This document shows, one piece after another, positions 1-64,000 of a stretch of DNA of 64,000 nt. Location: assembly GCA_020629005.1 (NCBI GenBank), contig JAHDEE010000004.1:1-64000 (forward strand). Reading direction: 5' to 3'. The notes beneath the pieces are model-generated. The model was not told the DNA's origin. It ran no database searches and worked only from the letters and a program-made list of their open reading frames with translations. The first letter of the stretch is position 1. Every line of letters begins with the position of its first letter. The DNA comes from Chitinophagales bacterium. GTDB lineage: Bacteria; Bacteroidota; Bacteroidia; Chitinophagales; UBA2359. Made by a program: the position numbers and the translations under genes.

Positions 1-723
1 CTCAAACAATTTGAGCGACTGAAAGGAGGAAAGACAATCAATGGCAAAACAGCAGTTCGACTGCAGGTCAACCCATACAAGCTGTATCTAAAGACGATCT
101 CCCCTGATGAAGGAATCGAAGTGCTTTGGAGGGAAGGAGTCTACGATGGAAAGGCATTCGTCAACCCCAATGGATTCCCCTATATGAATGTAAAGCTGGA
201 CCCCGTAGGCTCTACAATGCTCGATGGCCAGCACAACCCGGTGATGAACAGTGGATTTACGATCTTTAAAGACATCCTCAAAGACGCGGAAAAGAGGGCT
301 GATGCGCAGAGCGGTTTCGATCAGGTTTTCAGCATAAGCGGCTCAACTACTTTCCATGGTCGCAATTGCTATATCATGGAAGTTGCTGACCCAACATTTG
401 AGTATACCACGGCCAGTGTGAGGTCGGGCGAAAACCTCTATCAGATGGCATTGAGATTGAAAGTATGTCCATACCTGATAATGGAAGCCAATTCAGGAAT
501 CAGCGACTATTACGATATTAGTGCAGGTCAGAGCCTGAAGGTACCCACCAGTTACGCTAGCTACACTAAAATATTGATTGACCAGGATTCCATGTTGCCT
601 GTTCTTCTGGAATTGGCTGACGAAAGAGGAACCTTCGAGAAGTATGAATTCCTCAAGCTACAGGTCAATCCGAGCTTTCCAGCAAATGAGTTTACAGAGG
701 ACTGTTCGCGGTACGGATTTTGA
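1..723 (+). CDS. DUF1571 family protein with inserted LysM domain (5' truncated by window)
   Basis: The frame is open from base 1, so the N-terminus lies outside the window; 240 residues are visible. The segments around LQVNPYKLYLK, GIEVLWREGVYDGK and VKLDPVGSTM match the DUF1571 family, an uncharacterised, probably exported family of Bacteroidota and Planctomycetes. After residue ~135 an inserted segment (SVRSGENLYQMALRLKVCP to LKVPTSY, ~45 residues) has the LysM pattern and would bind peptidoglycan glycan chains. The DUF1571 C-terminal strand pair (DSMLPVLLELADERG, KYEFLKLQVNP) resumes after it, so the LysM interrupts the domain rather than following it. The biochemical role of the family is unknown; a cell-wall-associated lipid- or polymer-handling role is only an inference. 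An aldehyde dehydrogenase gene follows 108 bp downstream. Confidence 0.75.
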   Translation, partial: LKQFERLKGGKTINGKTAVRLQVNPYKLYLKTISPDEGIEVLWREGVYDGKAFVNPNGFPYMNVKLDPVGSTMLDGQHNPVMNSGFTIFKDILKDAEKRADAQSGFDQVFSISGSTTFHGRNCYIMEVADPTFEYTTASVRSGENLYQMALRLKVCPYLIMEANSGISDYYDISAGQSLKVPTSYASYTKILIDQDSMLPVLLELADERGTFEKYEFLKLQVNPSFPANEFTEDCSRYGF

Positions 724-831
724 TCCTGCCAAAACAAACAAGTCAATTATAGACACAAATAAAGGAATTGAGTAATTTTACCGAAAATTTCAAAATCAAA
801 GGGTAAAACAACGAGCGAAAAATCTAAAAGC

Positions 832-2250
832 ATGATTAGTACATTAAATGGTACCACAGCAAGTGAGAAGATAGAACAGGTTCCTTCTGTGCTGCAAAGA
901 CATAAGGAGTTCTTCAACACAGGAATCACAAAGGATGTCGGGTTTAGAATAGATCAGTTGAAGCGATTAAAAGAAGTAATTCTTGAGAACGAAACCGAGA
1001 TTTATGATGCCCTGAAAAAGGATCTCAACAAATCGCCCTTTACTACTTTTATGACGGAGATTGCAATGGTTTTGGGGGAGATTGACCTCTTTATCAGTAA
1101 GCTCAAAAAGTGGTCTAAGCCGAAAAAGGTTAGGACTGGCATGGTAAATTTCAAAGCTACCAGCAAGGTCTATTACGACCCTTATGGGACTGTGTTGGTG
1201 ATAGCACCTTGGAATTATCCTTTCCAGCTTACGATGAGTCCTTTGGCAGGTGCTATGGCTGCCGGAAACTGCGTGGTGGTGAAGCCTTCGGAGATTGCTC
1301 CTGCTACTTCGGCAGTAATGACGAAGATAATTCAAGAGAATTTTGTGGAAGACTACATTTCAGTCTTCGAAGGTGGTGTCCCGGTTTCTCAGGCATTACT
1401 CAATGAAAGATTTGATTACATCTTTTATACTGGTAGCACTCAAGTTGGAAAGATCGTTTATCAAGCAGCGGCCAAACACCTGACTCCTGTAACATTGGAA
1501 CTCGGAGGTAAAAGTCCCTGCATTGTCGATAATGACATTCAGCTCAACTTCACTGCTAAACGCATCATCTGGGGAAAATTGCTGAATGCTGGTCAGACCT
1601 GCGTCGCTCCCGATTATCTGCTGGTAAACAGCAAGATTAAAGATCAACTGCTGGAAAAAATGACAGAAGTGATCGAAGAATTCTACGGAAAAGATGCCGC
1701 AACCTCCGATGAGTACTGCCGAATCATCAGCGAGAAGCACTTTATGAGGTTATCAGGCATGATCGATGATGCTGAGGTATATTATGGAGGAGAGCGCAAC
1801 ATGGAGGATCTGTATATCGGTCCTACCATTCTCGATAATGTGAAAGCTAGTGATACTGTAATGCAGGAAGAGATCTTCGGTCCAATCTTGCCAGTGCTAA
1901 GCTATGACAGCATTGAAGAAGCAATTGACTTTGTCAACGAAAGGGAAAAGCCGCTTGCCCTGTATGTGTTCTCAAAGAACAAGAAACTAGCCAAGAAGGT
2001 GCTACATGAAACCAGTTCAGGAGGAGCATGTATCAATGATACGATTATGCATTTGGCGTCGGAAGATCTGCCTTTTGGCGGTGTAGGCGCCAGCGGAATC
2101 GGCGCTTATCACGGTAAGCATAGCTTTCTAACTTTCTCTCATCAGAAGGCAGTGCTAAACAAATCTAGTGTGATTGATGTCCCTTTGAGATATGTTCCTT
2201 ACAAAGTGAGCCTGAGCGCATTCAAGCAGATGGCGAAGTTTATTCGCTAG
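832..2250 (+). CDS. NAD(P)-dependent aldehyde dehydrogenase, class 3-like
   Basis: A 472-residue cytosolic or membrane-tethered aldehyde dehydrogenase that oxidises aldehydes to carboxylates. The length and the sequence are those of the short class-3/fatty aldehyde group (ALDH3 type) rather than the ~500-residue betaine aldehyde type. The cofactor region YGTVLVIAPWNYP lies at ~125-137, the general-base glutamate at ~223 in LELGGKSP, and the catalytic cysteine at ~257 in GQTCVAPDY. EEIFGPILPV (~345) is the usual NAD ribose-binding segment. All key residues are present. The start ATG at 832 is preceded by an AT-rich 108-bp gap. The substrate cannot be told from the sequence; medium-chain or aromatic aldehydes are typical of the group. 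A strong terminator follows. Confidence 0.93.
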   Translation: MISTLNGTTASEKIEQVPSVLQRHKEFFNTGITKDVGFRIDQLKRLKEVILENETEIYDALKKDLNKSPFTTFMTEIAMVLGEIDLFISKLKKWSKPKKVRTGMVNFKATSKVYYDPYGTVLVIAPWNYPFQLTMSPLAGAMAAGNCVVVKPSEIAPATSAVMTKIIQENFVEDYISVFEGGVPVSQALLNERFDYIFYTGSTQVGKIVYQAAAKHLTPVTLELGGKSPCIVDNDIQLNFTAKRIIWGKLLNAGQTCVAPDYLLVNSKIKDQLLEKMTEVIEEFYGKDAATSDEYCRIISEKHFMRLSGMIDDAEVYYGGERNMEDLYIGPTILDNVKASDTVMQEEIFGPILPVLSYDSIEEAIDFVNEREKPLALYVFSKNKKLAKKVLHETSSGGACINDTIMHLASEDLPFGGVGASGIGAYHGKHSFLTFSHQKAVLNKSSVIDVPLRYVPYKVSLSAFKQMAKFIR

Positions 2251-2293
2251 TACAAACAGGGCTTCAGCTTGACCTGGGAAGCAACAAATACTA

Positions 2294-2331
2294 AAAAGGG
2301 GACAGCTTTGAGCTGTCCCCTTTTCTTTTTT
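2294..2331. terminator. bidirectional intrinsic terminator between the aldehyde dehydrogenase and rhodanese genes
   Basis: A perfect stem with arms AAAAGGGGACAGCT (2294-2307) and AGCTGTCCCCTTTT (2311-2324) and a 3-nt loop is followed by TTTTCTTTTTTG on the plus strand; on the minus strand the hairpin runs into TTTTTAG. It sits between two convergent genes and can serve both. Confidence 0.9.
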
Positions 2332-2398
2332 GTCTTTCCAATAAACGCTGCGAATCCAGTATTATACAGCAATCTTATTCGCAGTAATTGTGCTGCTC

Positions 2399-2929
2399 TT
2401 ACTCATAGGTCTTGATTCCCTTCTCCAGCCAACGCCCCCAATTTTCATCAAATGGATGGACTTCTAGCGTAGTTTCTCCTGTTGCTTTCACGACCGGTTG
2501 CTCTTGGTTGACCCATTCGAACATACCACCATATAGATTGTAGACTTCGGCATAACCCATCATACGAAGCTGCCCTCCTATTATGCCAGACCTACCTCCA
2601 ACCGAACAATAAATCAATATCTTAGCATCGGTCGGGTACTGTTGCACAAGATCAAAGGCAAAATCCTCAAAACCTACCTGCACAGCTCCAGCGATGTGAC
2701 TGACATTGAATTCAGATTCCGGCCTGGTATCCAAAATGAGATTGAATTCGTCTGTGCTCGCAGCATATTCCTGAACACTTATCGTTCGGGAGTTATTATC
2801 GTACATGGTATTGAGAAACAAGGCATACTCAGGGTTGTTGACCGGCTGTTCATATTGGGCGAAGACCCCAGAGAAGGCAAATGTCAGCAGCAAGCAGAAA
2901 ACTGTTAGGATTTTCTTCATCTCATTCAA
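2399..2929 (-). CDS. exported single-domain rhodanese-like protein
   Basis: A 176-residue protein with a signal peptide (MKKILTVFCLLLTFAFSGVFAQ, starting at the second methionine, position 2920). One rhodanese domain covers ~45-150: NLILDTRPESEFNVSHIAGA is the CH2A-type entry and YCSVGGRSG carries the active-site cysteine loop (C-S-V-G-G-R), so sulfur transfer or cysteine persulfide chemistry in the periplasm is possible. The loop is six residues, as in sulfur-handling rhodaneses, rather than seven as in Cdc25-like phosphatases. It lies 12 bp downstream of a lipoprotein gene on the same strand, so the two are probably one transcript. Partner and substrate are unknown. Confidence 0.88.
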   Translation of the reverse strand: MNEMKKILTVFCLLLTFAFSGVFAQYEQPVNNPEYALFLNTMYDNNSRTISVQEYAASTDEFNLILDTRPESEFNVSHIAGAVQVGFEDFAFDLVQQYPTDAKILIYCSVGGRSGIIGGQLRMMGYAEVYNLYGGMFEWVNQEQPVVKATGETTLEVHPFDENWGRWLEKGIKTYE

Positions 2930-2941
2930 GGTTTATTATTT

Positions 2942-3433
2942 CTAATTGCAGGGATCGGTGGTCTTTTCAAAGTAATAGACAAAGGAGCTCATCCGATCGC
3001 GCTCTTGAATTTTCATGCCGGAATCGTCGAGGTGAATCAGGTCGTAATCGGTCGTACCGTAGGCTCCTTCGTTCATCTCAAGGAGAATTCGATCATCTGG
3101 CATTTCCCAGAGCTTGTAGGTATTGTGATTGCTCATCACCCCTTCAAAGTTGTAGGAATATTGCAAATCATCAAAGCACATTAGACTGGTATTGCTGGTT
3201 GTACTTAGGTTTTCTGCTTTACCGACCTGGACTAATCTCCAATTTGCCAAGATCTTTGTTCGCGCAGAATCGAGCGTAGGAACTACGTGTACCAATACTT
3301 GAGAAATGGTATCCGTTTCCTCATTTTCGTCAACATCAGGCTGATCATCATCTCCGCAGGAAAAACTCAATGCAATCAGCATAAATGTGGCAAACAAGAC
3401 CATCGAGCGAAGAAGTAACATTGTCTTTGACAT
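2942..3433 (-). CDS. hypothetical lipoprotein
   Basis: A 163-residue protein whose N-terminus (MSKTMLLLRSMVLFATFML) ends in a lipobox, LSFSCGDDD, so it should be lipidated at Cys26. The D/E-rich stretch right after the cysteine resembles the lipoprotein export signal that sends Bacteroidota lipoproteins to the cell surface. The rest (~60-163) reads like a small lipocalin-type beta fold: ANWRLVQVG, NFEGVMSNHNTYKLWE, YDLIHLDDSGMKIQ. I do not recognise a named family. Its promoter region has TAATTTGC at ~3455 with an upstream TTGC. The rhodanese gene follows at 12 bp. Confidence 0.7.
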   Translation of the reverse strand: MSKTMLLLRSMVLFATFMLIALSFSCGDDDQPDVDENEETDTISQVLVHVVPTLDSARTKILANWRLVQVGKAENLSTTSNTSLMCFDDLQYSYNFEGVMSNHNTYKLWEMPDDRILLEMNEGAYGTTDYDLIHLDDSGMKIQERDRMSSFVYYFEKTTDPCN

Positions 3434-3507
3434 TATTTTACGTGATTTAAGGGCAAATTATTCCATCTTTAGCAATTGTGCAAGAGTAGTAAGGCTATCC
3501 TGAGTCC

Positions 3508-4293
3508 TTATGAAATCTCAAGATGTACCTGACCTAATTGATCAAAGTTTGCCAGCACTTTATCTCCCCTGGATAAGGCAGCCATTGGTCCCAGTGCTCC
3601 TGACAGTACTACATCACCTGCTTGCAAGGGAGTTCCAAGCTTTTGCAACTTTCTGGCCAACCACAAAATAGCACTCAGCGGACTGCCCATACAATCAAAT
3701 CCTGTTCCCTGAGAGACAAGCTCTCCGTTTATTTCGAGACTCATTTTGCAGTTTACCAAATCCAATTGCGACAGCGGCATCGGCTTATTTCCCAATACAA
3801 AGTGACTTGCAGAGGCATTGTCAGCGATGGTATCTGCAATTTTAATGTCCCAATTATTGATTCTGCTTCCTACAATCTCGAGAGATGCAAGAGCAAAATC
3901 GACCGATTTTAGCACATCGGCTGTACCGATATATTCTTTGTCCAATCCTGCGCCCAGCACAAAGGCGATTTCTCCTTCTACCTTCGGCTGCATAAGCTGA
4001 TCTATCGAAAGAATGTCGCCGTTTGGGACTTCCATATCGCTAAGTAGCATGCCAAAATCAGGTTGATCGACACCCAGCTGCTTCTGAACAGAGCGAGCAG
4101 TCAGGCCCACTTTCCAGCCAATTTTTCTTGCTCCGCCAGCTATTCGTTTATCTGTGTTGATCTTTTGAATGCGATAGGCGCTTTCCTGATCCAGTGGATC
4201 AATCAAATCACGAACAGGTGCACAGCAAACACCCGAATCAGAAGCGGTCCAGAGGCGGCTGGCCGCCTCCAAAAGCAGAGAATCCTTTTCCAT
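3508..4293 (-). CDS. 2-keto-4-pentenoate hydratase (MhpD family, FAH fold)
   Basis: A 261-residue protein of the fumarylacetoacetase-fold hydratases that add water to 2-hydroxypenta-2,4-dienoate to give 4-hydroxy-2-oxovalerate. Family marks are AYRIQKINTDKRI (~33-46), GWKVGLTARSVQKQLGVDQPDFG (~59-81), the metal-binding KVEGEIAFVLG (~104-114) with its two glutamates, and a third acidic ligand in LEIVGSRINNWDIKIADTIADN. The length fits MhpD/DmpE. No other meta-cleavage genes are nearby, so the pathway is not clear; related family members decarboxylate oxalocrotonate. The gene diverges from trmO across a 73-bp gap. Confidence 0.88.
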   Translation of the reverse strand: MEKDSLLLEAASRLWTASDSGVCCAPVRDLIDPLDQESAYRIQKINTDKRIAGGARKIGWKVGLTARSVQKQLGVDQPDFGMLLSDMEVPNGDILSIDQLMQPKVEGEIAFVLGAGLDKEYIGTADVLKSVDFALASLEIVGSRINNWDIKIADTIADNASASHFVLGNKPMPLSQLDLVNCKMSLEINGELVSQGTGFDCMGSPLSAILWLARKLQKLGTPLQAGDVVLSGALGPMAALSRGDKVLANFDQLGQVHLEIS

Positions 4294-4366
4294 TTGAAAT
4301 TATTTTGCCCTTCACAGGGTTTAAAAAGTGCCCTGCAAATTACAAAGACTATCTAAATTGCCGTCT

Positions 4367-4828
4367 ATGAAAATAGAAATGTATGCTATTGGAACAATTC
4401 GTAATGAATGTACTGAGCTTGTTGATGATCAATGGAAGGGAAAGGTCTCTAGCATCGAACTAAACGAAGACATAGCCGAAGATTCTCTTGAGGGGATAAC
4501 GGCATTTTCCCATGTTTCTGTGCTTTTTTACATGCATAAAGTACCGGATGAAAAGGCTGTAGCCAGGTGCAGACATCCCAGAAACAACAAGAACCTGCCT
4601 AAAGTGGGGACTTTTGCACAGAGAAATAAAAGCCGACCAAACAAAATCGGCCTAAGCGTGGCCAAAGTGCTATCCCGAGAGGCTAATCGTCTGACAGTAT
4701 TGGAATTAGATGCCATTGACGGTACGCCTGTGCTTGATATAAAGCCAGTGATGAAGGCGTTCTTGCCCAGAGAAGAGATCATAGAACCGGATTGGGTGGA
4801 AGAGATCACTGGCAAATATTGGGATTAG
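4367..4828 (+). CDS. trmO: tRNA (N6-threonylcarbamoyladenosine(37)-N6)-methyltransferase TrmO
   Basis: A 153-residue TsaA/YaeB family methyltransferase, which uses S-adenosylmethionine to methylate t6A at position 37 of tRNA-Thr. The ATG at 4367 gives MKIEMYAIGTIRNEC, the normal family start. The signature HPRNNKNLPKVGTFAQR followed by SRPNKIGLS (~78-104) and the ELDAIDGTPVLDIKP block (~116-130) are typical. It lacks the extra C-terminal domain of the E. coli enzyme, as in many bacteria. The queE gene follows 49 bp downstream with its own -7 box. tsaC, which makes the t6A that TrmO methylates, is also in this window at 48.8 kb. Confidence 0.9.
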   Translation: MKIEMYAIGTIRNECTELVDDQWKGKVSSIELNEDIAEDSLEGITAFSHVSVLFYMHKVPDEKAVARCRHPRNNKNLPKVGTFAQRNKSRPNKIGLSVAKVLSREANRLTVLELDAIDGTPVLDIKPVMKAFLPREEIIEPDWVEEITGKYWD

Positions 4829-4853
4829 CTGGCCTCAACAGTGCAAAAAGGGC

Positions 4854-4861
4854 TACCTTTG
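4854..4861 (+). promoter_or_regulatory. Bacteroidota -7 box upstream of queE
   Basis: TACCTTTG fits TAnnTTTG exactly and lies 17-50 bp upstream of the candidate queE starts, in the short gap after trmO, so queE can be transcribed on its own with a very short leader. Confidence 0.6.
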
Positions 4862-4877
4862 TGTCAAAATTCAGTAC

Positions 4878-5525
4878 TTGGAAGAACTTGTGAAGGGACA
4901 ATTGAGTGTGGCAGAAATTGACTGCAAAGTAGCGCTACCCGTAATGGAACATTTCTATACCATACAAGGTGAAGGAATGTACCAAGGCACAGCAGCGTAC
5001 TTTATTCGTCTGGCAGGCTGTGATGTTGGTTGTGTTTGGTGCGATGTCAAAGAGTCATGGGACAGCGCAAAGCATCCTGTGATCAACATAGATCAATTAG
5101 TCAGGTTTGCCGTGGAAAGCAAGACAAAAATTGTCGTGATCACGGGTGGTGAACCTTTGATGTATGATCTTTCTACCCTGACTGCTAAGTTGCAGGCAAA
5201 GGGACTAAGAACACATATAGAAACCTCAGGCGCTCACCCACTTAGCGGTAGCTGGGATTGGTTTTGCCTTTCTCCAAAGAAGTTCAAAGCTCCATTATCG
5301 GAGAATACAAATATTGCCTCGGAGCTCAAAGTCATTGTCTTCAACAAAAGCGACTTTGCCTGGGCTGAGCTTTATGAGCAAGAAGTTCCTGAAACCTGTC
5401 AGCTGTATTTACAGCCTGAGTGGGGCAAGAAAGATCAGATGATTCCCTTGATCGTCGAATATGTTAAACAGAATCCGCGTTGGAAAATCTGCCTGCAGTC
5501 ACACAAATACATGGATATTCCTTAG
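4878..5525 (+). CDS. queE: 7-carboxy-7-deazaguanine synthase QueE
   Basis: A radical SAM enzyme of ~205-215 residues that contracts 6-carboxytetrahydropterin to 7-carboxy-7-deazaguanine in queuosine biosynthesis. FYTIQGEGMYQGTAAYFIRL leads into CDVGCVWCDVKESW, the cluster-binding cysteines with the Bacteroidota-type spacing, and VVITGGEP is the SAM-binding GGE motif. There is no ATG before codon 23; possible starts are TTG 4878, GTG 4890 and GTG 4908, the last with an AAGGGA sequence 9 nt upstream. Homologues have ~20 residues before the FYTIQGEG motif, so one of these non-ATG codons is very likely used. I give the longest version. No queC, queD or queF is next to it. Confidence 0.9.
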   Translation: MEELVKGQLSVAEIDCKVALPVMEHFYTIQGEGMYQGTAAYFIRLAGCDVGCVWCDVKESWDSAKHPVINIDQLVRFAVESKTKIVVITGGEPLMYDLSTLTAKLQAKGLRTHIETSGAHPLSGSWDWFCLSPKKFKAPLSENTNIASELKVIVFNKSDFAWAELYEQEVPETCQLYLQPEWGKKDQMIPLIVEYVKQNPRWKICLQSHKYMDIP

Positions 5526-5616
5526 GCTGCAAGGTACAGAGCTTAAGCTTTGACTAATAAGCTACAGGCCCTACGCTCCACGATTGTCCTTGGAACTACA
5601 ATCAAAAACACGGAAG

Positions 5617-7503
5617 CTACTTTATGACCTTGAATTCAGTTCTTCGGTTCTGAGCGCGCCCTTCTTCTGTATCGTTGCTGGCGACCGGCTGCTGATCGCC
5701 CAATCCTTTATGGCTGATGCGATCCTGAGTAATTCCCTTGCCGATGAGATAGTTGGCTACTGCCTTTGCCCTGTTGCCAGATAAAACCAGATTAGAATCA
5801 GCTGATCCCACGTTATCCGTATGCCCGGAAATCTCTATCCTGATAGCAGGATTTTCTGTCATCAAATCAATCAATTTTTGCAACTCGGGTTCGGAGATCG
5901 ATTTTAGTTCGTATGCGCCTGTCTCAAAGAAGATATTCTTGAGAACGACCGTTTCTCCTACTTTAATAGGCTGCAACCGAACCTCCAACTTGTAGGGTTC
6001 TCCCTTTTGCATCTCCTTCAAGGGATAACTTTCGGAATAGAATAGGTAACCATCGCGGCTTACATTGTACAGATAATCCTTGCCTGCTGCCAGAGTTACA
6101 AGAAATTTGCCATCGAAGATATCAGATACTACCTTATTTATTGTTTCGCCGGATTCGAGGTCAATAATCTCAATCACGGCCTGAACTGCTTGCTCGCTCT
6201 CTGCATCTATAACCCTGCCTTTGACGTAGGTAACGTTTGCCGGACGAATCTCAGGCGGCAATTCAAAGTAAAAGATGTCTAATCCGTTTTCTTCGGTTTC
6301 ACTCGTAAAGTAAGCACGTTCTCCATTTGCACTGACCGTGAATCCACTCTGATTGAATTTATTGTTGATCGGATAGCCAAGATTTTTCGGTTCTGACCAC
6401 TGTCCGTTCTCGTCTAGTTGCGACATATAAATGTCCGTATCGCCCATGCCAACATGACCATCTGAAGAAAAGTACAGCGTTTTGCCGTCGGGATGAATGA
6501 AAGGACATTGTTCGTCGCCAGCAGTGTTGATCTTGTCAGTAAGTAGCTCGGGTGCCGACCAGCCTCTTTCCAGCCGGTGCACTCTGTAGATATCTCGACC
6601 ACCTATACCGCCAGAAGCGTTGCTGCTGTAATATAGCGTACGACCATCAGCCGAAATGGAAGGTTGTGATTCCCAGGCCGTGGTATTGATAGGTTCGTCA
6701 ATATTTCGGGGGAGCACCCATACGCCGTCCAGTTTATAGGAGTAGTACAGATCAAAGCTTCCGATGGTATTCCATCGATCTTTAGCTGCAAAGAAGCGCT
6801 TTTGACCATCAGGAGTGATGGCTATGCTGCCTTCCTGATGAGGCGTATTGATATCCTTTCCGATGTCTTCTGCCATTTGCCATTCCCCATTTTCGTCTTT
6901 CTCGCTGATATAAAAGTCCTCATTTGGTGCAATGACACTGTCAAAGCGCCGAGTGAATACCAGGGTTTGCTCGTCCGCCGTGAGGCTGGGCAGGTATTCA
7001 TCAAAACTGCTGTTGATGGCTGGACCAAGGTCAATGGGATCAAAGGGTACAGGGTTGGCCATTGCTTTCACAATGAAACGACAGTTGGCCAACTGGCGCT
7101 CAACATAAGCACGAGGATTTTCGGTGATTGCAGGATCAGCCAGGGCGGCTTCATAATGTTGAGTAGCCGTTTCCAGATCCTCTGTAAACTGCGCAAGATC
7201 GCCCAGCTTAATGAGCGCCTTGTATTGAAACCTGGGCTCGATTTCCAGGATTCGTTCGTAGGCTTCTCGCACTTTATCGTAGTTCTCGGTCTGTTCATAA
7301 AGCTTGGCCAATTGCAAATAGGCCTGCGTATATTTTGGCTCCATCTTCACCGCCTTGAGTAGCATTTCTTCAGCTTCATCATACTCTTTGAACAACATTT
7401 TGTCGAAGCTGTCGAGGTAGAGTTTCTTTGCTTTTGAAGATACCTGAGCCGAGGAAGTAAGGTTCAGTAGCAGAAACAAGAAAAGAAAAAGCAATCGTAA
7501 CAT
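5617..7503 (-). CDS. PorE-like OmpA family protein (TPR, PD40 propeller, CpxR-like fold, OmpA)
   Basis: A 628-residue exported protein starting at the ATG at 7503 (MLRLLFLFLFLLLNLTSSAQ signal peptide). In order: TPR repeats (~25-140; EAEEMLLKAVKMEPKYTQAY); a PD40 beta-propeller (~160-395; SITPDGQKRFFAAKD, SISADGRTLYYSSN, FIHPDGKTLYFSSDG, TVSANGERAYFTSE); a carboxypeptidase regulatory-like fold (~405-490; VKGRVIDAESEQAVQAVIEI); and a C-terminal OmpA peptidoglycan-binding domain (~515-628; IRIEISGHTDNVGS, LSGNRAKAVANYLIGKGI). This is the order described for PorE of the type IX secretion system, which anchors the PorKLMN ring complex to peptidoglycan. No por/gld genes adjoin it, and similar proteins exist outside T9SS, so the T9SS role is an inference. 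Its gap to the next gene holds structured element copy A. Confidence 0.85.
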   Translation of the reverse strand: MLRLLFLFLFLLLNLTSSAQVSSKAKKLYLDSFDKMLFKEYDEAEEMLLKAVKMEPKYTQAYLQLAKLYEQTENYDKVREAYERILEIEPRFQYKALIKLGDLAQFTEDLETATQHYEAALADPAITENPRAYVERQLANCRFIVKAMANPVPFDPIDLGPAINSSFDEYLPSLTADEQTLVFTRRFDSVIAPNEDFYISEKDENGEWQMAEDIGKDINTPHQEGSIAITPDGQKRFFAAKDRWNTIGSFDLYYSYKLDGVWVLPRNIDEPINTTAWESQPSISADGRTLYYSSNASGGIGGRDIYRVHRLERGWSAPELLTDKINTAGDEQCPFIHPDGKTLYFSSDGHVGMGDTDIYMSQLDENGQWSEPKNLGYPINNKFNQSGFTVSANGERAYFTSETEENGLDIFYFELPPEIRPANVTYVKGRVIDAESEQAVQAVIEIIDLESGETINKVVSDIFDGKFLVTLAAGKDYLYNVSRDGYLFYSESYPLKEMQKGEPYKLEVRLQPIKVGETVVLKNIFFETGAYELKSISEPELQKLIDLMTENPAIRIEISGHTDNVGSADSNLVLSGNRAKAVANYLIGKGITQDRISHKGLGDQQPVASNDTEEGRAQNRRTEFKVIK

Positions 7504-7690
7504 ACAAGATAAAGTCTGATCGAAAATTATGGATTCTGCGCACACGAGACATTGTACCCCTCTCTTCATCCGCACTAGCAACGCGTGGCCCGAAGCTTAT
7601 CGTCTCCAAGTTGTAGATTTTATGGCAGCATTCGCAAAATTGGGACTCGATTTATGCCAAAAGGTAAAGTTGCCGCAGACCCGGCTAAGG

Positions 7691-7900
7691 GATTGAAGCG
7701 GTATGAGCCGCCGGCCAGTGCGTGTGAGGCATGCGCTATGGGGGCTCGGAGCCTGCGGAGAGACCACATAGCGCATAAGCCGAACCACGCTGGACAAGGT
7801 GAATAATAGCGGAAAGCCCGACCCCTGCCCGGCCTAATGGCTGCTGCGGAAAGAGGCGAAGCCGATTGAAGTAGCAGCCATTAGGCCGGGCAGGGGGTAG
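7691..7900 (+). ncRNA. structured intergenic element, copy A (with perfect 24-bp hairpin)
   Basis: One of four related elements in the window. It opens with GAAGCGGTATGAGCCGCC. Stem P1 pairs CCAG/CGTG (7715-7724) with CACGCTGG (7786-7793). Stem P2 pairs ATGCGCTATG (7731-7740) with CATAGCGCAT (7767-7776) and encloses GGGGCTCGGAGCCTGCGGAG and AGACCA. AAGCCGAACC joins P2 to P1, and AATAGCGGAAAGCCCG follows. A third stem P3 is a perfect 24-bp inverted repeat, 7822-7845 with 7873-7896, around a 27-nt loop. Short open frames on both strands here (7585-7806 and 7597-7797) look like by-products of the palindromes. Function unknown; it fills most of a 432-bp gap. Confidence 0.7.
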
Positions 7901-7914
7901 CCCCAAAAAAACAT

Positions 7915-7922
7915 TACCTTAG
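7915..7922 (+). promoter_or_regulatory. candidate -7 box for the coiled-coil gene
   Basis: TACCTTAG matches TAnnTTTG in all but one position and lies 14 bp before the ATG at 7936, with an A-rich stretch between. It follows directly on structured element copy A. Confidence 0.4.
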
Positions 7923-7935
7923 CAAAAAAAAGAAG

Positions 7936-8472
7936 ATGTCATTGGAAAAACCGACCAGATTTAATGAGAAGCATTTCGAGTTGTTGCAGTCGATATTGGA
8001 GCGAAACAATAAGGCTGGCTATGATTTTTGGGAGTACAGGAAATCGGTAGAGGCTTTGGAATCGATGGATATGGATGAGCAGATGCGTTTTAAATCGGCT
8101 TATGCTACTGGTTCTACGATGGGGGCTACCAAAGAGGGTTTGCTGAAGAGTGTGGATCATTATACGACTGTGCTCAAAAATGAGGAGCACAAATTTACGA
8201 GTAGTTTGCAGGCGTCGATTCAGGAAAAAGTGGTGGCGAGGGAAGATGAGATTCGGCAGATTAATGCGGATTTGCAAAAGAAGAAGGAGCTGGTGGAGCA
8301 ACTAAGTGCTGAAATTGAGCAATTGAGTGTGCGGAAGCAGAAGGTGTTAGAGGAGGTAAAAGGAAGCAGTGAGAAGATTGAAACGACCAAGTTGCAGTTT
8401 CAGGAAACACTGCGGTATATGGTTACGGAGATGCTTTCGTTTAAAGAAAAAATGGAGAAATATCTGGGCTAG
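7936..8472 (+). CDS. conserved hypothetical coiled-coil protein
   Basis: A 178-residue cytoplasmic protein without signal peptide or membrane segment. Residues 1-85 are helical and rich in charged residues (KHFELLQSILERNNKAGYD, YRKSVEALESMDMDEQMRFK, AYATGSTMGATKEGLLKSV); residues ~95-178 form a long coiled coil (EIRQINADLQKKKELVEQL and onward, with regular heptads). The N-terminal part resembles uncharacterised Bacteroidota proteins; I know of no function. The start ATG follows a run of A residues. The Wzi-like gene begins 33 bp downstream on the same strand, so the two may be co-transcribed. Confidence 0.75.
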   Translation: MSLEKPTRFNEKHFELLQSILERNNKAGYDFWEYRKSVEALESMDMDEQMRFKSAYATGSTMGATKEGLLKSVDHYTTVLKNEEHKFTSSLQASIQEKVVAREDEIRQINADLQKKKELVEQLSAEIEQLSVRKQKVLEEVKGSSEKIETTKLQFQETLRYMVTEMLSFKEKMEKYLG

Positions 8473-8505
8473 TTGCCGCTTGTTCCTCCACCCTAGCTTG
8501 CTGAT

Positions 8506-10161
8506 ATGCGATTGAATGTTTGGCTTTTGCTCTTGTGTTTACTGGCTGGCACCTATCCCTTTCAATCAGGTTTTGCGCAGGACAGCTTCCTGCCTTTTTC
8601 CAGTTATTACGCTGATGCGGCTGAGGAACTGGAGATACGAACTGGAGCATTTGCCGATGTGCATTTGAGTCAAAAGCCGCTTTCAAGGGCTGATCTTCAC
8701 AAGCTAATCCTTCGGGATTCGACTAGCCGGATTGCTCATCGCGAACAATGGCAAAGGCACAGTCTGGAATTTTGGGCCAATTCTGAGCAATTTAGCAGTA
8801 AGCGAACGGTACTTGGACACTTTTACAAACAGCCTGCAGATTGCCTGGTTATTGATAAAGATGGGCTTGTTGTGCGGCTGAATCCGGTCATCAACTTCTC
8901 ATTTGGCAAAGAACTGGATGCCGATTTGGTTTTGCATAATGGCAAGGGAATTGACTTGAGGGGAAGCTTGGGAAAACGACTTAGCTTCCACACTTTTCTT
9001 ACTGATAATCAGACCATTTACCCAAAGTACCTCTCTGATAAGTTGAGGGCTGATACTGCGGTTCCCTATGAGGGTCGATACACTTCCTATCTCTCCAGTA
9101 CGCTGGGTGATAAGTCGGTCATTGATTATTTCAGTGGTGGTGGATATGTTCGTGTTCAGGCCTTACCACAGATGAGTATAAGCTTTGGGCATGGCAGGCA
9201 GTTTCTTGGCGATGGATTGCGATCGCTGATGCTTTCGGATTATTCTAATGCCCGGCTTTTTCTACAGTTTCGGACTAAGGTCTGGAAGCTGCAATACCAA
9301 AATTTGTTTACAGAACTGATCGAGCAATTTGATGGGCCAAATGATCAGTTATTGAAACGGAAATACATGGCCACTCATCATCTGAGCATCCATGCGCGGC
9401 CCTGGTTGAATATTGGCCTTTTCGAATCGGTTGTGTTTTCCAGAGAAAATGGATTTGATCTCAATTACCTTAATCCACTGATTCTTTACCGTTTTATTGA
9501 GCATCAATTGGGCAGTCCGGACAATGTGCTTGTGGGCTTGAATGCCAAGGCGCTTTTGCTTAGGCACTTTGCCCTCTATGGTCAGTTGGTTTTTGACGAA
9601 TTTTCCTTTTTCAAGCTGAAGGATGAGCCAGATTGGTGGGCAAACAAGTTTGGGATTCAGTTGGGTATTCGTGGCGACGACTTATTGTTAGAGGGCCTGC
9701 ATTTGCAATTGGAATGGAATCGATTGCGCCCGTATACCTACACTCATGACGATCCGAAGATTAACTATACGCATTATAATCAGCCGCTGGCACACCCGCT
9801 CGGAGCCAATCTACGTGAGTTGATGCTCAAGTCCAATTACCACATCGGGCCAAAGCTCAGCTTGCAGGCTCGTGCTGCATTGATGTGGCAGGGTCTGGAT
9901 GCAGATAGCAGCAACTATGGCGCTAATATCTTTCTGTCGAACAGTAGCAGGGAATCGGAATATGGCGTAGAGATGCTACAGGGCACAGAAAGCCTGACAA
10001 GGTATGCTGATTTGGCTATCAGCTACCAGTTCAAACATAATTGTTTCGTGGATTTCAATGCTACTTTGCGCAGTCAGGAATACCTTGGGGTAAGAGCAGA
10101 AACAGTGATTATTGGGGCTGGGATCAGAGTGAATTCAATCCGTCGCCGAATCATTCTTTAG
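8506..10161 (+). CDS. Wzi-like capsule assembly outer-membrane beta-barrel protein
   Basis: A 551-residue exported protein; the signal peptide ends at GFAQ (residue 24). The rest is beta-rich with alternating hydrophobic residues, as in an outer-membrane barrel. The block FGHGRQFLGDGLRSLMLSDYS (~235-255) matches the conserved segment of the capsule assembly Wzi family, whose E. coli member is a lectin-like barrel that holds capsule at the surface. Bacteroidota carry many Wzi-family proteins that need not handle capsule, and no polysaccharide export genes are nearby, so the substrate is unclear. Its stop codon overlaps that of the convergent MerR gene by 4 bp. Confidence 0.8.
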   Translation: MRLNVWLLLLCLLAGTYPFQSGFAQDSFLPFSSYYADAAEELEIRTGAFADVHLSQKPLSRADLHKLILRDSTSRIAHREQWQRHSLEFWANSEQFSSKRTVLGHFYKQPADCLVIDKDGLVVRLNPVINFSFGKELDADLVLHNGKGIDLRGSLGKRLSFHTFLTDNQTIYPKYLSDKLRADTAVPYEGRYTSYLSSTLGDKSVIDYFSGGGYVRVQALPQMSISFGHGRQFLGDGLRSLMLSDYSNARLFLQFRTKVWKLQYQNLFTELIEQFDGPNDQLLKRKYMATHHLSIHARPWLNIGLFESVVFSRENGFDLNYLNPLILYRFIEHQLGSPDNVLVGLNAKALLLRHFALYGQLVFDEFSFFKLKDEPDWWANKFGIQLGIRGDDLLLEGLHLQLEWNRLRPYTYTHDDPKINYTHYNQPLAHPLGANLRELMLKSNYHIGPKLSLQARAALMWQGLDADSSNYGANIFLSNSSRESEYGVEMLQGTESLTRYADLAISYQFKHNCFVDFNATLRSQEYLGVRAETVIIGAGIRVNSIRRRIIL

Positions 10162-10514
10162 GAGCTGCTCTGTGAAGGCGGCATATTATCTCTGATTTGC
10201 TCCAGGAAAAGTCTCACTTTTTTGAGCGATCGCACCATATCAAACTTATCATCGCTTAGTTTTTTACGATTTTTCAGTTGCTTCTTGGCGCCATCCAGTG
10301 TGTATCCTTTTTCCTTAACCAGATGATAAATGACTTCAAGTATTTCTATATCTTTCTTAGTAAACAGTCGGTTGCCCTTCCTGTTTTTCTTTGGCTTAAT
10401 GGCATCAAACTCCTTTTCCCAGAAGCGAATCAGCGACCTCGAGACGTCGAATCTGTCGGCCACCTCCCCTATTGAGAAATAGATTTTGGTTACTTCGTGC
10501 TCCTTATATGGCAA
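10158..10514 (-). CDS. MerR family transcriptional regulator
   Basis: A 118-residue DNA-binding protein. Residues 10-80 are a MerR-type winged helix: YFSIGEVADRFDVSRSLIRF, WEKEFDAIKPKKNRKGNRLF, TKKDIEILEVIYHLVKEKGY, TLDGAKKQLKNRK. This variant, with FWEKEF instead of YYE and an R-x-G-N-R-x-F wing, is the compact MerR type typical of Bacteroidota. Only ~30 residues of dimerisation helix follow and there is no cysteine-rich effector domain, so it probably does not sense metals. Target genes are unknown. It converges on the Wzi-like gene with overlapping stops. Confidence 0.9.
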   Translation of the reverse strand: MPYKEHEVTKIYFSIGEVADRFDVSRSLIRFWEKEFDAIKPKKNRKGNRLFTKKDIEILEVIYHLVKEKGYTLDGAKKQLKNRKKLSDDKFDMVRSLKKVRLFLEQIRDNMPPSQSSS

Positions 10515-10655
10515 GGGTAATAAGTTTTAGTTACTACTAAAGTAAAACATTTCCCCTAAAATTCACGCCTTTCTTAAACATAAATCGCTAATATCCTGCA
10601 AGATAGAGCCGTTATCTCATCAAAACTTGTAAAGATCGCATAACAAGGGCCTCGA

Positions 10656-11942
10656 TCAGCTGTATATGCCATTCTCATGTGCAAAGGCTACCACCTTCTC
10701 GTCGGCGAATATGTCGCTGGGATTCAGAGGCTTGGTTAGGCTAATTCCTTGCAGGGTAGTACAACGACTAAGGGCAACATACACCTGACCTGCCGCAAAA
10801 GCCCCTCTACCGAGGTCTATAACGATATTTTCGAAAGTCTTGCCCTGACTCTTGTGAATCGTTACCGCCCAGGCCAATCTAATGGGATACTGCTCAAAGG
10901 AACCGACCACTTCGGACTCGATTTCCTGTTTCTTTTGATTGAAGCTATACTTCCGCATTTCCCACACATCCCTTTGAACATCATACCGTTGCACCTTGTC
11001 CGCCTCCACAATCTCTACCATGATATAATCAGTGCCCAGCTCGCAGATTCGCGCAAGTGTTCCATTGACCCATCGACCATCCATATCATTGCGCACAAAC
11101 ATGACCTGAGCATCGACTTTCAGTGTCAAAATTTCGTCGGTCGGCAGCTGCATTTTTCCTACTTCCCCCTCTTTGATTCCCTTATAACTGAAAAGCTTTG
11201 AGGGCAACCGGTTCAAGCGATTCTCATTGATTTTCCTGGCCATGTAATTTGTAGCAGTTAGGATAATCGTATTCTCCGTCCAGGTGATTCCATAGGGACC
11301 CCGATAAGCTTTGTTGAGCGCATTTATGATCTTGCTGCCGGCATTTCCTACACGAACCTGATTCAGCAAATGCACAAAATCCTGATTCAATTGACGGAAT
11401 ACCCGGCTAAGTTCATAGCACTGCAAGGGGGCTCCCTGCAAGGCATAGGCGCTAAAAAAGAAGGGCGAATAATACTGCATATCCAGCAGCTGCTGCTCCA
11501 CTTCGGAAGAAATTACCGGTGGCAACTGAAACAGATCTCCAATCATGATCATTTGAATACCGCCAAAGGCCTTGTCTCTCCTCGGTCCATTCTTCTTGAG
11601 AAACAGATTTATATTGTCCAGCATATCTGCTCTCACCATCGAAATTTCATCGATTACGATGGCATCCAGATTTTTGTAGATACTATCATCCTTCCGTTTC
11701 TTGATTTCTCCTGCCTTCATAGGTCTTGGAGGAAATCCAAAAAATGAATGAATTGTTTGCCCTCCCACATTTAGGGCAGCAATACCGGTTGGAGCCAATA
11801 CAACAATTCGCTTGCTGGTCATTTTTCTAAAGTAGGTGAGCAGGGTAGATTTCCCTGTTCCGGCTTTACCTGTAAGAAAGACATGGTCTTTGCCATATTC
11901 CATCATATCAAAAGCCTGTTCAAATTCCGGGGTAAAATTCAT
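10656..11942 (-). CDS. PIF1/RecD-like superfamily 1 DNA helicase
   Basis: A 428-residue ATP-dependent helicase of the PIF1 group. The Walker A motif GKAGTGKST is at ~24-32, motif Ia is VLAPTGIAALNVGGQTIHSF (~48-67), Walker B is IVIDEISMVRADMLDNI (~94-110), and MIMIGDLFQLPPV is motif III (~130-142). Near the C-terminus AVTIHKSQGKTFENIVIDLG and VYVALSRCTTLQGISL are motifs V and VI. This short form has only the helicase core; longer Bacteroidota relatives add C-terminal domains. It likely resolves structured DNA during replication or repair. The aldo/keto reductase gene lies upstream on the same strand, separated by a strong terminator. Confidence 0.9.
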   Translation of the reverse strand: MNFTPEFEQAFDMMEYGKDHVFLTGKAGTGKSTLLTYFRKMTSKRIVVLAPTGIAALNVGGQTIHSFFGFPPRPMKAGEIKKRKDDSIYKNLDAIVIDEISMVRADMLDNINLFLKKNGPRRDKAFGGIQMIMIGDLFQLPPVISSEVEQQLLDMQYYSPFFFSAYALQGAPLQCYELSRVFRQLNQDFVHLLNQVRVGNAGSKIINALNKAYRGPYGITWTENTIILTATNYMARKINENRLNRLPSKLFSYKGIKEGEVGKMQLPTDEILTLKVDAQVMFVRNDMDGRWVNGTLARICELGTDYIMVEIVEADKVQRYDVQRDVWEMRKYSFNQKKQEIESEVVGSFEQYPIRLAWAVTIHKSQGKTFENIVIDLGRGAFAAGQVYVALSRCTTLQGISLTKPLNPSDIFADEKVVAFAHENGIYS

Positions 11943-11952
11943 GAGAAACTAA

Positions 11953-11992
11953 AAACATAAAAAATCGCCAATTCTCCTAAGAAAATTGGCGA
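11953..11992 (-). terminator. intrinsic terminator of the aldo/keto reductase gene
   Basis: Arms TCGCCAATT (11965-11973) and AATTGGCGA (11984-11992) flank a 10-nt loop. Read on the minus strand the stem is followed by TTTTTTATGTTTTTAG. It lies 38 bp downstream of the reductase stop and before the helicase start. Confidence 0.8.
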
Positions 11993-12029
11993 ATGATTAA
12001 CATTGACTTTAATAGAAATCTTCCCTGAT

Positions 12030-13019
12030 CTAGAAGATAGGTTGCTGCGGTTTGTTGCCCAATACCTTGTCAATCTTGGCCATCATATCATCATTCAGCA
12101 GTTCGGCAGCTTCAAGGGCTTGTAGATTTTCCTGCAACTGAGATAATTTCGAAGCACCTAAAATCACCGTGCTCACATTTGGGTTCTTCAGACACCAGGC
12201 CAAGGCCATTGTAGTCATACTCATTCCGTTGCGCTTGGCCTGCCTTCCCAGCTTTTTCACAATTTCAATTTTCTCCTCGACGTAGATTCGGTCCTTCAAC
12301 CACTCATAACCCTTCACAGCCAGGCGACTATCTTTTGGAATGCCTTTATTGTACTTCCCTGTCAGCAAACCAGAGTACAGAGGAGACCAAATAGTGGTAC
12401 CCATGCCAAAATTCTTATACAATTGATTGTAATCAACCTCAAATACTTTGCGATGAAACATATTATACTGCGGTTGCTCCATCAATGGCCCAATCAGGTT
12501 GTACGCCCTTGCCACAGAATGAGCTTCAGTAATCTCCTGGGCACTCCACTCTGAGGTACCCCAATAGAAAATCTTGCCCTGCTGTATAAGCGTATTCATC
12601 GTCCGTACCGTCTCCTCAATGGGCGTGGTTTTGTCCGGACGATGGCAGAAAAACAGATCCAGATACTCTACTTGCAATCTATCCAAAGCCTCATGACAAG
12701 CCTCCATGATGTGCTTTCTACTCAGTCCCTTTTGTGTTGGCCATTGACCACCCCGACCAAAGTAAACCTTGCTGGATACAATATAAGAACTCCGGTCCCA
12801 GGCAAGCTCTTTGAGCACTTCACCCATAATTCGCTCCGACTCGCCATGTGCATACACCTCAGCATTGTCAAAGAAATTGATCCCATTCTCATAGGCCGTA
12901 GCCATCAATTCGGTAGCCTTTGGTATGTCTACCTGCTTTCCAAAAGTAACCCAGGATCCCAGCGATAAAGCACTTACCATCAAACCCGATCGACCTAGAT
13001 TTCTATACTGCATTTCCAT
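12030..13019 (-). CDS. aldo/keto reductase, Kv-channel beta-subunit-like
   Basis: A 329-residue TIM-barrel NADPH-dependent oxidoreductase. The catalytic tetrad is visible: Asp in FFDNAEVYAHGESE, Tyr four residues on, Lys in SYIVSSKVYFG, and His in DLFFCHRPDKTTP. The C-terminal cofactor segment VSTVILGASKLSQLQENLQA is normal. The closest families are the KvBeta/YghZ group, which reduce small carbonyls such as methylglyoxal. It has its own terminator and diverges from the HMG-CoA lyase gene over 126 bp. A TAACTTAG box near 13050 on the minus strand could be its -7 element. Confidence 0.92.
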   Translation of the reverse strand: MEMQYRNLGRSGLMVSALSLGSWVTFGKQVDIPKATELMATAYENGINFFDNAEVYAHGESERIMGEVLKELAWDRSSYIVSSKVYFGRGGQWPTQKGLSRKHIMEACHEALDRLQVEYLDLFFCHRPDKTTPIEETVRTMNTLIQQGKIFYWGTSEWSAQEITEAHSVARAYNLIGPLMEQPQYNMFHRKVFEVDYNQLYKNFGMGTTIWSPLYSGLLTGKYNKGIPKDSRLAVKGYEWLKDRIYVEEKIEIVKKLGRQAKRNGMSMTTMALAWCLKNPNVSTVILGASKLSQLQENLQALEAAELLNDDMMAKIDKVLGNKPQQPIF

Positions 13020-13131
13020 TTGTCAATTCATATTTTGGTTAAAGATTTGCTAAGTTAAGATTTTCTGGATCGCAGACTCTGAGCCTGAAGACGACAGCAT
13101 ACCGGAGAAACATTTACTCATCAAAAAGAGC

Positions 13132-13139
13132 TATCTTTG
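13132..13139 (+). promoter_or_regulatory. -7 box 6 bp before the HMG-CoA lyase start
   Basis: TATCTTTG fits TAnnTTTG exactly and ends only 6 bp before the ATG at 13146, so the transcript would have almost no leader. This also argues for the ATG at 13146 rather than the in-frame TTG at 13137, which lies inside the box. Confidence 0.65.
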
Positions 13140-13145
13140 CCCGAG

Positions 13146-14021
13146 ATGAACGCCACAAAAGTCAAAATAATCGAGTGTCCGAGAGATGCCATGCAGGGTC
13201 TGGATGACTTCATCAAAACTGAGGACAAGATCCGTTACATCAATGCCTTACTGCAAGTAGGTTTTGACACCATCGATTTTGGCAGCTTCGTATCGCCCAA
13301 GTACATCCCGCAAATGAAGGATACACCAAAGGTGCTGGCTGAGCTGGAGGTGGAAAATTCTGACAGTGAATTACTCGCAATTGTGGCCAACCTTCGAGGA
13401 GCCAAGGACGCGATTTTCTATGACAGAATTCAATATATTGGCTATCCATTCTCTATTTCCGAGACCTTTCAGAAGCGAAATGCCAACGCAAGCCTTGAGA
13501 AATCTCTGGAAACTGTAGCCGATATAAAAGACCTCTGCGATCTGGACAACAAACACCTTGTGGTCTACCTCTCGATGGCTTTTGGCAATCCCTATGGCGA
13601 TTTTTGGGATCCGGCACTGGTGGAGCACTGGGTAGATCGGCTCTACAGCATGGGCATCCAAACCATATCGCTTTCCGACACTATTGGAGTGGCCAATCCG
13701 AAGGTAATTTCAGAAATTTACCATATCATATCGGTGGATTTTCCTGACTTGGAGCTAGGGGCACACTTCCATTCTCATCCGCATAATTGGGAAGAAAAAA
13801 TCGCTGCCGCCTTCGAAGCCGGTTGTCGAAGATTTGATGGAGCAATAAAGGGTTACGGAGGCTGCCCCTTTGCAAAAGATGATTTGCTAGGCAATATTGC
13901 CACGGAAAATCTCATCATGTATTTGGCCGGACAAGGGCTAGAGCTGAACATCGATATGGAAGCCTTTGCAACTGCCATGAAAATCGCCTCCGAAGTCTTT
14001 CCACAGAAGACTACGGCATAA
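13146..14021 (+). CDS. hydroxymethylglutaryl-CoA lyase-like enzyme
   Basis: A 291-residue HMGL-like TIM-barrel lyase, which in the known family cleaves 3-hydroxy-3-methylglutaryl-CoA to acetoacetate and acetyl-CoA in leucine breakdown. IIECPRDAMQGL (~7-18) is the family's PRDGLQ segment with the catalytic Arg and Asp. SLSDTIGVANPKVI is typical, AHFHSHPHNWEEK replaces the common HxHD metal site with a histidine-rich version seen in Bacteroidota homologues, and GYGGCPFAKDDLLGN keeps the active-site cysteine. The start is ATG 13146. No other leucine pathway genes adjoin it. Confidence 0.87.
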   Translation: MNATKVKIIECPRDAMQGLDDFIKTEDKIRYINALLQVGFDTIDFGSFVSPKYIPQMKDTPKVLAELEVENSDSELLAIVANLRGAKDAIFYDRIQYIGYPFSISETFQKRNANASLEKSLETVADIKDLCDLDNKHLVVYLSMAFGNPYGDFWDPALVEHWVDRLYSMGIQTISLSDTIGVANPKVISEIYHIISVDFPDLELGAHFHSHPHNWEEKIAAAFEAGCRRFDGAIKGYGGCPFAKDDLLGNIATENLIMYLAGQGLELNIDMEAFATAMKIASEVFPQKTTA

Positions 14022-14074
14022 AATTCGTCATTCACCGCAGTCCAATATTTTATTTTTTAGGAGCGAAACGCCTT

Positions 14075-14245
14075 CCCTACGTGGAAACGGACTCCCCGTG
14101 CTACGCTTGTATAAGCAGCACCGCTGCCTGTTCATGGTCAGCCCAGCGGGTCTCTCCGTAAACTCCGAGCCCCCCTGGGCCGCCATTCACCACGGCAGCG
14201 GCACTACTTATACCACTTCGCCCGCGGCTATTTTGCCACTATCCC
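14075..14245 (-). ncRNA. structured intergenic element, copy C
   Basis: Reverse-strand copy of the repeated element. Read on the minus strand it starts ATAGCCGCGGGCGAAGTGG. Stem P1 is 20 bp long (plus-strand positions 14194-14213 with 14109-14128): 17 Watson-Crick pairs and 3 G-U pairs on the minus strand, which would be A-C mismatches on the plus strand. Inside, GCCCAG/CTGGGC (14175-14180 with 14141-14146) is P2, enclosing GGGGGGCTCGGAG and GGAGAGACCC. After P1 comes ACAAGCGTAGCACGGGGAG, shared with copy D. It lies 3' of the HMG-CoA lyase gene in a 920-bp gap. Confidence 0.7.
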
Positions 14246-14252
14246 CCTCGCG

Positions 14253-14291
14253 AAACCAGAAAAACAGCGCAGTCCTGGTTTTTCTTTTTGG
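14253..14291 (+). terminator. candidate terminator downstream of the HMG-CoA lyase gene
   Basis: Arms AAACCAG (14253-14259) and CTGGTTT (14275-14281) with a 15-nt loop are followed by TTTCTTTTTGG. The stem is short and the loop long, and it lies 230 bp after the gene, beyond element C. Confidence 0.45.
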
Positions 14292-14811
14292 CAAGGAAAT
14301 TACATTTATAAGTGGCGGATATGCTCAATCAAGCAAGATTTCGTTCAAGCACAACAATAGCCTCAAATGAGTCAAAATTTGGTCATTCCTGCGCAAAAAA
14401 ACCTGTCTAATAATTAGACTTGGTAAAGGCACTTAACGCCATGAACAAAGCAAATAATTCTAGACTGATCCCTTCTTATGCATAGCACAATCACTCATTA
14501 AATAAATCCTTAGGCTTCTTTACGCATAACCACTACTTATATTCGATTGTCATCACTGGAACACATAGACATTACTCTCAATCATTACAAAAGCGCAAAA
14601 CCCCACAAGCCATTCAAATACAGCTATTTCATGCATAGATGCAAGAATTCAATTTAAGTCTGACCTAATAGTTCACATTAATAGCCCCCTCAATGTTATT
14701 TTCTTTTTCATGCGGATTTAGTTTTCAAGTGGCGCTAAAATGTGAGTCCACAGACGGTATACGAATCTCAAAAATGTCCCTCTCGAATTCTAATAAATAG
14801 CCTGTAAGTCT
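14292..14811. other. AT-rich gap with no recognised gene
   Basis: About 520 bp between the terminator after element C and the promoter of the giant adhesin gene. I find no open frame of gene-like length, no tRNA and no repeat here. The sequence is AT-rich and could be upstream control DNA for the adhesin gene or decayed sequence. Confidence 0.5.
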
Positions 14812-14819
14812 TAACTTTG
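14812..14819 (+). promoter_or_regulatory. -7 box for the giant adhesin gene
   Basis: TAACTTTG fits TAnnTTTG exactly and lies 122 bp before the ATG at 14942. No clear -33 TTG is seen at the expected distance. Confidence 0.5.
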
Positions 14820-14941
14820 TGTTGTTCGATTCGAGCATTTCGATTTGGTATCCCCGCCATTTCTTTTTGAAAATTGAAATTCGTGTCGTTACCCCTGTAT
14901 CGTGCGGAAAAACATTTCTTTGCTCATCTAAGCGACTCACC

Positions 14942-17900
14942 ATGAAAGTAAGAATTGCACTGCTGTTTCTACTGCTATGCACTTCCCTGAATGCGCAGAT
15001 AACACCTCCGTTTTTTGATGCATTTGAAGGAGTTCAGCCGGAATGGTCCCACTATGCAATTCTCGGTGAAGACAAATGGGAACTTGGCAGTTCCACCTGC
15101 CCAGATGCGCTTGATCCTTCTTCAGGCACAAATGCCTGGAGCTCAAATCTCGACGGCTCTTACGGAACCCAATCTATTTACTGCCTGGAAAGTCCTGTCT
15201 TTGATTTTAGTGCTGACGATGTTCCGAGGTCTCTGACCTTCACACAGCAAAGGGATTTCTCAATTAACCCGGAAAACAAAGATGGTGGCCAGGTAGAATA
15301 TTCCACTGATGGAGGAGAGAACTGGCAAGTGTTAAATCCCATAAAGAAACGAAACTGGTATGCCGGAATCTTTGACAACGGTGAGCTGCTGGTGACTGGT
15401 TTTACCGGCTCAGAAAACGAATACACTATATCATCAGCAGGGCTGGATGAGCTGATCGGTGAGCCGATGGTTTCTTTCCGATTTTGCCTCTATAGTACAG
15501 GAGAAAACACCGTATCGAACTGCGGCTGGATGATCGATGATTTTGAGATCAGAGATCAGCAATTCAACGTATCGGGGCAGACAGGAACAACTCAGATTGC
15601 CTCCAAATTTGTGCCCGAGGTACAGATAACTGTGCCTTTCGAATGTGAGCAAGATCTCGATTACTCTACAGAATATTCTTTGACCTATTACTTTTCTGAA
15701 GACAGCATTCTTGATGAAGACGACCTGTTGATTGATCAAGTCCAGGCAAACGCTGCTGAGGGAGTAACACCGCAGCCGTACACAGTGAATCTACAAAACC
15801 TGCCCGAACTCTACGTAGGAGAGTACTACATTTTGCAAGAGGTAGAATCGCAGGGAATAGTGCCGGAAACCAATTCATTAGATAATGTGTCGCATTCGCT
15901 GATAAGGATTGATAGCACCTATAGCGCAGGCTACTTTGACGATTTTGACTCTGGACAAGAAATGTGGGCAACTGGTCTCAACGAACCGGAGACCGATATC
16001 GTTTGGCATTTTGGTACTGGTTTCAGACATCATGTAGACGGGGCTCACTCCGGACAAAATGCCTGGAGCACCAGCCATCATTTCCCCACTTCTGCGGTTC
16101 AGAATCACTATGTGGAAACCCCATACCTTGATCTTGACAATTCAGAAGAGTTGTTTTTGTCTTTCTGGTATAAATCCCATTTTGAGAGTAGAGACTTTCT
16201 ATACTACTCCACTGATAATGCGATCGATTTTGAACCCTGGCAATCTTTACCAGCCTCAGAAAATGACGATTGGCAACACCTAAACATCGGTTTGGAAGAT
16301 TTGGAATCATGTCGCTTTGCAAAAATTCGTTTCTACTACGAAAACAATAGCGACGACTATGATGGATTGATCATTGATGATGTTTATGTTGGCCCTGCTA
16401 AGCCAGACTTATCGATCGAAGATCGAAACTTGCTAAGGTTTGGAAAATCCACTGACACGGATTTTAGCTTGAATTTTAAATTAGCCAATAGCGGAAAAGT
16501 CGAAGCCACAGAAGTCCATGTGCAATTCTACTGGTCTACTGATGCTGAATGGGATGTGTTTGACACCCTGTTAGGACAGCACGAATGCGATCTCGATGCG
16601 GAGTCCTTGAGCGAGGAGGTCTTCGAATTTGAGAAGCCAAATCAGCAAGAAGGGCAATATTATATCTTGTACCAAATAGATGAGCAAGGGGAGGTTGACG
16701 AAATGAGAGAAAGCAACAATTCTGGTAGCTTTCTCTTCCAACAGATGGAAGCGGAATCACCGCCATATGCAAATGGCTTTGAAAGCAATCAGGAGGAATG
16801 GTACCACGAAAGCAGCCTCGGAGAAGACCCCTGGACGATTGATCTTCCCTTAAGCAATTTCTACGACGGAGCATTTGAGGGGGAACGCGCCTATATAACT
16901 GGACAAGAACTCACCTGCAATGAAGGTTCGAGAACCCATCTATACACCCCTGTTTTTGATCTCAGCGAAATCGATAATCCGATCATGGAATTCGACCTCT
17001 TACTCGAGTTTGATGATGTTTACGAAACGCATGCAGAATCTGCCGCAAACTTTTCCTACTCCACCGATGGAGGGGCAAGCTGGAACTTATTAGAAACAAA
17101 TCTCAGCTCCCAAAAGCAATGGCTTAGCAACTGGCAATACGATGGAGTGAGTGGCGAAGATCAACGAATCGGCAGCCAGCGCTCTGACCTGCTTTTTGAT
17201 CTTCATGAGCCCGTATTACCAGATGTCACGGTTTACCAGGGTAGAGATAACGCCAGAACCACTCACTATATACTAGACCTGGCGGAATTTGCAGATCAGA
17301 CGACCATTCGTTTTAGGTTGAATTTCGCAACACCCATAGTGAGTTATGATATCGAAACTGAAAACCTCAAAATCGCCGGCTGTATGCTGGATAATTTCCA
17401 AATTAGAGAGGCGTATTCAGATCTTTATGTTGACTATGAAAAGTCCCTTCAACTGGGCACAAACACCTCATTGATCAGACTTGAAATGAAGGTCAAGAAT
17501 CAAGGCAATTTCGAAACGGACAACTTTGATATAGACTTTTACCTGTCTACAGACACAATCCTGGATCTTGGAGATGTTTTGATCGATACCAAAGAAATGG
17601 CCGGAATCCTACCTGATCGCTATGGCTACCTGAATACCAGCCTTTTTGTCGGAAATGATCTGGATGATCATAATTATTTACTCTATGTGCTCGACTCTGG
17701 CGAGACGATAGTGGAAAGTCAGGAGATGAACAATATTGGGAACTGGCCACTAGACGTAAGTGTCTTGAATAGCTATCCCTATATCAACGATTTTAATGCT
17801 GATGTAATCGATGGTTGGAAGCCGTACACCAGCGACTTTGAAGAAGAAATGGGATTGCAGCATAGATTCCGTCACCAGACAGCTCCAGGTGAAGATGTTT

Positions 17901-20335
17901 CCACTTCCCTGCGTAGATCACTGGAATGGTTTACAGATCAGATAGACACTTATTGTGCTGACCAGACTTCAAGACCCATCTGGTACCTGGAATCTCCAAG
18001 CTTTGACCTGAGCGAACAAGATCAAGTATTTGTGAACTTCAACCTATACAGTGTTTCTGCATCGGAGGCAACAGAGGGCTACAGTGATGGTTCCAATCTT
18101 GAATACTCCGTTGATGGAGGACTTTCCTGGAAAGTCCTGGGTTACGCAAATGATGGGACCGGCACCAATTGGTACGACAGCAACAACATGGACTTTTTCA
18201 GCGGTGAACATGGTTGGACAGGCGTGCGTGACTTTTACGAGCCAGTCAACTACAATGCTAGCCCTATTCTGGCAAATGAGGAGAATGTAATGTTCCGCTG
18301 CAAGTTTAGCAGCAATTTTACTCCTGATGACGATTGCAATACTCGGCAGGGAATGCGATTGGATAATTTTGTTCTTCAAACCGACGGACCCACGTTTGTG
18401 GATTACGTGGCGGCAAGTGACTGCCCCACAATCGATTTGACCGACCTCTCAGGCCCTAATTTTAGCATTAATTTTCAAATCACAAATACCGGATCTCAAG
18501 TATCCGGAGAAGCCATCACGAAATTCTATTGGTCCAAAGACGAAGTACTGGATGAAACCGATTTCCATGCTTCAGATTTCCGCCAGCTCAATATCGGCCC
18601 ACAACAATCAATCAATTTCTATCACTTGCTACCAACCCCTGACAGTTCTTGTGATTCGCTGCTTTATTTGCTTTACGAAGTAGATGCGGCACTGCCAGGA
18701 AGACCAAATGGAGTGGCTATTGAGCCTGATGAAGAAAACAATTTTGGTTGCTTCAAAGTGTTACTAAATAGCCAAGCGGCAAGCGCATCAGCGGATATCG
18801 ACGTCGCTAATATTCCTAATCTTTGCTACGGTGAACCTGCCACCCTGAGCGTAGATCAGGGCTATGTTTACGAGTGGAGCACAGGGGAGGAAAGTGCTGA
18901 GATATTAGTCTTTGCCCCTGGTACTTACTGGCTGAAAATGTACAACGAATTCGGTTGCTATCTAGGTACCGACACTGTTAACGTAGAATATGAATTCCTG
19001 CCTGACTTCGAACTAAATGAGGGACTACCCATCGGCATATGCGAAGGTGAAGAGATAACGCTTGATGCAAGCATCGAAGATCCAACATCCTATGTTTGGT
19101 CCAATGGAGATGAAACCCCTACGACCGTAATCGATGAAGAAGGCCCTTATTCTGTTGCCGTGACCAATTTATTTGGTTGCACAACTACCAGAGAGTTTTA
19201 TGTGACTGTTGACAATCCTGCACAACTAGGCGTGCAAGTGCAGGGAGATTTACCTATGTGTGAAGGTGATAGCATCCGACTAATTTCAAACCAGATGCTT
19301 GGCAATGTTTGGTCCACAGGCGAGATTGCCAATGAGATTGTAGTAACAAGCGGTGGTGACTACCAACTGCAACATGAGAACTTTTGTGGGCAAACTTTCA
19401 CAGGGGTCAATCTTAGCAGCTTTGCCGTTCCCGACACAAGCATTACGATAATCGGAAGTGTGAACTTTTGCGAGGGTGATTTCGTAACCTTACAGGCCAT
19501 GCCTGATTACGAGTATTTCTGGAGCAATGGCGAAGATTCTCAAAGTGTGACTATTGATGAAACCACAGTTGTAGACCTAACAATCACCAGCGAAAACGGA
19601 TGCAGCTTGACAAGCAGTCCTATCGTGGTGCAAAGACAACCTTTGCCAAATGCATTTATAGAGGCGACGGCTGGAACGAAACTTTGCGAAAATGGGGAGC
19701 TATTCTTAAGCGGTCCGGTCAATACAACAAATGTCTGGTCTACGGGTGACGAGGGCCCCGGCCTGGTGGTTACTGAGCCGGGAGATTATAGTTTGATTGC
19801 CTATACAGAGTTCTCCTGTAGCGACACCTCTGAAGTTGTGAGTATCCAGGAAGTTCCCTCTCCCGCAATTCCACAGATCGCTGTTTCTGACAATGTATTG
19901 AGCACAGATGCAGATGCTATGAGTTATCAGTGGTACTACAATGGTCTTCCAATATTCGAAGCAGAAGGACAATCCCTCTCTGTCAGTCTTACAGGGGAAT
20001 ACTCATTGATTGTGAGCAATGAGGACGAGTGTACCACTTCTTCGGAGGTAGTGCCATATGGTTTTGATACTGCTATAGAGGACCAGACTGAAGCCAGCAT
20101 TTTCTTATATCCAAATCCAACGATCAATCAAAGTGTGCTCGAAATTTCAGACCTTGGTGGGAAAGTCTCCAGTATCCAAATACTCGACTTAGCTGGTCGC
20201 GAGCTGGCCATACTACCTGGTGCGCAAAAGCTGATATTGGACGCCGAAAAGTTAAAATTAGTCAAGGGGGCATACATTTTGAAGATAAGCAGCAAAGAAA
20301 AGTCCATCTTTGCTAAATGGATCGTCAGCCCATAA
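14942..20335 (+). CDS. giant modular surface protein with CARDB repeats and T9SS sorting domain
   Basis: A 1797-residue exported protein; the ATG at 14942 gives the signal peptide MKVRIALLFLLLCTSLNAQ. Four tandem pairs follow: a jelly-roll/MAM-like domain (entries FFDAFEGVQPEWS, YFDDFDSGQEMW, YANGFESNQEEWY, YINDFNADVIDGW; exits DDFEIRD, DDVYVGP, DNFQIRE, DNFVLQT) and a CARDB-like domain with an acidic loop (SEDSILDEDDLLID, STDAEWDVFDTLL, STDTILDLGDVLID, SKDEVLDETDF). Residues ~1290-1700 carry five or six Ig/PKD-like repeats of the pattern LCYGEPATLSV ... YEWSTGEES ... PGTYWL. The end, IFLYPNPTINQSVLEISDLG onward, is a type A T9SS sorting domain, so it should be anchored at the cell surface or released. 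An adhesive role is inferred; no enzyme domain is seen. The propeller sensor gene overlaps its last 19 bp. Confidence 0.9.
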   Translation: MKVRIALLFLLLCTSLNAQITPPFFDAFEGVQPEWSHYAILGEDKWELGSSTCPDALDPSSGTNAWSSNLDGSYGTQSIYCLESPVFDFSADDVPRSLTFTQQRDFSINPENKDGGQVEYSTDGGENWQVLNPIKKRNWYAGIFDNGELLVTGFTGSENEYTISSAGLDELIGEPMVSFRFCLYSTGENTVSNCGWMIDDFEIRDQQFNVSGQTGTTQIASKFVPEVQITVPFECEQDLDYSTEYSLTYYFSEDSILDEDDLLIDQVQANAAEGVTPQPYTVNLQNLPELYVGEYYILQEVESQGIVPETNSLDNVSHSLIRIDSTYSAGYFDDFDSGQEMWATGLNEPETDIVWHFGTGFRHHVDGAHSGQNAWSTSHHFPTSAVQNHYVETPYLDLDNSEELFLSFWYKSHFESRDFLYYSTDNAIDFEPWQSLPASENDDWQHLNIGLEDLESCRFAKIRFYYENNSDDYDGLIIDDVYVGPAKPDLSIEDRNLLRFGKSTDTDFSLNFKLANSGKVEATEVHVQFYWSTDAEWDVFDTLLGQHECDLDAESLSEEVFEFEKPNQQEGQYYILYQIDEQGEVDEMRESNNSGSFLFQQMEAESPPYANGFESNQEEWYHESSLGEDPWTIDLPLSNFYDGAFEGERAYITGQELTCNEGSRTHLYTPVFDLSEIDNPIMEFDLLLEFDDVYETHAESAANFSYSTDGGASWNLLETNLSSQKQWLSNWQYDGVSGEDQRIGSQRSDLLFDLHEPVLPDVTVYQGRDNARTTHYILDLAEFADQTTIRFRLNFATPIVSYDIETENLKIAGCMLDNFQIREAYSDLYVDYEKSLQLGTNTSLIRLEMKVKNQGNFETDNFDIDFYLSTDTILDLGDVLIDTKEMAGILPDRYGYLNTSLFVGNDLDDHNYLLYVLDSGETIVESQEMNNIGNWPLDVSVLNSYPYINDFNADVIDGWKPYTSDFEEEMGLQHRFRHQTAPGEDVSTSLRRSLEWFTDQIDTYCADQTSRPIWYLESPSFDLSEQDQVFVNFNLYSVSASEATEGYSDGSNLEYSVDGGLSWKVLGYANDGTGTNWYDSNNMDFFSGEHGWTGVRDFYEPVNYNASPILANEENVMFRCKFSSNFTPDDDCNTRQGMRLDNFVLQTDGPTFVDYVAASDCPTIDLTDLSGPNFSINFQITNTGSQVSGEAITKFYWSKDEVLDETDFHASDFRQLNIGPQQSINFYHLLPTPDSSCDSLLYLLYEVDAALPGRPNGVAIEPDEENNFGCFKVLLNSQAASASADIDVANIPNLCYGEPATLSVDQGYVYEWSTGEESAEILVFAPGTYWLKMYNEFGCYLGTDTVNVEYEFLPDFELNEGLPIGICEGEEITLDASIEDPTSYVWSNGDETPTTVIDEEGPYSVAVTNLFGCTTTREFYVTVDNPAQLGVQVQGDLPMCEGDSIRLISNQMLGNVWSTGEIANEIVVTSGGDYQLQHENFCGQTFTGVNLSSFAVPDTSITIIGSVNFCEGDFVTLQAMPDYEYFWSNGEDSQSVTIDETTVVDLTITSENGCSLTSSPIVVQRQPLPNAFIEATAGTKLCENGELFLSGPVNTTNVWSTGDEGPGLVVTEPGDYSLIAYTEFSCSDTSEVVSIQEVPSPAIPQIAVSDNVLSTDADAMSYQWYYNGLPIFEAEGQSLSVSLTGEYSLIVSNEDECTTSSEVVPYGFDTAIEDQTEASIFLYPNPTINQSVLEISDLGGKVSSIQILDLAGRELAILPGAQKLILDAEKLKLVKGAYILKISSKEKSIFAKWIVSP

Positions 20336-22794
20336 TCCAACTCACCTGTCGGACGCTTTTCGTCCTTATCTTCTTGCTGACTGAACTGTGTTCCCAACAA
20401 GTATTTGCACAACGATATATTTTTGATGAGTTTGGACAGGAGGACGGACTGCCCAGCAAGGACGTGTATGAACTCTATAGCGATTCTAAAGGGGTCTTGT
20501 GGATTGCCACTGCTGGCGGGCTTTGCAGTTATGACGGAGTCGATCTGAATGTGTACACTGTTAAAGATGGCATTCCCGAATATGAGGTGACACATATTGA
20601 GGAGGACAAACGAGGAAATGTATGGTTTCGAAGTTCTAATCATGTGTTCTACTTTGATGGGCTAAAAATGCGCAGCTCCAAAAGGCTTGAGCCCTACCAA
20701 AGAGCCAGCAGTGTATTCCGCGATCAGCCTGAGCAAATGTGGCTACAAACTGAGGAGGAGGTGGTTTCCATCAGCAAGGATTTTGAACTGGAGTTGAAGA
20801 AGGGAGATTGGTCGATTGATAATCAAATCTATGCCACCTACTATCAGGACCAGTTCCTTCAGTATTTGGCTACTGTATTCGGGCTTATTAGGTGCCGAGA
20901 CGGAGACTGCGTAAATCTCACTACCGCGCAAGATAAAACAACCCAAGTCTATGATATTGAATCCTTCAAAGGAGCATTTTGGCTGCAAACTGATGAAGGA
21001 ATGCAAAAGTTTGACGGGCTTGGCTATAGTCAGGAAGGGGTTCCTGATATATTACGCAAAAACATTACTAACCGAATTCTAAAAGATCCCAGGGGTTATC
21101 TGTGGTTTGGTACCATTAAAGGCTTGTTCCGATATGATGGGGAGACCTTTGAACACTATACTGAAGATGATGGCCTCCCGAACAACAGAGTCCGAAGCCT
21201 GTTTCTGGATCAAAGGGGACTGCTGTGGATTACAAACCGCGAAAGTGTAAGCATTTTCGATGGTGAGCAGTTCACCATCATGAACGTTCTCGAAAATGAG
21301 CAGAACAATCGGCGCATGAGATATAGGAGCGCCATCTGTGAAGATATAGATGGCAATATTTGGCTCAATCAGCCGAACGGACTAAAGCACTACAACCGCT
21401 GGAACATACGAGTCTATGACGAAGCCAGTGGATTCCCCTCTAAGGCTGCTTACGGTCTTTCAAGGGACAGCCTGCAGAACCTTTGGTATATCAATGAAGA
21501 CTTTTACTTGCGCAAATTGACCAAAGATGCAGTCATTGAGCCTGAGCTTTTCGAGGCTAGGGACAAAGCGGTTCTATCCTATGTTTTTCACAATGACAGT
21601 TTGTACTTGACTACTGAAGAAACTGCATACATAGTTGGCGAGTCTGAGGCAAAACCTCTATTGCCAGACTCAGCATCGGCTGATGAACAGCTTAGAGGAT
21701 TCAGTGAGTCAAAAGAGGGAGGCCTTTGGATGTTTTCCAGCCAGGCGCTCTATATGTATCAAGACAGCTCCTGGCTGAGAATCCAAGGACCTGACAATCC
21801 CTATGCGGAGCAAAATTATCCAAATGAATTGATCATTCTGCGAAAATGGAAGGATGAAGTGCCTCTCGCCGTATGCCATCAGGGGCTATATTCCTATGAA
21901 GACGGAGACTGGAAGAAGATTTTCAATTCTCCACCCGGAGATATGATCTATGATGTGGTGGTTGAGGATTACGATGTGCTTTGGCTGCTGAGTGTTGATA
22001 AAGGATTACAGAAATTAACTGGAAATCAAACAATTTCCTTTACAACCGAAGACGGACTTAGTAGCAATTTGCCACTGAGACTTGGGATGCAAGATAGCAT
22101 TCTATGGATCACCTATCAGCACGGTATTGACAGGATTAATGTGCGCCAATTTGCGCGTACACAGATCCCAATGGTAGAAAATCTCGGCCAAAATGAAGGT
22201 TTCGAATCCATTAGCTGCAAGCGTGCTTTGCAGGTGTTTGAAGGCGATGTTTGGATCAGTACTGAAGAAGCAATCTATAGGTACGACAGCAGTAATGGCA
22301 CACAGCAACAAGGCGCCGTAAATGTTAGCATCAGTGATTTACAATTGTTTCGGGAGGATGTTGATTGGGTGGCTTACGACCCTGGTATGGAACAGGGCGC
22401 AGTGCTGCCGAAAAAATTGGTACTTGAGGAGGAGGAAAATTTCTTGTCCTTTCACTTTAAGGCTTTGACATTTCGAAAAGAGCAAATCTATTTTCAGTAC
22501 CAATTGAAGGGCTATGATGAGCAGTGGAGTGATCCGGTGGTTAGTAATGTCGCGCACTACCCGAATCTTCCTGCAGGCACTTATGAGTTTCTGGTTAAAG
22601 GCAGTTCAAGGCCTGATGCTTTTGGGCAAAACGGGGCTTCATTTTCCTTTGAAATATCTGCCCCTTTCTACAAAAGAACCTGGTTTATAGCCTCCTTGCT
22701 GAGCTTAGGAATTCTTAGCCAACTGCTAACAACGCTCTACATTTTTCATCTGCGCAAACGGCTGAACAGGCAAAATCTGCCTCAAAAGGGATAA
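20317..22794 (+). CDS. two-component-type propeller sensor protein lacking any kinase or output domain
   Basis: An 825-residue protein with signal peptide (cleavage after SQQVFAQ, ~32). Residues ~35-660 hold regulator-propeller repeats: YDGVDLNVYTVKDGIPEYEV, RGYLWFGTIKGLFRYDG, EDDGLPNNRVRSLFLDQRG, TEDGLSSNLPLRLGMQDSIL. A Y_Y_Y domain follows (~700-785; FQYQLKGYDEQWSDPV, YPNLPAGTYEFLVKG), then one membrane segment (~787-808) and a basic tail (HLRKRLNRQNLPQKG). Members of this family, including hybrid two-component systems of Bacteroidota, normally continue with a histidine kinase, LytTR or AraC domain; here a stop codon ends the protein 15-18 residues after the membrane, and the 213 bp to ftsK cannot code a kinase. 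It starts inside the adhesin gene (19-bp overlap), so the two are translated together. Confidence 0.85.
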   Translation: MDRQPIIQLTCRTLFVLIFLLTELCSQQVFAQRYIFDEFGQEDGLPSKDVYELYSDSKGVLWIATAGGLCSYDGVDLNVYTVKDGIPEYEVTHIEEDKRGNVWFRSSNHVFYFDGLKMRSSKRLEPYQRASSVFRDQPEQMWLQTEEEVVSISKDFELELKKGDWSIDNQIYATYYQDQFLQYLATVFGLIRCRDGDCVNLTTAQDKTTQVYDIESFKGAFWLQTDEGMQKFDGLGYSQEGVPDILRKNITNRILKDPRGYLWFGTIKGLFRYDGETFEHYTEDDGLPNNRVRSLFLDQRGLLWITNRESVSIFDGEQFTIMNVLENEQNNRRMRYRSAICEDIDGNIWLNQPNGLKHYNRWNIRVYDEASGFPSKAAYGLSRDSLQNLWYINEDFYLRKLTKDAVIEPELFEARDKAVLSYVFHNDSLYLTTEETAYIVGESEAKPLLPDSASADEQLRGFSESKEGGLWMFSSQALYMYQDSSWLRIQGPDNPYAEQNYPNELIILRKWKDEVPLAVCHQGLYSYEDGDWKKIFNSPPGDMIYDVVVEDYDVLWLLSVDKGLQKLTGNQTISFTTEDGLSSNLPLRLGMQDSILWITYQHGIDRINVRQFARTQIPMVENLGQNEGFESISCKRALQVFEGDVWISTEEAIYRYDSSNGTQQQGAVNVSISDLQLFREDVDWVAYDPGMEQGAVLPKKLVLEEEENFLSFHFKALTFRKEQIYFQYQLKGYDEQWSDPVVSNVAHYPNLPAGTYEFLVKGSSRPDAFGQNGASFSFEISAPFYKRTWFIASLLSLGILSQLLTTLYIFHLRKRLNRQNLPQKG

Positions 22795-23007
22795 TTTTGT
22801 GCCCCGCACCAATTAAAGCATTGCTTTCGAAGTGCTCCGCAAATGCATGACAATCACGCCTTTTACTCACTAAATCGCTGACCTTATTCGTATTAGTGAC
22901 TATCTTAAGCCTTCTTTCTTGGATAGCAGCCAATTGCTGGGTATTTTTGTCCAAGACGTGAATTGCGCTGCAGTTCACTGCTGAACTAAACTCCCTCTCA
23001 GAACACT

Positions 23008-25479
23008 ATGTGCGCAAGGAAACGAAAGCAGAAAAAGACCAATATATTTCAGCAGATAAGCAGTCACCAAAAGTTTCCTCAATTTCTGGGATTCGTGTTC
23101 ATACTGGTGGCGGTACTTCTGCTGGTCGCCTTCTTATCTTACATTAATACCTGGGAGATTGATCACAGCAGATTTAGAGATGCGAGTTTTCTCGTATTAT
23201 TCGATTCTTCGGTTGCTGCTGCAAACAGCCTTGGTCGACTTGGGGCTTATCTATCCCACTTGTTCTTCTATCGTTTGTTCGGGGTCTCCTCGTTCATTCT
23301 TGTGTTTCTGCTGTTAATGACCGGCTTCAAGTTTTTACTGCCAAAAGCCAAAGTGGATCTAGGACGTCTGGTTCGCAACTCAATATGGCTCTTATTGCTC
23401 GGTTCCACTGTGCTGGCCTTCGTTTTCCGCACGCAGATGTTTCCTTACGGGGGAGGCTTTGGAACTACCGTCGCTAAATGGCTCTACTCATTTATGGGAT
23501 TCACAGGTACCGCAATTCTTCTACTTTTCTTTGTGCTGTTGACCTGTTTCTTCCTCTTCGATCTTAGCATCAATTTCTCAGCGCCAAAATGGAAAAGTAG
23601 CAGTCGCCGCAAACAGCAACTTTCATTTAAGAGATACACAGAAGGATTCAAAGGCCTGGGCAGTAGCATCAGCAGCTTTTTCGCCGGTGTTGGGAGCACT
23701 ACACAAAAGAAACCCAAAAAAGAAACCGTAAAAACGGGTAGAACCCCCGTGACTCCCAATACTAGTGCTGGATTACGACAAGGTGGTCGCTCGATTAGTC
23801 TCAGTCCGGAAGTGGATGAGCCTAAGCCAAAAATTGACCCGCGAACGGAGTCACAGTTGATGCTTGACATAAACGTCGGTCCTGTGCAACAAGAACAGGA
23901 AGAAGATCCGATCGCAAAGGCGGACCAGCCACTGCATCTCAGTGACGAGGACTACGATCCTACAAGAGAACTTGCAGGTTTTACTTTCCCGAAGCTGGAC
24001 ATGTTGGAGATGTATGGGCAGGATTTGTATGATCCGGAAATGATGGAGATCAATGAGGCTGAGTTGAAGTCTAACAAGAACATGATCGTAGAAACGCTGG
24101 GTAACTACAAGATCGAGATTTCCAAGATCATGGCCACAGTGGGGCCAACGATTACCCTGTATGAAATTGTCCCAGCTCCAGGTATCAGGATTAGTAAAAT
24201 CAAAAATCTGGAAGATGATATTGCGCTTAGCCTTGCTGCACTTGGAATACGGATCATAGCTCCGATTCCTGGCAAAGGTACTGTTGGTATAGAAGTCCCA
24301 AATAAGAAGAAAGAGATTGTTTCTCTTCGCTCTGTGCTCACAGCTCCTGCATTCAAGAACAGCAAAATGCAGTTGCCCATCGGCCTGGGCTATTCGATTA
24401 GTAATGGAATCTATGTTGCCGACCTGGCAAAAATGCCCCATCTACTGATGGCGGGCGCAACTGGGCAAGGTAAATCCGTTGGACTCAATGCAATTATCGT
24501 CTCCCTACTCTACAAAAAACATCCCGCAGAGCTAAAATTTGTGTTGATCGACCCAAAAATGGTTGAGCTAAGCATTTACAGCAAGATTAAAAATCACTAT
24601 CTGGCTCAGCTGCCGGGAGAAGAGGATGCTATTGTCACAGATACCTCCAAGGTGGTAACAACCCTAAATGCGCTTTGTGTTGAAATGGATAGCCGCTACA
24701 AGCTTTTGAAAGAGGCTCAGGTGAGAGATATAAAGGATTACAATCGCAAATTTGTGAAACGTGTCCTGAATCCTAAGAAAGGACATCGCTTTTTGCCCTA
24801 CATGGTGATGGTAATCGACGAGTACGCCGACCTTGTGATGACAGCCGGGAAAGAGATTGAGCTACCTGTCGCCAGACTTGCTCAGAAAGCCAGAGCTATT
24901 GGCATTCACTTGATTATTGCAACTCAAAGACCTACTGTAAATATCATAACCGGTACCATTAAGGCAAATTTCCCTGCCCGAATTGCATTCAAAGTAAGCT
25001 CAAAGATAGATTCGAAGACGATACTCGATATGGTTGGTGCTGACCAACTCATTGGTAGGGGGGACATGCTGATTTCTTTGGGCGGAAACATTACCCGACT
25101 GCAGTGTGCATTTATAGACACTCCTGAGGTGGACAGAATCACCAATTTTATCGGCGATCAGCAAGGTTTTGACGGAGCCTTTATGCTACCTGAATATCTG
25201 GATGAGATCAGTGCCAGCAGCAGCGGAGGAGGAGCAGGAACAGTAGAATGGGACACGCTGTTCGAAGAAGCGGCACGATTAGTGGTAGTGAACCAGCAGG
25301 GTTCTACTTCCATGATTCAACGTAGGCTTAAACTTGGCTACAATCGAGCAGGTAGAATTATGGACCAATTGGAAATAGCAGGAGTAGTGGGTCCAAACCT
25401 CGGTAGCAAGGTACGCGATGTACTGATGCCCGACGAGTTCGAACTCGAAAAGCATCTCAATCAACTATTTGGCCGATAG
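23008..25479 (+). CDS. ftsK: DNA translocase FtsK
   Basis: An 823-residue septal DNA pump that clears chromosomes from the division site. The N-terminus has four to five membrane segments (~27-45, ~85-107, ~125-142, ~165-190). A charged linker (~205-330) is followed by the alpha/beta motor: YKIEISKIMATVGPTITLYE and PGIRISKIKNLEDDIALSLA, the Walker A GATGQGKS (~482-489), Walker B VMVIDEYADLVM, and IATQRPTVNIITGTIKANFP. The C-terminal gamma winged helix (QGSTSMIQRRLKLGYNRAGR) recognises polarity sequences. All domains are intact. lolA follows 85 bp downstream, an order common in Bacteroidota. The 213-bp gap upstream contains TAATTTTG at the end of the previous gene, which could be its -7 box. 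Confidence 0.96.
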   Translation: MCARKRKQKKTNIFQQISSHQKFPQFLGFVFILVAVLLLVAFLSYINTWEIDHSRFRDASFLVLFDSSVAAANSLGRLGAYLSHLFFYRLFGVSSFILVFLLLMTGFKFLLPKAKVDLGRLVRNSIWLLLLGSTVLAFVFRTQMFPYGGGFGTTVAKWLYSFMGFTGTAILLLFFVLLTCFFLFDLSINFSAPKWKSSSRRKQQLSFKRYTEGFKGLGSSISSFFAGVGSTTQKKPKKETVKTGRTPVTPNTSAGLRQGGRSISLSPEVDEPKPKIDPRTESQLMLDINVGPVQQEQEEDPIAKADQPLHLSDEDYDPTRELAGFTFPKLDMLEMYGQDLYDPEMMEINEAELKSNKNMIVETLGNYKIEISKIMATVGPTITLYEIVPAPGIRISKIKNLEDDIALSLAALGIRIIAPIPGKGTVGIEVPNKKKEIVSLRSVLTAPAFKNSKMQLPIGLGYSISNGIYVADLAKMPHLLMAGATGQGKSVGLNAIIVSLLYKKHPAELKFVLIDPKMVELSIYSKIKNHYLAQLPGEEDAIVTDTSKVVTTLNALCVEMDSRYKLLKEAQVRDIKDYNRKFVKRVLNPKKGHRFLPYMVMVIDEYADLVMTAGKEIELPVARLAQKARAIGIHLIIATQRPTVNIITGTIKANFPARIAFKVSSKIDSKTILDMVGADQLIGRGDMLISLGGNITRLQCAFIDTPEVDRITNFIGDQQGFDGAFMLPEYLDEISASSSGGGAGTVEWDTLFEEAARLVVVNQQGSTSMIQRRLKLGYNRAGRIMDQLEIAGVVGPNLGSKVRDVLMPDEFELEKHLNQLFGR

Positions 25480-25515
25480 TCCTTAAACTACCACTCTTGT
25501 CAAGGGTCAAAGCCG

Positions 25516-25523
25516 TATCTTTA
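25516..25523 (+). promoter_or_regulatory. candidate -7 box for lolA
   Basis: TATCTTTA matches TAnnTTTG except for the last base; CTTGT about 20 bp upstream could be the -33 element. It lies 42 bp before the lolA ATG. Confidence 0.4.
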
Positions 25524-25564
25524 TGCTCATTCTGTGAGCAAAATTTACGCACAAAAAGAAATTG

Positions 25565-26218
25565 ATGAAATCATTAAATTGGTTGGTTCTGAGCATCCTG
25601 TTGCTGATGATGGGATCAAATATAAGCAATGCCCAAACTCCCCAGGCAAGACAATTTTTAAACGAAGTAAGTAAGCGTTACGATTCGTTTACAACAATGG
25701 CTGCGAGCTTTACACTTACCATCTCCAATGAAGACGCAGGATTGCAGGAAAACAAAAAAGGAGAGGTAAAGATTTCCGGTGAAAAGTACGTAGTGGAAAT
25801 GGATGATCTCATGAGGGTGTGCGATGGAGCATCAATCTGGACATTCTTCAAAGAAGATGACGAAGTACAAATCAACGAATTTGACCCCGAGGAACAAGAG
25901 CTTAGCCCTGCCGAGCTATTTACAATCTATGAGAAAGACTACGATGCCAAGATCATCGATGAGCAAGAACTGAATGGTTCGAGTTATTATATCATCGATC
26001 TTCACCCACTGGAGCCGGAAGAACATCCATATCATAGTGTCAGGGTGACTATCAACAAAGACTCACAACTGATTCAGGAAGCAAGAATTAAGGCCAAGAA
26101 TGGGACAGATTTTATCTACAGTATTTCTGAGTTTCATTATAACCAAATCATGGATGGCGCTACGTTTAGTTTTGATCCTGACGATCACGGAGACATTGAT
26201 ATCATAGACCTGCGTTAA
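25565..26218 (+). CDS. lolA: outer-membrane lipoprotein carrier protein LolA family
   Basis: A 217-residue periplasmic chaperone that carries lipoproteins from LolCDE to the outer membrane. The ATG at 25565 is preferred over the TTG at 25562. The signal peptide ends at SNISNAQ. The rest has the LolA half-barrel pattern: SFTLTISNEDAGLQENKKGE, VKISGEKYVVEMDDLMRVCD, GASIWTFFKEDDEVQINEFD, YYIIDLHPL, VRVTINKDSQLIQEARIKAK. Bacteroidota usually have no LolB, and this gene commonly follows ftsK, as here. A strong terminator ends the unit. Confidence 0.9.
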   Translation: MKSLNWLVLSILLLMMGSNISNAQTPQARQFLNEVSKRYDSFTTMAASFTLTISNEDAGLQENKKGEVKISGEKYVVEMDDLMRVCDGASIWTFFKEDDEVQINEFDPEEQELSPAELFTIYEKDYDAKIIDEQELNGSSYYIIDLHPLEPEEHPYHSVRVTINKDSQLIQEARIKAKNGTDFIYSISEFHYNQIMDGATFSFDPDDHGDIDIIDLR

Positions 26219-26236
26219 AAAGGCAAACGAAATTAG

Positions 26237-26265
26237 AAGCGGAGCAAATGCTCCGCTTTTTTTTT
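26237..26265 (+). terminator. intrinsic terminator after lolA
   Basis: Arms AAGCGGAGCA (26237-26246) and TGCTCCGCTT (26249-26258) are perfectly paired around a 2-nt loop and followed by a run of T residues through 26265. Confidence 0.92.
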
Positions 26266-26300
26266 GCCCTGAATTGCCAACATTAGGGCCAATTTATCAG

Positions 26301-26308
26301 TACCTTTG
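26301..26308 (+). promoter_or_regulatory. -7 box for lpd
   Basis: TACCTTTG fits TAnnTTTG exactly, 27 bp before the ATG at 26336; a TTG at 26275 is a possible -33 element. An in-frame TTG at 26306 lies within the box and is not a likely start. Confidence 0.65.
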
Positions 26309-26335
26309 CGGAGATTTTCACGAAAAAAATCTCTT

Positions 26336-27724
26336 ATGAGTTATGACATAATTGTGGTGGGATCTGGCCCTGGCGGATATGTAGCTGCGATTCGTGCTTC
26401 GCAATTGGGCCAAAAAGTGGCTATTGTGGAAAAGGAGTCGCTTGGAGGTATATGCCTCAATTGGGGCTGTATTCCGACAAAAGCTTTGCTGAAGAGCGCA
26501 CAGGTGTTTGAATACATGCAACATGCCGAAGATTACGGAATTACCGTGAAAGGGGCTAAGGCGGATTTCTCCAAAATGGTGACAAGAAGCCGAGATGTGG
26601 CTGCTGGCATGAGTAAGGGTGTAACCTTCTTGATGAAAAAGAACAAGATCGACGTAATCAAAGGATTTGGTCGCTTGACTGCTTCTAACAAAGTTTCCGT
26701 TACTGATGAGAAAGGTAAGGAGACCGTTCTTGAGGCTAGAAGCATTATTCTTGCTACAGGTGGTAAATCTAAAGAATTGCCCTTTTTGCCACAGGATGGC
26801 AAGAAGATAATTGGCTACCGGGAGGCCATGTCGCTGCCAAAGCAACCCAAAAGCATGGTGATTGTCGGCGCAGGATATATTGGTGTTGAGTTTGCCTATT
26901 TCTATAATGCTATTGGGACCGAGGTGACCTTGGTTGAGTACTTTCCTGACATTGTTCCTGGAGCTGATACTGATGTTTCAAAAGAGCTCGCAAGAGCCTT
27001 TAAGAAGCAGGGAATCAAAGTGAAGACCAATGCATCGGTAACGAAGGTGGAGACCAAAGGTAAGCTTTGTAAGGTTCACATCGACGAAAAGAGCGGATCT
27101 GGCATTATTGAGGCAGAAGTGGTGCTATCAGCTGTAGGTGTTAGTACAAATGTGGAAGGAATCGGACTTGAAGAGGTAGGTGTGAAAGTTGAAAAAGGAG
27201 TAGTGCAGGTTGATGATTTCTATCAAACCTCCGTTCCGGGTGTTTATGCCATTGGTGACATTGTGCATGGTCCTGCACTAGCCCATGTGGCGTCTGCAGA
27301 AGGGATCATATGCGTGGAAAAGATAGCGGGTCATCACCCTGAGCCTCTCGATTATGATAACCTTCCCAGCTGCGGATATTGCTCTCCCGAACTTGCTTCA
27401 GTAGGGTATACGGAGAAACAGGCAAAAGAAGCAGGTTACGAAATCAAGGTCGGGAAGTTTCCCTTCAGTGCTTCGGGAAAAGCGAAAGCAGCTGGAAACA
27501 GCACTGGGTTTGTCAAAGTAATTTTTGATGCCAAATATGGAGAGTTTCTTGGTGCTCACATGATTGGTTCTAATGTTACCGAGATGATTGCGGAGGTTGT
27601 AGCAGCTAGAAAGTTGGAAACTACAGGTCGGGAAATCATCCAAACGGTGCACCCCCACCCTACTATGTCGGAGGCCATCATGGAAGCTGCAGCAGCGGCC
27701 TATGGCGAAGTGATACATCTTTGA
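26336..27724 (+). CDS. lpdA: dihydrolipoyl dehydrogenase (E3)
   Basis: A 462-residue FAD flavoprotein that reoxidises dihydrolipoamide in pyruvate, 2-oxoglutarate and branched-chain dehydrogenase complexes. IIVVGSGPGGYVAAIRASQL is the FAD-binding segment, GGICLNWGCIPTKALL holds the redox disulfide, VIVGAGYIGVEFAYFY binds NAD, GVYAIGDIVHGPALAHVAS is the second FAD segment, and HPHPTMSEAIMEA has the catalytic His-Glu pair. All are intact. The gene has its own promoter and terminator and no E1 or E2 genes nearby. Confidence 0.96.
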   Translation: MSYDIIVVGSGPGGYVAAIRASQLGQKVAIVEKESLGGICLNWGCIPTKALLKSAQVFEYMQHAEDYGITVKGAKADFSKMVTRSRDVAAGMSKGVTFLMKKNKIDVIKGFGRLTASNKVSVTDEKGKETVLEARSIILATGGKSKELPFLPQDGKKIIGYREAMSLPKQPKSMVIVGAGYIGVEFAYFYNAIGTEVTLVEYFPDIVPGADTDVSKELARAFKKQGIKVKTNASVTKVETKGKLCKVHIDEKSGSGIIEAEVVLSAVGVSTNVEGIGLEEVGVKVEKGVVQVDDFYQTSVPGVYAIGDIVHGPALAHVASAEGIICVEKIAGHHPEPLDYDNLPSCGYCSPELASVGYTEKQAKEAGYEIKVGKFPFSASGKAKAAGNSTGFVKVIFDAKYGEFLGAHMIGSNVTEMIAEVVAARKLETTGREIIQTVHPHPTMSEAIMEAAAAAYGEVIHL

Positions 27725-27775
27725 GTTGGTAGTTGCTAGTTTTGAGTTATGAGTTATGAGTTTCTGGTTTTGGGA
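27723..27775 (+). repeat. short tandem GAGTT-type repeat after lpd
   Basis: Just after the lpd stop, GAGTT units recur: GAGTTGGTAGTTGCTAGTTT followed by GAGTTATGAGTTATGAGTTT. Similar low-complexity runs are, from memory, common between genes in Bacteroidota. Confidence 0.6.
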
Positions 27776-27823
27776 TGTGAAATAATGGGTTTGTTGGAAG
27801 TCCCAGAAGCAATACCACAAAGA

Positions 27824-27860
27824 AAAGCCCCTGGCGACTGCTCGTCAGGGGCTTCTTTTA
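27824..27860. terminator. intrinsic terminator between lpd and the next convergent gene
   Basis: Arms AAGCCCCTG..CGA (27825-27836) and TCG..CAGGGGCTT (27841-27853) pair around a 4-nt loop, followed by CTTTTA on the plus strand and TTTCTTTG on the minus strand. It can end both lpd and the convergent gene at 27878. Confidence 0.78.
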
Positions 27861-27877
27861 TTGATGCCATAAAGTAT

Positions 27878-28711
27878 TTACGGCCTTAGCATATAGTATT
27901 GTCTTTCGTATTCGAGGAGGGCAAGGCGACCGTATCGATCGACATAGACAAGCAATGGGTCTCCCCCCTTCTTAAATACAAACTGATAGATTTGCTGAAT
28001 ACCGGGCTTATCAATAGAACCAGATTTGGCTGTTTTTACTTTTTTGACCTGCCGGATGTGTTGATTGGTGATCAGTGTATCATTACTGAAAGAGAAGGAA
28101 ACTGAATCTTTTGCAGAAAGGAAGTTGGGCTGGGCTGGATCTTCTCCTGCATTGAAGAAGGCATAGGGTCTAATGTCTTCGTTAAAGAGGTCTTCCGCCT
28201 TTTTGATTTTCTTGAAGTCAGCACCGGTAAATGCTGCTGCTTCCGCCCTCAATTGCTTGGAGTTTTTGGATGCCAGGAAAAAAGTATGCTCCCCAAAGTT
28301 TTTTGAGTTGAAGTAAAGCAGGCTCAGATAATTATCTTCATCAAGTACTGCTTTCATTTTGGCTGTCTGTCCTCGTGGGTTCATGAGCTCCATGACATAT
28401 CCCACTTTCGATTTAGTTGTAGAGAGGATGGTGAAATAGTTCAATTCTTCGATACCCCAAAAATTGACCTCATAAGAATTCAGTCGTATCACCATGTCCC
28501 CGGGATCAATCTCCATGGGGCCGGAGTATCCTCTTTCATATTTTTCGGGAACAATGAGTCTGCCTCCAATATCCTGGACGGACCAGATTCTCACATCTTG
28601 CTTCATTGTGTATTGAAGCTCTTCGCTCTTGTCGCCACCAGCCATTACGAATATGGCCGGCATGAGGTACAACAAGCTTAAAATTAGTATCCTTTTCATT
28701 CTTCTTGTCAT
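27878..28711 (-). CDS. hypothetical exported protein
   Basis: A 277-residue protein; the probable start is the ATG at 28699, giving the signal peptide MKRILILSLLYLMPAIFVMA. The mature part is mixed alpha/beta without membrane segments or recognisable catalytic motifs: GDMVIRLNSYEVNFWGIEEL, KAVLDEDNYLSLLYFNSKNF, PLLVYVDRYGRLALLEYERQ. I recognise no family. It stands alone, with a shared terminator at its 3' end and a ~200-bp gap upstream. Confidence 0.65.
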   Translation of the reverse strand: MTRRMKRILILSLLYLMPAIFVMAGGDKSEELQYTMKQDVRIWSVQDIGGRLIVPEKYERGYSGPMEIDPGDMVIRLNSYEVNFWGIEELNYFTILSTTKSKVGYVMELMNPRGQTAKMKAVLDEDNYLSLLYFNSKNFGEHTFFLASKNSKQLRAEAAAFTGADFKKIKKAEDLFNEDIRPYAFFNAGEDPAQPNFLSAKDSVSFSFSNDTLITNQHIRQVKKVKTAKSGSIDKPGIQQIYQFVFKKGGDPLLVYVDRYGRLALLEYERQYYMLRP

Positions 28712-28917
28712 CTGGTAATCACCTAAGAAGAGTCAAAACAGGACCCAAAATTTTGCATTGTTATGTGCTCAAAAAAGTGCTAATTGATAATCAGCAGTGT
28801 AGGTATCGATTTCCGCCGATAGAGGCGATAAAAAAAATATGGAAGAAAATGGAAAAGGCTTTGCAAACTTGAATTGGCCTATCCCTAAGTCATAGATTGA
28901 GTCCAGGTGGTCAGTGT

Positions 28918-29502
28918 CTATTTGAAGTTTGCATGTGCAGCCAGATGACCATCAATAAAGGAAACCCAGGCATGCTGCATTACTTCATCGAGTGAGTACT
29001 GAGTTTCTGCGTCGTATTTGTGCTGCATATAGGACCAGTCGTCCATAAGGGAATTGACGAAGGATTCGAATATAGGCTCATCACCACAGGAGAAGCTGTA
29101 TGTAGCGAGTTTTTCTCTGAGTTTGCGGGCGTATAGCTCTGTAATGTCAAAGTGCAGCTGCTCGTGTTCGAGTATGTGCTCGTTTTTGGATTCTTCGCGA
29201 GCCCAGGATTGCAGCTTGTTGAATTTAGCTTCTACGCTGTATATCAATTTATCCCCCTCACAATGATATTTATATTCAATAATTGAGCAGGTAAGTGCTG
29301 CTATGCCAATGGCGGTGTTATCAGGTTTGCCCTTGAAGTCGGCCCATGTTAAAGGCGCGCTTGCTGACCAGGCGATTTTGTTCACATCTTCAGGCGCATT
29401 GAAGCTGTAAGTCATTTCAGTATAATGACTGCCAGCCGGATATATACTCAAACAGCAGAGAAACGTTAGACTTATGTATAAAACTTGCCAGAAAGACCCC
29501 AT
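28918..29502 (-). CDS. DUF922 family protein with HEXXH zinc-protease signature
   Basis: A 194-residue exported protein with an N-terminal hydrophobic segment (~7-24). LTWADFKGKPDNTAIGIAAL (~51-70) is the DUF922 entry motif and LEHEQLHFDITELYARKLR (~111-129) carries H-E-Q-L-H, the zinc-protease signature, followed by the conserved FD.TE. DUF922 proteins are widespread in Bacteroidota and Proteobacteria; proteolysis has not been shown as far as I know. The C-terminus (~150-194) has a second conserved tryptophan region, DDWSYMQHKYDAETQ. Structured element copy B lies just upstream of its start. Confidence 0.8.
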   Translation of the reverse strand: MGSFWQVLYISLTFLCCLSIYPAGSHYTEMTYSFNAPEDVNKIAWSASAPLTWADFKGKPDNTAIGIAALTCSIIEYKYHCEGDKLIYSVEAKFNKLQSWAREESKNEHILEHEQLHFDITELYARKLREKLATYSFSCGDEPIFESFVNSLMDDWSYMQHKYDAETQYSLDEVMQHAWVSFIDGHLAAHANFK

Positions 29503-29647
29503 ATGCTATACTCTTCAAAATTCAAGCCGATTCCTATTCTTTCACGATAGGCTAACGACATTTAAACAACGAAAAGTATGGGCAATTAGTTGTGGAGCTT
29601 TGTTAGGAAGCTGCTGCTACATGACACAAAGGCATTAATGTGGCAGG

Positions 29648-29850
29648 GATAGAAGCGGAACGAGCCGCCGGGGATAGCGAGTGAGGCGTGCCGGATGGGG
29701 GCTCCGACTTTAGGAGGAGACCACAGCCGGCAACAGCCGAACCGCTAGCCCCAAGGTGAGTATTAGCGGATAGCCCGGCGAGCAGGTGCACAGGCATAGT
29801 ACCAGCTTTGTTGTTGAGTCATTTGGTTTCGCCTGTGCAACTGCGCGGCC
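29648..29850 (+). ncRNA. structured intergenic element, copy B
   Basis: Forward copy closest to copy A. It opens GAAGCGGAACGAGCCGCC. P1 pairs GGGG.TAGCG (29670-29679) with CGCTA.CCCC (29743-29752) with one mismatch, P2 pairs TGCCGG (29689-29694) with CCGGCA (29727-29732), enclosing GGGGGCTCCGA and GGAGACCACA. ACAGCCGAACC and TATTAGCGGATAGCCCG follow as in copy A. P3 pairs 29782-29795 with 29831-29844 (13 of 14 positions) around a 35-nt loop. The stem sequences differ completely from copy A. It lies in the 381-bp gap between two minus-strand genes. Confidence 0.7.
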
Positions 29851-29883
29851 ACCCAAACATTAACTATATTCACAATTGATATT

Positions 29884-30636
29884 CTACTCAATAGTAGTGA
29901 TAAACTCGTCCCAAAGTTCGTCTTGTTCATCCAAAACGAACTGGTCGTCTTCCCAGGTCATAGTCTTGACGGTTTGGGTAAGCAACAGCAATTCGGGATC
30001 AGGTGCGAAGCCTTGTTCAAAACAGAAATTGATTTGCGACTGAATCTCCTTCTTGCTGCTGTCCAGCTCATTGCGGATTTCCACGGTCAGTTTTTCTTCG
30101 CTAGCAAGCTCAGTGACTTTTCGCACTTGGGCCAGGTCCTGACAGAAATCTTTGAAGGAAAGATCGGGAATGAGCTCTTCTGTCACATCGATCCAGTTTT
30201 GTTCCTTATATCGGACACAGGAGGTTTTCCACGAATCGCAATGCGCTTCGCTTTTCTTAGACACTATTGCAAACAGAGCCTCATCGTCGCTGCTAGAGAG
30301 TAGATTTATTTGATTGTGCCATTGCCCCACCTCTGAAACCGAGATTGTTCCAGCCTTTTCATCCAGACGAAAAGCTTTACCTGTTCGGTCGATCAGCTTG
30401 GATTTGTCCTTGTCGGTACTAATGCCTTCAAGGAAGCGGGAGGGCATGATGAGAAAGAAGTCTTTGAGAGAACTGGGGTTGTCAATTGTTTGAGCAAAAG
30501 TAGCAACATGCTGGTTGCTCTTCGACTCAGGTTCGATTTGTGTGGCTGTGGCAGTTGGTTCTGAAGACACGGCCTCTTGTTTAGATTGACAGGCTGCAAA
30601 CAGCAGCAGGATTCCAATAAAGCAAAAGCTTCTCAT
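29884..30636 (-). CDS. hypothetical lipoprotein
   Basis: A 250-residue protein with a lipobox, LLLFAACQSK, so lipidation at Cys16 is likely. A serine/threonine/glutamate-rich linker (~17-50) leads to a mixed domain: LKDFFLIMPSRFLEGISTDK, DRTGKAFRLDEKAGTISVSE, SYDSW-type patterns are absent. The C-terminal third is helical and acidic. I recognise no family. It lies 42 bp downstream of the L,D-transpeptidase-like gene on the same strand, so the two probably form a transcript. Confidence 0.65.
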   Translation of the reverse strand: MRSFCFIGILLLFAACQSKQEAVSSEPTATATQIEPESKSNQHVATFAQTIDNPSSLKDFFLIMPSRFLEGISTDKDKSKLIDRTGKAFRLDEKAGTISVSEVGQWHNQINLLSSSDDEALFAIVSKKSEAHCDSWKTSCVRYKEQNWIDVTEELIPDLSFKDFCQDLAQVRKVTELASEEKLTVEIRNELDSSKKEIQSQINFCFEQGFAPDPELLLLTQTVKTMTWEDDQFVLDEQDELWDEFITTIE

Positions 30637-30678
30637 GTTAAGCGGTATTGGTTATAAATAACCCAGATCTTTAGGATC

Positions 30679-31458
30679 TTAGGCGGATTCTTCTTCTAGC
30701 GCGGTTTCTGCGTTATCAAGGTTGAAGAAATCGGAATTTCTGAGGTATGTGCTGTCTTTTTTAAAGATAAACAGGCAAGTACCGTCCTTGATATGGTTTA
30801 TAATCTGCTTATGTTCACTTTGCGGCAGGGCGGGACATCCAAAACTACGTCCTAACCTACCCCATTTTTGTATAAAAGTCTCACTAACATAGTCGGCCCC
30901 ATGCACTACAATAGCGCGGTCCCTTGCTTTATGGTTCACCCCTTTTTCCAGACCGTCCAGTCTAAGGGAAAAGCCATGTTTGCCGACGTAGGTTTCCGCG
31001 GCTTTGAACAGACCGATGCTGCTTTGTAGTGAATTCGGTTTGTTCGAGTACTTACTGGCATAGTTCCAACCGGAATTTTTGCCATGAGAAACGAGGGTAT
31101 TATGGAGTAGCTTCTTTGCTTCCAGGTCAACTACAAAGAGCCGCTTGTCGGTGCTGGGCTTTTCGAAGTCGATAATGGACAAGATACCGGATTTTTCAAT
31201 CAGTTCCTTGTTCAAAAGATTGTAATAGCCTAACAATGCCTGACGGAAGACAGGGTAATCGAGACTCAATCTACTGAGGTTCAAACTGTTGTATAATTCC
31301 TGAGCCGCGATTTCAAATTTATCTTTTGTATCTGGCTTTACAAGAGCATCATTTTGGCTATTTCCTAGACTTTGATCGGAAGAAATGAAGGTATTCCCTA
31401 GTGCAGCGAGGAAAAAAATGACCGCAATTGTCCTGACAAGTTTTACTATCGCATTCAT
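30679..31458 (-). CDS. murein L,D-transpeptidase catalytic domain family protein
   Basis: A 259-residue exported protein; the N-terminal hydrophobic segment is at ~8-22. The domain at ~105-235 is the YkuD-like family that cross-links or trims peptidoglycan through a cysteine: LFVVDLEAKKLLHNTLVSHG, SSIGLFKAAETYVGKHGFSL, IVVHGADYVSETFI with the conserved His, and GRSFGCPALP with the catalytic cysteine. The full H-x-n-S-x-G-C pattern is kept. The 42-bp spacing to a lipoprotein gene suggests joint action in the envelope. Confidence 0.88.
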   Translation of the reverse strand: MNAIVKLVRTIAVIFFLAALGNTFISSDQSLGNSQNDALVKPDTKDKFEIAAQELYNSLNLSRLSLDYPVFRQALLGYYNLLNKELIEKSGILSIIDFEKPSTDKRLFVVDLEAKKLLHNTLVSHGKNSGWNYASKYSNKPNSLQSSIGLFKAAETYVGKHGFSLRLDGLEKGVNHKARDRAIVVHGADYVSETFIQKWGRLGRSFGCPALPQSEHKQIINHIKDGTCLFIFKKDSTYLRNSDFFNLDNAETALEEESA

Positions 31459-31632
31459 GAGTTGTGCTAACGTAGAATGTTTAACAATGATTGTTCAGAT
31501 GCTGGCAAAAATTTGAGTCCAGATACCTGTGGGCAGAAATCGAGCCATTTGCTGGTGGGCGGCCCAAAATACAAAATCAGAATTATAATGGCGGGAAAAG
31601 GCCCTGCGATTGCCAAATTAGCTGGAAAGTGG

Positions 31633-32469
31633 TCAATTTGTCACGAAAATTGGATGTTTTACGCTGGGAATCATTGCATTAGCTACCGCCTTTTCGAACA
31701 ATGTCTGTACGGCCTTTCTACCTTTAGCCCCAAGATTGAGGCTGAAATCGTTGACATAGAGTTCTATATGCTGTTGGATTACTTTAGGATCCATTTCCTG
31801 CGCATAGTGGCGAACGTATGGCATTGTGGCCATTGGATCATCGAATGCGAGGCGCAGACTTTGGTGGATCAGCTGATTTACTTCTTGTTTTAGGGATTCC
31901 GACAAGGATCGCTTTATGACCATGCCTCCCAGAGGGATTGGTTGCTGTTGACTCTCCTCCCAATATTCGCCCAAATCTCTGATCTTGAGCAGTCCTTTTT
32001 GCTGATAGGTAAAGCGATTTTCGTGGATTATGAGACCTGCATCCACTTCGCCGTTGAGCAGCATCTCTTCTATGTCCGAGAAAAGCATTTCGACTTTGTT
32101 GTCTATTTCCGGATAAGCCAGGCCGAGCAGGAGATTAGCAGTCGTGTATTTACCTGGGATCGCTACTTTGCATTCCTGCAGCTCTTGAGGGGAAAGTTGC
32201 GTTTTGGAGATCAGCAGAGGGCCGCAATTGCGTCCCAGGGCTGCTCCGCTGTTGAACATTTGGTATTGGTCGGTGATATGGCCAAAAGCGTGAAAGCTGA
32301 GCTTGGTGATATCGAGTTGACCCTTGAAAGCTAATCGGTTGAGTTCTTCCACGTCAGCAATGTGGAATTCAAAGTTAATATTGGATGAGCGGATTTTTTG
32401 GTTCACAAGCGCATCCAGAATGAATGTATCATTTGGACAGGGGGAAAAGCCGAATTTGAGTGTAATCAT
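31633..32469 (-). CDS. mqnD: 1,4-dihydroxy-6-naphthoate synthase MqnD
   Basis: A 278-residue enzyme of the futalosine menaquinone pathway that converts cyclic dehypoxanthinyl futalosine to 1,4-dihydroxy-6-naphthoate. The fold is that of a periplasmic binding protein but without signal peptide. LKFGFSPCPNDTFILDALV (~4-22) is the family start, and GRNCGPLLISKT, VAIPGKYTTANLLLGLAYP and DAGLIIHENRFTYQ follow in order. The ATG overlaps the stop of the upstream HTH gene by 4 bp (ATGA), so translation is probably coupled. No other mqn genes are in the window. Confidence 0.93.
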   Translation of the reverse strand: MITLKFGFSPCPNDTFILDALVNQKIRSSNINFEFHIADVEELNRLAFKGQLDITKLSFHAFGHITDQYQMFNSGAALGRNCGPLLISKTQLSPQELQECKVAIPGKYTTANLLLGLAYPEIDNKVEMLFSDIEEMLLNGEVDAGLIIHENRFTYQQKGLLKIRDLGEYWEESQQQPIPLGGMVIKRSLSESLKQEVNQLIHQSLRLAFDDPMATMPYVRHYAQEMDPKVIQQHIELYVNDFSLNLGAKGRKAVQTLFEKAVANAMIPSVKHPIFVTN

Positions 32470-33104
32470 TCCTCTTTTTTGCGCGTTTTGCTCTTTTTCT
32501 TCTCATTGGTTCTTTCGGCCGTGGAAGACTTTACCGTCTTGCTTTGCTTTTTGGTTTCCTTTACAGGCTTGGTTTTCCTGGAGTTGGCTTTCTTAGCTGG
32601 TTTGGCCGACTTCCTGGCATTGCTCTTTTTTTCTGTCGGTTTGATGGAGGGCAATGCACCAATGGTGGCATCGACGGCTTGTTTCTTGAGCCGTTTCATG
32701 AGCGTCCACACTCCAGGAAGGGTGTAGGATTTGCCGAAATTTTGTTCGATAAAGATTTTGGCCTCCTGTAAATTTTCAAATCCCTTATTCGCGAGACGTT
32801 CAATCAGCAGTTCCTCGGTAACTTTGTCGAGCTTGGATTTTTTGCCACTGTACTTCAATTCCAGCAGTCCTGAAAGGCCTCTTTTCTTATATATATTCCA
32901 GATTCTGGTGGCTTGTCGCTCGCTGATTCCAACAGCCTCGGCTGCTGTCTTAAGGTTTGGGACGATACCCGCTTTTAACAGTCGGAGTAGTCGTACCCTG
33001 TCTTTCAGTCTGGCTAATTCTATATTCTTTTCCTTTGCCAGCAATGTTTCGGGATCTTCTTTGATCCGTTGTTGATAATGTTTAGACCGCATATGACCCC
33101 TCAA
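32466..33104 (-). CDS. IS630-transposase-type HTH protein with lysine-rich tail
   Basis: A 212-residue protein. Residues ~35-85 form a helix-turn-helix (NLKTAAEAVGISERQATRIW, NIYKKRGLSGLLELKYSGKK) and ~90-140 a second winged helix (FIEQNFGKSYTLPGVWTLMK), the two-part DNA-binding region found at the N-terminus of IS630/Tc1-type transposases. The DDE catalytic domain is missing. In its place is a tail from ~155 to 212 of mostly Lys, Ser, Thr, Glu and Arg, like histone H1 or AlgP tails. Known families suggest DNA binding; a role as chromosome-binding protein or regulator is an inference. Its stop overlaps the mqnD start by 4 bp. No inverted repeats flank it, so it is not a mobile element now. 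Confidence 0.8.
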   Translation of the reverse strand: MRGHMRSKHYQQRIKEDPETLLAKEKNIELARLKDRVRLLRLLKAGIVPNLKTAAEAVGISERQATRIWNIYKKRGLSGLLELKYSGKKSKLDKVTEELLIERLANKGFENLQEAKIFIEQNFGKSYTLPGVWTLMKRLKKQAVDATIGALPSIKPTEKKSNARKSAKPAKKANSRKTKPVKETKKQSKTVKSSTAERTNEKKKSKTRKKEE

Positions 33105-33205
33105 TCTGTTTGCTTGTTCTTATCTATATGTTTGCAAATTACTGCATTTGCTTATTGGCGATGCACTGCGCTTGCGGCGAGGACAGCACATGGTAGACCA
33201 GCTGA

Positions 33206-34804
33206 TTAGTAGGCAATTCTTAGCCTATCAAAAGTACCGTCATCGAAGAGTTCCATTGCCTTGGTAAATGTCGTATCCTCTTGATTTAGTATGTAGTACA
33301 TTGCGCTTCTATCATACATATTTCGTGCAATCAGGCCTCTTAGTTGAGCAATGATTAGTTGTTTGGAGGTATCAAATTCTTCTTGATTGTACTCAATTTC
33401 CTCTTTCTCCGCTAAAGCAACAAAAGCATCAAGAGTAGCTTGATCAATTTCGAATCGGTCTGCAAAGTCTCGGAAATCGCTGTATTTCGCATCTACGGTC
33501 TGACGATTCTCATCTACATAATTGAGCGCAAATTTGTTCAGGATTCCCTTTCGACGTACGTCCCGAAAGAAGGTAGAGTTTCTACTGGTATCAAGTGGAA
33601 CGAAGATATCAGGCATGATTCCTCCTCCACCAAAAACTGTTCTTTTGTTTTCCAGTGTCGAAAACTGCAGTGAGTCAGGGAACTCGATTTTTGACATATC
33701 AATTAGTTCCCCTTTATCTTGTCGCGCCCTAAGCTCCTTTCGATAGGCCTCTACACCTTCGGTGTATGGCTTTTGGATGCTTCTACCAGCAGGTGTATAA
33801 TAGTCAGAGACTGTTAATCTTACAGCGGATCCATCGGGCATTTTGAAGGTTCGTTGCACTAGTCCTTTGCCAAAAGATCTTCTGCCGACAATCAAGCCTC
33901 TGTCCCAATCCTGTACGGCGCCTGAGACAATTTCACTGGCCGATGCAGATCCTTCATTAATTAGAATGATCACTTGTCCTTCCTGGAACAGTCCCTTGGC
34001 CGTTGCAAGTCTATCTTCTCGATCAAAGGCTCTCCCCTCGGTATAGACGACCATCTTCCCATCGCCTAAAAATTCGTCAGCAACATTGACTGCCTCATTT
34101 AGGAAGCCTCCTCCATTTCCACGTAGATCGAAAACGAGACGCTGCATGCCATCAGACTTGAGCTTTGTGAGCGCCTCTGCAACTTCTTTTCCGGTGGTAC
34201 GAGAAAAACGATTTAGCTTGATATATCCAATTTCGTCGTCGACCATATAGCTTGCATCCACAGAAAACAATGGAATTTTGTCTCTGGTGATTGTGTAGTC
34301 GAGCAGTTCTGAGGTCCCTTTTCTTTTGATTTGCACCATTACTTGTGTGCCCTTATCGCCTCTGAGTTTGTCAATAACGTCCTCGTTGGTGACACCTACC
34401 CCAGCTACATTGTCATCTTCGATGTAAACGATCTTGTCGCCAGGCATAATTCCGAGCTTTTCCGAAGGACCTCCCGGGATACTTGAAACTACGAAGATGG
34501 TGTCATTCAGTATGTTAAACTGGATGCCAACCCCTTCAAAGCTTCCGACCAGTGGCTCGTTGGCCTTCTTGAGCCGCTCTTTTGAATAATAGACTGAGTG
34601 TGGATCAAGCTCCTTTAACACGCCTTTGATGGCATTTTCAGTCACCTTTTCCTGATCTACTTCTTCTTTGTAATAGTAATCCAGAATCTGCAGGAAGGAG
34701 CCTAGCTTTTCCCTTTGTTTTTCGTCTACTTGTTGGGCAAACAATTGCGCACAAAACCCAAAGGCAACCGCCAATACGAGGGGTTTAATGAGAACACGAT
34801 TCAT
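33206..34804 (-). CDS. carboxyl-terminal processing peptidase (S41 family, CtpA-like)
   Basis: A 532-residue periplasmic serine protease with signal peptide (cleavage near CAQLFAQ, ~24). A PDZ domain covers ~85-165 (SFEGVGIQFN, VSSIPGGPSEKLGIMPGDKI) and the S41 core ~180-355 (GYIKLNRFSRTTGKEVAEAL, VFDLRGNGGGFLNEAVNVAD). The catalytic serine lies in the GSASASE motif at 285-291 and the catalytic Lys at 313 in RRSFGKGLVQ. A further ~170-residue C-terminal helical region is usual for Bacteroidota members. It trims C-termini of envelope proteins or cell-wall hydrolases. Confidence 0.94.
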   Translation of the reverse strand: MNRVLIKPLVLAVAFGFCAQLFAQQVDEKQREKLGSFLQILDYYYKEEVDQEKVTENAIKGVLKELDPHSVYYSKERLKKANEPLVGSFEGVGIQFNILNDTIFVVSSIPGGPSEKLGIMPGDKIVYIEDDNVAGVGVTNEDVIDKLRGDKGTQVMVQIKRKGTSELLDYTITRDKIPLFSVDASYMVDDEIGYIKLNRFSRTTGKEVAEALTKLKSDGMQRLVFDLRGNGGGFLNEAVNVADEFLGDGKMVVYTEGRAFDREDRLATAKGLFQEGQVIILINEGSASASEIVSGAVQDWDRGLIVGRRSFGKGLVQRTFKMPDGSAVRLTVSDYYTPAGRSIQKPYTEGVEAYRKELRARQDKGELIDMSKIEFPDSLQFSTLENKRTVFGGGGIMPDIFVPLDTSRNSTFFRDVRRKGILNKFALNYVDENRQTVDAKYSDFRDFADRFEIDQATLDAFVALAEKEEIEYNQEEFDTSKQLIIAQLRGLIARNMYDRSAMYYILNQEDTTFTKAMELFDDGTFDRLRIAY

Positions 34805-34838
34805 GTTGGTTACTATTTCTACGTTACGAAATCGGACA

Positions 34839-34846
34839 CAAAGTTA
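34839..34846 (-). promoter_or_regulatory. -7 box for the S41 peptidase gene
   Basis: On the minus strand TAACTTTG fits TAnnTTTG exactly, 35 bp before the start at 34804. A TTGTG about 25-30 bp upstream is a possible -33 element. Confidence 0.6.
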
Positions 34847-34905
34847 CTAATAATTAACAGCAATGTCTTTAGCACAATTTGCTGTTGTGGCCCGCAAAAA
34901 TCAGG

Positions 34906-35571
34906 CTAGGTAATATGCTGCTTCTGATGATTCTTTGAAACCGAGAAGAAGTCTATACCTGCTTTATTTTCTATTTGCAAATCTCCTCCCAATACCAGAT
35001 CCACCAGGAGCCGCCGGGCGCTTCTTTCACTGGTCGATTTCCAATGCATATAATCTTCGATTGTAATCGCACCTTTGCCCTCTTCGATATAATGGCAAAG
35101 TCTGTCTTTCAGTTCAATAAGTTTTGCGGTTCTCTGCACATAGTTAAGGTCACCTGATTTCAAAACCGAACTTACCAGTTCGTTTGCATGAATGCTCTGG
35201 TCTGCCAATCGAACATATAATTGCTTCTGCCCTGATTCGTCCACGGCATAATGAGGCTTGTGGTTGCTCTCTTTGACTCTGCAGATAAGTACATTGACTA
35301 AATCGACCACTAAGGTCTGAAATTCCAAGGCGATGTATGGGCTACAGTGCTGTTTGGCAGCCTCCAGGAGTATGTGCTTCTCTTGCTCTACCCTAGTTCC
35401 CTTGATTCTGCCTTCATCGGTCACCCCAATGACGAGCTTGCCACCACGACCATTTGCAAAAGCGACGAGCGTCTTGGCTATTTTAGGAGCAGATTTTATG
35501 GTCTTTTTGAAATCCAATGTTGGCCCCTCCCCCTCTTTGATCCAGCGGTTGACCAATCGAAAATGATTCAT
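34906..35571 (-). CDS. AlbA_2 (Schlafen-type) domain protein
   Basis: A 221-residue cytoplasmic protein. GPTLDFKKTIKSAPKIAKTL and VAFANGRGGKLVIGVTDEGR (~14-55) are the conserved AlbA_2 entry, and ILEAA-type and VLICRVKESNHKPHYAV segments complete the domain by ~130. The family, related to Schlafen proteins, is thought to bind nucleic acids and often acts with regulators. Residues ~145-210 form a helical, winged-helix-like C-terminus (YMHWKSTSERSARRLLVDLV). Substrate and role are unknown; I see no toxin or defence partner next to it. Confidence 0.82.
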   Translation of the reverse strand: MNHFRLVNRWIKEGEGPTLDFKKTIKSAPKIAKTLVAFANGRGGKLVIGVTDEGRIKGTRVEQEKHILLEAAKQHCSPYIALEFQTLVVDLVNVLICRVKESNHKPHYAVDESGQKQLYVRLADQSIHANELVSSVLKSGDLNYVQRTAKLIELKDRLCHYIEEGKGAITIEDYMHWKSTSERSARRLLVDLVLGGDLQIENKAGIDFFSVSKNHQKQHIT

Positions 35572-35650
35572 AGCTCAAGTAGTTTGGGATATATTTATTG
35601 TTCCTGCCTCTAAGTGCGCAGGCATGGTGTCTGGTAAGTCGTCTTGGATC

Positions 35651-35686
35651 AAAAAAAGAAAAGGCCAGACTTGTAAGTCTGGCCTT
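35651..35686 (-). terminator. intrinsic terminator of the small T9SS protein gene
   Basis: AAGGCCAGACT (35661-35671) pairs perfectly with AGTCTGGCCTT (35676-35686). On the minus strand it is followed by TTCTTTTTTTGATCC. It lies 64 bp after the stop of the gene at 35750. Confidence 0.9.
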
Positions 35687-35749
35687 CATTTTTCTATTCC
35701 CCTTAAGGGTGCATTTTGAGAATAATCTCAGTCACTAAGAGAGCGGGAC

Positions 35750-36577
35750 TTACTCAACAACCAAGAACTGTCTGGTAATCGATACACCATCGTTAACCAA
35801 CTTCAGAAAGTAAGTACCGTTTTCAAAGTCACTTACGTCGATTCTAAAATTATTGGCTCCTGCTTTTGTTTTTCGATCTTCCGTCTTGATTTCTTTACCA
35901 AGGATATCATAGACAATGATACCAACGCTTTCGACACTTGTGCTAAACTCGACATTTATTGCGTCCTGAGCAGGAATCGGATACAGGTCCATAGTGCTAT
36001 AGACTTCAGAGGCAAGCTCATTACTGGTGGAAACTGCTTCATTGGCAGTAACATCAACCAAACCTGTGAATACCCCTTTATCATGTAAGCTACCATCATT
36101 CAGGTCTGTGTTAAAACCTGTGTAATTTGCGTGTATATCCAGACCAAGCGGCTCGCCTGCACTCACAAGATCAAAGGTAAATCTAGCTACGTCAATCCAT
36201 TCCTCATTGACCACTGGGCAACCATTGTTGGCAGAATTCAACAATATGGCATAATTCCCTTCGCCTTGACCATTGATTTCCAATTTGTTAAAGCTCGATT
36301 CATAAGGAGCAAAGGTTCCACCTTCTGCACAGGGATATGTTCCTGTGAAATGTATGCCTTCAAAGGAGGGGTTAGCAACTGCTTCAAGATTATAGCTAAA
36401 GAACACTGTAGCTGTTCCTATTTTCAAGTCAGTATCCGCGGCACGAATTTGCGCGGTCACGGAAAATGATTCTCCGTCGATTTCACCATTGGCAAAACGT
36501 ACATCAACTGTTCCTGCATTTACGTTGGCAGAAAAGAAAACGGCCAACACTGCTAATAAACAATTTCTAAGATTCAT
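35750..36577 (-). CDS. small secreted protein with cohesin-like domain and T9SS sorting domain
   Basis: A 275-residue protein with signal peptide (MNLRNCLLAVLAVFFSANVNA). Residues ~22-175 are beta-rich and resemble a cohesin/CBM-type sandwich: VDVRFANGEIDGESFSVTAQ, TDLKIGTATVFFSYNLEAVA, EEWIDVARFTFDLVS. The C-terminus (~196-275; STMDLYPIPAQDAINVEFST, YDILGKEIKTEDRKTKAGAN, FENGTYFLKLVNDG) is a type A T9SS sorting domain, so it is exported through the outer membrane and attached to or released from the surface. Cohesin-like sandwiches often bind proteins or sugars; the partner is unknown. A CTAATATA (TATATTAG on the minus strand) 36 bp upstream may be its -7 box. Confidence 0.87.
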   Translation of the reverse strand: MNLRNCLLAVLAVFFSANVNAGTVDVRFANGEIDGESFSVTAQIRAADTDLKIGTATVFFSYNLEAVANPSFEGIHFTGTYPCAEGGTFAPYESSFNKLEINGQGEGNYAILLNSANNGCPVVNEEWIDVARFTFDLVSAGEPLGLDIHANYTGFNTDLNDGSLHDKGVFTGLVDVTANEAVSTSNELASEVYSTMDLYPIPAQDAINVEFSTSVESVGIIVYDILGKEIKTEDRKTKAGANNFRIDVSDFENGTYFLKLVNDGVSITRQFLVVE

Positions 36578-36732
36578 AGAGAGTGATTTTTAAAAAGTTC
36601 CCGGGATCAGTGCTAATATAGCTATTGCAGAAATCAGATTCAAATAGGGTACCACAATAATTACGCTCAAGCTGGCAAAAGCGAAAAAGTGTCCAGAAAA
36701 TTGCTGATTTCACATCCGAGCAAACACAGAAA

Positions 36733-36768
36733 TGCCGGAAACAGGCTTACAATTTCCTGAATCCGGCA
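36733..36768 (-). terminator. candidate terminator after the aquaporin gene
   Basis: TGCCGGA (36733-36739) pairs with TCCGGCA (36762-36768), and CAGG pairs with CCTG inside, separated by symmetric AA/AA internal loops. There is only a weak T-rich tail on the minus strand (TTTCTGTGTTTG). It lies 28 bp after the aquaporin stop. Confidence 0.4.
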
Positions 36769-36795
36769 ATTCAACTTTTAGTTAGGGTGTGGGAT

Positions 36796-37416
36796 TTAAT
36801 CGTCTGGATTTTGGATTTTAAACACCAAAGCTGCCAGAGCACCTCCAATAAATGGACCGACCAGATAAATCCAGATTGGAGCCATATTACCGGCAATCAA
36901 GTTTGGACCGATCCCTACTGCTGGATTAAATGCCCCTCCGGAAATTCCACCTCCGGCAAATGCGGCAGCTGTAACTGTCAATCCGATAGCAGCACCGTAA
37001 AATGAATTACCTTCATTGGCCTTCGCAGTGGCGGCGTTAAGTACTACAAGTGCCAAGGCGAAAGTAAAGAGAATCTCCACTACCACGGCTTTTACATCAC
37101 CTACATTTGCGCCGGGACTAACCAGTAAGTTTTCCCCCATTAGCCAGCCTCCTACTGCTGCAGCAACCACCGCTCCAGCAACCTGGCAAGCCATATAGAT
37201 TAGTGCCTCGGGAGCTGGAATAAGCCCTCTGATCATAATGGCCAGGGTTACAGCAGGATTATAATGTGCGCCTGAAACGCTTCCTCCCATGTATACCATT
37301 ACCATCAGGGCCAAACCAATGGCTATCGGAGCCATTGCTACTTTGCCGAGCACAGTAAGGGTAATTACCAGCACAAGGAAAAAAGTGCCGATAAACTCCG
37401 TCAAATACTTTCCCAT
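36796..37416 (-). CDS. MIP family aquaporin-like channel with NPA-V instead of NPA-R
   Basis: A 206-residue inner-membrane channel with six hydrophobic segments and two half-helices carrying the NPA motifs: SGAHYNPAVTLAIMIRG (NPA at 53-55) and GGAFNPAVGIGPNLIAG (NPA at 164-166). In water and glycerol channels the second NPA is followed by the selectivity-filter arginine; here the residue is Val167. Small bacterial MIP proteins with this change exist, and their substrates are poorly known; water, small neutral solutes or gases are possible. It diverges from trmD over 270 bp with a 10-bp inverted repeat in the middle. Confidence 0.9.
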   Translation of the reverse strand: MGKYLTEFIGTFFLVLVITLTVLGKVAMAPIAIGLALMVMVYMGGSVSGAHYNPAVTLAIMIRGLIPAPEALIYMACQVAGAVVAAAVGGWLMGENLLVSPGANVGDVKAVVVEILFTFALALVVLNAATAKANEGNSFYGAAIGLTVTAAAFAGGGISGGAFNPAVGIGPNLIAGNMAPIWIYLVGPFIGGALAALVFKIQNPDD

Positions 37417-37536
37417 AAGATTGATTTTTAATTGAATGAACTATTGAATAGAAATGATTGACAATCAACCACTTACAGTAAGCGTTGTTTCGCAAGCCAG
37501 TCAAACATTTACGCCACTTACAATTGGTAAGATACA

Positions 37537-37562
37537 AAAGTTCACATACTTTTGTGAACTTT
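37537..37562. promoter_or_regulatory. 10-bp inverted repeat over a -7 box between aquaporin gene and trmD
   Basis: AAAGTTCACA (37537-37546) and TGTGAACTTT (37553-37562) are perfect complements around a 6-bp spacer. The spacer and right arm contain TACTTTTG (37547-37554), an exact TAnnTTTG -7 box pointing toward trmD. The site lies ~120 bp from both starts (aquaporin 37416, trmD 37687). The two half-sites are spaced like those of a dimeric helix-turn-helix regulator; which one is unknown. Confidence 0.6.
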
Positions 37563-37686
37563 GCCTGCACCTGTACACTAATTATCGTACCAAGCAGGTA
37601 GAAAATTCTGTTTTTGTGGGCAATTAGTGTGCTTGTTATCTGATATAACTGTGCTGGCACCGCAAGAAACCGAAGGCTGAGAAACT

Positions 37687-38388
37687 ATGAGGATTGACAT
37701 CATAACTACCGTACCGGAACTTTTGGCAAGCCCATTAAGCCATTCAATCCTGCAGAGAGCGCAGGATCGTGGCCTCTTAAGCGTACACATTGTTAATTTG
37801 CGAGACTATGCCACCAATAAGCAAAAGCAGGTAGACGACTATCAATATGGCGGAGGGGCAGGGATGGTGTTGATGGTGGAGCCTTTTGACAAATGTATTA
37901 AGGACCTGCGCTCGCGAAACTCCTACGAAGAAATCATTTATATGAGTCCTGACGGTGAATTGCTAAATCAATCCTTGGCCAATTCCTTGTCTTTATCTGG
38001 AAATCTGATGATCCTTTGTGGACACTATAAGGGCATCGATGAACGTATAAGAGAGCACTTCGTGACAAGGGAAATATCAATTGGCGACTATGTCATATCT
38101 GGTGGAGAATTGGCTGCAGCAGTGCTGGTTGACGCAATTGGAAGGCTAATACCTGGTGTGCTAAACGACGAAACTTCTGCCTTGTCGGATTCGTTTCAGG
38201 ATAATCTGATTGCTCCTCCAGTGTATACACGTCCTTCAGAATATAACGGTTGGGAAGTACCGGAAATACTGCTTTCTGGACATCAAGCGAAAATTGAAGA
38301 ATGGCGTTTGGAGCAGTCGTACGAGCGAACAAAATCGCGCAGACCCCAATTGTTTGATGATTCTGAAGAGAACAAGGATGCTGGCTAA
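37687..38388 (+). CDS. trmD: tRNA (guanine(37)-N1)-methyltransferase TrmD
   Basis: A 233-residue SPOUT methyltransferase that makes m1G37 in tRNAs with G36 and prevents +1 frameshifting. [20 protein letters not shown] is the start, [18 protein letters not shown] the SAM-side loop, and [20 protein letters not shown] with [20 protein letters not shown] the trefoil knot. The C-terminal domain ([20 protein letters not shown]) is complete. It lies alone here, whereas in many bacteria it sits with rpsP, rimM and rplS. It converges on the NlpC/P60 gene with a 4-bp stop overlap. Confidence 0.96.
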
Positions 38389-39146
38389 GCTAATGTGCTC
38401 ATCCGACGAATCGAATGAAGTTGATGGGTATATTCCCCATTTTCGTTCAAAATACCTTGATCATCGACTCGATTGATCTTTACGCTGCCACTTGCATGAA
38501 TCACTTCCTGGCAACCTAAAAGCAGACCGACGTGGCTGACCTGTTGCTTTCCTTCAGTGAAAAAAGCCAGGTCACCGGGGGTTACTTCCTTCAGTGAGCT
38601 AACAGTGTTGCCCTGCCCTGATTGCTGTGAGGAGTCTCTCATTAGCTGAATACCCTGCGTTCGATAAAGCAATTGGGTAAACCCGGAACAATCTAAGCCA
38701 GCAGCTGTGCGTCCACCCCAAAGGTAAGGAACATCGAGAAAGCTGTAGGATAGCTGGCAAATACTGGCATTTGCATTTTTGCTTGGCACAAAATTTCCAT
38801 CGAATTGAACGTTTGCCAATTCAAATGGTTCCGCCGGTAATAGTGTGCCGAATGGAATCCTGTGGAATCCACCTTTATAAAACAGTTTAGTATTGAATTT
38901 GGTCACAACAACCTTTGAAGCCGCCAACCAATCAAAGTATTGTTGATCGCTCAAGAAGGTTGCCTGGGAACGCTGCATCCAGCCCTGATAACTGTCACTG
39001 GTAAGACGAATCTGTATCCAATCAGCTTCGCTCTCATCAATGATGGTAAAAGTCTCTCCAAACAGGATTTGGTTTACCATTTCAGAACGGTGAGCGGCAG
39101 TAGCTCTCATTGGCGCCTGAGCAAGCAGGCAGGTCCCATATTTCAT
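38385..39146 (-). CDS. NlpC/P60 (C40) cell-wall peptidase with SH3-like domains
   Basis: A 253-residue protein with no clear signal peptide. SH3-like regions occupy ~1-120 ([40 protein letters not shown]). The C40 domain covers ~125-253: [20 protein letters not shown] with the catalytic cysteine, [20 protein letters not shown] with the histidine, and [14 protein letters not shown] with the third polar residue. Such enzymes cut gamma-D-glutamyl-diamino acid bonds in peptidoglycan fragments; a cytoplasmic member would recycle muropeptides, as reported for similar Bacteroidota enzymes. Start choice is uncertain. Confidence 0.88.
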
Positions 39147-39179
39147 CTTGGCAGGATTGCGGTTTGCGTATAAAGCAGA

Positions 39180-39210
39180 AAGGGACCAGCAAAATAGATG
39201 CTGGTCCCTT
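39180..39210 (-). terminator. hairpin terminator after the coiled-coil membrane protein gene
   Basis: AAGGGACCAGCA (39180-39191) pairs perfectly with TGCTGGTCCCTT (39199-39210) around a 7-nt loop, 28 bp after the stop of the gene at 39239. The minus-strand tail TTTCTGCTTT is only moderately T-rich. Confidence 0.65.
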
Positions 39211-39238
39211 CTTAAGCAAAATTTTGATCTATAAATTT

Positions 39239-39787
39239 CTAAGCACTATGCTCTTTTACCTTCTTCTGAAGGTTGTAGGTGCTCATATTTAGATAATCAA
39301 TCTTCTTCTTCAAGGTGTCGTTCATTTTCTTGAAAGACTCCATTTCGCGAGTGCGTATCTTGTCAAACTTTCTCAGCTTCTCCACCTCTTCTTGCACGGC
39401 CATCAGTTCTGCTTCGGCTTTTTCTCTTCCAGCGGCTTCTGAGTTGAAATCTGATACTGAGCGTTGCAGATCACGCTGCTCAAGTTCCAATTGGCCAACT
39501 TTGGATTTGAAATCCTTTGCTTCCGTAGACTTTTGCTTTAGATCACTTTTCAAATCCTTGTTTTCCTTGGAAGTTCTCTCAAGATTCTTGCTAAGCGACT
39601 TTACCTCGGCCTCAGCTTTGCCTTTTGCGGATAACAATTCTTTATTGGAATCTCTGAAAGAGTTAATCTCGGAGTTTACTTGCTCATATGCACCATTGGC
39701 CGCATCAAGTTTATTCCTGTACATGAGCCAGGTAGCGATGAAGCCAAGAATTGCTCCGGAGCACATGCCTAAAAAGAGTTGTGTCAT
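39239..39787 (-). CDS. membrane-anchored coiled-coil protein
   Basis: A 182-residue protein with one N-terminal membrane segment (LFLGMCSGAILGFIATWLMY, ~4-23) followed by an uninterrupted coiled coil from ~30 to 160 with many Lys, Glu and Ser residues (EVKSLSKNLERTSKENKDLK, EAKDFKSKVGQLELEQRDLQ). The topology resembles RmuC-like or generic scaffold proteins but no family is recognised. It has its own terminator hairpin, and a 101-bp gap separates it from the HU/SPOR gene upstream. Confidence 0.7.
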   Translation of the reverse strand: MTQLFLGMCSGAILGFIATWLMYRNKLDAANGAYEQVNSEINSFRDSNKELLSAKGKAEAEVKSLSKNLERTSKENKDLKSDLKQKSTEAKDFKSKVGQLELEQRDLQRSVSDFNSEAAGREKAEAELMAVQEEVEKLRKFDKIRTREMESFKKMNDTLKKKIDYLNMSTYNLQKKVKEHSA

Positions 39788-39888
39788 AATTTAGCGACTA
39801 TTTTATTGCAAAAGTTATGTAGATTCTAAATGCGTCCGCGAATATACTGAATCTCCTTCAATAAAGTGTTGAGCTGGCCCTCAAAAGC

Positions 39889-41259
39889 CTACTTAGTGTA
39901 AATCCAGGCCCTTGCAAAACCCTGTCTTTTGAGATTTTCGGCAGTTCTTTCTGCAACTGTTCGATCTCGCCCAACGTAAACAGCGGCCTTGTACATACCG
40001 CGTTCATCTTCATAAATTCGGGCATCTCGCAGTGCGGCGCGATTCTTTTTAAGAAAAGCCTGTGCGTTCTTTTGTTGTCCATATACATTAAGTACCACAT
40101 AATGGCCTCCATCTGAAAGACGGTTTACGCTTCCAGGGCTGTGGCTGCCTGCATGAGTCGCAGCTGAACTTCCAGCGGCTTTAACAGAGCTAGCTGCATT
40201 ACTAATTGCCTCTTTTCCGCTACCAAGACCGCTTTTCACTTTATCAGCGGCAGATTCCGCTAATTCTCCTGCTGCCGTACCTCCTGACTTGATTGCATTC
40301 CCCACACCTCTTGCTGCATCCGAAACTACTCCATCTTCTCCTACAACTGCATCAACCGTAGAACCCACTGCATTGCGGCTAGCATCTACTACTGACTCCG
40401 AAACATCGCGAACACTTCCCAAAGTAGCACTGCCGGCGTCTCGTGTAGCATTCGTAACGCCTTCGAGACTGTTTGCCCAATCAGCATCAGCACCAGTGTC
40501 ATTGAAGTTATTCCAGAGTTGATAAGCCAGACTACAACCCAAAATCAGGGCCAAAATCGGCAACACCCAGAGTAGCTTGCCCATGATACCTCTCTTTGGT
40601 TTTTCCTCAGGATACTGCGGCACAATTGCAGGTTCGTGCATATCTGTTCCTTCTTCAGCCTGAATCTTCTTTGCATTGTCAGCAAGTACATCTGCAATAG
40701 TCTTTTTAGGCGTAGGCTCAGGATTAGATTCACGATTGCTTATTGAATTATGTGAGCCGTTGATATGTGATGCAGGTGGCGGCGCTCCTGCCGTTTCAAC
40801 AGCAGGCTCAGGCATGGTATCAGAAGCGGCAAGTGTGGCAGCTTCGGTATCAGTGGCGACAGGCTTGAGACCAAAAGCATCTTTACTGAAGTTACTGTTG
40901 GCATCGGCTTTAAACGTGATGGCGCCATTTGAGTCGGCAGAGAAAATGCCGATTTTATCCAGATTCAGTGGATTGCCACTTCGTAGTGTATTTTCGCATT
41001 GCGCAACAAACCTTTTAATATGTTCCCTTCCGGATTCCTGCGAAATTTGCTCAGCCTTAGCAATGTGGCTTGCTAGCAGGTTGTCATTGATTTTTAGCGC
41101 TTGATTGAAATACACTTCTTTCCTGGGAGGTTCCACCTGATTTTGTTCACGATTGATCTTGGCTGGGGAATAGCGCGTACTGAAAGCCCCAAAATCAGGA
41201 ACGATCACAACACTATAATCGTAAAGTAGTGTGCGGATGTGTTTTGCAATATCTACCAT
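39889..41259 (-). CDS. HU-CCDC81/SPOR domain inner-membrane protein
   Basis: A 456-residue protein starting at the ATG at 41259 (MVDIAKHIRTLLYDYSVVIV). Residues ~1-130 are two HU/IHF-like domains of the bacterial CCDC81 type (VPDFGAFSTRYSPAKINREQ; NTLRSGNPLNLDKIGIFSAD). A proline/alanine-rich linker, one membrane segment (~230-253, LLWVLPILALILGCSLAYQL), an Ala/Ser/Gly-rich low-complexity stretch (~265-385), and a C-terminal SPOR domain (~386-456, HYVVLNVYGQQKNAQAFLKK) follow. SPOR domains bind peptidoglycan stripped of stem peptides at division sites, and HU-like domains bind DNA or proteins, so the protein could link nucleoid or cytoplasmic partners to the septum. It is third in an operon: TPR protein, barrel, this gene. 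Confidence 0.87.
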   Translation of the reverse strand: MVDIAKHIRTLLYDYSVVIVPDFGAFSTRYSPAKINREQNQVEPPRKEVYFNQALKINDNLLASHIAKAEQISQESGREHIKRFVAQCENTLRSGNPLNLDKIGIFSADSNGAITFKADANSNFSKDAFGLKPVATDTEAATLAASDTMPEPAVETAGAPPPASHINGSHNSISNRESNPEPTPKKTIADVLADNAKKIQAEEGTDMHEPAIVPQYPEEKPKRGIMGKLLWVLPILALILGCSLAYQLWNNFNDTGADADWANSLEGVTNATRDAGSATLGSVRDVSESVVDASRNAVGSTVDAVVGEDGVVSDAARGVGNAIKSGGTAAGELAESAADKVKSGLGSGKEAISNAASSVKAAGSSAATHAGSHSPGSVNRLSDGGHYVVLNVYGQQKNAQAFLKKNRAALRDARIYEDERGMYKAAVYVGRDRTVAERTAENLKRQGFARAWIYTK

Positions 41260-41269
41260 AGTTCTTTGC

Positions 41270-42877
41270 TTAAAAGATGAGTTTAAAGCCTCCCAAGGCT
41301 GTAATTCCATAGGTGGGGTAGCTGTAAAACCTCTGCTGCTTTGCACTTGTGACATTATTTAGGTCCAAAAACAGAGAGGCATTCTCACTGATAAAATAAT
41401 TTAAATTGAAGTTCAGATCAAAAATAGTTTTCAGATCTATTGCTGTTCGGTCAATTGCTCGTGCTTTACGACCAGCATACACAAACAGTTCACCTCCTGC
41501 GGCAACTTTTTCGTTGATTCTATAATCCAGACCTGCGTTGAACTTGAACCTTGGCAGGTGCCAGGCATACTCATGCGTTTCCGGTTTGTATATAAGATAA
41601 TTTGTCCCAATCCAGAGTCTGTCAAATTTGTTGAGGCTGTACCCCAATTCAGCTTGTATGTCGTAGTGTTTTAGCTTCTCTTCATAAACAACAACAAACC
41701 GCTCCTGCTTGATTGTATCATTGATGTACAATGGCTGATAATGGGTGAAGTTCTGCGCTGCCTGCAATTGAAACTCAATGCGATCTCCAGCAAATCCCTT
41801 TACTCCGACAAATCTTTTCTCCTTTCTTGAATTCTTGAAGTTTAGAAAAACGCTCACAAATGGATTTTCGCGGGCGAATTTGGTGTAATTGTTCTTTACT
41901 CCCTCCATCTGCCAACCAGCATAAGCAATCAGGGTTTGTTCGTTAAGGAATGCTTCTCCTAAAAGATGAGGGAAAGGATATACTTGAGTACTGTCAATGA
42001 TTACACTCATTCCGGCAACCAGCCTGCCCCCTTTGCCCTGTATTGTTGCTTTGGGGGTCAGTTGAACCAGAAGATTATCCCTATTACTAGTATCGGTATA
42101 AGCGGTATAATCAAAAAGGAAATCAGCACCTAATTGAAACCGGTCTTTGCCTTTGTTGACTTTTGCCTTTACTATGAAATTATGCTCGTCATTGATCGTT
42201 TGATTCCATGTATACTCATAGTTGACACCCGCCTGATAAATCAGATCCGAGATATTCTCCTCTGTGTTCCGATAAAGTAAGCCAAAGTCCAATGTGTTGA
42301 TAGCCTGCTTTGCATTCTCAACCTCTACGCTGTCGGGGGTTCCATATAACCAATAATTCCCTCGCTGAAAACCCACATGTGCTCCAATTTCACTAGTCTC
42401 GCCAAAGTAGCTTCCAAAGACTTTCCCACCAGTGCGTAGGAAATCAAAATCGTTCTTAGGATGCGCTGACAAATGATGGACGTGAAGCCCCATATTGTAA
42501 TCGTTGGATCTACCTGTAGCCAGACTCAAATCTCCTATTGTTGTCCATCGGTTGCCCAGACCCAGCTTCAACCAGGCATGCCTGAGTTGCTCCCTTTTGG
42601 TTGCACGAATGGCTAAGGGCTTAGGACTTATTGGCTCATAATCCATCGTTATCAAGCGCTCAGGCACTGAGTAGTCGTTAAACAAGGGCCGTTGGGCTCC
42701 ATCTTTATCCATCGGTGAATCCGGATTCACCTCTATTCTGTGTGATGTTGCAAGCTCAGGTCTAAACTTTGTCTGGATAAAAACGGTGTCAGTCGGTAAA
42801 TCAGACTGTGCAAACACACCTGTAACCACTAGAGTGATCCAGCTGCAAATAACAAGATGTTTATATATGATTCTCAT
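41270..42877 (-). CDS. outer-membrane beta-barrel protein
   Basis: A 535-residue exported protein (signal peptide to VTGVFAQ, ~24). The body is made of alternating-hydrophobicity strands typical of an outer-membrane barrel, ending in a phenylalanine (GITALGGFKLIF), the usual barrel assembly signal. There is no TonB box or plug domain, so it is not a TonB-dependent transporter. I recognise no specific family; homologues tend to follow TPR genes in Bacteroidota. Its ATG overlaps the TPR gene stop by one base (TAATG) and the HU/SPOR gene follows 10 bp downstream, so the three genes are tightly coupled. Confidence 0.8.
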   Translation of the reverse strand: MRIIYKHLVICSWITLVVTGVFAQSDLPTDTVFIQTKFRPELATSHRIEVNPDSPMDKDGAQRPLFNDYSVPERLITMDYEPISPKPLAIRATKREQLRHAWLKLGLGNRWTTIGDLSLATGRSNDYNMGLHVHHLSAHPKNDFDFLRTGGKVFGSYFGETSEIGAHVGFQRGNYWLYGTPDSVEVENAKQAINTLDFGLLYRNTEENISDLIYQAGVNYEYTWNQTINDEHNFIVKAKVNKGKDRFQLGADFLFDYTAYTDTSNRDNLLVQLTPKATIQGKGGRLVAGMSVIIDSTQVYPFPHLLGEAFLNEQTLIAYAGWQMEGVKNNYTKFARENPFVSVFLNFKNSRKEKRFVGVKGFAGDRIEFQLQAAQNFTHYQPLYINDTIKQERFVVVYEEKLKHYDIQAELGYSLNKFDRLWIGTNYLIYKPETHEYAWHLPRFKFNAGLDYRINEKVAAGGELFVYAGRKARAIDRTAIDLKTIFDLNFNLNYFISENASLFLDLNNVTSAKQQRFYSYPTYGITALGGFKLIF

Positions 42878-45800
42878 TATGGCCCCTCAATTTCTTCGGT
42901 TTCCAGATATTCTGAAGGCTTATCTGTTCCGATAGTTTGCAATTTACTTTTGGATTTCTCTTTTGCTTTTACCTGTTCCAGCTTTTGATTGACATCACGC
43001 AGAATTGCTTGATCCGAACCCTTATAGCCATTCTTTATGCTTAGCAATGTTTGTTTAGCCTGATACAATTCTCCTTTATGCTCATAATAGTCAGCCAACA
43101 GGATGTAACTTCGGACGAACCAGTTTTCGTTTCCCGGTGCCTCATTAATAACTTTGTATGCATATTCCTTGCATTGTTCCCATCGATTTTGGCGCTTGTA
43201 AATATCTGCCAGCAAATAGCGAGATTCCGCACCCATATCATTAGTAGTCAGAGGTACCACTTTCCCTAAATATTCGGCTGCTTTGGATATGCTGCCGCGA
43301 TCATAATGTGAGCGACCTGCATAAAAGTTAGCTTCGATAATGTCTTTTTCAGTCACGTCTTTTCGAGAAAGAATAGCACCGGTGTACTTATCTACTTCAG
43401 ATGTTTTTTTGAGCTTGAATGCCGTTCGCATCAGCCCACGCAAAGCCTCTAAGGAATAAGTTCTTTTCAAGGCATTTCGTTCCAGCTTCTCGTAGTACTC
43501 ATATGCTTTTGTATAATCCTTTCTCTGATAGTAAGCAATCCGTGCGGCCTTTTCCAGCGCCCTTTCCATGAACAAATCATTTCCATTCCTGATCACCGCA
43601 TCATAATCTTTTATTGCATCGTTGTAACCGGCACTCTCGTATAGACATTCTCCTCTATAGAAATGGGCATATACGATATATGCGCCATTCGGAAAGTCCT
43701 TCAAATACCGATTGAGTGAGTTGATCGTTCCTGTGCAGTCTCCCTTATCGTAGTAAGATTCTGCAGCCTGAAATGCAACAGCGTCCGCTTGGGAGCTGCT
43801 AACGTCTATTCCAAGCGACTTCATCTTCTTTCTAAATCCTTCGGAATCTCCCGAGGCTATGTAGACGTCCTGAAGCCCAGACAAAGCAGCCTGGGACTCA
43901 GCTGATTTGGGATACTTTCTCAAAACCTCTTCATAATACCTGATGGCCTGACTATTCTTATTTGTATTATAATTGATCAAGCCAAGATTGATCAGTGCCT
44001 GAGCCCGCTTGTCAGAATCAGGATAGGTATCAACCAGTCTTTGAAAAGTCGAAATTGCATCAGCGTAACTGCGGCTATTCAAGTGCGTTTGACCAATCTG
44101 AAATACGGCATCATCACGATATGATGACTCCGAATAACTCCGTTCCACCTCATTCATTAAACGAACCTTTTCAGCCGGATTCCTTTGCAGACCAGCTATA
44201 AGTCCCTTTTGATAGGTTGCATAATCAGCTCCCTCCCCTCTCTGGTCCAGGACTTGCTGATAGATTCCGGAAGCCTGACTATAATCTCCTGAAACAAAAT
44301 AGCAATCCCCTCCTCGAAGCATCGCATCGACAGCAACTTGCTTGCTTAATTTGCCGCTCTTTCCGCTTAGGCCGTTAACTGCACTCCTAAAGTGTTCACC
44401 GGCAGATGCATATTTCTTCTGATTCAAATAAGCGTAGCCGATCGTGTAGTCAGCCATCGCTGGGGAAACCTTTTCAGAAAGAGAACGTCCCCCGCTTTGA
44501 AACTCCTTCATTGTAGAGATCGCACGCTTGTATTTGTCCTGTCGAAAGTAAATATCTCCTTTCCAAAATCGAGCAAGTGAAGCGAGCTCACTACTGTGAG
44601 AATTTTGGATCGCCTTGTCAAACATCGGCAAGGCCTCCTCATACTTTCCATTACTGTACAATTCAATCCCATTGTAACAAGCCATCTTTTGATAAGTCTG
44701 CGTCATTCGGCTCGAACGATTTGGGATACTTTCAATGATCTCCATTGCCTCAGAATAATTGGAGTAGTTTTCTAACACTTCGCCAAGAAGGTCTTTGGCC
44801 TGCAAATTCCGACCTGAAGCCGGATACAAAGCGATAAAAGTTCTGAGGGCCTCCACTGCCTCACTATCAAATCCCATTTCATAAGACAGCTTTGCATGGT
44901 TAAATGCTGAAGTCTCTTTGATGATGGGGTCAAAATTCATTTTAGATGCGGATGAAAATGCATGACGGGCTTCGGCCTTTTCTCCAGTCTTGAGATAACA
45001 AGCAGCAAGATGATATTGTGCGTTTTGTCCTAAAGTATCTTCAAGGGTATTTAGATCCTTGAAGTTCCGGATAGCATCTCCATACTGTCCAAACTTATAT
45101 TGCGTATAAGCAAGTTGGTACAAATCTTCTTTCCGCACCTTTGAAGAGTTGTCAACATAGTACTTGAGATACGGAAGCGCCTTTTCAAACTGCTTCTGAT
45201 TGTAATATGTCTGACCCAGGATGTTATTGATCTCCTTGCGGAATTTCAGCCCGTTCCGCTTTAGCACTGGCTCGGCATAGTTGGCTAATTCATCGTTTCT
45301 ACCCCATGTGTACAGGATCTGGATAATGTAATACGGAACTGTCTTTGAATACAGCTTATCGTTTTCAATTTGGCGAAAACTATCCATAGCCTTTTCATAG
45401 TCATCTTTCTCAAAGGCGATATACCCTACATAATAGTTTGCTGCAGCTCGGTAATCATTGGGAAAGTTCGCAATCTGCTCAAATAAAGGCTGAGCCTGAT
45501 CAAACTTTTTGAATATAAAATAGCTATAAGCTTGCCTAAAGTAGAAGTCCTGAAGATACTCCGGACCCAGATAACTTACATCCACCTTCTCGTAGTACTG
45601 TATTGCGTTTTTGTACTTTTTATTCTCATAGTAATGTTGTGCAATCTGAAAATTGCATTCTGCTGCTAGCCTGCCTCTACCGGGATATTGATTTATGATC
45701 TGAATAAACCCCAAAACGGCATCCGGATTTCCAAGATGCTTTGCAGACATCGCCCCTAAATACATCGCGGTCTCCCGGCGCAAAGTCCAATCCTCCCCAT

Positions 45801-45996
45801 GATCGTACTCTGTTTCACTCAAGAAGGTGCGAAACTCTTTTTTAGCTAGCGTATAGTTTCCTCTCTGATACCAATCAATAGCGCTCTTATATCTATGATC
45901 TGGATCAGTGTAAATCATGTTTTCCTGTGCCTGCAAAATGGGCGACGCGAAAAGCAGAGAAATGGAGATTAAGATAAGTAGTATCCTGAATCGCAT
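42877..45996 (-). CDS. large exported tetratricopeptide repeat protein
   Basis: A 1039-residue protein with signal peptide (MRFRILLILISISLLFASPI, cleavage near LQAQ). Nearly all of the mature chain is TPR-like helical repeats: ALPYLKYYVDNSSKVRKEDL, AVEALRTFIALYPASGRNLQ, AISTFQRLVDTYPDSDKRAQ, AIRYYEEVLRKYPKSAESQA, and others, about 25 in all. The C-terminus is a charged tail (KAKEKSKSKLQTIGTDKPSE). Such periplasmic scaffolds gather partner proteins. It begins the operon with the barrel and HU/SPOR genes, and a -7 box lies 57 bp upstream. Confidence 0.9.
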   Translation of the reverse strand: MRFRILLILISISLLFASPILQAQENMIYTDPDHRYKSAIDWYQRGNYTLAKKEFRTFLSETEYDHGEDWTLRRETAMYLGAMSAKHLGNPDAVLGFIQIINQYPGRGRLAAECNFQIAQHYYENKKYKNAIQYYEKVDVSYLGPEYLQDFYFRQAYSYFIFKKFDQAQPLFEQIANFPNDYRAAANYYVGYIAFEKDDYEKAMDSFRQIENDKLYSKTVPYYIIQILYTWGRNDELANYAEPVLKRNGLKFRKEINNILGQTYYNQKQFEKALPYLKYYVDNSSKVRKEDLYQLAYTQYKFGQYGDAIRNFKDLNTLEDTLGQNAQYHLAACYLKTGEKAEARHAFSSASKMNFDPIIKETSAFNHAKLSYEMGFDSEAVEALRTFIALYPASGRNLQAKDLLGEVLENYSNYSEAMEIIESIPNRSSRMTQTYQKMACYNGIELYSNGKYEEALPMFDKAIQNSHSSELASLARFWKGDIYFRQDKYKRAISTMKEFQSGGRSLSEKVSPAMADYTIGYAYLNQKKYASAGEHFRSAVNGLSGKSGKLSKQVAVDAMLRGGDCYFVSGDYSQASGIYQQVLDQRGEGADYATYQKGLIAGLQRNPAEKVRLMNEVERSYSESSYRDDAVFQIGQTHLNSRSYADAISTFQRLVDTYPDSDKRAQALINLGLINYNTNKNSQAIRYYEEVLRKYPKSAESQAALSGLQDVYIASGDSEGFRKKMKSLGIDVSSSQADAVAFQAAESYYDKGDCTGTINSLNRYLKDFPNGAYIVYAHFYRGECLYESAGYNDAIKDYDAVIRNGNDLFMERALEKAARIAYYQRKDYTKAYEYYEKLERNALKRTYSLEALRGLMRTAFKLKKTSEVDKYTGAILSRKDVTEKDIIEANFYAGRSHYDRGSISKAAEYLGKVVPLTTNDMGAESRYLLADIYKRQNRWEQCKEYAYKVINEAPGNENWFVRSYILLADYYEHKGELYQAKQTLLSIKNGYKGSDQAILRDVNQKLEQVKAKEKSKSKLQTIGTDKPSEYLETEEIEGP

Positions 45997-46498
45997 TCAG
46001 TAAGTATTTCAAAACAGTGCAGAATCTATTGCCTTACCAGCTACAAAACCAGCAAAGTTACTCAAGAATTCAAGCCACTTTCATAACAAAAATGGGTAAG
46101 ACTGCGGAAATATAGGAATAATATTTGTCAAAACGAATAAGGCTAGAGGCCACTTCCCGCCGCTTCGCAGCGAACTGACGGAGCAAGAAATCAACTAGTG
46201 AGTAGCGTGAATTGACACATACTACTGATATACCGTAGTTTAGCGCCTAAAAAACGAATTTCATCTGCTATAAATTGTTGATCCTTAGCTGAGTTGGATA
46301 TTTATTGAGAAGTAGGGATTTAAGCCCAATACTGAATCAATGGAATGAGAAGTCGTTCAAACGATTCAGTATTCTGTGCCCAGGGCATTAGCGTCATTCC
46401 GCAAGTGCCATTGATCCCCTGCAAGCAAAGGCTGGAAACAGCCGCTTTTGCATTTGGCAACAGGCACTTCCAATAGTTACGTGTGATGTTATAGGCCA
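45997..46498. other. 502-bp gap with promoter and no recognised gene
   Basis: Besides the -7 box at 46053-46060 and a possible small coding frame (46320-46499), I see no gene, repeat or RNA in this gap between two minus-strand genes. Confidence 0.5.
46053..46060 (-). promoter_or_regulatory. -7 box for the TPR/barrel/HU-SPOR operon
   Basis: On the minus strand TAACTTTG fits TAnnTTTG exactly, 57 bp before the start of the TPR gene at 45996. A good -33 TTG at the usual spacing is not obvious. Confidence 0.6.
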
Positions 46499-46499
46499 T
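46320..46499 (-). CDS. possible small protein overlapping the TonB receptor stop
   Basis: An ATG at 46499 overlaps the TGA stop of the TonB-dependent receptor gene by one base (TGATG), opening a 59-codon frame. The product (MAYNITRNYWKCLLPNAKAA at its start) has four cysteines or tryptophans in short order but no signal peptide, membrane segment or known family. The overlap suggests coupling, but a frame this short can arise by chance. Confidence 0.2.
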   Translation of the reverse strand: MAYNITRNYWKCLLPNAKAAVSSLCLQGINGTCGMTLMPWAQNTESFERLLIPLIQYWA

Positions 46500-48784
46500 C
46501 AAAAGGTAAGCGAGACGCCAAGACTTGGTAGTAAGGGCAGTTGATTTACCCGATCATATCGCACTCTATCGAAATAGAAAATATTTGCTCGGTCATAAAC
46601 ATTTGTTGCACTTGCAATGGCCTCTAGCTGAGAGTCCCCAAAAAGAACCCAGGACTTCTTCAACGATAGGTCCATCCGATGATAGTAGGGCAACTGGCCT
46701 CGATTCAACTCGTCCTCATAGAGAATACCGAGATTTCCGTTTGCAGTATTCAAATCAGTGTTGAGTCCATCATTGAAACTCAACTCCTCATAAAAGCCTT
46801 GAGTCTTGGTGAATGGGAACCCTGATCCCAAATTCCACCTTACACTAAATTCCCAATTCAAAGCAGGACCAAAATTGTAGGCTCCCAGGAAATTCAGGTT
46901 ATGTCTTCGATCGAAATGAGGAGGATACTCCTGCCGGCCATTGTCTCGATTCACAAAGCTATAGGAGTATACACCCCAAACATACCAGTTCTTGAAATCG
47001 TATTTAGCGAGGAAATCGATTCCATAGGCATTTCCCTCTTCGGTGACATAGTCAGGATCGGTTGGGAATAACTTGTCACGATTGATATTGATCAGTTGTG
47101 GATAGCCCTTGTAGTAAGACTCCACGTTAAATGTCAATGATCGGGTAGGTTCAAATTCTACCCCTCCAATAAAGTGATAAGCAGTCTGCAGATTATTATT
47201 CGACTTGTTCCCTTCGATATCCAACAAACGCTCCTCCGGAGCTGAAAGAAAGCCAGTAAACAAATTCACGACATCCTGATCAGACTTTGTACTGATAAAG
47301 TTCTGAGTATAAATTCCTGTGGCTGCCTTAAATCGCAGTTTGTTTGAAGCATTGTACTTCATTCCAAATCTCGGTTCAAATCCAACATCTGAAAGAGAAG
47401 CATAGTAATTGAGCCTCAGACCAGGCTCAATAAGAAGTTTCCCGTTGGCAAGAATACCTTTGTACTTGAGAAAACCACCCAACTCCGTCGTATTCTCGTT
47501 TTGGTCAATTTTTAACCCAAGCGCATTAAAAAACTCGAAAGTAGTGGCAAATCCGCCCACATTGATACCATACTTGATATCCCCATTTCGCAGAAAGTAA
47601 GAACAAACAAGATCCAGATTGAATCCGCCAATAGTCGAAGTCCTGGGCTTTTGATCTGCCTCAATCAATTCCATCGAATATTGAGAATAAGAAAAATGAC
47701 CATCTATAATCACCTTGCTGGCACCTGGCACTATAATGAAATTACTGCCGCCACCGAAGGCATCCCAGCCAAACAGTGAGCTACCGTTGTAATCCACTTG
47801 ATCTTTCTGACTATACCCTGAAAGACTAAACTTCGAGCCACTGTTACTATTCATAGACAGCTTTCCATAGAAATCCGTAAAAGTAAATGGCAGACCTTCA
47901 GGATCTATATACTCATACAAGGTCTTAGAGGTCTGATCCAAATAAGAGTGTTTCACCGCTGCCACATACGAGATGCTTGTACCATTCTCCTTCAATTTAG
48001 AAATAGGACCTTCCAAAATCCCTTTTACCATAAATGGACTGGCAGCAATCTTTCCACCCATTTCATTTTTGTTTCCATCCTTTGTCGCAACATCAACAAC
48101 TGCGGAAATTCTACCTCCGTGCTCGGCACCAAATCCGCCGGTCATCACATCCACATTCTTAATGATCTCGGTCTCAAAAATCGAGAATAGGCCTATGGAG
48201 TGAAAAGGATTATAAACCGTAATACCGTCCAACAGCATCTTGGTCTGAATAGGAGAACCACCCCTTATGTATAACTGCCCTCCTTGATCACCAGTAAATA
48301 CAACACCAGGAATCACCTGCAGGTATTGCGCCAGGTCGGGCTCCCCTCCTACTGAGGGTATCTTCTCAATTTGCTTTGGAGAAACCTTAATCGAAGACAT
48401 CCTAACCTCTGTCTTCGCTTCCTGCTTTGCCGCCGAAATCTCGACTGCAGTCAACATCACCCCACTCTCAGTGATAAAAAGCTTTTGGTTGAGGATCTGC
48501 CCTGCTTTCAAAGTAATAGCAACTCTCGCTGTATCATATCCAACATAGGTAGACACCAGCGTATAGTCCCCGGCCGGAACTTGAGAAATCGCGTACAAAC
48601 CCTCAATATCCGTAGAGGCTCCCATAGTGGTGCCCTCCAAATATACATTGGTAAACAGTATTGGCTCACCGCTGTCCTTATCGTATACAAAGCCTCGAAT
48701 ATCTCCCGTTTGAGCATTGGCTAATAAACAGACAAAAAGCCCAATAAGGCTAAGTAAACAGTTCAACAGTGATTTCCCTGGCAT
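46499..48784 (-). CDS. TonB-dependent receptor with carboxypeptidase-like regulatory domain
   Basis: A 761-residue outer-membrane receptor. Signal peptide to LLANAQ (~25); a carboxypeptidase regulatory-like domain at ~27-110 (GFVYDKDSGEPILFTNVYLE, GLYAISQVPAGDYTLVSTYV); a plug domain at ~120-235 (SVGGEPDLAQYLQVIPGVVF, LYIRGGSPIQTKMLLDGITV); then the beta-barrel, ending in VSLTF. The family takes up siderophores, vitamins or oligomers using TonB; the ligand is unknown. No SusD partner is adjacent, so it is not a typical glycan locus. It lies 21 bp downstream of tsaC on the same strand. Confidence 0.92.
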   Translation of the reverse strand: MPGKSLLNCLLSLIGLFVCLLANAQTGDIRGFVYDKDSGEPILFTNVYLEGTTMGASTDIEGLYAISQVPAGDYTLVSTYVGYDTARVAITLKAGQILNQKLFITESGVMLTAVEISAAKQEAKTEVRMSSIKVSPKQIEKIPSVGGEPDLAQYLQVIPGVVFTGDQGGQLYIRGGSPIQTKMLLDGITVYNPFHSIGLFSIFETEIIKNVDVMTGGFGAEHGGRISAVVDVATKDGNKNEMGGKIAASPFMVKGILEGPISKLKENGTSISYVAAVKHSYLDQTSKTLYEYIDPEGLPFTFTDFYGKLSMNSNSGSKFSLSGYSQKDQVDYNGSSLFGWDAFGGGSNFIIVPGASKVIIDGHFSYSQYSMELIEADQKPRTSTIGGFNLDLVCSYFLRNGDIKYGINVGGFATTFEFFNALGLKIDQNENTTELGGFLKYKGILANGKLLIEPGLRLNYYASLSDVGFEPRFGMKYNASNKLRFKAATGIYTQNFISTKSDQDVVNLFTGFLSAPEERLLDIEGNKSNNNLQTAYHFIGGVEFEPTRSLTFNVESYYKGYPQLININRDKLFPTDPDYVTEEGNAYGIDFLAKYDFKNWYVWGVYSYSFVNRDNGRQEYPPHFDRRHNLNFLGAYNFGPALNWEFSVRWNLGSGFPFTKTQGFYEELSFNDGLNTDLNTANGNLGILYEDELNRGQLPYYHRMDLSLKKSWVLFGDSQLEAIASATNVYDRANIFYFDRVRYDRVNQLPLLPSLGVSLTF

Positions 48785-48805
48785 CTTGAAATGTTAATTC
48801 TCTTT

Positions 48806-49435
48806 CTAATAAATCAATTCTCCTCTACCCTCTCTGATGATCTCTATCGGATCTCCCGTAGCATCAACAACCGTAGAAGGGTCATCATACACAAAACCGC
48901 TATCGATGACCATATCCACAAGCTTGTAGTATTTCTCATAAATCAACTCTGGATCGCTCCTCAAACTTGCATCATCATCACCACCATTCAAGGACGTGCT
49001 AAGTATGGGTCTGCCAAGCAAACGTACAATTTCCCTTGGCACATTATGATCAGGTACCCTTATGCCTACCGTCCTTTTATTCGACTTAAAAAGCTTCGGA
49101 ACCTCCCTACTAGCATTTAGGATAAAAGTAAACGGACCCGGCAAATTCTTTCGCATTACTTTATACACCGATTTGTCATAATTGCTGGCAAAGTCTGCAA
49201 GGTGACTCAGATCATGACATACAAACGAAAGCTTAGCAGCCCCTGACTTAATTCCTTTGATCTGACACACTTTCTCAACTGCCTTAGAATTGAAAATGTC
49301 ACAACCTAATCCATAAATCGTATCCGTAGGATAAATAATAACCCCACCCTTTTGCAAACATTCTACCACCTGCTCTATCTTCCTCTCTTGAGGATTATCT
49401 GCATTGATTCTCAATAGCATGGCTCCTTTTTTCAT
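48806..49435 (-). CDS. tsaC: L-threonylcarbamoyladenylate synthase TsaC/Sua5 family
   Basis: A 209-residue enzyme that makes threonylcarbamoyl-AMP from threonine, bicarbonate and ATP, the first step to t6A37 in tRNA. CLQKGGVIIYPTDTIYGLGC (~28-47) is the family motif, KGIKSGAAKLSFVCHDLSHL the KxR/S region, KRTVGIRVPDHNVPREIVRL and PILSTSLNGGDDD the SxN end of the active site. It lacks the C-terminal Sua5 domain. The start may be the ATG at 49420 (MLLRINADN). The TonB receptor gene follows at 21 bp. Confidence 0.92.
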   Translation of the reverse strand: MKKGAMLLRINADNPQERKIEQVVECLQKGGVIIYPTDTIYGLGCDIFNSKAVEKVCQIKGIKSGAAKLSFVCHDLSHLADFASNYDKSVYKVMRKNLPGPFTFILNASREVPKLFKSNKRTVGIRVPDHNVPREIVRLLGRPILSTSLNGGDDDASLRSDPELIYEKYYKLVDMVIDSGFVYDDPSTVVDATGDPIEIIREGRGELIY

Positions 49436-49509
49436 TCCACAAATTCAAAATTGTCTTCTCGTCAAAGACTAAAATTTCGAGTCAAATCACTCAGTTGTGA
49501 GCTGCCACT

Positions 49510-49554
49510 AAAAAACGGCTTCAAGCTATCAAATAATTTGATGCTAAAAGCCGT
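49510..49554 (-). terminator. intrinsic terminator of sucC
   Basis: ACGGCTT (49515-49521) pairs with AAGCCGT (49548-49554), and AGC/ATCAAAT with ATTTGAT/GCT inside, giving a long stem. On the minus strand it is followed by TTTTTAG. It lies 33 bp after the sucC stop. Confidence 0.8.
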
Positions 49555-49586
49555 CTTCACTTTTAATGGTATTCTTTTAACGTTCT

Positions 49587-50783
49587 TTAACCTTGCTCTA
49601 GCACTCCCTGAACCTTTTCTGCTGCTTCCTTTAGCAAGATCGCAGAATGCACTTTCAATCCGGACTTGTCAATTATTTCTTTGGCTTCTTCCGCATTGGT
49701 TCCCTGCAATCGCACGATAATCGGCACTTTGATTTCTCCTATATTTTGATAGGCATCAACAACCCCTTGAGCCACTCGATCACAACGCACAATACCACCG
49801 AAGATATTAACCATGATGGCCTTCACCTGCGGATCTTGCAAAATGATTCGAAAGCCAGCCTCCACAGTTTTAGCATTGGCCGTGCCCCCAACATCAAGGA
49901 AGTTTGCCGGCGATCCACCAGCAAGCTTGATGATATCCATGGTCGCCATAGCAAGCCCGGCACCATTTACCATACATCCCACATTCCCATCAAGCTTGAT
50001 GAAGTTAAGATTATGCTTGCTCGCTTCCACTTCCGTAGGATCTTCCTCACGCACATCCCGCATACCAGCTATATCCTTATGTCGGTAAAGGGCATTATTG
50101 TCAACAGTTAGTTTGCTATCAACCACAACCATCTTATTATCAGAAGTCTTTAGCAATGGATTAATTTCCAACATGCTGGCATCCAGCTTCAAATAAGCCT
50201 GATACAACTTCCCTATAAACTTGGTCATATCCTTGAACGCAGCTCCACTGAGCCCCAGATTGTAAGCAATCTTTCTGGCTTGAAATGGTAGTAGACCAGT
50301 CGCCGGATTGATGCTCTCAGTATAGATATCCTCAGGCGATTCCTCAGCTACCTCTTCGATATTCATTCCACCCTTAGGCGAATACATCACCATATGCTGA
50401 TGATTCGCACGATCCAGCAAAAAGCTTAGATAAAATTCTTGTGGCTCACTCTCTCCCGGATAAAACATATCCTCTGCAACTAGCACACAATGCACCGTTT
50501 TACCTTCAGCAGAAGTTTGCGGCGTCACAAGCTGCATTCCAAGTATCTGACCAGAAATCTCTTTCACATCATCCAGAGATTTAGCCAACTTTACACCTCC
50601 TCCTTTTCCACGTCCTCCTGCATGTACCTGCGCCTTAATCACCCACCATTCCGTGCCAGTGTCTGTATTAAGTTTCTTGGCAGCATCCACCGCAGCTTCA
50701 ACTGATTCAACAGCGATACCCCTTTGTGTAGGCACACCCAAACCAGCCAATAATTCTTTCGCTTGATACTCGTGTAAATTCAT
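49587..50783 (-). CDS. sucC: succinyl-CoA synthetase (ADP-forming) beta subunit
   Basis: A 398-residue TCA-cycle subunit that binds ADP/GDP and, with SucD, makes ATP from succinyl-CoA. MNLHEYQAKELLAGLGVPTQ is the classic start; AQVHAGGRGKGGGVKLAKSL is the ATP-grasp loop; LEINPLLKTSD and NGAGLAMATMDIIKLAGGSP, FGGIVRCDRVAQGVVDAYQN complete the domains. sucD is not adjacent. A TAATTTAG box at 50810-50817 on the minus strand, 27 bp before the start, is a likely -7 element. Confidence 0.97.
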   Translation of the reverse strand: MNLHEYQAKELLAGLGVPTQRGIAVESVEAAVDAAKKLNTDTGTEWWVIKAQVHAGGRGKGGGVKLAKSLDDVKEISGQILGMQLVTPQTSAEGKTVHCVLVAEDMFYPGESEPQEFYLSFLLDRANHQHMVMYSPKGGMNIEEVAEESPEDIYTESINPATGLLPFQARKIAYNLGLSGAAFKDMTKFIGKLYQAYLKLDASMLEINPLLKTSDNKMVVVDSKLTVDNNALYRHKDIAGMRDVREEDPTEVEASKHNLNFIKLDGNVGCMVNGAGLAMATMDIIKLAGGSPANFLDVGGTANAKTVEAGFRIILQDPQVKAIMVNIFGGIVRCDRVAQGVVDAYQNIGEIKVPIIVRLQGTNAEEAKEIIDKSGLKVHSAILLKEAAEKVQGVLEQG

Positions 50784-50809
50784 CTTGTGTTGATTGTTTT
50801 AAGCGGGCG

Positions 50810-50817
50810 CTAAATTA
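50810..50817 (-). promoter_or_regulatory. candidate -7 box for sucC
   Basis: On the minus strand TAATTTAG matches TAnnTTTG with one change, 27 bp before the sucC start. TTGCAAG lies a few bases upstream. Confidence 0.45.
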
Positions 50818-50989
50818 GCCACTTGCAACTTGATATCAAAATGCAAATCAAAGCATTGAATCCACCCTGCAAGCTTTCTACCGCTGTGACTGATTAATGA
50901 CAATCCCAGAGCCCATTTTGCCAGCAATTCCGCAGATATTCAAGAAGTTAGGGCTTTTTGATCATTTGGAGCGAAGCATCTCTCGGCCG

Positions 50990-51145
50990 CGGAAACGGGC
51001 TCCCCGTGCTCCGCTTGTACTCGGCACCTGCCTGCTTGTTCCTGCAAATGCAGCTGTCGTCTCTTCGCTTAAGGCTCAGAGCCGCCATCTGCATGCAGTC
51101 ACTGGCGCATTCAGGCACCTCATACCACTTCGCCCGGGGCTATCT
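50990..51145 (-). ncRNA. structured intergenic element, copy D
   Basis: Reverse-strand copy most like copy C. Read on the minus strand: ATAGCCCCGGGCGAAGTGG, P1 (plus positions 51112-51125 with 51017-51030; nine Watson-Crick pairs, three G-U pairs, two mismatches), P2 formed by TGCA-rich arms (51089-51098 with 51042-51053), the loop with GGCGGCTCTGAG and GAAGAGACGACA, and the tail ACAAGCGGAGCACGGGGAG. The three G-U pairs would be A-C on the plus strand. It lies between sucC and a hypothetical gene in a 447-bp gap. Confidence 0.7.
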
Positions 51146-51230
51146 TGCACTAACCTCCTACGCGCAATAAGGGCAGATTGCAGAAGACAAGAATGTAGCA
51201 TCCGCTGACAAGCAGAATCGAGCGCAGCTG

Positions 51231-52721
51231 TCAACGGAAGAATTTATCTTTCTTGCCAGAAATCTCTTTGCGCAGAAACTTATCCAGATGCAAGGAGAAA
51301 AAGAGCCGGGCAGATTCTGATCGCGGCTCTCGGGAAGCACGACGCAGAAAGGCCTTAAAGACGGCGTCTCTTGTGCTCACAGGAGCTGCAGTACCAGCCC
51401 AAAGGGCTTCGGCATAATCGATAAGAAAGGAATCAGCATTCTTAGCTTCTCCTAAGCGCTTCACTCTCCTCCTTAAGCTGCTTTTTCGTCCCACGCAATA
51501 GTGAGTTGTAATGCTAAGCAGCCGGATTCCTCTGAGGTCTCGAGCAGGATTTCCAAGGCGGGTCTTCTCTGCTGCCTTAATCTTAGCTCGGCATTCTTCA
51601 TAACGCTCAGCATGAAAGTAAGCCCAGGCCATGCAACAATACAGGTTAGGCAGGAAACTGTCGCTGCGTTTTGTATACTGATTGATGAATTTTTCAATCT
51701 TATTGACGAGCTCAATCACTCGACTGGCAAGCCCCCTCTTCTGAAGAGATTGAAGTAAGTAGGTATAAGGGAAAATAAGTGAAGGTTTCATAGAAGGTTC
51801 TTCATGAGCAGCCGCCTCCAGCTTTTCCACATCTTTGTCTACGTCCTGATAGTTGCCAAGCTCCACAGCTATGCCTAAAGAACGGACCATGGCCACAAAC
51901 CAGATGCCCTGCTTGTTTCTGGTCCCAAACTCAAGACATCGCCTCTTTATCTCATTAAGTTTCTTGGACGCATCCAGTTTTCGACCCAGTTGCTCAAGCA
52001 GTAACGATTCCGCAACTAACTTTTGCAGTCGCAATTCATGCCTTTGACCTTTGTCAATACTTGAGTCCTCTATCACAAGAGCTTCCAAATCCGCCCACCA
52101 TTTGTCCAGCTCCCCTTCATGTTCTTCAGCAGGAAGAAGAAACAGGTTCTGCACTTTGTAAGTAATTGCAAAAATCTCTGCTTGATATAACTTATAGCTC
52201 AACAACTGCTTCTTGCGTTCTAGCATTTTTAGATGCCGGGCATAAATTTTGAGGGCTTGATGTTCTCTCAACTTTCCTGTCTTGAGATCGAGATTCATCA
52301 ACACAGCATTCAAATCAATTTCGTGAAACTGCATGTGCTCATTTGTTGCAAAATCATGCAATTTGCGCCACCTCGAATACAAGAGTTCATGCTGCCCTGT
52401 CTCTTCAAGCAAACTAAGCTTCGCCCTATTGAAGTAAAAGGCGGATCTGTGAGTGCCCTTTTGAAAAGATCTTTGAACAGTAAGGCTTGTCAAGATGGTT
52501 TCAACTAGCTGGCTCTTATGTACCTTGAGATTCTTTGCCACCTTACCCTGTTTCAAACCCTCCTTCACTTTCTCCTCGTCATAGCGGTCCATGTTGTTGA
52601 CATAATCGAACAATAACTGACCGCTTCTCCCCTCGGTAAGGAAGTGCATTCGAAGAAAACGCTTCTGCGGGGGAGACATGGACTTGATCAGCTTAAAAAG
52701 ATAATTGGTGGCAAGTTTCAT
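51231..52721 (-). CDS. conserved hypothetical helical-repeat protein
   Basis: A 496-residue cytoplasmic protein of a family common in Bacteroidota, recognised by its start, LFKLIKSMSPPQKRFLRMHF (compare the usual 'LIKSLSKxEKRYFKL'). The rest is all-helical and TPR-like (YCCMAWAYFHAERYEECRAK; LLSYKLYQAEIFAITYKVQN). The C-terminus is strongly basic (RRRVKRLGEA, LRKEISGKKDKFFR). No function is known to me. It has one ATG start at 52721 and an A-rich, TTAACTTTTGC-containing upstream region (minus strand, ~52785). Confidence 0.78.
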   Translation of the reverse strand: MKLATNYLFKLIKSMSPPQKRFLRMHFLTEGRSGQLLFDYVNNMDRYDEEKVKEGLKQGKVAKNLKVHKSQLVETILTSLTVQRSFQKGTHRSAFYFNRAKLSLLEETGQHELLYSRWRKLHDFATNEHMQFHEIDLNAVLMNLDLKTGKLREHQALKIYARHLKMLERKKQLLSYKLYQAEIFAITYKVQNLFLLPAEEHEGELDKWWADLEALVIEDSSIDKGQRHELRLQKLVAESLLLEQLGRKLDASKKLNEIKRRCLEFGTRNKQGIWFVAMVRSLGIAVELGNYQDVDKDVEKLEAAAHEEPSMKPSLIFPYTYLLQSLQKRGLASRVIELVNKIEKFINQYTKRSDSFLPNLYCCMAWAYFHAERYEECRAKIKAAEKTRLGNPARDLRGIRLLSITTHYCVGRKSSLRRRVKRLGEAKNADSFLIDYAEALWAGTAAPVSTRDAVFKAFLRRASREPRSESARLFFSLHLDKFLRKEISGKKDKFFR

Positions 52722-52864
52722 TGTCTGTCAACTCAAATTCTCGCCTGAAACTACAGAGCGCCGAATCCCAAATCATTCCTTCCCGCGCAAAAGTTAATCA
52801 TTTAAGCTGCACGAAAATAAGACATCAAATAAAATCTAACTACGTTAACACTTCATTTGCAGAC

Positions 52865-52898
52865 AAAAAAAGGCCGAAATTCATTCGAATTTCGGCCT
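52865..52898 (-). terminator. intrinsic terminator after the small periplasmic protein gene
   Basis: AGGCCGAAATTC (52871-52882) and GAATTTCGGCCT (52887-52898) pair perfectly around ATTC; on the minus strand the hairpin is followed by TTTTTTGTCT. It lies 27 bp after the stop at 52925. Confidence 0.92.
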
Positions 52899-52924
52899 CA
52901 TTTTGCATTTACGATTCTAGCAAA

Positions 52925-53284
52925 TCATTCTTTATTGCTAAAAACTTTCAGCACATCGTGATTCTGAAGAAAGAGTGCATATTGTTGCTCATTCAACAAT
53001 TGCTGCATTTCTGATTCAAACCTCTTTTGAATTCCAGCCTGATTGGCTGCCCTGCGTTCGCTCTTCATATCCTGACACATTACTTCATTGAAGTATTGAA
53101 TATACTTTACGTTTAGCGCTGCCAGCTTTTCGGTCTGGAATTGATCAAGCTGCAGGCTTTGCTCAAAATCTTGCGCAATGACTCTTGCCTGTTGTTTGGC
53201 GGACTGCTGCGCTTCTTGGGCCATCGTAGCAAAAGAAGTCATTAACACCATTGTTAGAAGTCCTAAAAGAAATTTCAATTTCAT
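52925..53284 (-). CDS. small exported helical protein, Spy/CpxP-like
   Basis: A 119-residue protein with signal peptide (MKLKFLLGLLTMVLMTSFAT, cleavage at MAQ). The mature part is helical: ARVIAQDFEQSLQLDQFQTE, KLAALNVKYIQYFNEVMCQD, FESEMQQLLNEQQYALFLQN. The repeated L-x-x-x-Q pattern and 'LxxxQxxKL' resemble Spy/CpxP-type periplasmic proteins of Bacteroidota, so chaperone-like action is a guess. Its start lies 18 bp downstream of the giant DUF7948 gene on the same strand, so the two are probably co-transcribed. Confidence 0.75.
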   Translation of the reverse strand: MKLKFLLGLLTMVLMTSFATMAQEAQQSAKQQARVIAQDFEQSLQLDQFQTEKLAALNVKYIQYFNEVMCQDMKSERRAANQAGIQKRFESEMQQLLNEQQYALFLQNHDVLKVFSNKE

Positions 53285-53302
53285 ATGATTGCGTTTGTTG
53301 CG

Positions 53303-56300
53303 TTACCTAATTAGGAGCTTGTGCGTTCCAAGCACTTCGCCTCTGCTTTCTACAGTCATCAGATATAGACCCGATGATAAGCTCCCTAGATCAATCTGCT
53401 GAATTCCTGCTTGCGCAGAGGGCTCACATCGTGTATCCAGCAATTTTCGACCCATTTGATCAAAAAGCAGCACTTTGAGCTCAGAAAATTTCTTGTTGCT
53501 GCTCAGCATGTAGAGATGATCCTCGGCAGGATTCGGCCAGAAAGACAATATGTTTTCCTGATTATCAGCGCGTTGCACACTAATAATCTGCGAGAAATCT
53601 CTAGAACCATTGATATCTACCGAAATCAGGCGATAATATGCTAGATCGGGCACTCTCTCTGCATCAATAACCTCATAAGTGTTTATTAATTCGCTGTTTC
53701 CGGCAGCCTGAACCCTGGCAATTGGCAAGAAGCCTTCTCCTTCTGACAGCCGCTCGAGTACGAATTCACTGCTTTCAAACTCCTGTGCAGTAGCCCAGGA
53801 AAGGAGGTTATGTGATGGCTCCGCTCTACCTTCGAACTCCAAAAGATCTACTGCAGTCTTAATGCAGATTACTGTTCTGGAGTCTTCCCCTTCACAACCA
53901 AGAGCATCAACAGCCTGGAAGGTGACTTCAGTACCGTCTGTACTTGGAATCACTATCGTGAAACTCTGGCCAGGCAAGAGATCATCATCCGAGTAAAAAC
54001 CGGTTAAATTATAGGTTTCTCCACTTTCGTACAAAGGCAGCCCCCCTGTCACTGCAACAGTCATGTTGTACTCTCCCAGTGTCCAATCGCAAAGGGCATT
54101 GACTTCAAACTCCACAGCGTAAAGAGTAACCACCTCAGTACCTACACTCCAATCTGTACAATCGTCGTTAAGGTCTGGATAGGAAGTACCATCCGTGTAG
54201 CCTACCACTGGCGAGATATAGTAGCTCATATTCCCCTCTACTCCTTCAATTTCGCTCAACAAAAATTCTCCGCTTTGATTTGCAGTGTACACATTGCCAA
54301 TAGTGTCGCCTTCTAGATCGTGAAGCACATACCAGAGCTCAGCCCCATCATCCAGAAATTCTCCTGTTGTTTGGTACGAAACGGACTTACCTGCACAGAC
54401 CACCTCTGGTCCTTCAGGCATAGTTCCGGCATCAGGAGTGCAGGGGGGACAATCAGGTATCTCGAATTCCAGCGAGGCTTCGCAACTTGTTTCGCCAGCG
54501 CTCGCCACCATATCCAGGACTATTGCTGTAGTCCCAGGCACTTGCAGGTCTGCAATCATTTCAGTGGTAAAAAGGAATGAAAAGGAATTGCTTTCCAAAT
54601 CAGCTTCCGAAGGCAACAACTCTGTTTCGGCACTGCTGAATGCAAACCCTTCATATGGACCGACAACAGTGATCGAGAGTGAGAAGGCTGTTGTTCCATC
54701 CGTCAGGCATTCCAGAGCATCAGCCGTTATCTCAGGAAGTGGCAAGAGTTCGATTGTAGTACTACCTGTGCCCAGGCATTCACCAGCAGCCAGCTCATAA
54801 GAAACTTCATAAGAACCTGCTTCAAGCTCCGAGGAATCAAAAACTCCGTCAGTCACTGATTCCCCTGTCCAGGTCCCACCTGCAAGAGTGGCTCCTAGCA
54901 AGTCATCAAGCACCACAGATTCAGTGCCGGCACAAACTTGCAGGCTATCCAACTCCACAATCGGTGTAGCTACTATAAACGCAGATTCCACCGCGACATT
55001 TGAGCAATCACCCTCCACAATCTCATAACTAATCAAGACAGTAGCACCTGCAACACCTGCTTCAGAAGGGTCAAAAATATTACCTTCAACGCCCGGACCA
55101 GAAAAAGTACCGCCTGGCACATTTGGAATCAACTCAACCGGAGCATCTCCCAGACAATATGGAGGCTCCAAGCCCTCAAATCCCGCGTCCGGCAAAGCAA
55201 AAACATTGACTATCTCACTCGTTGCCGCGAAACAGGTGTCGGTCTCAAAGGAATAAGTGATCTCATATTGCCCAACTCCTATGGAAGGGTCGAAAACGCC
55301 CTCCTCGTCAATCCCATCGCCGGACCAGGCTCCGCCACTAACTGTAGGCTCGAGTGCCGCAGGGTTGTCGCTAACGCAGAAATCCTGCGGTTCAAAAGTT
55401 GCATCGATCGTTTCAGAAATGACAAGCAACTGCTCAGTACTGTCAAAATCCTCGCAAAAAACCGGATCGTCCACAAACAGACTTACAACATATTCTCCAG
55501 GCCCCGGGAACTGATAGCTGGGATTTTCATCAGTTGAGGTTTCATCTCCGAAGTCCCAAAGATACTCTGATCCATTTAGACTGTTATTGATAAAACTGAT
55601 TTCTAGTGGGTTATCGCAAGAAGAAGTATATTCAAAATCAGCAATAACCTCGATCAAGTCAAATTCAAATTTGAAGGCTCCATAATTACACCTGGTCTCT
55701 GTACTGTCAAGTTGTGACCAAACACCGGGCGTGGTAGGGAAGTTATCATTATCAATCCCACATGAGGCACAGACCGCCTGATAAACGATACCGTCTTTAT
55801 CAAAACGACTTGTTCCACCATCCACATGTTCCTCGAACTCTGTACCTGTACCACCAAAGTAGGTCCCATAAAGCAGCTCTTCTGCTTCGCGAGTCAATAT
55901 CATAAGATAAAAATCACTACCATCAGTATCAGGTTTGAATGCATCATTGGTAATTGGCCATCCATCCATCAAAGCCAGAGTTGTATTATCTCCTGGTCCG
56001 TTGTTGTTGGTGCTACCGCCCCAGCCACACAAGTAAATTTGCTCGCAACGATCGACCAGGAAAGCTGTGGGAACTAATTCCAAGAGCCCGGAAGTACCTC
56101 CAATTCGCGTAGACCAAATTGGAGCAGACAAATCATTTGTCATCTTTTGAATGAAGATAGTCCCATCATCCGTAGAAAAGACATCCCCCTCCACCGGATA
56201 ATCACCTAAAGTCTGACCTACAAGGTATACTTCCTCATCATTGTCAAGTTCTAGAAAGAAGCCTTGGTCATAAACTTCAGTTCCCAGGAAGGTAGCGGCC

Positions 56301-57970
56301 ATCAAGTCATTCCCTTCAGCGGAAATCTTGGCGATAAAGGCATCCAGACCTCCTAGCGCCGTCTCATTGACAACCCCGGCCGTTGTGGTGAAATCCGGGC
56401 TTTCTGTACTTCCGCTTACATAAACATTATCATTGCTATCCAATTCCAGGCCGAATGCAGCATCATCGCTCGTTCCTCCCAGATAGGTGGACCAGGCCAA
56501 ATCGTCCAGTCCTGGATTGAACTTAAAAACAACTCCATCAATTTGGCCACCATGGGCAGGCTGTATAGCATCATCAGTAACAGGAAAGTCATCTGAAAAA
56601 GAACTGGAACAGACTATGATATTGTCCTCAGAATCCACCAAAATCTCCCCTCTTGCGTGATCTCCGTAATTATAATGCGCAGCGCTCAACATTTCCGGAT
56701 TAGAGCCCCCATTAAGTCCGTCGCTGCCGGTACCCCCAATATAGGTCGAGGCTTCAAGCTGAGAACCATCCGCAGAAAAGCGACTGAGCACAATATCACT
56801 TCCATTTAGGTATTCCAAGACATTTGTGAACAAAGTGTAAGTACCTCCATTAAAGCTATCATCGAAGCAAGCATCAGTAGTAGGAAAGTCGCTTGAGGAA
56901 CTTGAGCCGTATACTATCAATTCATCACTGCTATTCACCACCATACTGTGCGGAATCTCATTTCCTGAGCCTCCCAAAAAACTTGCATAGATTCTATCAA
57001 CACCGTCAGGACTCCACTTGAATATAGAAATGTCAATTCCATATCCCTGAAAGGTCTCGCCTTCACCACCTGCCCATTCGATCTGAAAAGCTCCTAGAGA
57101 AGCAGGGTACTCTGTGCCAAAGACGATGCCACCACCGTAAAAGAAACCTTCATCGTCGTATGTCGCGGAATATCCCCAATTGTCAGCCACTGAACCCGTA
57201 TAGGAAGCAAAAATTAGTTCTGGATCAATGATAAGATCCAGCTCCTCGTCATATCCATCCGGAAAATGAAAGCTCACACGATTATCGTCAACCTGAAAAT
57301 TACAGGCTACCTCGATTTGCTGCCCACCAGACTGCTGAAAAACATAGGGTTTACCCTCATATATATCACCAACAGAGGTTTGGACTTTGAGTCTTCCATC
57401 AACCACGGAAATTCCATCTGCACCCTCATAACTCAATACAATCTGAGCAGGGTCAGCGCCGGCCTCCACGAGAAATTCATATTTAACTCCCAGATCCATC
57501 CCAAAAACACTCATATCAATTCCATCGTAAACATTGGAGTAATCGACCTGTTGGTGCAGGGGTACATTGGACTTCCATCGTTCCTCATTATCACCAATGA
57601 AATAATTATGATAAAATGGTATTTCACAAGAGGCACTTACTTCCACTTCATCATTTGCCCCAACCATTTTCATGCTGAATGCATGAAATCGCATCTTTAG
57701 CGACTGACTCTGGTCGCCCTGACCATGCACACGATAGTGCATTTCATTGATATCTTCCACACTGGACATGACATAGGTCAATTTGTCTTTTTCGAGGTAC
57801 AAGCGAGAGCTGGCTTTCAGATCCATTCGATACTCAATATGGTCGTCCCACTGACCATCGTTTTGAACAAACATCAAAGGGCCATTATCTGCTTCCCCGC
57901 AGGCAAAAGAATACACAACTGGCAAAGCTGCAAGAAAGCAAATAGAAATGATCGAAGAATAGATTCTCAT
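53303..57970 (-). CDS. giant DUF7948/SBBP-repeat surface protein with PKD and T9SS sorting domains
   Basis: A 1555-residue exported protein starting at the ATG at 57970 (MRIYSSIISICFLAALPVVY signal). Residues ~25-240 are the DUF7948 beta domain (LMFVQNDGQWDDHIEYRMDL, VPLHQQVDYSNVYDGIDMSV); ~250-760 hold SBBP-type propeller repeats (STYIGGTGSDGLNGG, WSTYLGGTSDDAAFGLELDS, GTYFGGTGTEFEEHV); a PKD domain follows (YLWDFGDETSTDENPSYQFP); then several Ig-like 'SGxGV..GxFDP' repeats (GTFSGPGVEGNIFDPSEAGV; GTWTGESVTDGVFDSSELEA). The end (ILSFWPNPAEDHLYMLSSNK onward) is a T9SS type A sorting domain. Members are surface proteins of unknown role. A start upstream at 58087 would add an unlikely leader. 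Confidence 0.9.
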   Translation of the reverse strand: MRIYSSIISICFLAALPVVYSFACGEADNGPLMFVQNDGQWDDHIEYRMDLKASSRLYLEKDKLTYVMSSVEDINEMHYRVHGQGDQSQSLKMRFHAFSMKMVGANDEVEVSASCEIPFYHNYFIGDNEERWKSNVPLHQQVDYSNVYDGIDMSVFGMDLGVKYEFLVEAGADPAQIVLSYEGADGISVVDGRLKVQTSVGDIYEGKPYVFQQSGGQQIEVACNFQVDDNRVSFHFPDGYDEELDLIIDPELIFASYTGSVADNWGYSATYDDEGFFYGGGIVFGTEYPASLGAFQIEWAGGEGETFQGYGIDISIFKWSPDGVDRIYASFLGGSGNEIPHSMVVNSSDELIVYGSSSSSDFPTTDACFDDSFNGGTYTLFTNVLEYLNGSDIVLSRFSADGSQLEASTYIGGTGSDGLNGGSNPEMLSAAHYNYGDHARGEILVDSEDNIIVCSSSFSDDFPVTDDAIQPAHGGQIDGVVFKFNPGLDDLAWSTYLGGTSDDAAFGLELDSNDNVYVSGSTESPDFTTTAGVVNETALGGLDAFIAKISAEGNDLMAATFLGTEVYDQGFFLELDNDEEVYLVGQTLGDYPVEGDVFSTDDGTIFIQKMTNDLSAPIWSTRIGGTSGLLELVPTAFLVDRCEQIYLCGWGGSTNNNGPGDNTTLALMDGWPITNDAFKPDTDGSDFYLMILTREAEELLYGTYFGGTGTEFEEHVDGGTSRFDKDGIVYQAVCASCGIDNDNFPTTPGVWSQLDSTETRCNYGAFKFEFDLIEVIADFEYTSSCDNPLEISFINNSLNGSEYLWDFGDETSTDENPSYQFPGPGEYVVSLFVDDPVFCEDFDSTEQLLVISETIDATFEPQDFCVSDNPAALEPTVSGGAWSGDGIDEEGVFDPSIGVGQYEITYSFETDTCFAATSEIVNVFALPDAGFEGLEPPYCLGDAPVELIPNVPGGTFSGPGVEGNIFDPSEAGVAGATVLISYEIVEGDCSNVAVESAFIVATPIVELDSLQVCAGTESVVLDDLLGATLAGGTWTGESVTDGVFDSSELEAGSYEVSYELAAGECLGTGSTTIELLPLPEITADALECLTDGTTAFSLSITVVGPYEGFAFSSAETELLPSEADLESNSFSFLFTTEMIADLQVPGTTAIVLDMVASAGETSCEASLEFEIPDCPPCTPDAGTMPEGPEVVCAGKSVSYQTTGEFLDDGAELWYVLHDLEGDTIGNVYTANQSGEFLLSEIEGVEGNMSYYISPVVGYTDGTSYPDLNDDCTDWSVGTEVVTLYAVEFEVNALCDWTLGEYNMTVAVTGGLPLYESGETYNLTGFYSDDDLLPGQSFTIVIPSTDGTEVTFQAVDALGCEGEDSRTVICIKTAVDLLEFEGRAEPSHNLLSWATAQEFESSEFVLERLSEGEGFLPIARVQAAGNSELINTYEVIDAERVPDLAYYRLISVDINGSRDFSQIISVQRADNQENILSFWPNPAEDHLYMLSSNKKFSELKVLLFDQMGRKLLDTRCEPSAQAGIQQIDLGSLSSGLYLMTVESRGEVLGTHKLLIR

Positions 57971-58423
57971 AAAGATGAACTTAAGGATGTGGACTGATAC
58001 AGCTAGAAGCCCGCAACTGCTTGAATGCGACGCTCTACACCAAGTTAAAGATATAAAATTTCCACTCGAATCTTCTGCTCTAGTCATGTCGATGCATTCT
58101 AAGGTTGCTGACCTGACATAAGGTATCGATTTGCAGCACTAACTGGCCGGCAAAGCTGAATGCCACATAGCGCAATATCGCTGCTCCCAGGTCAAGATTG
58201 TGCTTGAATAACTGGCACTTTATGCTTAAATTCGTCTCTCAATCCCACCCCAAACACCTACTTTCATTGGGTCCTAAAGTTATAGATTGACTAAGCCTGA
58301 CAAGCGGTTGTTTTGTACACTAAAATACGGGCACTCGCATCATTTCACTGCCAAGGCTTGTTGCTTGGTGATTATCAGATTGTTATCGCCCTACATTGCA
58401 GAAAAGTAAACCATTCTATTGCC
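57971..58423. other. 453-bp divergent intergenic region
   Basis: The region separates the divergent giant DUF7948 gene and the M1 peptidase gene. On the minus strand TATCTTTA near 58046-58054 may be a -7 box for the former. I find no other gene or repeat. Confidence 0.45.
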
Positions 58424-60082
58424 ATGCGCATACTTACGATTTTGATCCTGTTTTACCTTTGCTCGATCGAGACTAACGCTCAGCTACTGAGCAAAAACGA
58501 CGACTTTACTCGCGCTGACTCTCTTCGAGGTACATTAAGTCCCGAGCGAGATTGGTTTGATGTCACATATTATGACCTAAATATCAAGGTCGATCCCGAC
58601 AGAAAATTCATTGAAGGATACAATGATATATATTTCACCGTGGTGAGAAGTGAAAAACGCATGCAATTGGATCTGTTTGAAAATATGAGGATCACTGAGA
58701 TTGAATTTGAAGGAGAGGCTCTGACTTACAAACGGGAATTCAATGCCGTTTTCATCGATTTTCCAAATGAGCTTGCAATGGGAAAACAGTTCAAGCTTAG
58801 ATTCTCTTACTCAGGGAATCCGATTGTAGCCAAGCGACCGCCCTGGGATGGTGGCTTTGATTGGAAGAAAGATATTGAAGGCAATCATTTCATTGGTGTC
58901 GCTTGTCAGGGTTTAGGAGCCTCCGCTTGGTGGCCTAACAAGGACCATTTGAGCGATGAATCCGATAGTACAAGAATTAGTGTAGCCGTTCCCTCAAATC
59001 TCATGTGCGTCAGCAATGGCAACCTGAGAGGAACCGAGGAAGAAGGAGAATATACTCGTTACAATTGGTTTACCTCCTACCCTATCAACAACTATAACGT
59101 AACGGTGAATATCGCTAACTATACACACTTTGACGATTTCCACGTAAGCGGCAAAGACACTTTAGCCTTAGACTACTATGTCTTACCACACAATCTGGAT
59201 AAGGCCAAAAAACAGTTCGAACAAGTAAAGCCGATGCTTCGATGCTATGAGACTTACTTTGGCCCTTATCCATTCTGGGATGATGGATTTGCTTTGGTAG
59301 AGACGCCATATCTGGGCATGGAACACCAGTCTGCAATTGCCTATGGCAACCAATATAAGATCGGATACTCTGGGATGGATTTTTCGAGAATTGGGTTGGA
59401 CTTTGACTACATCATCATTCACGAAGCAGGACATGAGTATTGGGGCAACAGCGTTAGCTGCGGAGATATCGCGGATCTATGGATTCATGAGGGCTTTTGC
59501 ACTTACAGCGAAGCCGTATACGTGGAATGCCTGCACGATTACGAAACAGCCCAGGCCTATGTAAATGCCAAAAAGTCAAGTATTTCCAATAATAGCCCAA
59601 TTGTAGGACCATGCTGCGTAAACCAGGAAGGTAACGGAGATATGTACAGCAAGGGTATGTTATTGCTCAATACACTACGACATGTGATCGCCAACGACGA
59701 AGTATGGTGGTCGCTCTTGTACGGCATGGCGGAAGAGCACAAGACCAAGATCATTGATGCTCAAACAGTAATTCAGTATTTCAATGATCGATCGGGGATG
59801 GATTTGACTCCAATATTTAATCAGTACCTTTACCATTCGCGCATTCCAATGTTGGAATACAAGTTGAAAGAAAAAGGTTCAAAGGTGATTCTGCAATATC
59901 GCTGGAGATCGGATGTTGATGACTTCACGATGCCTGCTCAATTTACCCTTGACGGCGAAAACTGGGCAACTATACAACCCACTACAAAATGGGAAAAAAG
60001 AACAATCAAAAAGGCCAGTACAGAAAAGTTTGAGTTTAACAGTGAGCAATATTACATTAATCTCAAACGTGTGATAGACTAG
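58424..60082 (+). CDS. M1 family zinc metallopeptidase (aminopeptidase N-like)
   Basis: A 552-residue exported peptidase; the ATG at 58424 gives MRILTILILFYLCSIETNAQ. An N-terminal beta saddle (~45-245; YDLNIKVDPDRKFIEGYNDI, DGGFDWKKDIEGNHF) leads to the catalytic domain: LGMEHQSAIAY is the substrate-binding GxMEN motif with His in place of Asn, and HEAGHEYWGN...WIHEGFCTYSE supplies the HExxHx18E zinc site. It lacks the long C-terminal helical domain of aminopeptidase N, as is usual for Bacteroidota M1 proteins, and likely trims peptides in the periplasm. A short 30-bp gap separates it from the hemolysin III gene. Confidence 0.92.
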   Translation: MRILTILILFYLCSIETNAQLLSKNDDFTRADSLRGTLSPERDWFDVTYYDLNIKVDPDRKFIEGYNDIYFTVVRSEKRMQLDLFENMRITEIEFEGEALTYKREFNAVFIDFPNELAMGKQFKLRFSYSGNPIVAKRPPWDGGFDWKKDIEGNHFIGVACQGLGASAWWPNKDHLSDESDSTRISVAVPSNLMCVSNGNLRGTEEEGEYTRYNWFTSYPINNYNVTVNIANYTHFDDFHVSGKDTLALDYYVLPHNLDKAKKQFEQVKPMLRCYETYFGPYPFWDDGFALVETPYLGMEHQSAIAYGNQYKIGYSGMDFSRIGLDFDYIIIHEAGHEYWGNSVSCGDIADLWIHEGFCTYSEAVYVECLHDYETAQAYVNAKKSSISNNSPIVGPCCVNQEGNGDMYSKGMLLLNTLRHVIANDEVWWSLLYGMAEEHKTKIIDAQTVIQYFNDRSGMDLTPIFNQYLYHSRIPMLEYKLKEKGSKVILQYRWRSDVDDFTMPAQFTLDGENWATIQPTTKWEKRTIKKASTEKFEFNSEQYYINLKRVID

Positions 60083-60112
60083 CTCGTAAATAGCGAGGGC
60101 TGAATTAGATAA

Positions 60113-60739
60113 ATGGGAAGAATAGATATTAAGCAGCAGCTCGCTGAATCAATCACTCATGGGCTCGGAGTACTGCTGGCAATAGTTGCGGTTCCAGTAT
60201 TGGTTTCGCTGGCTGTCAAAGGTGGTAATTGGGTAAATGTGTGGAGCTGTAGTATCTATGGCATTACCTTACTGATGGTCTATTCCTCCTCCACGCTCTA
60301 CCATTCCCTAGAACACACTAGTGTAGGAAGAGTATTTAGGATTATCGACCATGTTAGCATTTACTTTTTGATTGCCGGAAGCTATACCCCGCTGATTTTT
60401 CTCTTCATAAATGATTGGTACGGATGGGTACTTCTGGCGGGTTTATGGATGGCGGCCTTGCTAGGCACTGTATTCAAGATTTTCTTTGTCCATAGATTTA
60501 GGCTAGCCTCTACCTTGCTGTATTTGCTGCTTGGTTGGTCAGCAATCTTGTTTATCAAACCAATCATCGCCAATGCGCCAACCTATTCATTGCTATTTCT
60601 GTTTGCAACTGGCTTCTTTTACACTGTAGGTAGCGTCTTTTACCTGTGGGAGCGCATTCCCTATAACCATACAATTTGGCACCTATGGGTGCTTGCCGGA
60701 AGCGCAAGCCATTATATGGCGCTGATCGTGGCATTGTAA
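60113..60739 (+). CDS. hemolysin III (PAQR-like) membrane protein
   Basis: A 208-residue inner-membrane protein with seven hydrophobic segments. The family's zinc-site residues are kept: Glu/His in ESITHGLGVL, Ser/His in SSSTLYHSLEH, Asp/His in RIIDHVSIYFLIAGSYTP, and the C-terminal histidines in NHTIWHLWVLAGSASHYMAL. These are relatives of adiponectin receptors, proposed to be ceramidase-like hydrolases; haemolytic activity is unlikely to be its role. The two glycosyltransferase genes follow after a 49-bp gap. Confidence 0.92.
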   Translation: MGRIDIKQQLAESITHGLGVLLAIVAVPVLVSLAVKGGNWVNVWSCSIYGITLLMVYSSSTLYHSLEHTSVGRVFRIIDHVSIYFLIAGSYTPLIFLFINDWYGWVLLAGLWMAALLGTVFKIFFVHRFRLASTLLYLLLGWSAILFIKPIIANAPTYSLLFLFATGFFYTVGSVFYLWERIPYNHTIWHLWVLAGSASHYMALIVAL

Positions 60740-60788
60740 GCTGCTATCAGGCCTAAAAAAAGATGAATTCCTTACTTTTACAGGACCT

Positions 60789-62024
60789 ATGCGAATACTG
60801 CAGTTGTGTAAGAAGTTTCCATATCCTGCAAAGGATGGAGAAACCATTGCTATATACAAGATCATAAAAGGATTGAGCTACTTAGAGCATGATGTAACCG
60901 TACTTGGAAAGAGTAGCCCAAAGCATCCCTATAACCATCAAGAGCTGCCATATGAAGTCGAACAACTGGCCAAATTTGATAGCATCTTTGTTGACACGAA
61001 AGTTAGGGTATCGGCGGCTTTTTTAAATCTGTTTTCAAACTCCTCTTATAACATCACCAGATTCTATTCAGGAGATTACGAACGTAGGCTCAGAAGTCTT
61101 TTGAGGTACAACCAGTACGACTTGATACAAATGGAAGGGCTCTACCTGGCTCAATATCTCGAAGTTGTTAGAGATTGTTGCGACAGTCCGATAGTAATGC
61201 GGGCGCACAATGTTGAATATGAGATTTGGCAGCGTCTTGCTGATGAGATGAGTTTTGGCCCAAAGAAGTTCTACTTCAAATTTCTAGCCGGCAGGCTGAA
61301 GAGATTTGAGCTTAAGGTTTTAAACGAATTTGACGCTTTGGTTTGCATATCAAACAAAGATGAAAGCACCTTTCTGGACCATGGATTCATTGGCCCGGTA
61401 ATGACTTTACCAGCCACTATCGAAATGAGTGACTATGAACAGCTCAATGGAGAAACTGACTTTCGTTCCGTATTTTTTCTCGGTGGGCTGGATTGGATTC
61501 CAAACCAGGAAGGGTTGAAATGGTTTCTGCGAGAAGTATGGCCTACCATCAGTCAACGCTTTCCGCAAGTTCGTTTCTATATTGCCGGAAGGCATGCGCC
61601 TGAGTGGATCAAAAAGGACCTGCCAGACTCCGCGGAATTTTTAGGAGAAGTAGACAATGCATACAACTATATGCACTCAAAAGGGGTGATGATTGTGCCA
61701 CTCTTTTCAGGCAGTGGCATGCGAATAAAGATCGTCGAGGCTATGGCAGCTTCAAAAGCAATTGTAGCAACTTCCGTTGCGGCAGAAGGCATCGGCTATG
61801 TTGAGGGCAGAGACTTGTTGATTGCCAATGATGCTGAAGCTTTTATTAGCAAGATTAGCTCGTGCCTTGAAAACGAGGAGTATACAAAGTCACTCGGTTC
61901 TGCCGCCCAGGCTTTCGCTGCTGAAAATCACGACAATCTAGGCCAAATCAACAAACTCGTTTCATTCTATGAGCAGAACCTATTCAGGAAACAGCCCACT
62001 TCAGGAAGCGGAAGTCTTGTCTAA
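60789..62024 (+). CDS. GT-B family glycosyltransferase (GT4-like)
   Basis: A 411-residue cytosolic glycosyltransferase. Near its N-terminus MRILQLCKKFPYPAKDGETI is the usual GT4 start; the C-terminal half binds the nucleotide sugar (GGLDWIPNQEGLKWF, FYIAGRHAPEWIKKDLPDSA) and SGSGMRIKIVEAMAASKAIV holds the catalytic E-x7-E region of retaining enzymes. The sugar is unknown. A GT2 gene follows 21 bp downstream, so both may build the same envelope glycan. Confidence 0.92.
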   Translation: MRILQLCKKFPYPAKDGETIAIYKIIKGLSYLEHDVTVLGKSSPKHPYNHQELPYEVEQLAKFDSIFVDTKVRVSAAFLNLFSNSSYNITRFYSGDYERRLRSLLRYNQYDLIQMEGLYLAQYLEVVRDCCDSPIVMRAHNVEYEIWQRLADEMSFGPKKFYFKFLAGRLKRFELKVLNEFDALVCISNKDESTFLDHGFIGPVMTLPATIEMSDYEQLNGETDFRSVFFLGGLDWIPNQEGLKWFLREVWPTISQRFPQVRFYIAGRHAPEWIKKDLPDSAEFLGEVDNAYNYMHSKGVMIVPLFSGSGMRIKIVEAMAASKAIVATSVAAEGIGYVEGRDLLIANDAEAFISKISSCLENEEYTKSLGSAAQAFAAENHDNLGQINKLVSFYEQNLFRKQPTSGSGSLV

Positions 62025-62045
62025 TCATAGGAAATACTTTATCAA

Positions 62046-63248
62046 TTGCTGATCAACTATCTCGCGCAAATTATTTTTTGGGTATCAGTACTCGCGATAT
62101 TTCACTCCTACGTGATCTATCCCTTACTTCTGAAGTTGCTGAGTCGAGGTAAGTCTTTATCAGATGAATTCTATAATCAACAAGACGAATGGCCCACCTT
62201 GATTATTCTCATGGCCGCATACAATGAAGAAGAAGTTATAAAGGAAAAACTGGAAAGTATTTTCAATACAGAATATCCCCTTGAAAAGATTAAAGTCTGG
62301 ATTGGCTCCGATGGATCGGTAGACAGAACAGACGAGATTATTGCTACCTATGCAAATCGCTATCGACAATGTGAGTTGACCAGATTCGGAGGTCGAAACG
62401 GAAAGTCTAACATTTTGAATCAATTGGTATTGAAAAAAGCCTCCTTTTTGCAGAAGCATCCGGATTCTGTGTTTATTATGACGGATGCGAATGTAATCTT
62501 TACGCCCGCGTTATTGCACAAGCTGGCACGTCACTTCAAGAGCGAAGAAATCGGCATTGTCGGGGCTACGATTGTAAACCGGGGTATGCGCAAAGATGGA
62601 ATCTCAGTTCAAGAGAAGAGCTACATACAGCGGGAAAATCTTATCAAATACCGCGAGGGACTGCTGTGGGGAAGTATGATGGGTGCTTTTGGTGCTTGTT
62701 ATGCTATGCGCACACCTTTGTTTACGCAGATTCCAGCGAATTTCCTGATGGAAGATTTTTACTTAAGTATGAACGTCCTTGATTTAGGCAAGAAGGCAAT
62801 CAAGGATATAGAGGCCATTGCCTACGAAGATGTATCCAATGATATTCAGGAGGAATTCAAGCGAAAAAAGCGTATTTCTTCGGGTAACTTCCAAAATCTA
62901 TCCGTCTACAAACATTTGCTCAATCCATCAAAAGGAGGACTTGCGTTTAGCTTTTTTTCGCATAAGCTACTAAGATGGCTGGGGCCAATCTTCATCATGT
63001 GCGCATTTATTAGTGGCTTATTCCTGGCAATTGGAAACCAATTCTACTGCATATTGTTTATTTTGCAAGCAGCATTATTGAGCATTCCTGTACTGGATGC
63101 TCTATTAAAGAAGTTAGGTCTTCACATAGGATTATTCAGATACATTACCTACTTCTATTACATGAATTATGCGCTGCTGATTGGCTTAATCAATTACATA
63201 AAAGGAATTAATACCAATGTCTGGACACCTACACAACGGAACCAATGA
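62046..63248 (+). CDS. membrane-bound GT2 family glycosyltransferase
   Basis: A 400-residue enzyme with an N-terminal membrane anchor ([20 protein letters not shown]) and C-terminal membrane helices (~300-390). The GT-A domain shows [34 protein letters not shown] with the nucleotide-binding acid, [12 protein letters not shown] with the DxD-type acid, and ED in [13 protein letters not shown] as catalytic base. A Q/RxxRW-like motif ([14 protein letters not shown]) is partly kept. No ATG lies before the first conserved motif, so the TTG at 62046 is the likely start. Its end overlaps the ribBA start by 32 bp. Confidence 0.88.
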
Positions 63249-64000
63249 TACCGGCAAGATTCGCCTTGATACCATTGAAGATGCTCTGGAAGACATAAAA
63301 GCTGGCAAAGTCATCATTGTCGTGGACGATGAAGACCGCGAAAACGAAGGGGACTTTATCGCTGCAGCAGAAACTGTAACCCCCGAGATTGTAAATTTTA
63401 TGGCTACCTATGGGCGTGGCTTGATGTGCGCACCTTTAACTGAGGCCCGCTGCGCAGAATTAGGTCTTGACATGATGGTTCCGCAGAACACAAGCAGCCA
63501 TCAAACGCCTTTTACCATATCTGTAGATTTGATTACTCAGGGCACAACCACCGGAATATCAACGCTTGACCGTGCAAAGACCATTAGAGCGCTGGCTGAC
63601 CCAAATACTAAGCCAACAGAGCTGGGTCGTCCGGGGCATATCTTTCCTTTGAAAGCGAAGGAGGGGGGGGTTTTACGTCGAGCAGGCCATACGGAAGCCA
63701 CAATTGACCTGGCCAGGATGGCTGGTCTTAAGCCTGCTGGTGTGCTGATCGAAATCCTGAACGAGGATGGTACCATGGCAAGACTACCACAATTGCGAAA
63801 GGTGGCCGATCAGTTTGGCATGAAGCTCATTTCGATTGAGGATTTGATTGCTTATAGATTGCGTACTGAAAAGCTGGTCAAAGAAGAGGTTCGAGTGAAG
63901 ATGCCTACGAAATATGGGAATTTTGAATTAATCGCATTCTCGCAGATCACCACCGGACAGATGCACCTTGCCCTTGTGAAAGGAGACTGGAAAAAAGGCG
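63217..64000 (+). CDS. ribBA: 3,4-dihydroxy-2-butanone 4-phosphate synthase / GTP cyclohydrolase II (3' truncated by window)
   Basis: The frame from the ATG at 63217 stays open to the end of the window (261 codons). The translation begins [20 protein letters not shown], followed by [20 protein letters not shown] (metal-binding acidic motif of RibB), [60 protein letters not shown] and [20 protein letters not shown], all typical of DHBP synthase. From ~residue 205 the GTP cyclohydrolase II domain begins. RibBA makes the two starting compounds of riboflavin synthesis. It overlaps the GT2 gene by 32 bp. A run of eight G residues lies at 63663-63670. Confidence 0.92.

Follow-up and report, generated by a model that had tools for sequence, protein, structure and literature searches.

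We identified an extensive family of non-autonomous elements dispersed through intergenic regions, four copies of which (A–D) are located in the window, the 64-kb stretch of DNA that was analyzed. The copies share one fold, their stem arms change in a coordinated manner, some of them were gained or lost between congeners, and, as judged by covariance-model searches in both directions, the family is homologous to Flavo-1 (RF01705), an abundant named motif of Bacteroidota whose function has been unassigned since 2010. New are an apical module and a near-constant core. In the lineage studied here, enlarged copies number in the hundreds; their length and loops are fixed, and their arms vary freely. 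We give roughly even chances to the reading that these are Flavo-1-type elements in which the folded purine-rich strand is under constraint and is recognized in trans.

Coordinates of the window copies are given in Table 1. The covariance model R1 was built from 30 aligned type 1 copies (alignment A1), with copies A and C included and copies B and D left out. In the window it matched copies A–D and nothing else, and thus recovered both held-out copies, which belong to the other type than the training set. Folding z-scores of the four copies, calculated for RNA as a single strand, were -3.2, -8.5, -5.1 and -4.9. The four places, and their grouping into one well-folded family, had been proposed in the earlier note, together with the motifs GAAGYGG, GGGGGCTCNGA and GGAGAGACC and with arms that are copy-specific yet complementary within each copy; all of this was correct for the window copies. 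The extents given there were too short, however, because copies A and C have an additional 5-bp helix and hairpin and copies B and D continue to a CGCTCCWAA tail.

Table 1. Coordinates of the window copies and of structural parts of copy A.
Feature	Position	Strand	Basis
Copy A, whole element, type 1 (closing helix P0 to CC before A-run)	7683..7904	+	P0 GGCTA/TAGCC complementary
Copy A, core, 134 nt	7687..7820	+	R1 match, 147.1 bits, E 4e-35
Copy A, Flavo-1-like outer stem, 5' half, AAGGGATTGAAGCGG	7687..7701	+	Flavo-1 cmscan match
Copy A, Flavo-1-like outer stem, 3' half, AGCGGAAAGCCCG	7808..7820	+	Flavo-1 cmscan match; alignment and pair counts
Copy A, UGA strand of UGA/GAA (tandem G.A) internal loop	7725..7727	+	Positions invariant in alignment A1
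Copy A, GAA strand of UGA/GAA internal loop	7782..7784	+	Alignment A1
Copy A, apical hairpin GGGGGCTC...GAGACC, including G.A mismatch	7740..7765	+	Alignment, pair counts
Copy A, second arm P4, long hairpin peculiar to copy A	7822..7896	+	Sequence
Copy A, P0 3' half, TAGCC	7898..7902	+	Followed by CC and A-run up to 7911
Copy B, type 2, AATAGCC to CGCTCC tail	14058..14232	-	Pattern
Copy B, core	14095..14227	-	R1 match, 52.8 bits, E = 4.9e-11
Copy C, whole element, type 1, including P0 GTGGC/GCCAC and P4	29640..29854	+	P0 complementarity
Copy C, core	29644..29777	+	R1 match, 140.4 bits
Copy D, type 2, to CGCTCCWAA tail	50966..51144	-	Pattern
Copy D, core	51003..51139	-	R1 match, 46.4 bits, E = 2.1e-9

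Two types of the element could be distinguished. Type 1 (copies A and C) is a three-way junction; its main arm and a further hairpin, P4, lie within the 5-bp closing helix P0. Approximately ten different P0 sequences occurred across type 1 copies (for example, GCGTG/CACGC, GGCTA/TAGCC, GTGGC/GCCAC and GCCTT/AAGGC), and in the large majority of copies for which both halves were found, these were perfect complements. The P4 sequence was unique to each type 1 copy, and the 3' end consisted of CC followed by an A/T-rich run. Type 2 (copies B and D) started with AATAGCC, ended with CGCTCCWAA and spanned ~171–179 nt; a P0-like closing helix was rejected for this type, as excess complementarity was absent (p = 0.33). 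The main arm is common to both types. It begins on the outside with the Flavo-1 outer stem, whose loops are purines (GAA/GGA). Further inwards follow, in this order, a stem, the invariant UGA/GAA internal loop (tandem G.A), P2, a mismatched G.A and finally the GGCUC...GAGAC hairpin. Core length was 130–138 nt in 53 copies, although the arms shared little sequence. Two hybrids (L009 and L015) combined a type 1 arm with the ends of type 2. In type 2 copies generally, a box resembling GCGCGATGG occurred twice, once ~20 nt upstream of AATAGCC and once within the 3' domain ahead of CGCTCC (for example, in the 5' flank of L092 and the 3' domain of L030), and judging by these boxes the type 2 arm looks as if it were flanked by direct repeats.

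The earlier note could not tie the element to a named family and considered it possibly undescribed, and it suggested a comparison with Flavo-1. No Rfam family scored above its cut-off in the window. At a relaxed threshold, cmscan matched Flavo-1 to copy A (7679–7827, 17.7 bits), and cmscan matches to miRNA families, all far under their cut-offs, were dismissed as hairpin look-alikes. Nine weak Flavo-1 matches inspected in the source genome all corresponded to further copies of the present family. Against the full Flavo-1 model, the best four copies scored 36.4, 35.8, 32.0 and 31.9 bits (E 4e-5 to 7e-4), and model positions 1–76 were matched end to end, with 77–94 nt placed in the terminal-loop stretch. 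The Rfam gathering cut-off for Flavo-1 is 42 bits; no copy reached this value in a scan of the whole genome, and the copies are therefore not filed as Flavo-1 members. In the reciprocal search, the model R2, built from copies of the source lineage only, recovered genuine Flavo-1 loci of Flavobacteriia, i.e., L152 (the best, E 3.6e-9), L265, L149, L148 and L156, and the apical part was missing in the alignments of L152 and L265. Both groups share the outer stem with purine-rich internal loops (UAGCCCYGAUNGAAGNGG ... AGCGGANAGC), GCTCC and an A/T tail behind the stem, and many intergenic copies per genome in either orientation. They differ in that Flavo-1 has a short, simple terminal hairpin in a 76-position model, whereas ~90 nt are added in the present family (the UGA/GAA loop, P2 and the GGCUC/GAGAC hairpin). 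Thus, the outer stem was already known as Flavo-1, even though the scores stay under the cut-off. The Flavobacteriia locus L148 (genome G138) has a type 1 closing helix (GCATG/CATGC) and a second hairpin, and the split between types 1 and 2 therefore is older than the source lineage.

Further copies in the genome, which the earlier note had expected, were abundant. The source genome is a 6.9-Mb assembly of 456 contigs, in which a blastn search with copy A hit 42 places and R1 gave at least 143 matches at E <= 0.1, a floor, as scoring covered 150 candidates and copies B and D are not among the R1 matches listed for this genome. We found 26 confident copies in 377 kb of long contigs, from which raw extrapolation gives ~475 copies; since each of these contigs was chosen for holding a known copy, the estimate was set at or below this value, and the number of copies per genome is probably 350–470. 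The congener G148 had at least 82 copies, and other genera of the same family had from 0 to at least 82, with none in relatives outside the family. R1 had no match in 62 other Bacteroidota loci. Across 396 genomes of the phylum, R2 detected only the source genome and, within its class, two further genomes with a single locus apiece, and for one of these loci (L253) the alignment matches mainly the outer stem. The apical module (~90 nt) and the near-constant 130–138 nt core were seen only in the source family-level lineage among the genomes searched, and the recurrence elsewhere in Bacteroidota that had been predicted was borne out by the Flavo-1 relatives. The plasmids and phages searched for the element, as well as exact motif scans of IMG/VR and GTDB, gave no match, and the literature examined on intergenic repeats of Bacteroidota contained no fitting description.

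The fold was examined in two alignments. The A1 structure, written from the sequences of the 30 type 1 copies, has 45 pairs; 88.2% of its cells were paired, and two-sided change occurred in 27 pairs. There were 185 two-sided cells, compared to 50 (sd 6) after shuffling and no more than 43 with partners slid. RNAalifold by itself predicted 37 pairs, 23 of them compensatory. In the larger alignment A4 (98 copies), 44 of the 45 pairs changed on both sides, with 1302 two-sided cells; shuffling left 422 (sd 19) such cells and sliding the partners no more than 225. A4 was fitted to the model and is biased towards it, and the argument for covariation is therefore carried by A1 and the orthologues. 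Chance or artefact is ruled out by the held-out copies and by the shuffled and slid controls. G-U accounted for 74 (2.1%) and A-C for 21 (0.6%) of the stem cells, and this excess of G-U indicates that the given, purine-rich strand is the one that folds.

Orthologous copies were found in the congener, whose coding DNA is ~70–75% identical. The orthologue of copy A (L138:4007-4141) is flanked by the same genes and shows coordinated changes in the inner stem, at the base of P2 (G-C to A-U) and in P4, whose sequence differs between the two and is complementary in both. The orthologue of copy B begins at a contig end (C25 of G148). Matching flanks revealed further orthologous copies, some of them less certain (L079:15764/L139:72, L083:400/L113, L019/L132 and L096:7057/L115), and at one site (L079:19771/L109) the ends match and the arm is of another subtype. 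One copy (L079:7129) was absent in the congener, and two copies (L139:15886 and L122:1500) were absent in the source genome, the comparison including an empty site. These orthologous, one-sided and arm-swapped sites indicate that the family is for the most part stable, although some copies have been gained, lost or exchanged. Target-site duplications were not readable at the divergence of the congener. That orthologous copies stay folded suggests that the host benefits from individual copies; a purely selfish element leaves this unexplained, which counts against our own best explanation.

Changes in five orthologous pairs comprised 18 double transitions, 16 flips, 2 other double transversions, 6 changes between G-U and Watson-Crick pairs, and 16 one-sided breaks. 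In these ratios, G-U intermediates appear scarce for a helix that evolves stepwise as RNA, the reference being an expectation rather than a known RNA of the same genome, and the ratios allow templating from arm to arm or exchange of arms. Covariation could largely arise at the DNA level, by arm-to-arm re-templating (quasipalindrome correction) or gene conversion, with little selection per copy. This would account for the prevalence of double transitions and flips over G-U changes, the small share of G-U among stem cells, the whole arm of another subtype at an orthologous site and the two hybrids. Templating alone, however, would also erase the invariant mismatches (UGA/GAA and G.A) and would not hold loops or length constant, and the one-sided breaks, though not dominant, likewise speak against it; we regard this reading as unlikely.

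Genes were called by a simple open-reading-frame picker. Among 50 copies of the source genome, 15 were antisense and 9 sense to both neighbours, while convergent gaps held 13 and divergent gaps another 13; the corresponding numbers for 57 Flavo-1 copies were 25, 12, 7 and 13. Orientation is therefore nearly free. A strong antisense bias appeared only in a first small sample and was discarded, as it was mostly gone with 107 copies (p = 0.31 and 0.047). In the source genome, gene starts came no closer than 118 nt to the element on its 5' side, while gene ends may abut it and element tails often lie near gene stops. This arrangement, as well as the copies kept and folded at orthologous sites, would fit an element that acts in cis for the host, either as a UTR or intercistronic part of transcripts or by forming a boundary after genes, and that protects RNA ends or limits read-through. 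The nearly random orientation to flanking genes does not agree with such a role, nor do copies of one congener that are missing at the same site in the other; in addition, terminators adjoin only 3 of 67 tails (0.3 expected), and general insertion behind intrinsic terminators was rejected on the same count. We consider a cis-acting element rather unlikely and keep it as the main rival, because the constraint on individual copies speaks for a benefit to the host. The intrinsic terminator of a convergent gene was seen to abut the A-run of the tail in L019, L031 and L009, and in L152 and L158 of Flavobacteriia. In the window, the stretch that separates copy A from the next start codon (7905-7935, AAAAAAANATTACCTTAGCAAAAAAAAGA) is near-identical in the congener and is likely a promoter directly behind the tail of copy A.

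Flavo-1 was listed in 2010 as a probable RNA that is not cis-regulatory (Weinberg et al. 2010, PMC2864571), and Rfam classes it as an sRNA gene without assigned function. Multicopy sRNA families are known in Bacteroidota: FopS of Bacteroides, a family counted at 14 members, comprises paralogous sRNAs in 12–15 copies, ~65–70 nt long and with canonical promoters (PMC11697453). The present elements, which are likewise multicopy and structured, might each be an expressed, trans-acting RNA of this kind, as their stable fold and the Rfam class of Flavo-1 would allow. They differ from FopS in having hundreds of copies and no promoter found: TAnnTTTG boxes showed no enrichment, with 5 directed towards the element and 5 away from it, and the upstream flanks differ between orthologues. 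In F. psychrophilum, Flavo-1 matches occur on either strand relative to transcribed regions, and many fall outside such regions (PMC9723704). Together, these observations make paralogous small RNAs a quite improbable explanation. The earlier note had taken conserved loops with covarying stems as the mark of a selected RNA; the covariation was confirmed in both alignments, but it does not by itself establish a functional RNA, given near-random orientation, no promoter enrichment and flips with few G-U pairs. On balance we favour DNA or a passive repeat, in view of the free orientation, the negative promoter search and the many Flavo-1 matches that are untranscribed in the case examined.

As a family of folded, high-copy, intergenic and patchily distributed sequences without a gene of their own, the elements resemble REP/BIME sequences and their RAYT (TnpA-REP) transposases, and a REP/RAYT-like or IS200/IS605-like element might be moved by a Y1 (HuH) transposase. 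REPs, however, are simple imperfect palindromes of 20–40 nt with a cognate Y1 transposase, much smaller than the present element of ~200 nt with internal loops. Moreover, no Y1_Tnp was found in G148, G153, G158 and G162, i.e., in four of the five element-rich genomes, and many element-free relatives have one. For the current partners this reading is already largely refuted, and overall we hold mobilization by Y1 to be most improbable. RVT_1 reverse transcriptases were absent from the source genome and G153. A reverse transcriptase partner was rejected, as none co-occurs with the element, and so was a derivative of a retroelement or group II intron, with no Rfam match over cut-off in the window and no RVT_1. 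Thus, of the non-autonomous mobile element considered in the earlier note, the dispersed and non-autonomous character stood and fits at least as well as a functional RNA, but no mobilizing protein was found among the Y1 transposase and reverse transcriptase candidates.

A further likeness, by description, is to the attC sites of integrons, in which the folded strand is recognized and fixed irregularities are combined with freely varying complementary arms; neither an integrase nor a cassette context was noticed with the present elements. For the reading that we prefer, a constrained folded strand recognized in trans, the constrained unit would be the purine-rich strand folded as single-stranded DNA or RNA. 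We infer that a trans-acting chromosomal factor may recognize this strand and either multiply or use the element. Copies would settle between genes irrespective of orientation, usually at a distance from gene starts, and could be long-lived. The arms of a copy would be replaced together, either through exchange with another copy or through templating of one arm by the other, and the putatively recognized loops would stay fixed. More tentatively, and with some doubt, Flavo-1-type elements in general could be, rather than RNA genes, DNA-level elements that act as a folded single strand, in which a chromosomal factor would recognize fixed internal loops on arms renewed as units, showing strong RNA-like covariation without RNA function; the enlarged form would then carry a second, apical recognition module. 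Covariation alone, when G-U intermediates are scarce, is thus not necessarily the sign of a selected RNA. The orthologous and empty sites in the congener and the presence of carrier beside non-carrier genera make it testable whether these elements are RNA, single-stranded DNA or a mobile repeat.

Additional features were observed around the copies. A stretch of contig C276 (L018, G000; 2221-2764) reads identically on both strands around a copy and is probably an assembly palindrome, and contig C25 (L138, G148) breaks off within the copy B orthologue; assemblies of this lineage are probably fragmented by the repeats. Another sequence that recurs, TTAGGGATARGGAATCAATAACTGTC(Y)GATTTTGAC, lies next to copies or interrupts them in L010 (~3311-3361, where it truncates a type 2 copy), in the 3' flank of a type 2 copy in L036 and in the 5' flanks of L009 and L032, and may be the end of an insertion sequence. 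Low-complexity runs (AAAAACCAAAAACC or AATCCCAAATCCC) were often present 5' of the elements, as in L022, L035, L036, L044, L054 and L055.

Follow-up and report, generated by a model that had tools for sequence, protein, structure and literature searches.

The operon described here lies in a window comprising the whole 64,000-nucleotide stretch of Chitinophagales bacterium DNA that was analysed. It encodes a periplasmic TPR protein, an outer-membrane barrel predicted to lack a plug, and an inner-membrane protein with predicted HU and SPOR domains, and the trio looks like the half that survives of an ancient gene set, to which motor genes and an arm gene also belong in many relatives. On balance, the set probably specifies a Tol-like coupler across the envelope, driven by protons and sited at the septum, in which the barrel and the TPR protein stand in place of TolB-Pal. 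This proposal is built on observed gene linkage, domain content, predicted folds and a motor trio carried elsewhere in the same genome, and from it we infer a complex, a pulling action, septal localisation and a function in division. A literature search of titles and abstract openings returned no paper describing this operon.

The operon and its three products

The initial annotation had described one tight operon of TPR, plugless barrel and HU-TM-SPOR genes, with a 1-bp overlap between the first two and a 10-bp gap. Three minus-strand open reading frames occupy these positions, and both the overlap (TAATG) and the gap are present in the sequence. A longer start for the HU-SPOR frame, at 41355, falls inside the barrel gene, and the ATG at 41259 was used. 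The features are as follows.

42877..45996, minus strand: periplasmic TPR scaffold with a Sec signal peptide and no lipobox; 1039 aa
41270..42877, minus strand: predicted plugless outer-membrane barrel of the TonB-dependent-receptor type; 535 aa, 1-bp overlap with the TPR gene
42587..42808, minus strand: conserved N-terminal extension of the mature barrel, residues 24-97, at the usual place of the plug; low confidence in the model
42770..42790, minus strand: TonB-box-like strand of the barrel, residues 30-36, DTVFIQT; pattern in 74/88 barrels
39889..41259, minus strand: HU-HU-TM-SPOR inner-membrane protein; 456 aa from the ATG at 41259
40873..41259, minus strand: two HU-CCDC81-type domains, residues 1-129, predicted cytoplasmic; from Pfam, model and Foldseek
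40498..40593, minus strand: single transmembrane helix, approximately residues 223-254; from the model
39892..40113, minus strand: SPOR domain, residues 383-456, predicted periplasmic; Pfam E 0.014 (below cut-off) and fold
46499..48784, minus strand: TonB-dependent receptor on the upstream side, carrying CarboxypepD_reg and plug domains; 502 bp from the TPR gene

Of 20 relatives fetched, 7 carry this upstream receptor (49-58% identity) directly beside TPR. It was considered as a core component and set aside: at E<=1e-100 it occurs in 5/59 genomes of the window's class, in none of them near the TPR gene, and it is probably a neighbour rather than part of the operon core. On the other side, the HU-SPOR gene is followed by genes for a cell-wall hydrolase of the NlpC/P60 type and for a coiled-coil-like protein whose N-terminus is hydrophobic (38385-39146 and 39239-39787). 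Both recur at one related locus (L063), and the hydrolase also at two others (L067, L068). Further along, 35750-36577 encodes a secreted protein, the C-terminus of which we take to resemble a type IX secretion sorting domain.

The TPR protein matched Pfam TPR_6 at 8.4e-46 and has no cysteine among its first 35 residues, and therefore no lipobox. The approximately 25 repeats that had been claimed for it were not confirmed as a count, with Pfam marking at most 12 TPR stretches and the length permitting at most about 29-30. Its best NCBIfam match was the YbgF (CpoB) model, a phmmer search with the protein retrieved CpoB (6g5s) and YbgF (2xev), and the TPR profile matched E. coli CpoB at 2.7e-19. 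CpoB/YbgF is described as a small periplasmic protein of 28 kDa with a trimer coiled coil and a three-repeat TPR domain (PMC7391070). The window's protein shares the TPR match only; at 1039 aa, with repeats along its length, it is about four times as long as CpoB.

The barrel protein had no Pfam or NCBIfam match at E<=10, and a sequence search for solved relatives returned none at the same threshold. An AlphaFold model built with 21 sequences (mean pLDDT 78.6) contains about 22 strands from residue 101 on, by our count from the DSSP list, the strand number characteristic of TonB-dependent transporters. The nearest solved structures were BtuB and FhuA, with BtuB giving the best score (Z 22.7, 399 aligned residues, rmsd 3.4 Å). 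Because the alignments with BtuB and FhuA start only at about model residue 86-98, the barrel is predicted to lack a folded plug; residues 1-97 are of low confidence and unfolded in the model, and Pfam found no plug domain (PF07715). The model thus agrees with the earlier claim of an outer-membrane barrel without a plug, and depicts a TonB-dependent-receptor barrel minus its plug.

The mature N-terminus of the barrel carries glutamine in 88 of 89 alignment rows. It is followed by a conserved short strand (e.g., EEIVVTTAYKP and ETVNVVKPYTP, or LPEFVITG outside the class), which we liken to the TonB box. The pattern [DEQN] in one of two positions followed by [VILMF]-x-[IV] occurs at this N-terminal place in 74 of 88 barrels and at 1.6% of positions in the barrel part, the pattern having been picked after the alignment was viewed.

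In the third protein, Pfam identified HU-CCDC81_bac_1 (1.6e-19) and HU-CCDC81_bac_2 (4.2e-13), both over cut-off and in the tandem arrangement of bacterial HU-CCDC81 proteins, together with a SPOR match below its cut-off (E 0.014). A model built with 12 sequences (mean pLDDT 66, long parts of it being of low confidence) contains confident HU domains, a single transmembrane helix and, at residues 386-455, a b-a-b-b-a-b element (pLDDT 84-92) that has the C-terminal SPOR fold. Foldseek matched the SPOR part to the CwlC peptidoglycan-binding domain (1x60, TMt 0.66) and the HU part to 1huu (TMt 0.79), every E-value being above 0.001, and a sequence search for solved relatives gave none better than E 0.49. 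These predictions favour the inner-membrane protein with cytoplasmic HU and periplasmic SPOR domains that had been proposed, the domains and one transmembrane helix being found and the sides predicted.

The HU domains had also been put forward as a link to chromosome partitioning, and the bacterial CCDC81-type domains are reportedly the subject of a published proposal in a 2017 paper on the HU superfamily; a literature search for CCDC81 with SPOR or HU found nothing. HU was considered as the constant element of the third gene and rejected. Among 63 third-gene proteins, SPOR was detected in 51, HU-CCDC81_bac_2 in 33 and HU-CCDC81_bac_1 in 25, and HU (PF18174) was not found in any of the six genomes of family f27, all of which carry the full operon. 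The link is accordingly weak; since the HU domain is optional in these proteins, their main task is unlikely to lie in chromosome partitioning.

Conservation of the gene pair and linkage to motor genes

Conservation was surveyed in 238 genomes of the phylum, 59 of which belong to the window's class besides the window's own. A TPR orthologue was present at E<=1e-60 in 59/59 of these class genomes and in 126/238 genomes of the phylum. The barrel was likewise matched in 59/59, two of the matches being weak and partial (G266, G274), and gave a single strong match in most genomes. Within the same order, 40 genomes, with that of the window among them, gave matches to the TPR protein (E<=1e-20) in 35 cases, the barrel in 37 and the HU-SPOR protein in 36. 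The TPR and barrel genes are adjacent (same strand, <=1.5 kb) in 58/59 class genomes, a linkage far above chance, the sole exception being a genome in which they lie 188 kb apart (G089). HU (PF18174) is encoded somewhere in 46/59 class genomes and adjoins the barrel gene in only 12/59. Comparison of the two adjacencies marks the TPR-barrel pair as the core, from which the third gene has become separated in most class members. Conservation of the three-gene order, the check suggested in the initial annotation, therefore holds for the pair and is weak for the HU-SPOR gene within the class; outside the class the third gene is kept, with SPOR downstream at 30/58 TPR loci. The envelope-spanning assembly that had been suggested is favoured by a conserved unit predicted to touch the cytoplasm, inner membrane, peptidoglycan and outer membrane, and weakened by the sparse adjacency of HU-SPOR and barrel genes in the class.

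For gene neighbourhoods, 140 loci were fetched, the genes downstream of TPR were read in 137, and 120 had >=6 kb downstream, 62 within the class and 58 outside it, from 32 families. Outside the class, the set took in each of the 66 TPR-positive genomes, and seven class loci were left out of the counts (G035, G104, G206, G210, G238, G242 and G258, six of them in family f24). Local profiles detected a barrel at 77 of the 120 loci, SPOR at 49, HU at 29, TolQ at 41 and TolR at 40. At 14 loci missed by the barrel profile, TPR and SPOR are separated by an ORF of >=400 aa. Pooled without the middle ORF of L113, 13 of these ORFs from other classes proved by profile comparison to be of the same family as the barrels (99.8% probability, E 9e-29, 515 columns). 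None of the five markers was seen at 29 of the 120 loci, mainly the 24 of family f42; this family, in which no barrel was seen, accounts for 24/58 of the non-class loci.

Several variant arrangements were observed. In f42 or nearby loci outside the class (L121, L133, L134, L137-L143 and others), the TPR gene stands without a barrel gene and its most frequent successor is a gene of ~428 aa, and in several genomes of family f24 (L126, L216, L219, L222) an ORF of 287-304 aa is inserted between the TPR and barrel genes. The 80 named loci come nearly all from Pedobacter or other Sphingobacteriaceae; of the 73 with >=6.5 kb downstream, 46 carry all genes, 13 carry all genes with a SPOR missed by the profile, and 14 carry the barrel alone. 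Those with the barrel alone (L269, L270, L275-L277, L279 and others) are nearly all Pedobacter, and in the two that were read there is no forward-strand gene longer than 110 aa for ~2.5 kb.

A TolQ/ExbB-type gene lies downstream at 41/120 TPR loci in 12/32 families (f22, f27 and f28 in the class and nine families outside it), and a TolR/ExbD-type gene at 40/120. TolQ-type ORFs numbered 42 in 1,474,653 bp downstream of TPR versus 0 in 496,334 bp upstream. Linkage is found at only 14/62 class loci and is absent at loci of the window's own family. Pfam confirmed the ExbB and ExbD families for the neighbours tested. The TolQ model outscored the ExbB model in the three proteins tested (92/53, 88/64 and 104/76 bits), and the TolR-type protein resembles ExbD about as closely as it does TolR, with E. 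coli ExbD outscoring TolR; NCBIfam scores for TolQ, TolR and TolA were all below the equivalog cut-offs. The motor genes are usually followed by a gene for a TolA/TonB-like arm. The arm set (A5) comprised 27 of the 30 ORFs after TolR, with L114, L122 and L136 omitted as not arm-like; TonB_C was found in 14/27 of its proteins and an S/T-x3-H motif near the N-terminus in 18/27, the nine without it including all six of f22. The gene context of the operon is thus larger than first claimed, the initial annotation having missed the motor genes, the arm and the TonB-box-like N-terminus of the barrel. After the arm gene, loci of f22, f27 and f28 (L130, L191, L194, L207, L209-L212, L315) carry a gene of ~430-440 aa, the product of which may resemble folylpolyglutamate synthase.

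A profile of the operonic TolQ family (A8), built from 29 of the 42 TolQ ORFs, had matches in 28/28 genomes searched, including genomes without the operon, and the best match was mostly one clear winner (312.7 versus 186.3 bits for the next in the window's genome). In the window's genome, a TolQ-TolR-arm trio resides on another contig (C69). Its first two products form a TolQ/TolR-type motor pair (PF01618 at 1.2e-30, PF02472 at 7.8e-24), and its arm has a transmembrane helix, the motif S-I-V-V-H and a TonB_C-like end (E 0.0027, below cut-off). At the 25 non-operonic best-match TolQ loci, the short flank holds TolR in 24 cases and an arm candidate in 20, and no TPR, barrel, SPOR or HU gene was found in it. 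In one TolQ tree, these 25 best matches group together with the 10 operonic TolQ genes from the class (98/98), and two second copies stand apart from this group. The tree held 21 operonic ORFs and no E. coli TolQ, and E. coli ExbB, on a very long branch, decides nothing. A single clade of all operonic copies was considered and was not recovered. These observations fit an ancestral operon that was split in most class members, the direction being read from gene order in other classes.

Comparison with known envelope systems

TolB_N (PF04052) was not found in the window's genome and matched in 1/59 class genomes, in a partial 309-aa frame. Across the phylum it matched in 14/238 genomes, nine with TolB-sized frames, all in family f36, where no TPR gene was found at E<=1e-60. 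The complementarity of TolB and TPR genes gave a Fisher p of 9e-4; since 9/9 TolB-sized matches fall in one family, they amount to one event and the complementarity is weak. The distribution is consistent with replacement, although it reflects a single lineage. In a 2025 survey, no identifiable tol-pal loci are reported in Bacteroidetes, and PorE is offered as a candidate (PMC12204202). This covers Pal as well, for which OmpA-like domains are too widespread to be informative by their number alone.

With Tol-Pal (TolQ-TolR-TolA-TolB-Pal-CpoB) the present set shares a TolQ/TolR-type motor, a TolA/TonB-like arm and a periplasmic TPR protein, encoded in one operon in many relatives. It differs in the absence of a detected TolB from the window's genome, in a predicted plugless receptor-type barrel as the outer-membrane partner, and in the HU/SPOR protein of the operon. 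With TonB-dependent transporters energised by ExbB-ExbD-TonB it shares the predicted barrel fold (BtuB, FhuA), a TonB-box-like N-terminus and a related motor, and it differs in that its barrel lacks a detectable plug, is tightly linked to the TPR and often SPOR genes, and gives mostly one strong match per genome. Because TolB was not detected, the system is not counted as a member of Tol-Pal, and because a plug was not detected, it is not counted among TonB-dependent transporters. PorE is a proposed tether between outer membrane and peptidoglycan in Bacteroidetes, a lipoprotein with TPR, TolB-like, CP and OmpA-like domains; it shares a TPR part and has likewise been proposed for the gap that the missing tol-pal loci leave, but it is one lipoprotein, whereas the genes here are arranged differently (PMC12204202). 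The word 'SPOR' is absent from the main text of that survey. The survey also describes sets of TPR, tolQ-like, tolR-like and vWA genes in the PVC group, which likewise place a TPR gene by a TolQR-like motor and an arm; there the arm is a vWA protein, and in the passages concerned a barrel or SPOR gene is unmentioned (PMC12204202).

A possible Tol-like coupler and its alternatives

The three genes would encode the outer-membrane and septum-targeting half of a Tol-like system of Bacteroidota. A TolQ-TolR proton motor in the inner membrane would move the TolA/TonB-like arm, the C-terminal domain of which would grip the TonB-box-like N-terminus of the barrel by strand addition, so that the motor would be coupled to the outer membrane via the barrel and not via TolB-Pal, with no Pal recycling through TolB. 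The arm-barrel mechanism is modelled on reports that TolA binds the TolB N-terminus by strand augmentation, structurally similar to TonB with the TonB box, and that the TPRs of CpoB bind TolA and PBP1B (PMC7391070). As CpoB does on a small scale, the large TPR scaffold would hold the barrel, the arm and peptidoglycan synthases together, and the SPOR protein would bring the assembly to septal peptidoglycan from which stem peptides have been removed. Invagination of the outer membrane would then follow septal wall synthesis, and the HU domains would be an optional cytoplasmic attachment. In its most specific form, the proposal is that this is the missing Tol system of Bacteroidota, with the motor and arm pulling directly on a plugless TonB-box barrel, a giant TPR scaffold, the SPOR protein steering it to the septum, and HU taking part in some of the phylum; this form is tentative, and we hold it at somewhat less than an even chance. 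The motor trio could serve ordinary TonB-dependent receptors too.

The same genes might instead specify an energised outer-membrane apparatus for export or import (e.g., of surface lipoproteins, lipids or polysaccharide), formed by the barrel and the TPR protein and driven by the trio as a private or shared Ton-type energiser, with SPOR only placing it where new envelope is made. The predicted receptor fold of ~22 strands without a plug, which could be a wide channel, the TonB-box-like strand and the similar closeness of TolR to ExbD and to TolR would all suit such an apparatus. This reading is nevertheless rather unlikely: wherever the genes stay linked the third is usually SPOR, the barrel differs from nutrient receptors in giving a single strong match in most genomes, and no recurrent substrate-binding or enzyme gene was recognised in the loci read, where a minority of the flanking ORFs was identified.

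A septal link that also carries the chromosome, with the HU domains holding DNA for partitioning, would make use of the HU-type fold that the model and Foldseek point to (1huu, TMt 0.79) and of the HU-CCDC81 domains in 25-33 of the 63 third-gene proteins. It is improbable given that detectable HU is missing from some third-gene proteins, with PF18174 in 0/6 of the f27 full-operon genomes, and that DNA binding by CCDC81-type HU domains is putative, from a reported proposal. Loss of SPOR and motor linkage in most families of the class would be expected if a housekeeping TPR-barrel pair had merely coincidental neighbours, the SPOR and motor genes having joined it by chance in some lineages. Against such coincidence, which we regard as improbable, 12 families within the class and beyond it share one gene order, the number of motor genes upstream of TPR is 0, and the operonic and non-operonic TolQ genes are one family with clear best matches.

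Bacteroidota are a major phylum in gut, soil and sea, and a Tol-like coupler would bear on how their cells link constriction of the outer membrane to growth of the septal wall, a process for which the phylum has no recognised machine. The TPR and barrel genes were matched in every sampled genome of the class, and a motor, an arm and a septum-targeting domain are encoded alongside in many relatives. If the barrel, which has no family name, lost its plug and yet kept a TonB-box-like strand, a transporter would have been put to unusual new use, as a mechanical handle.
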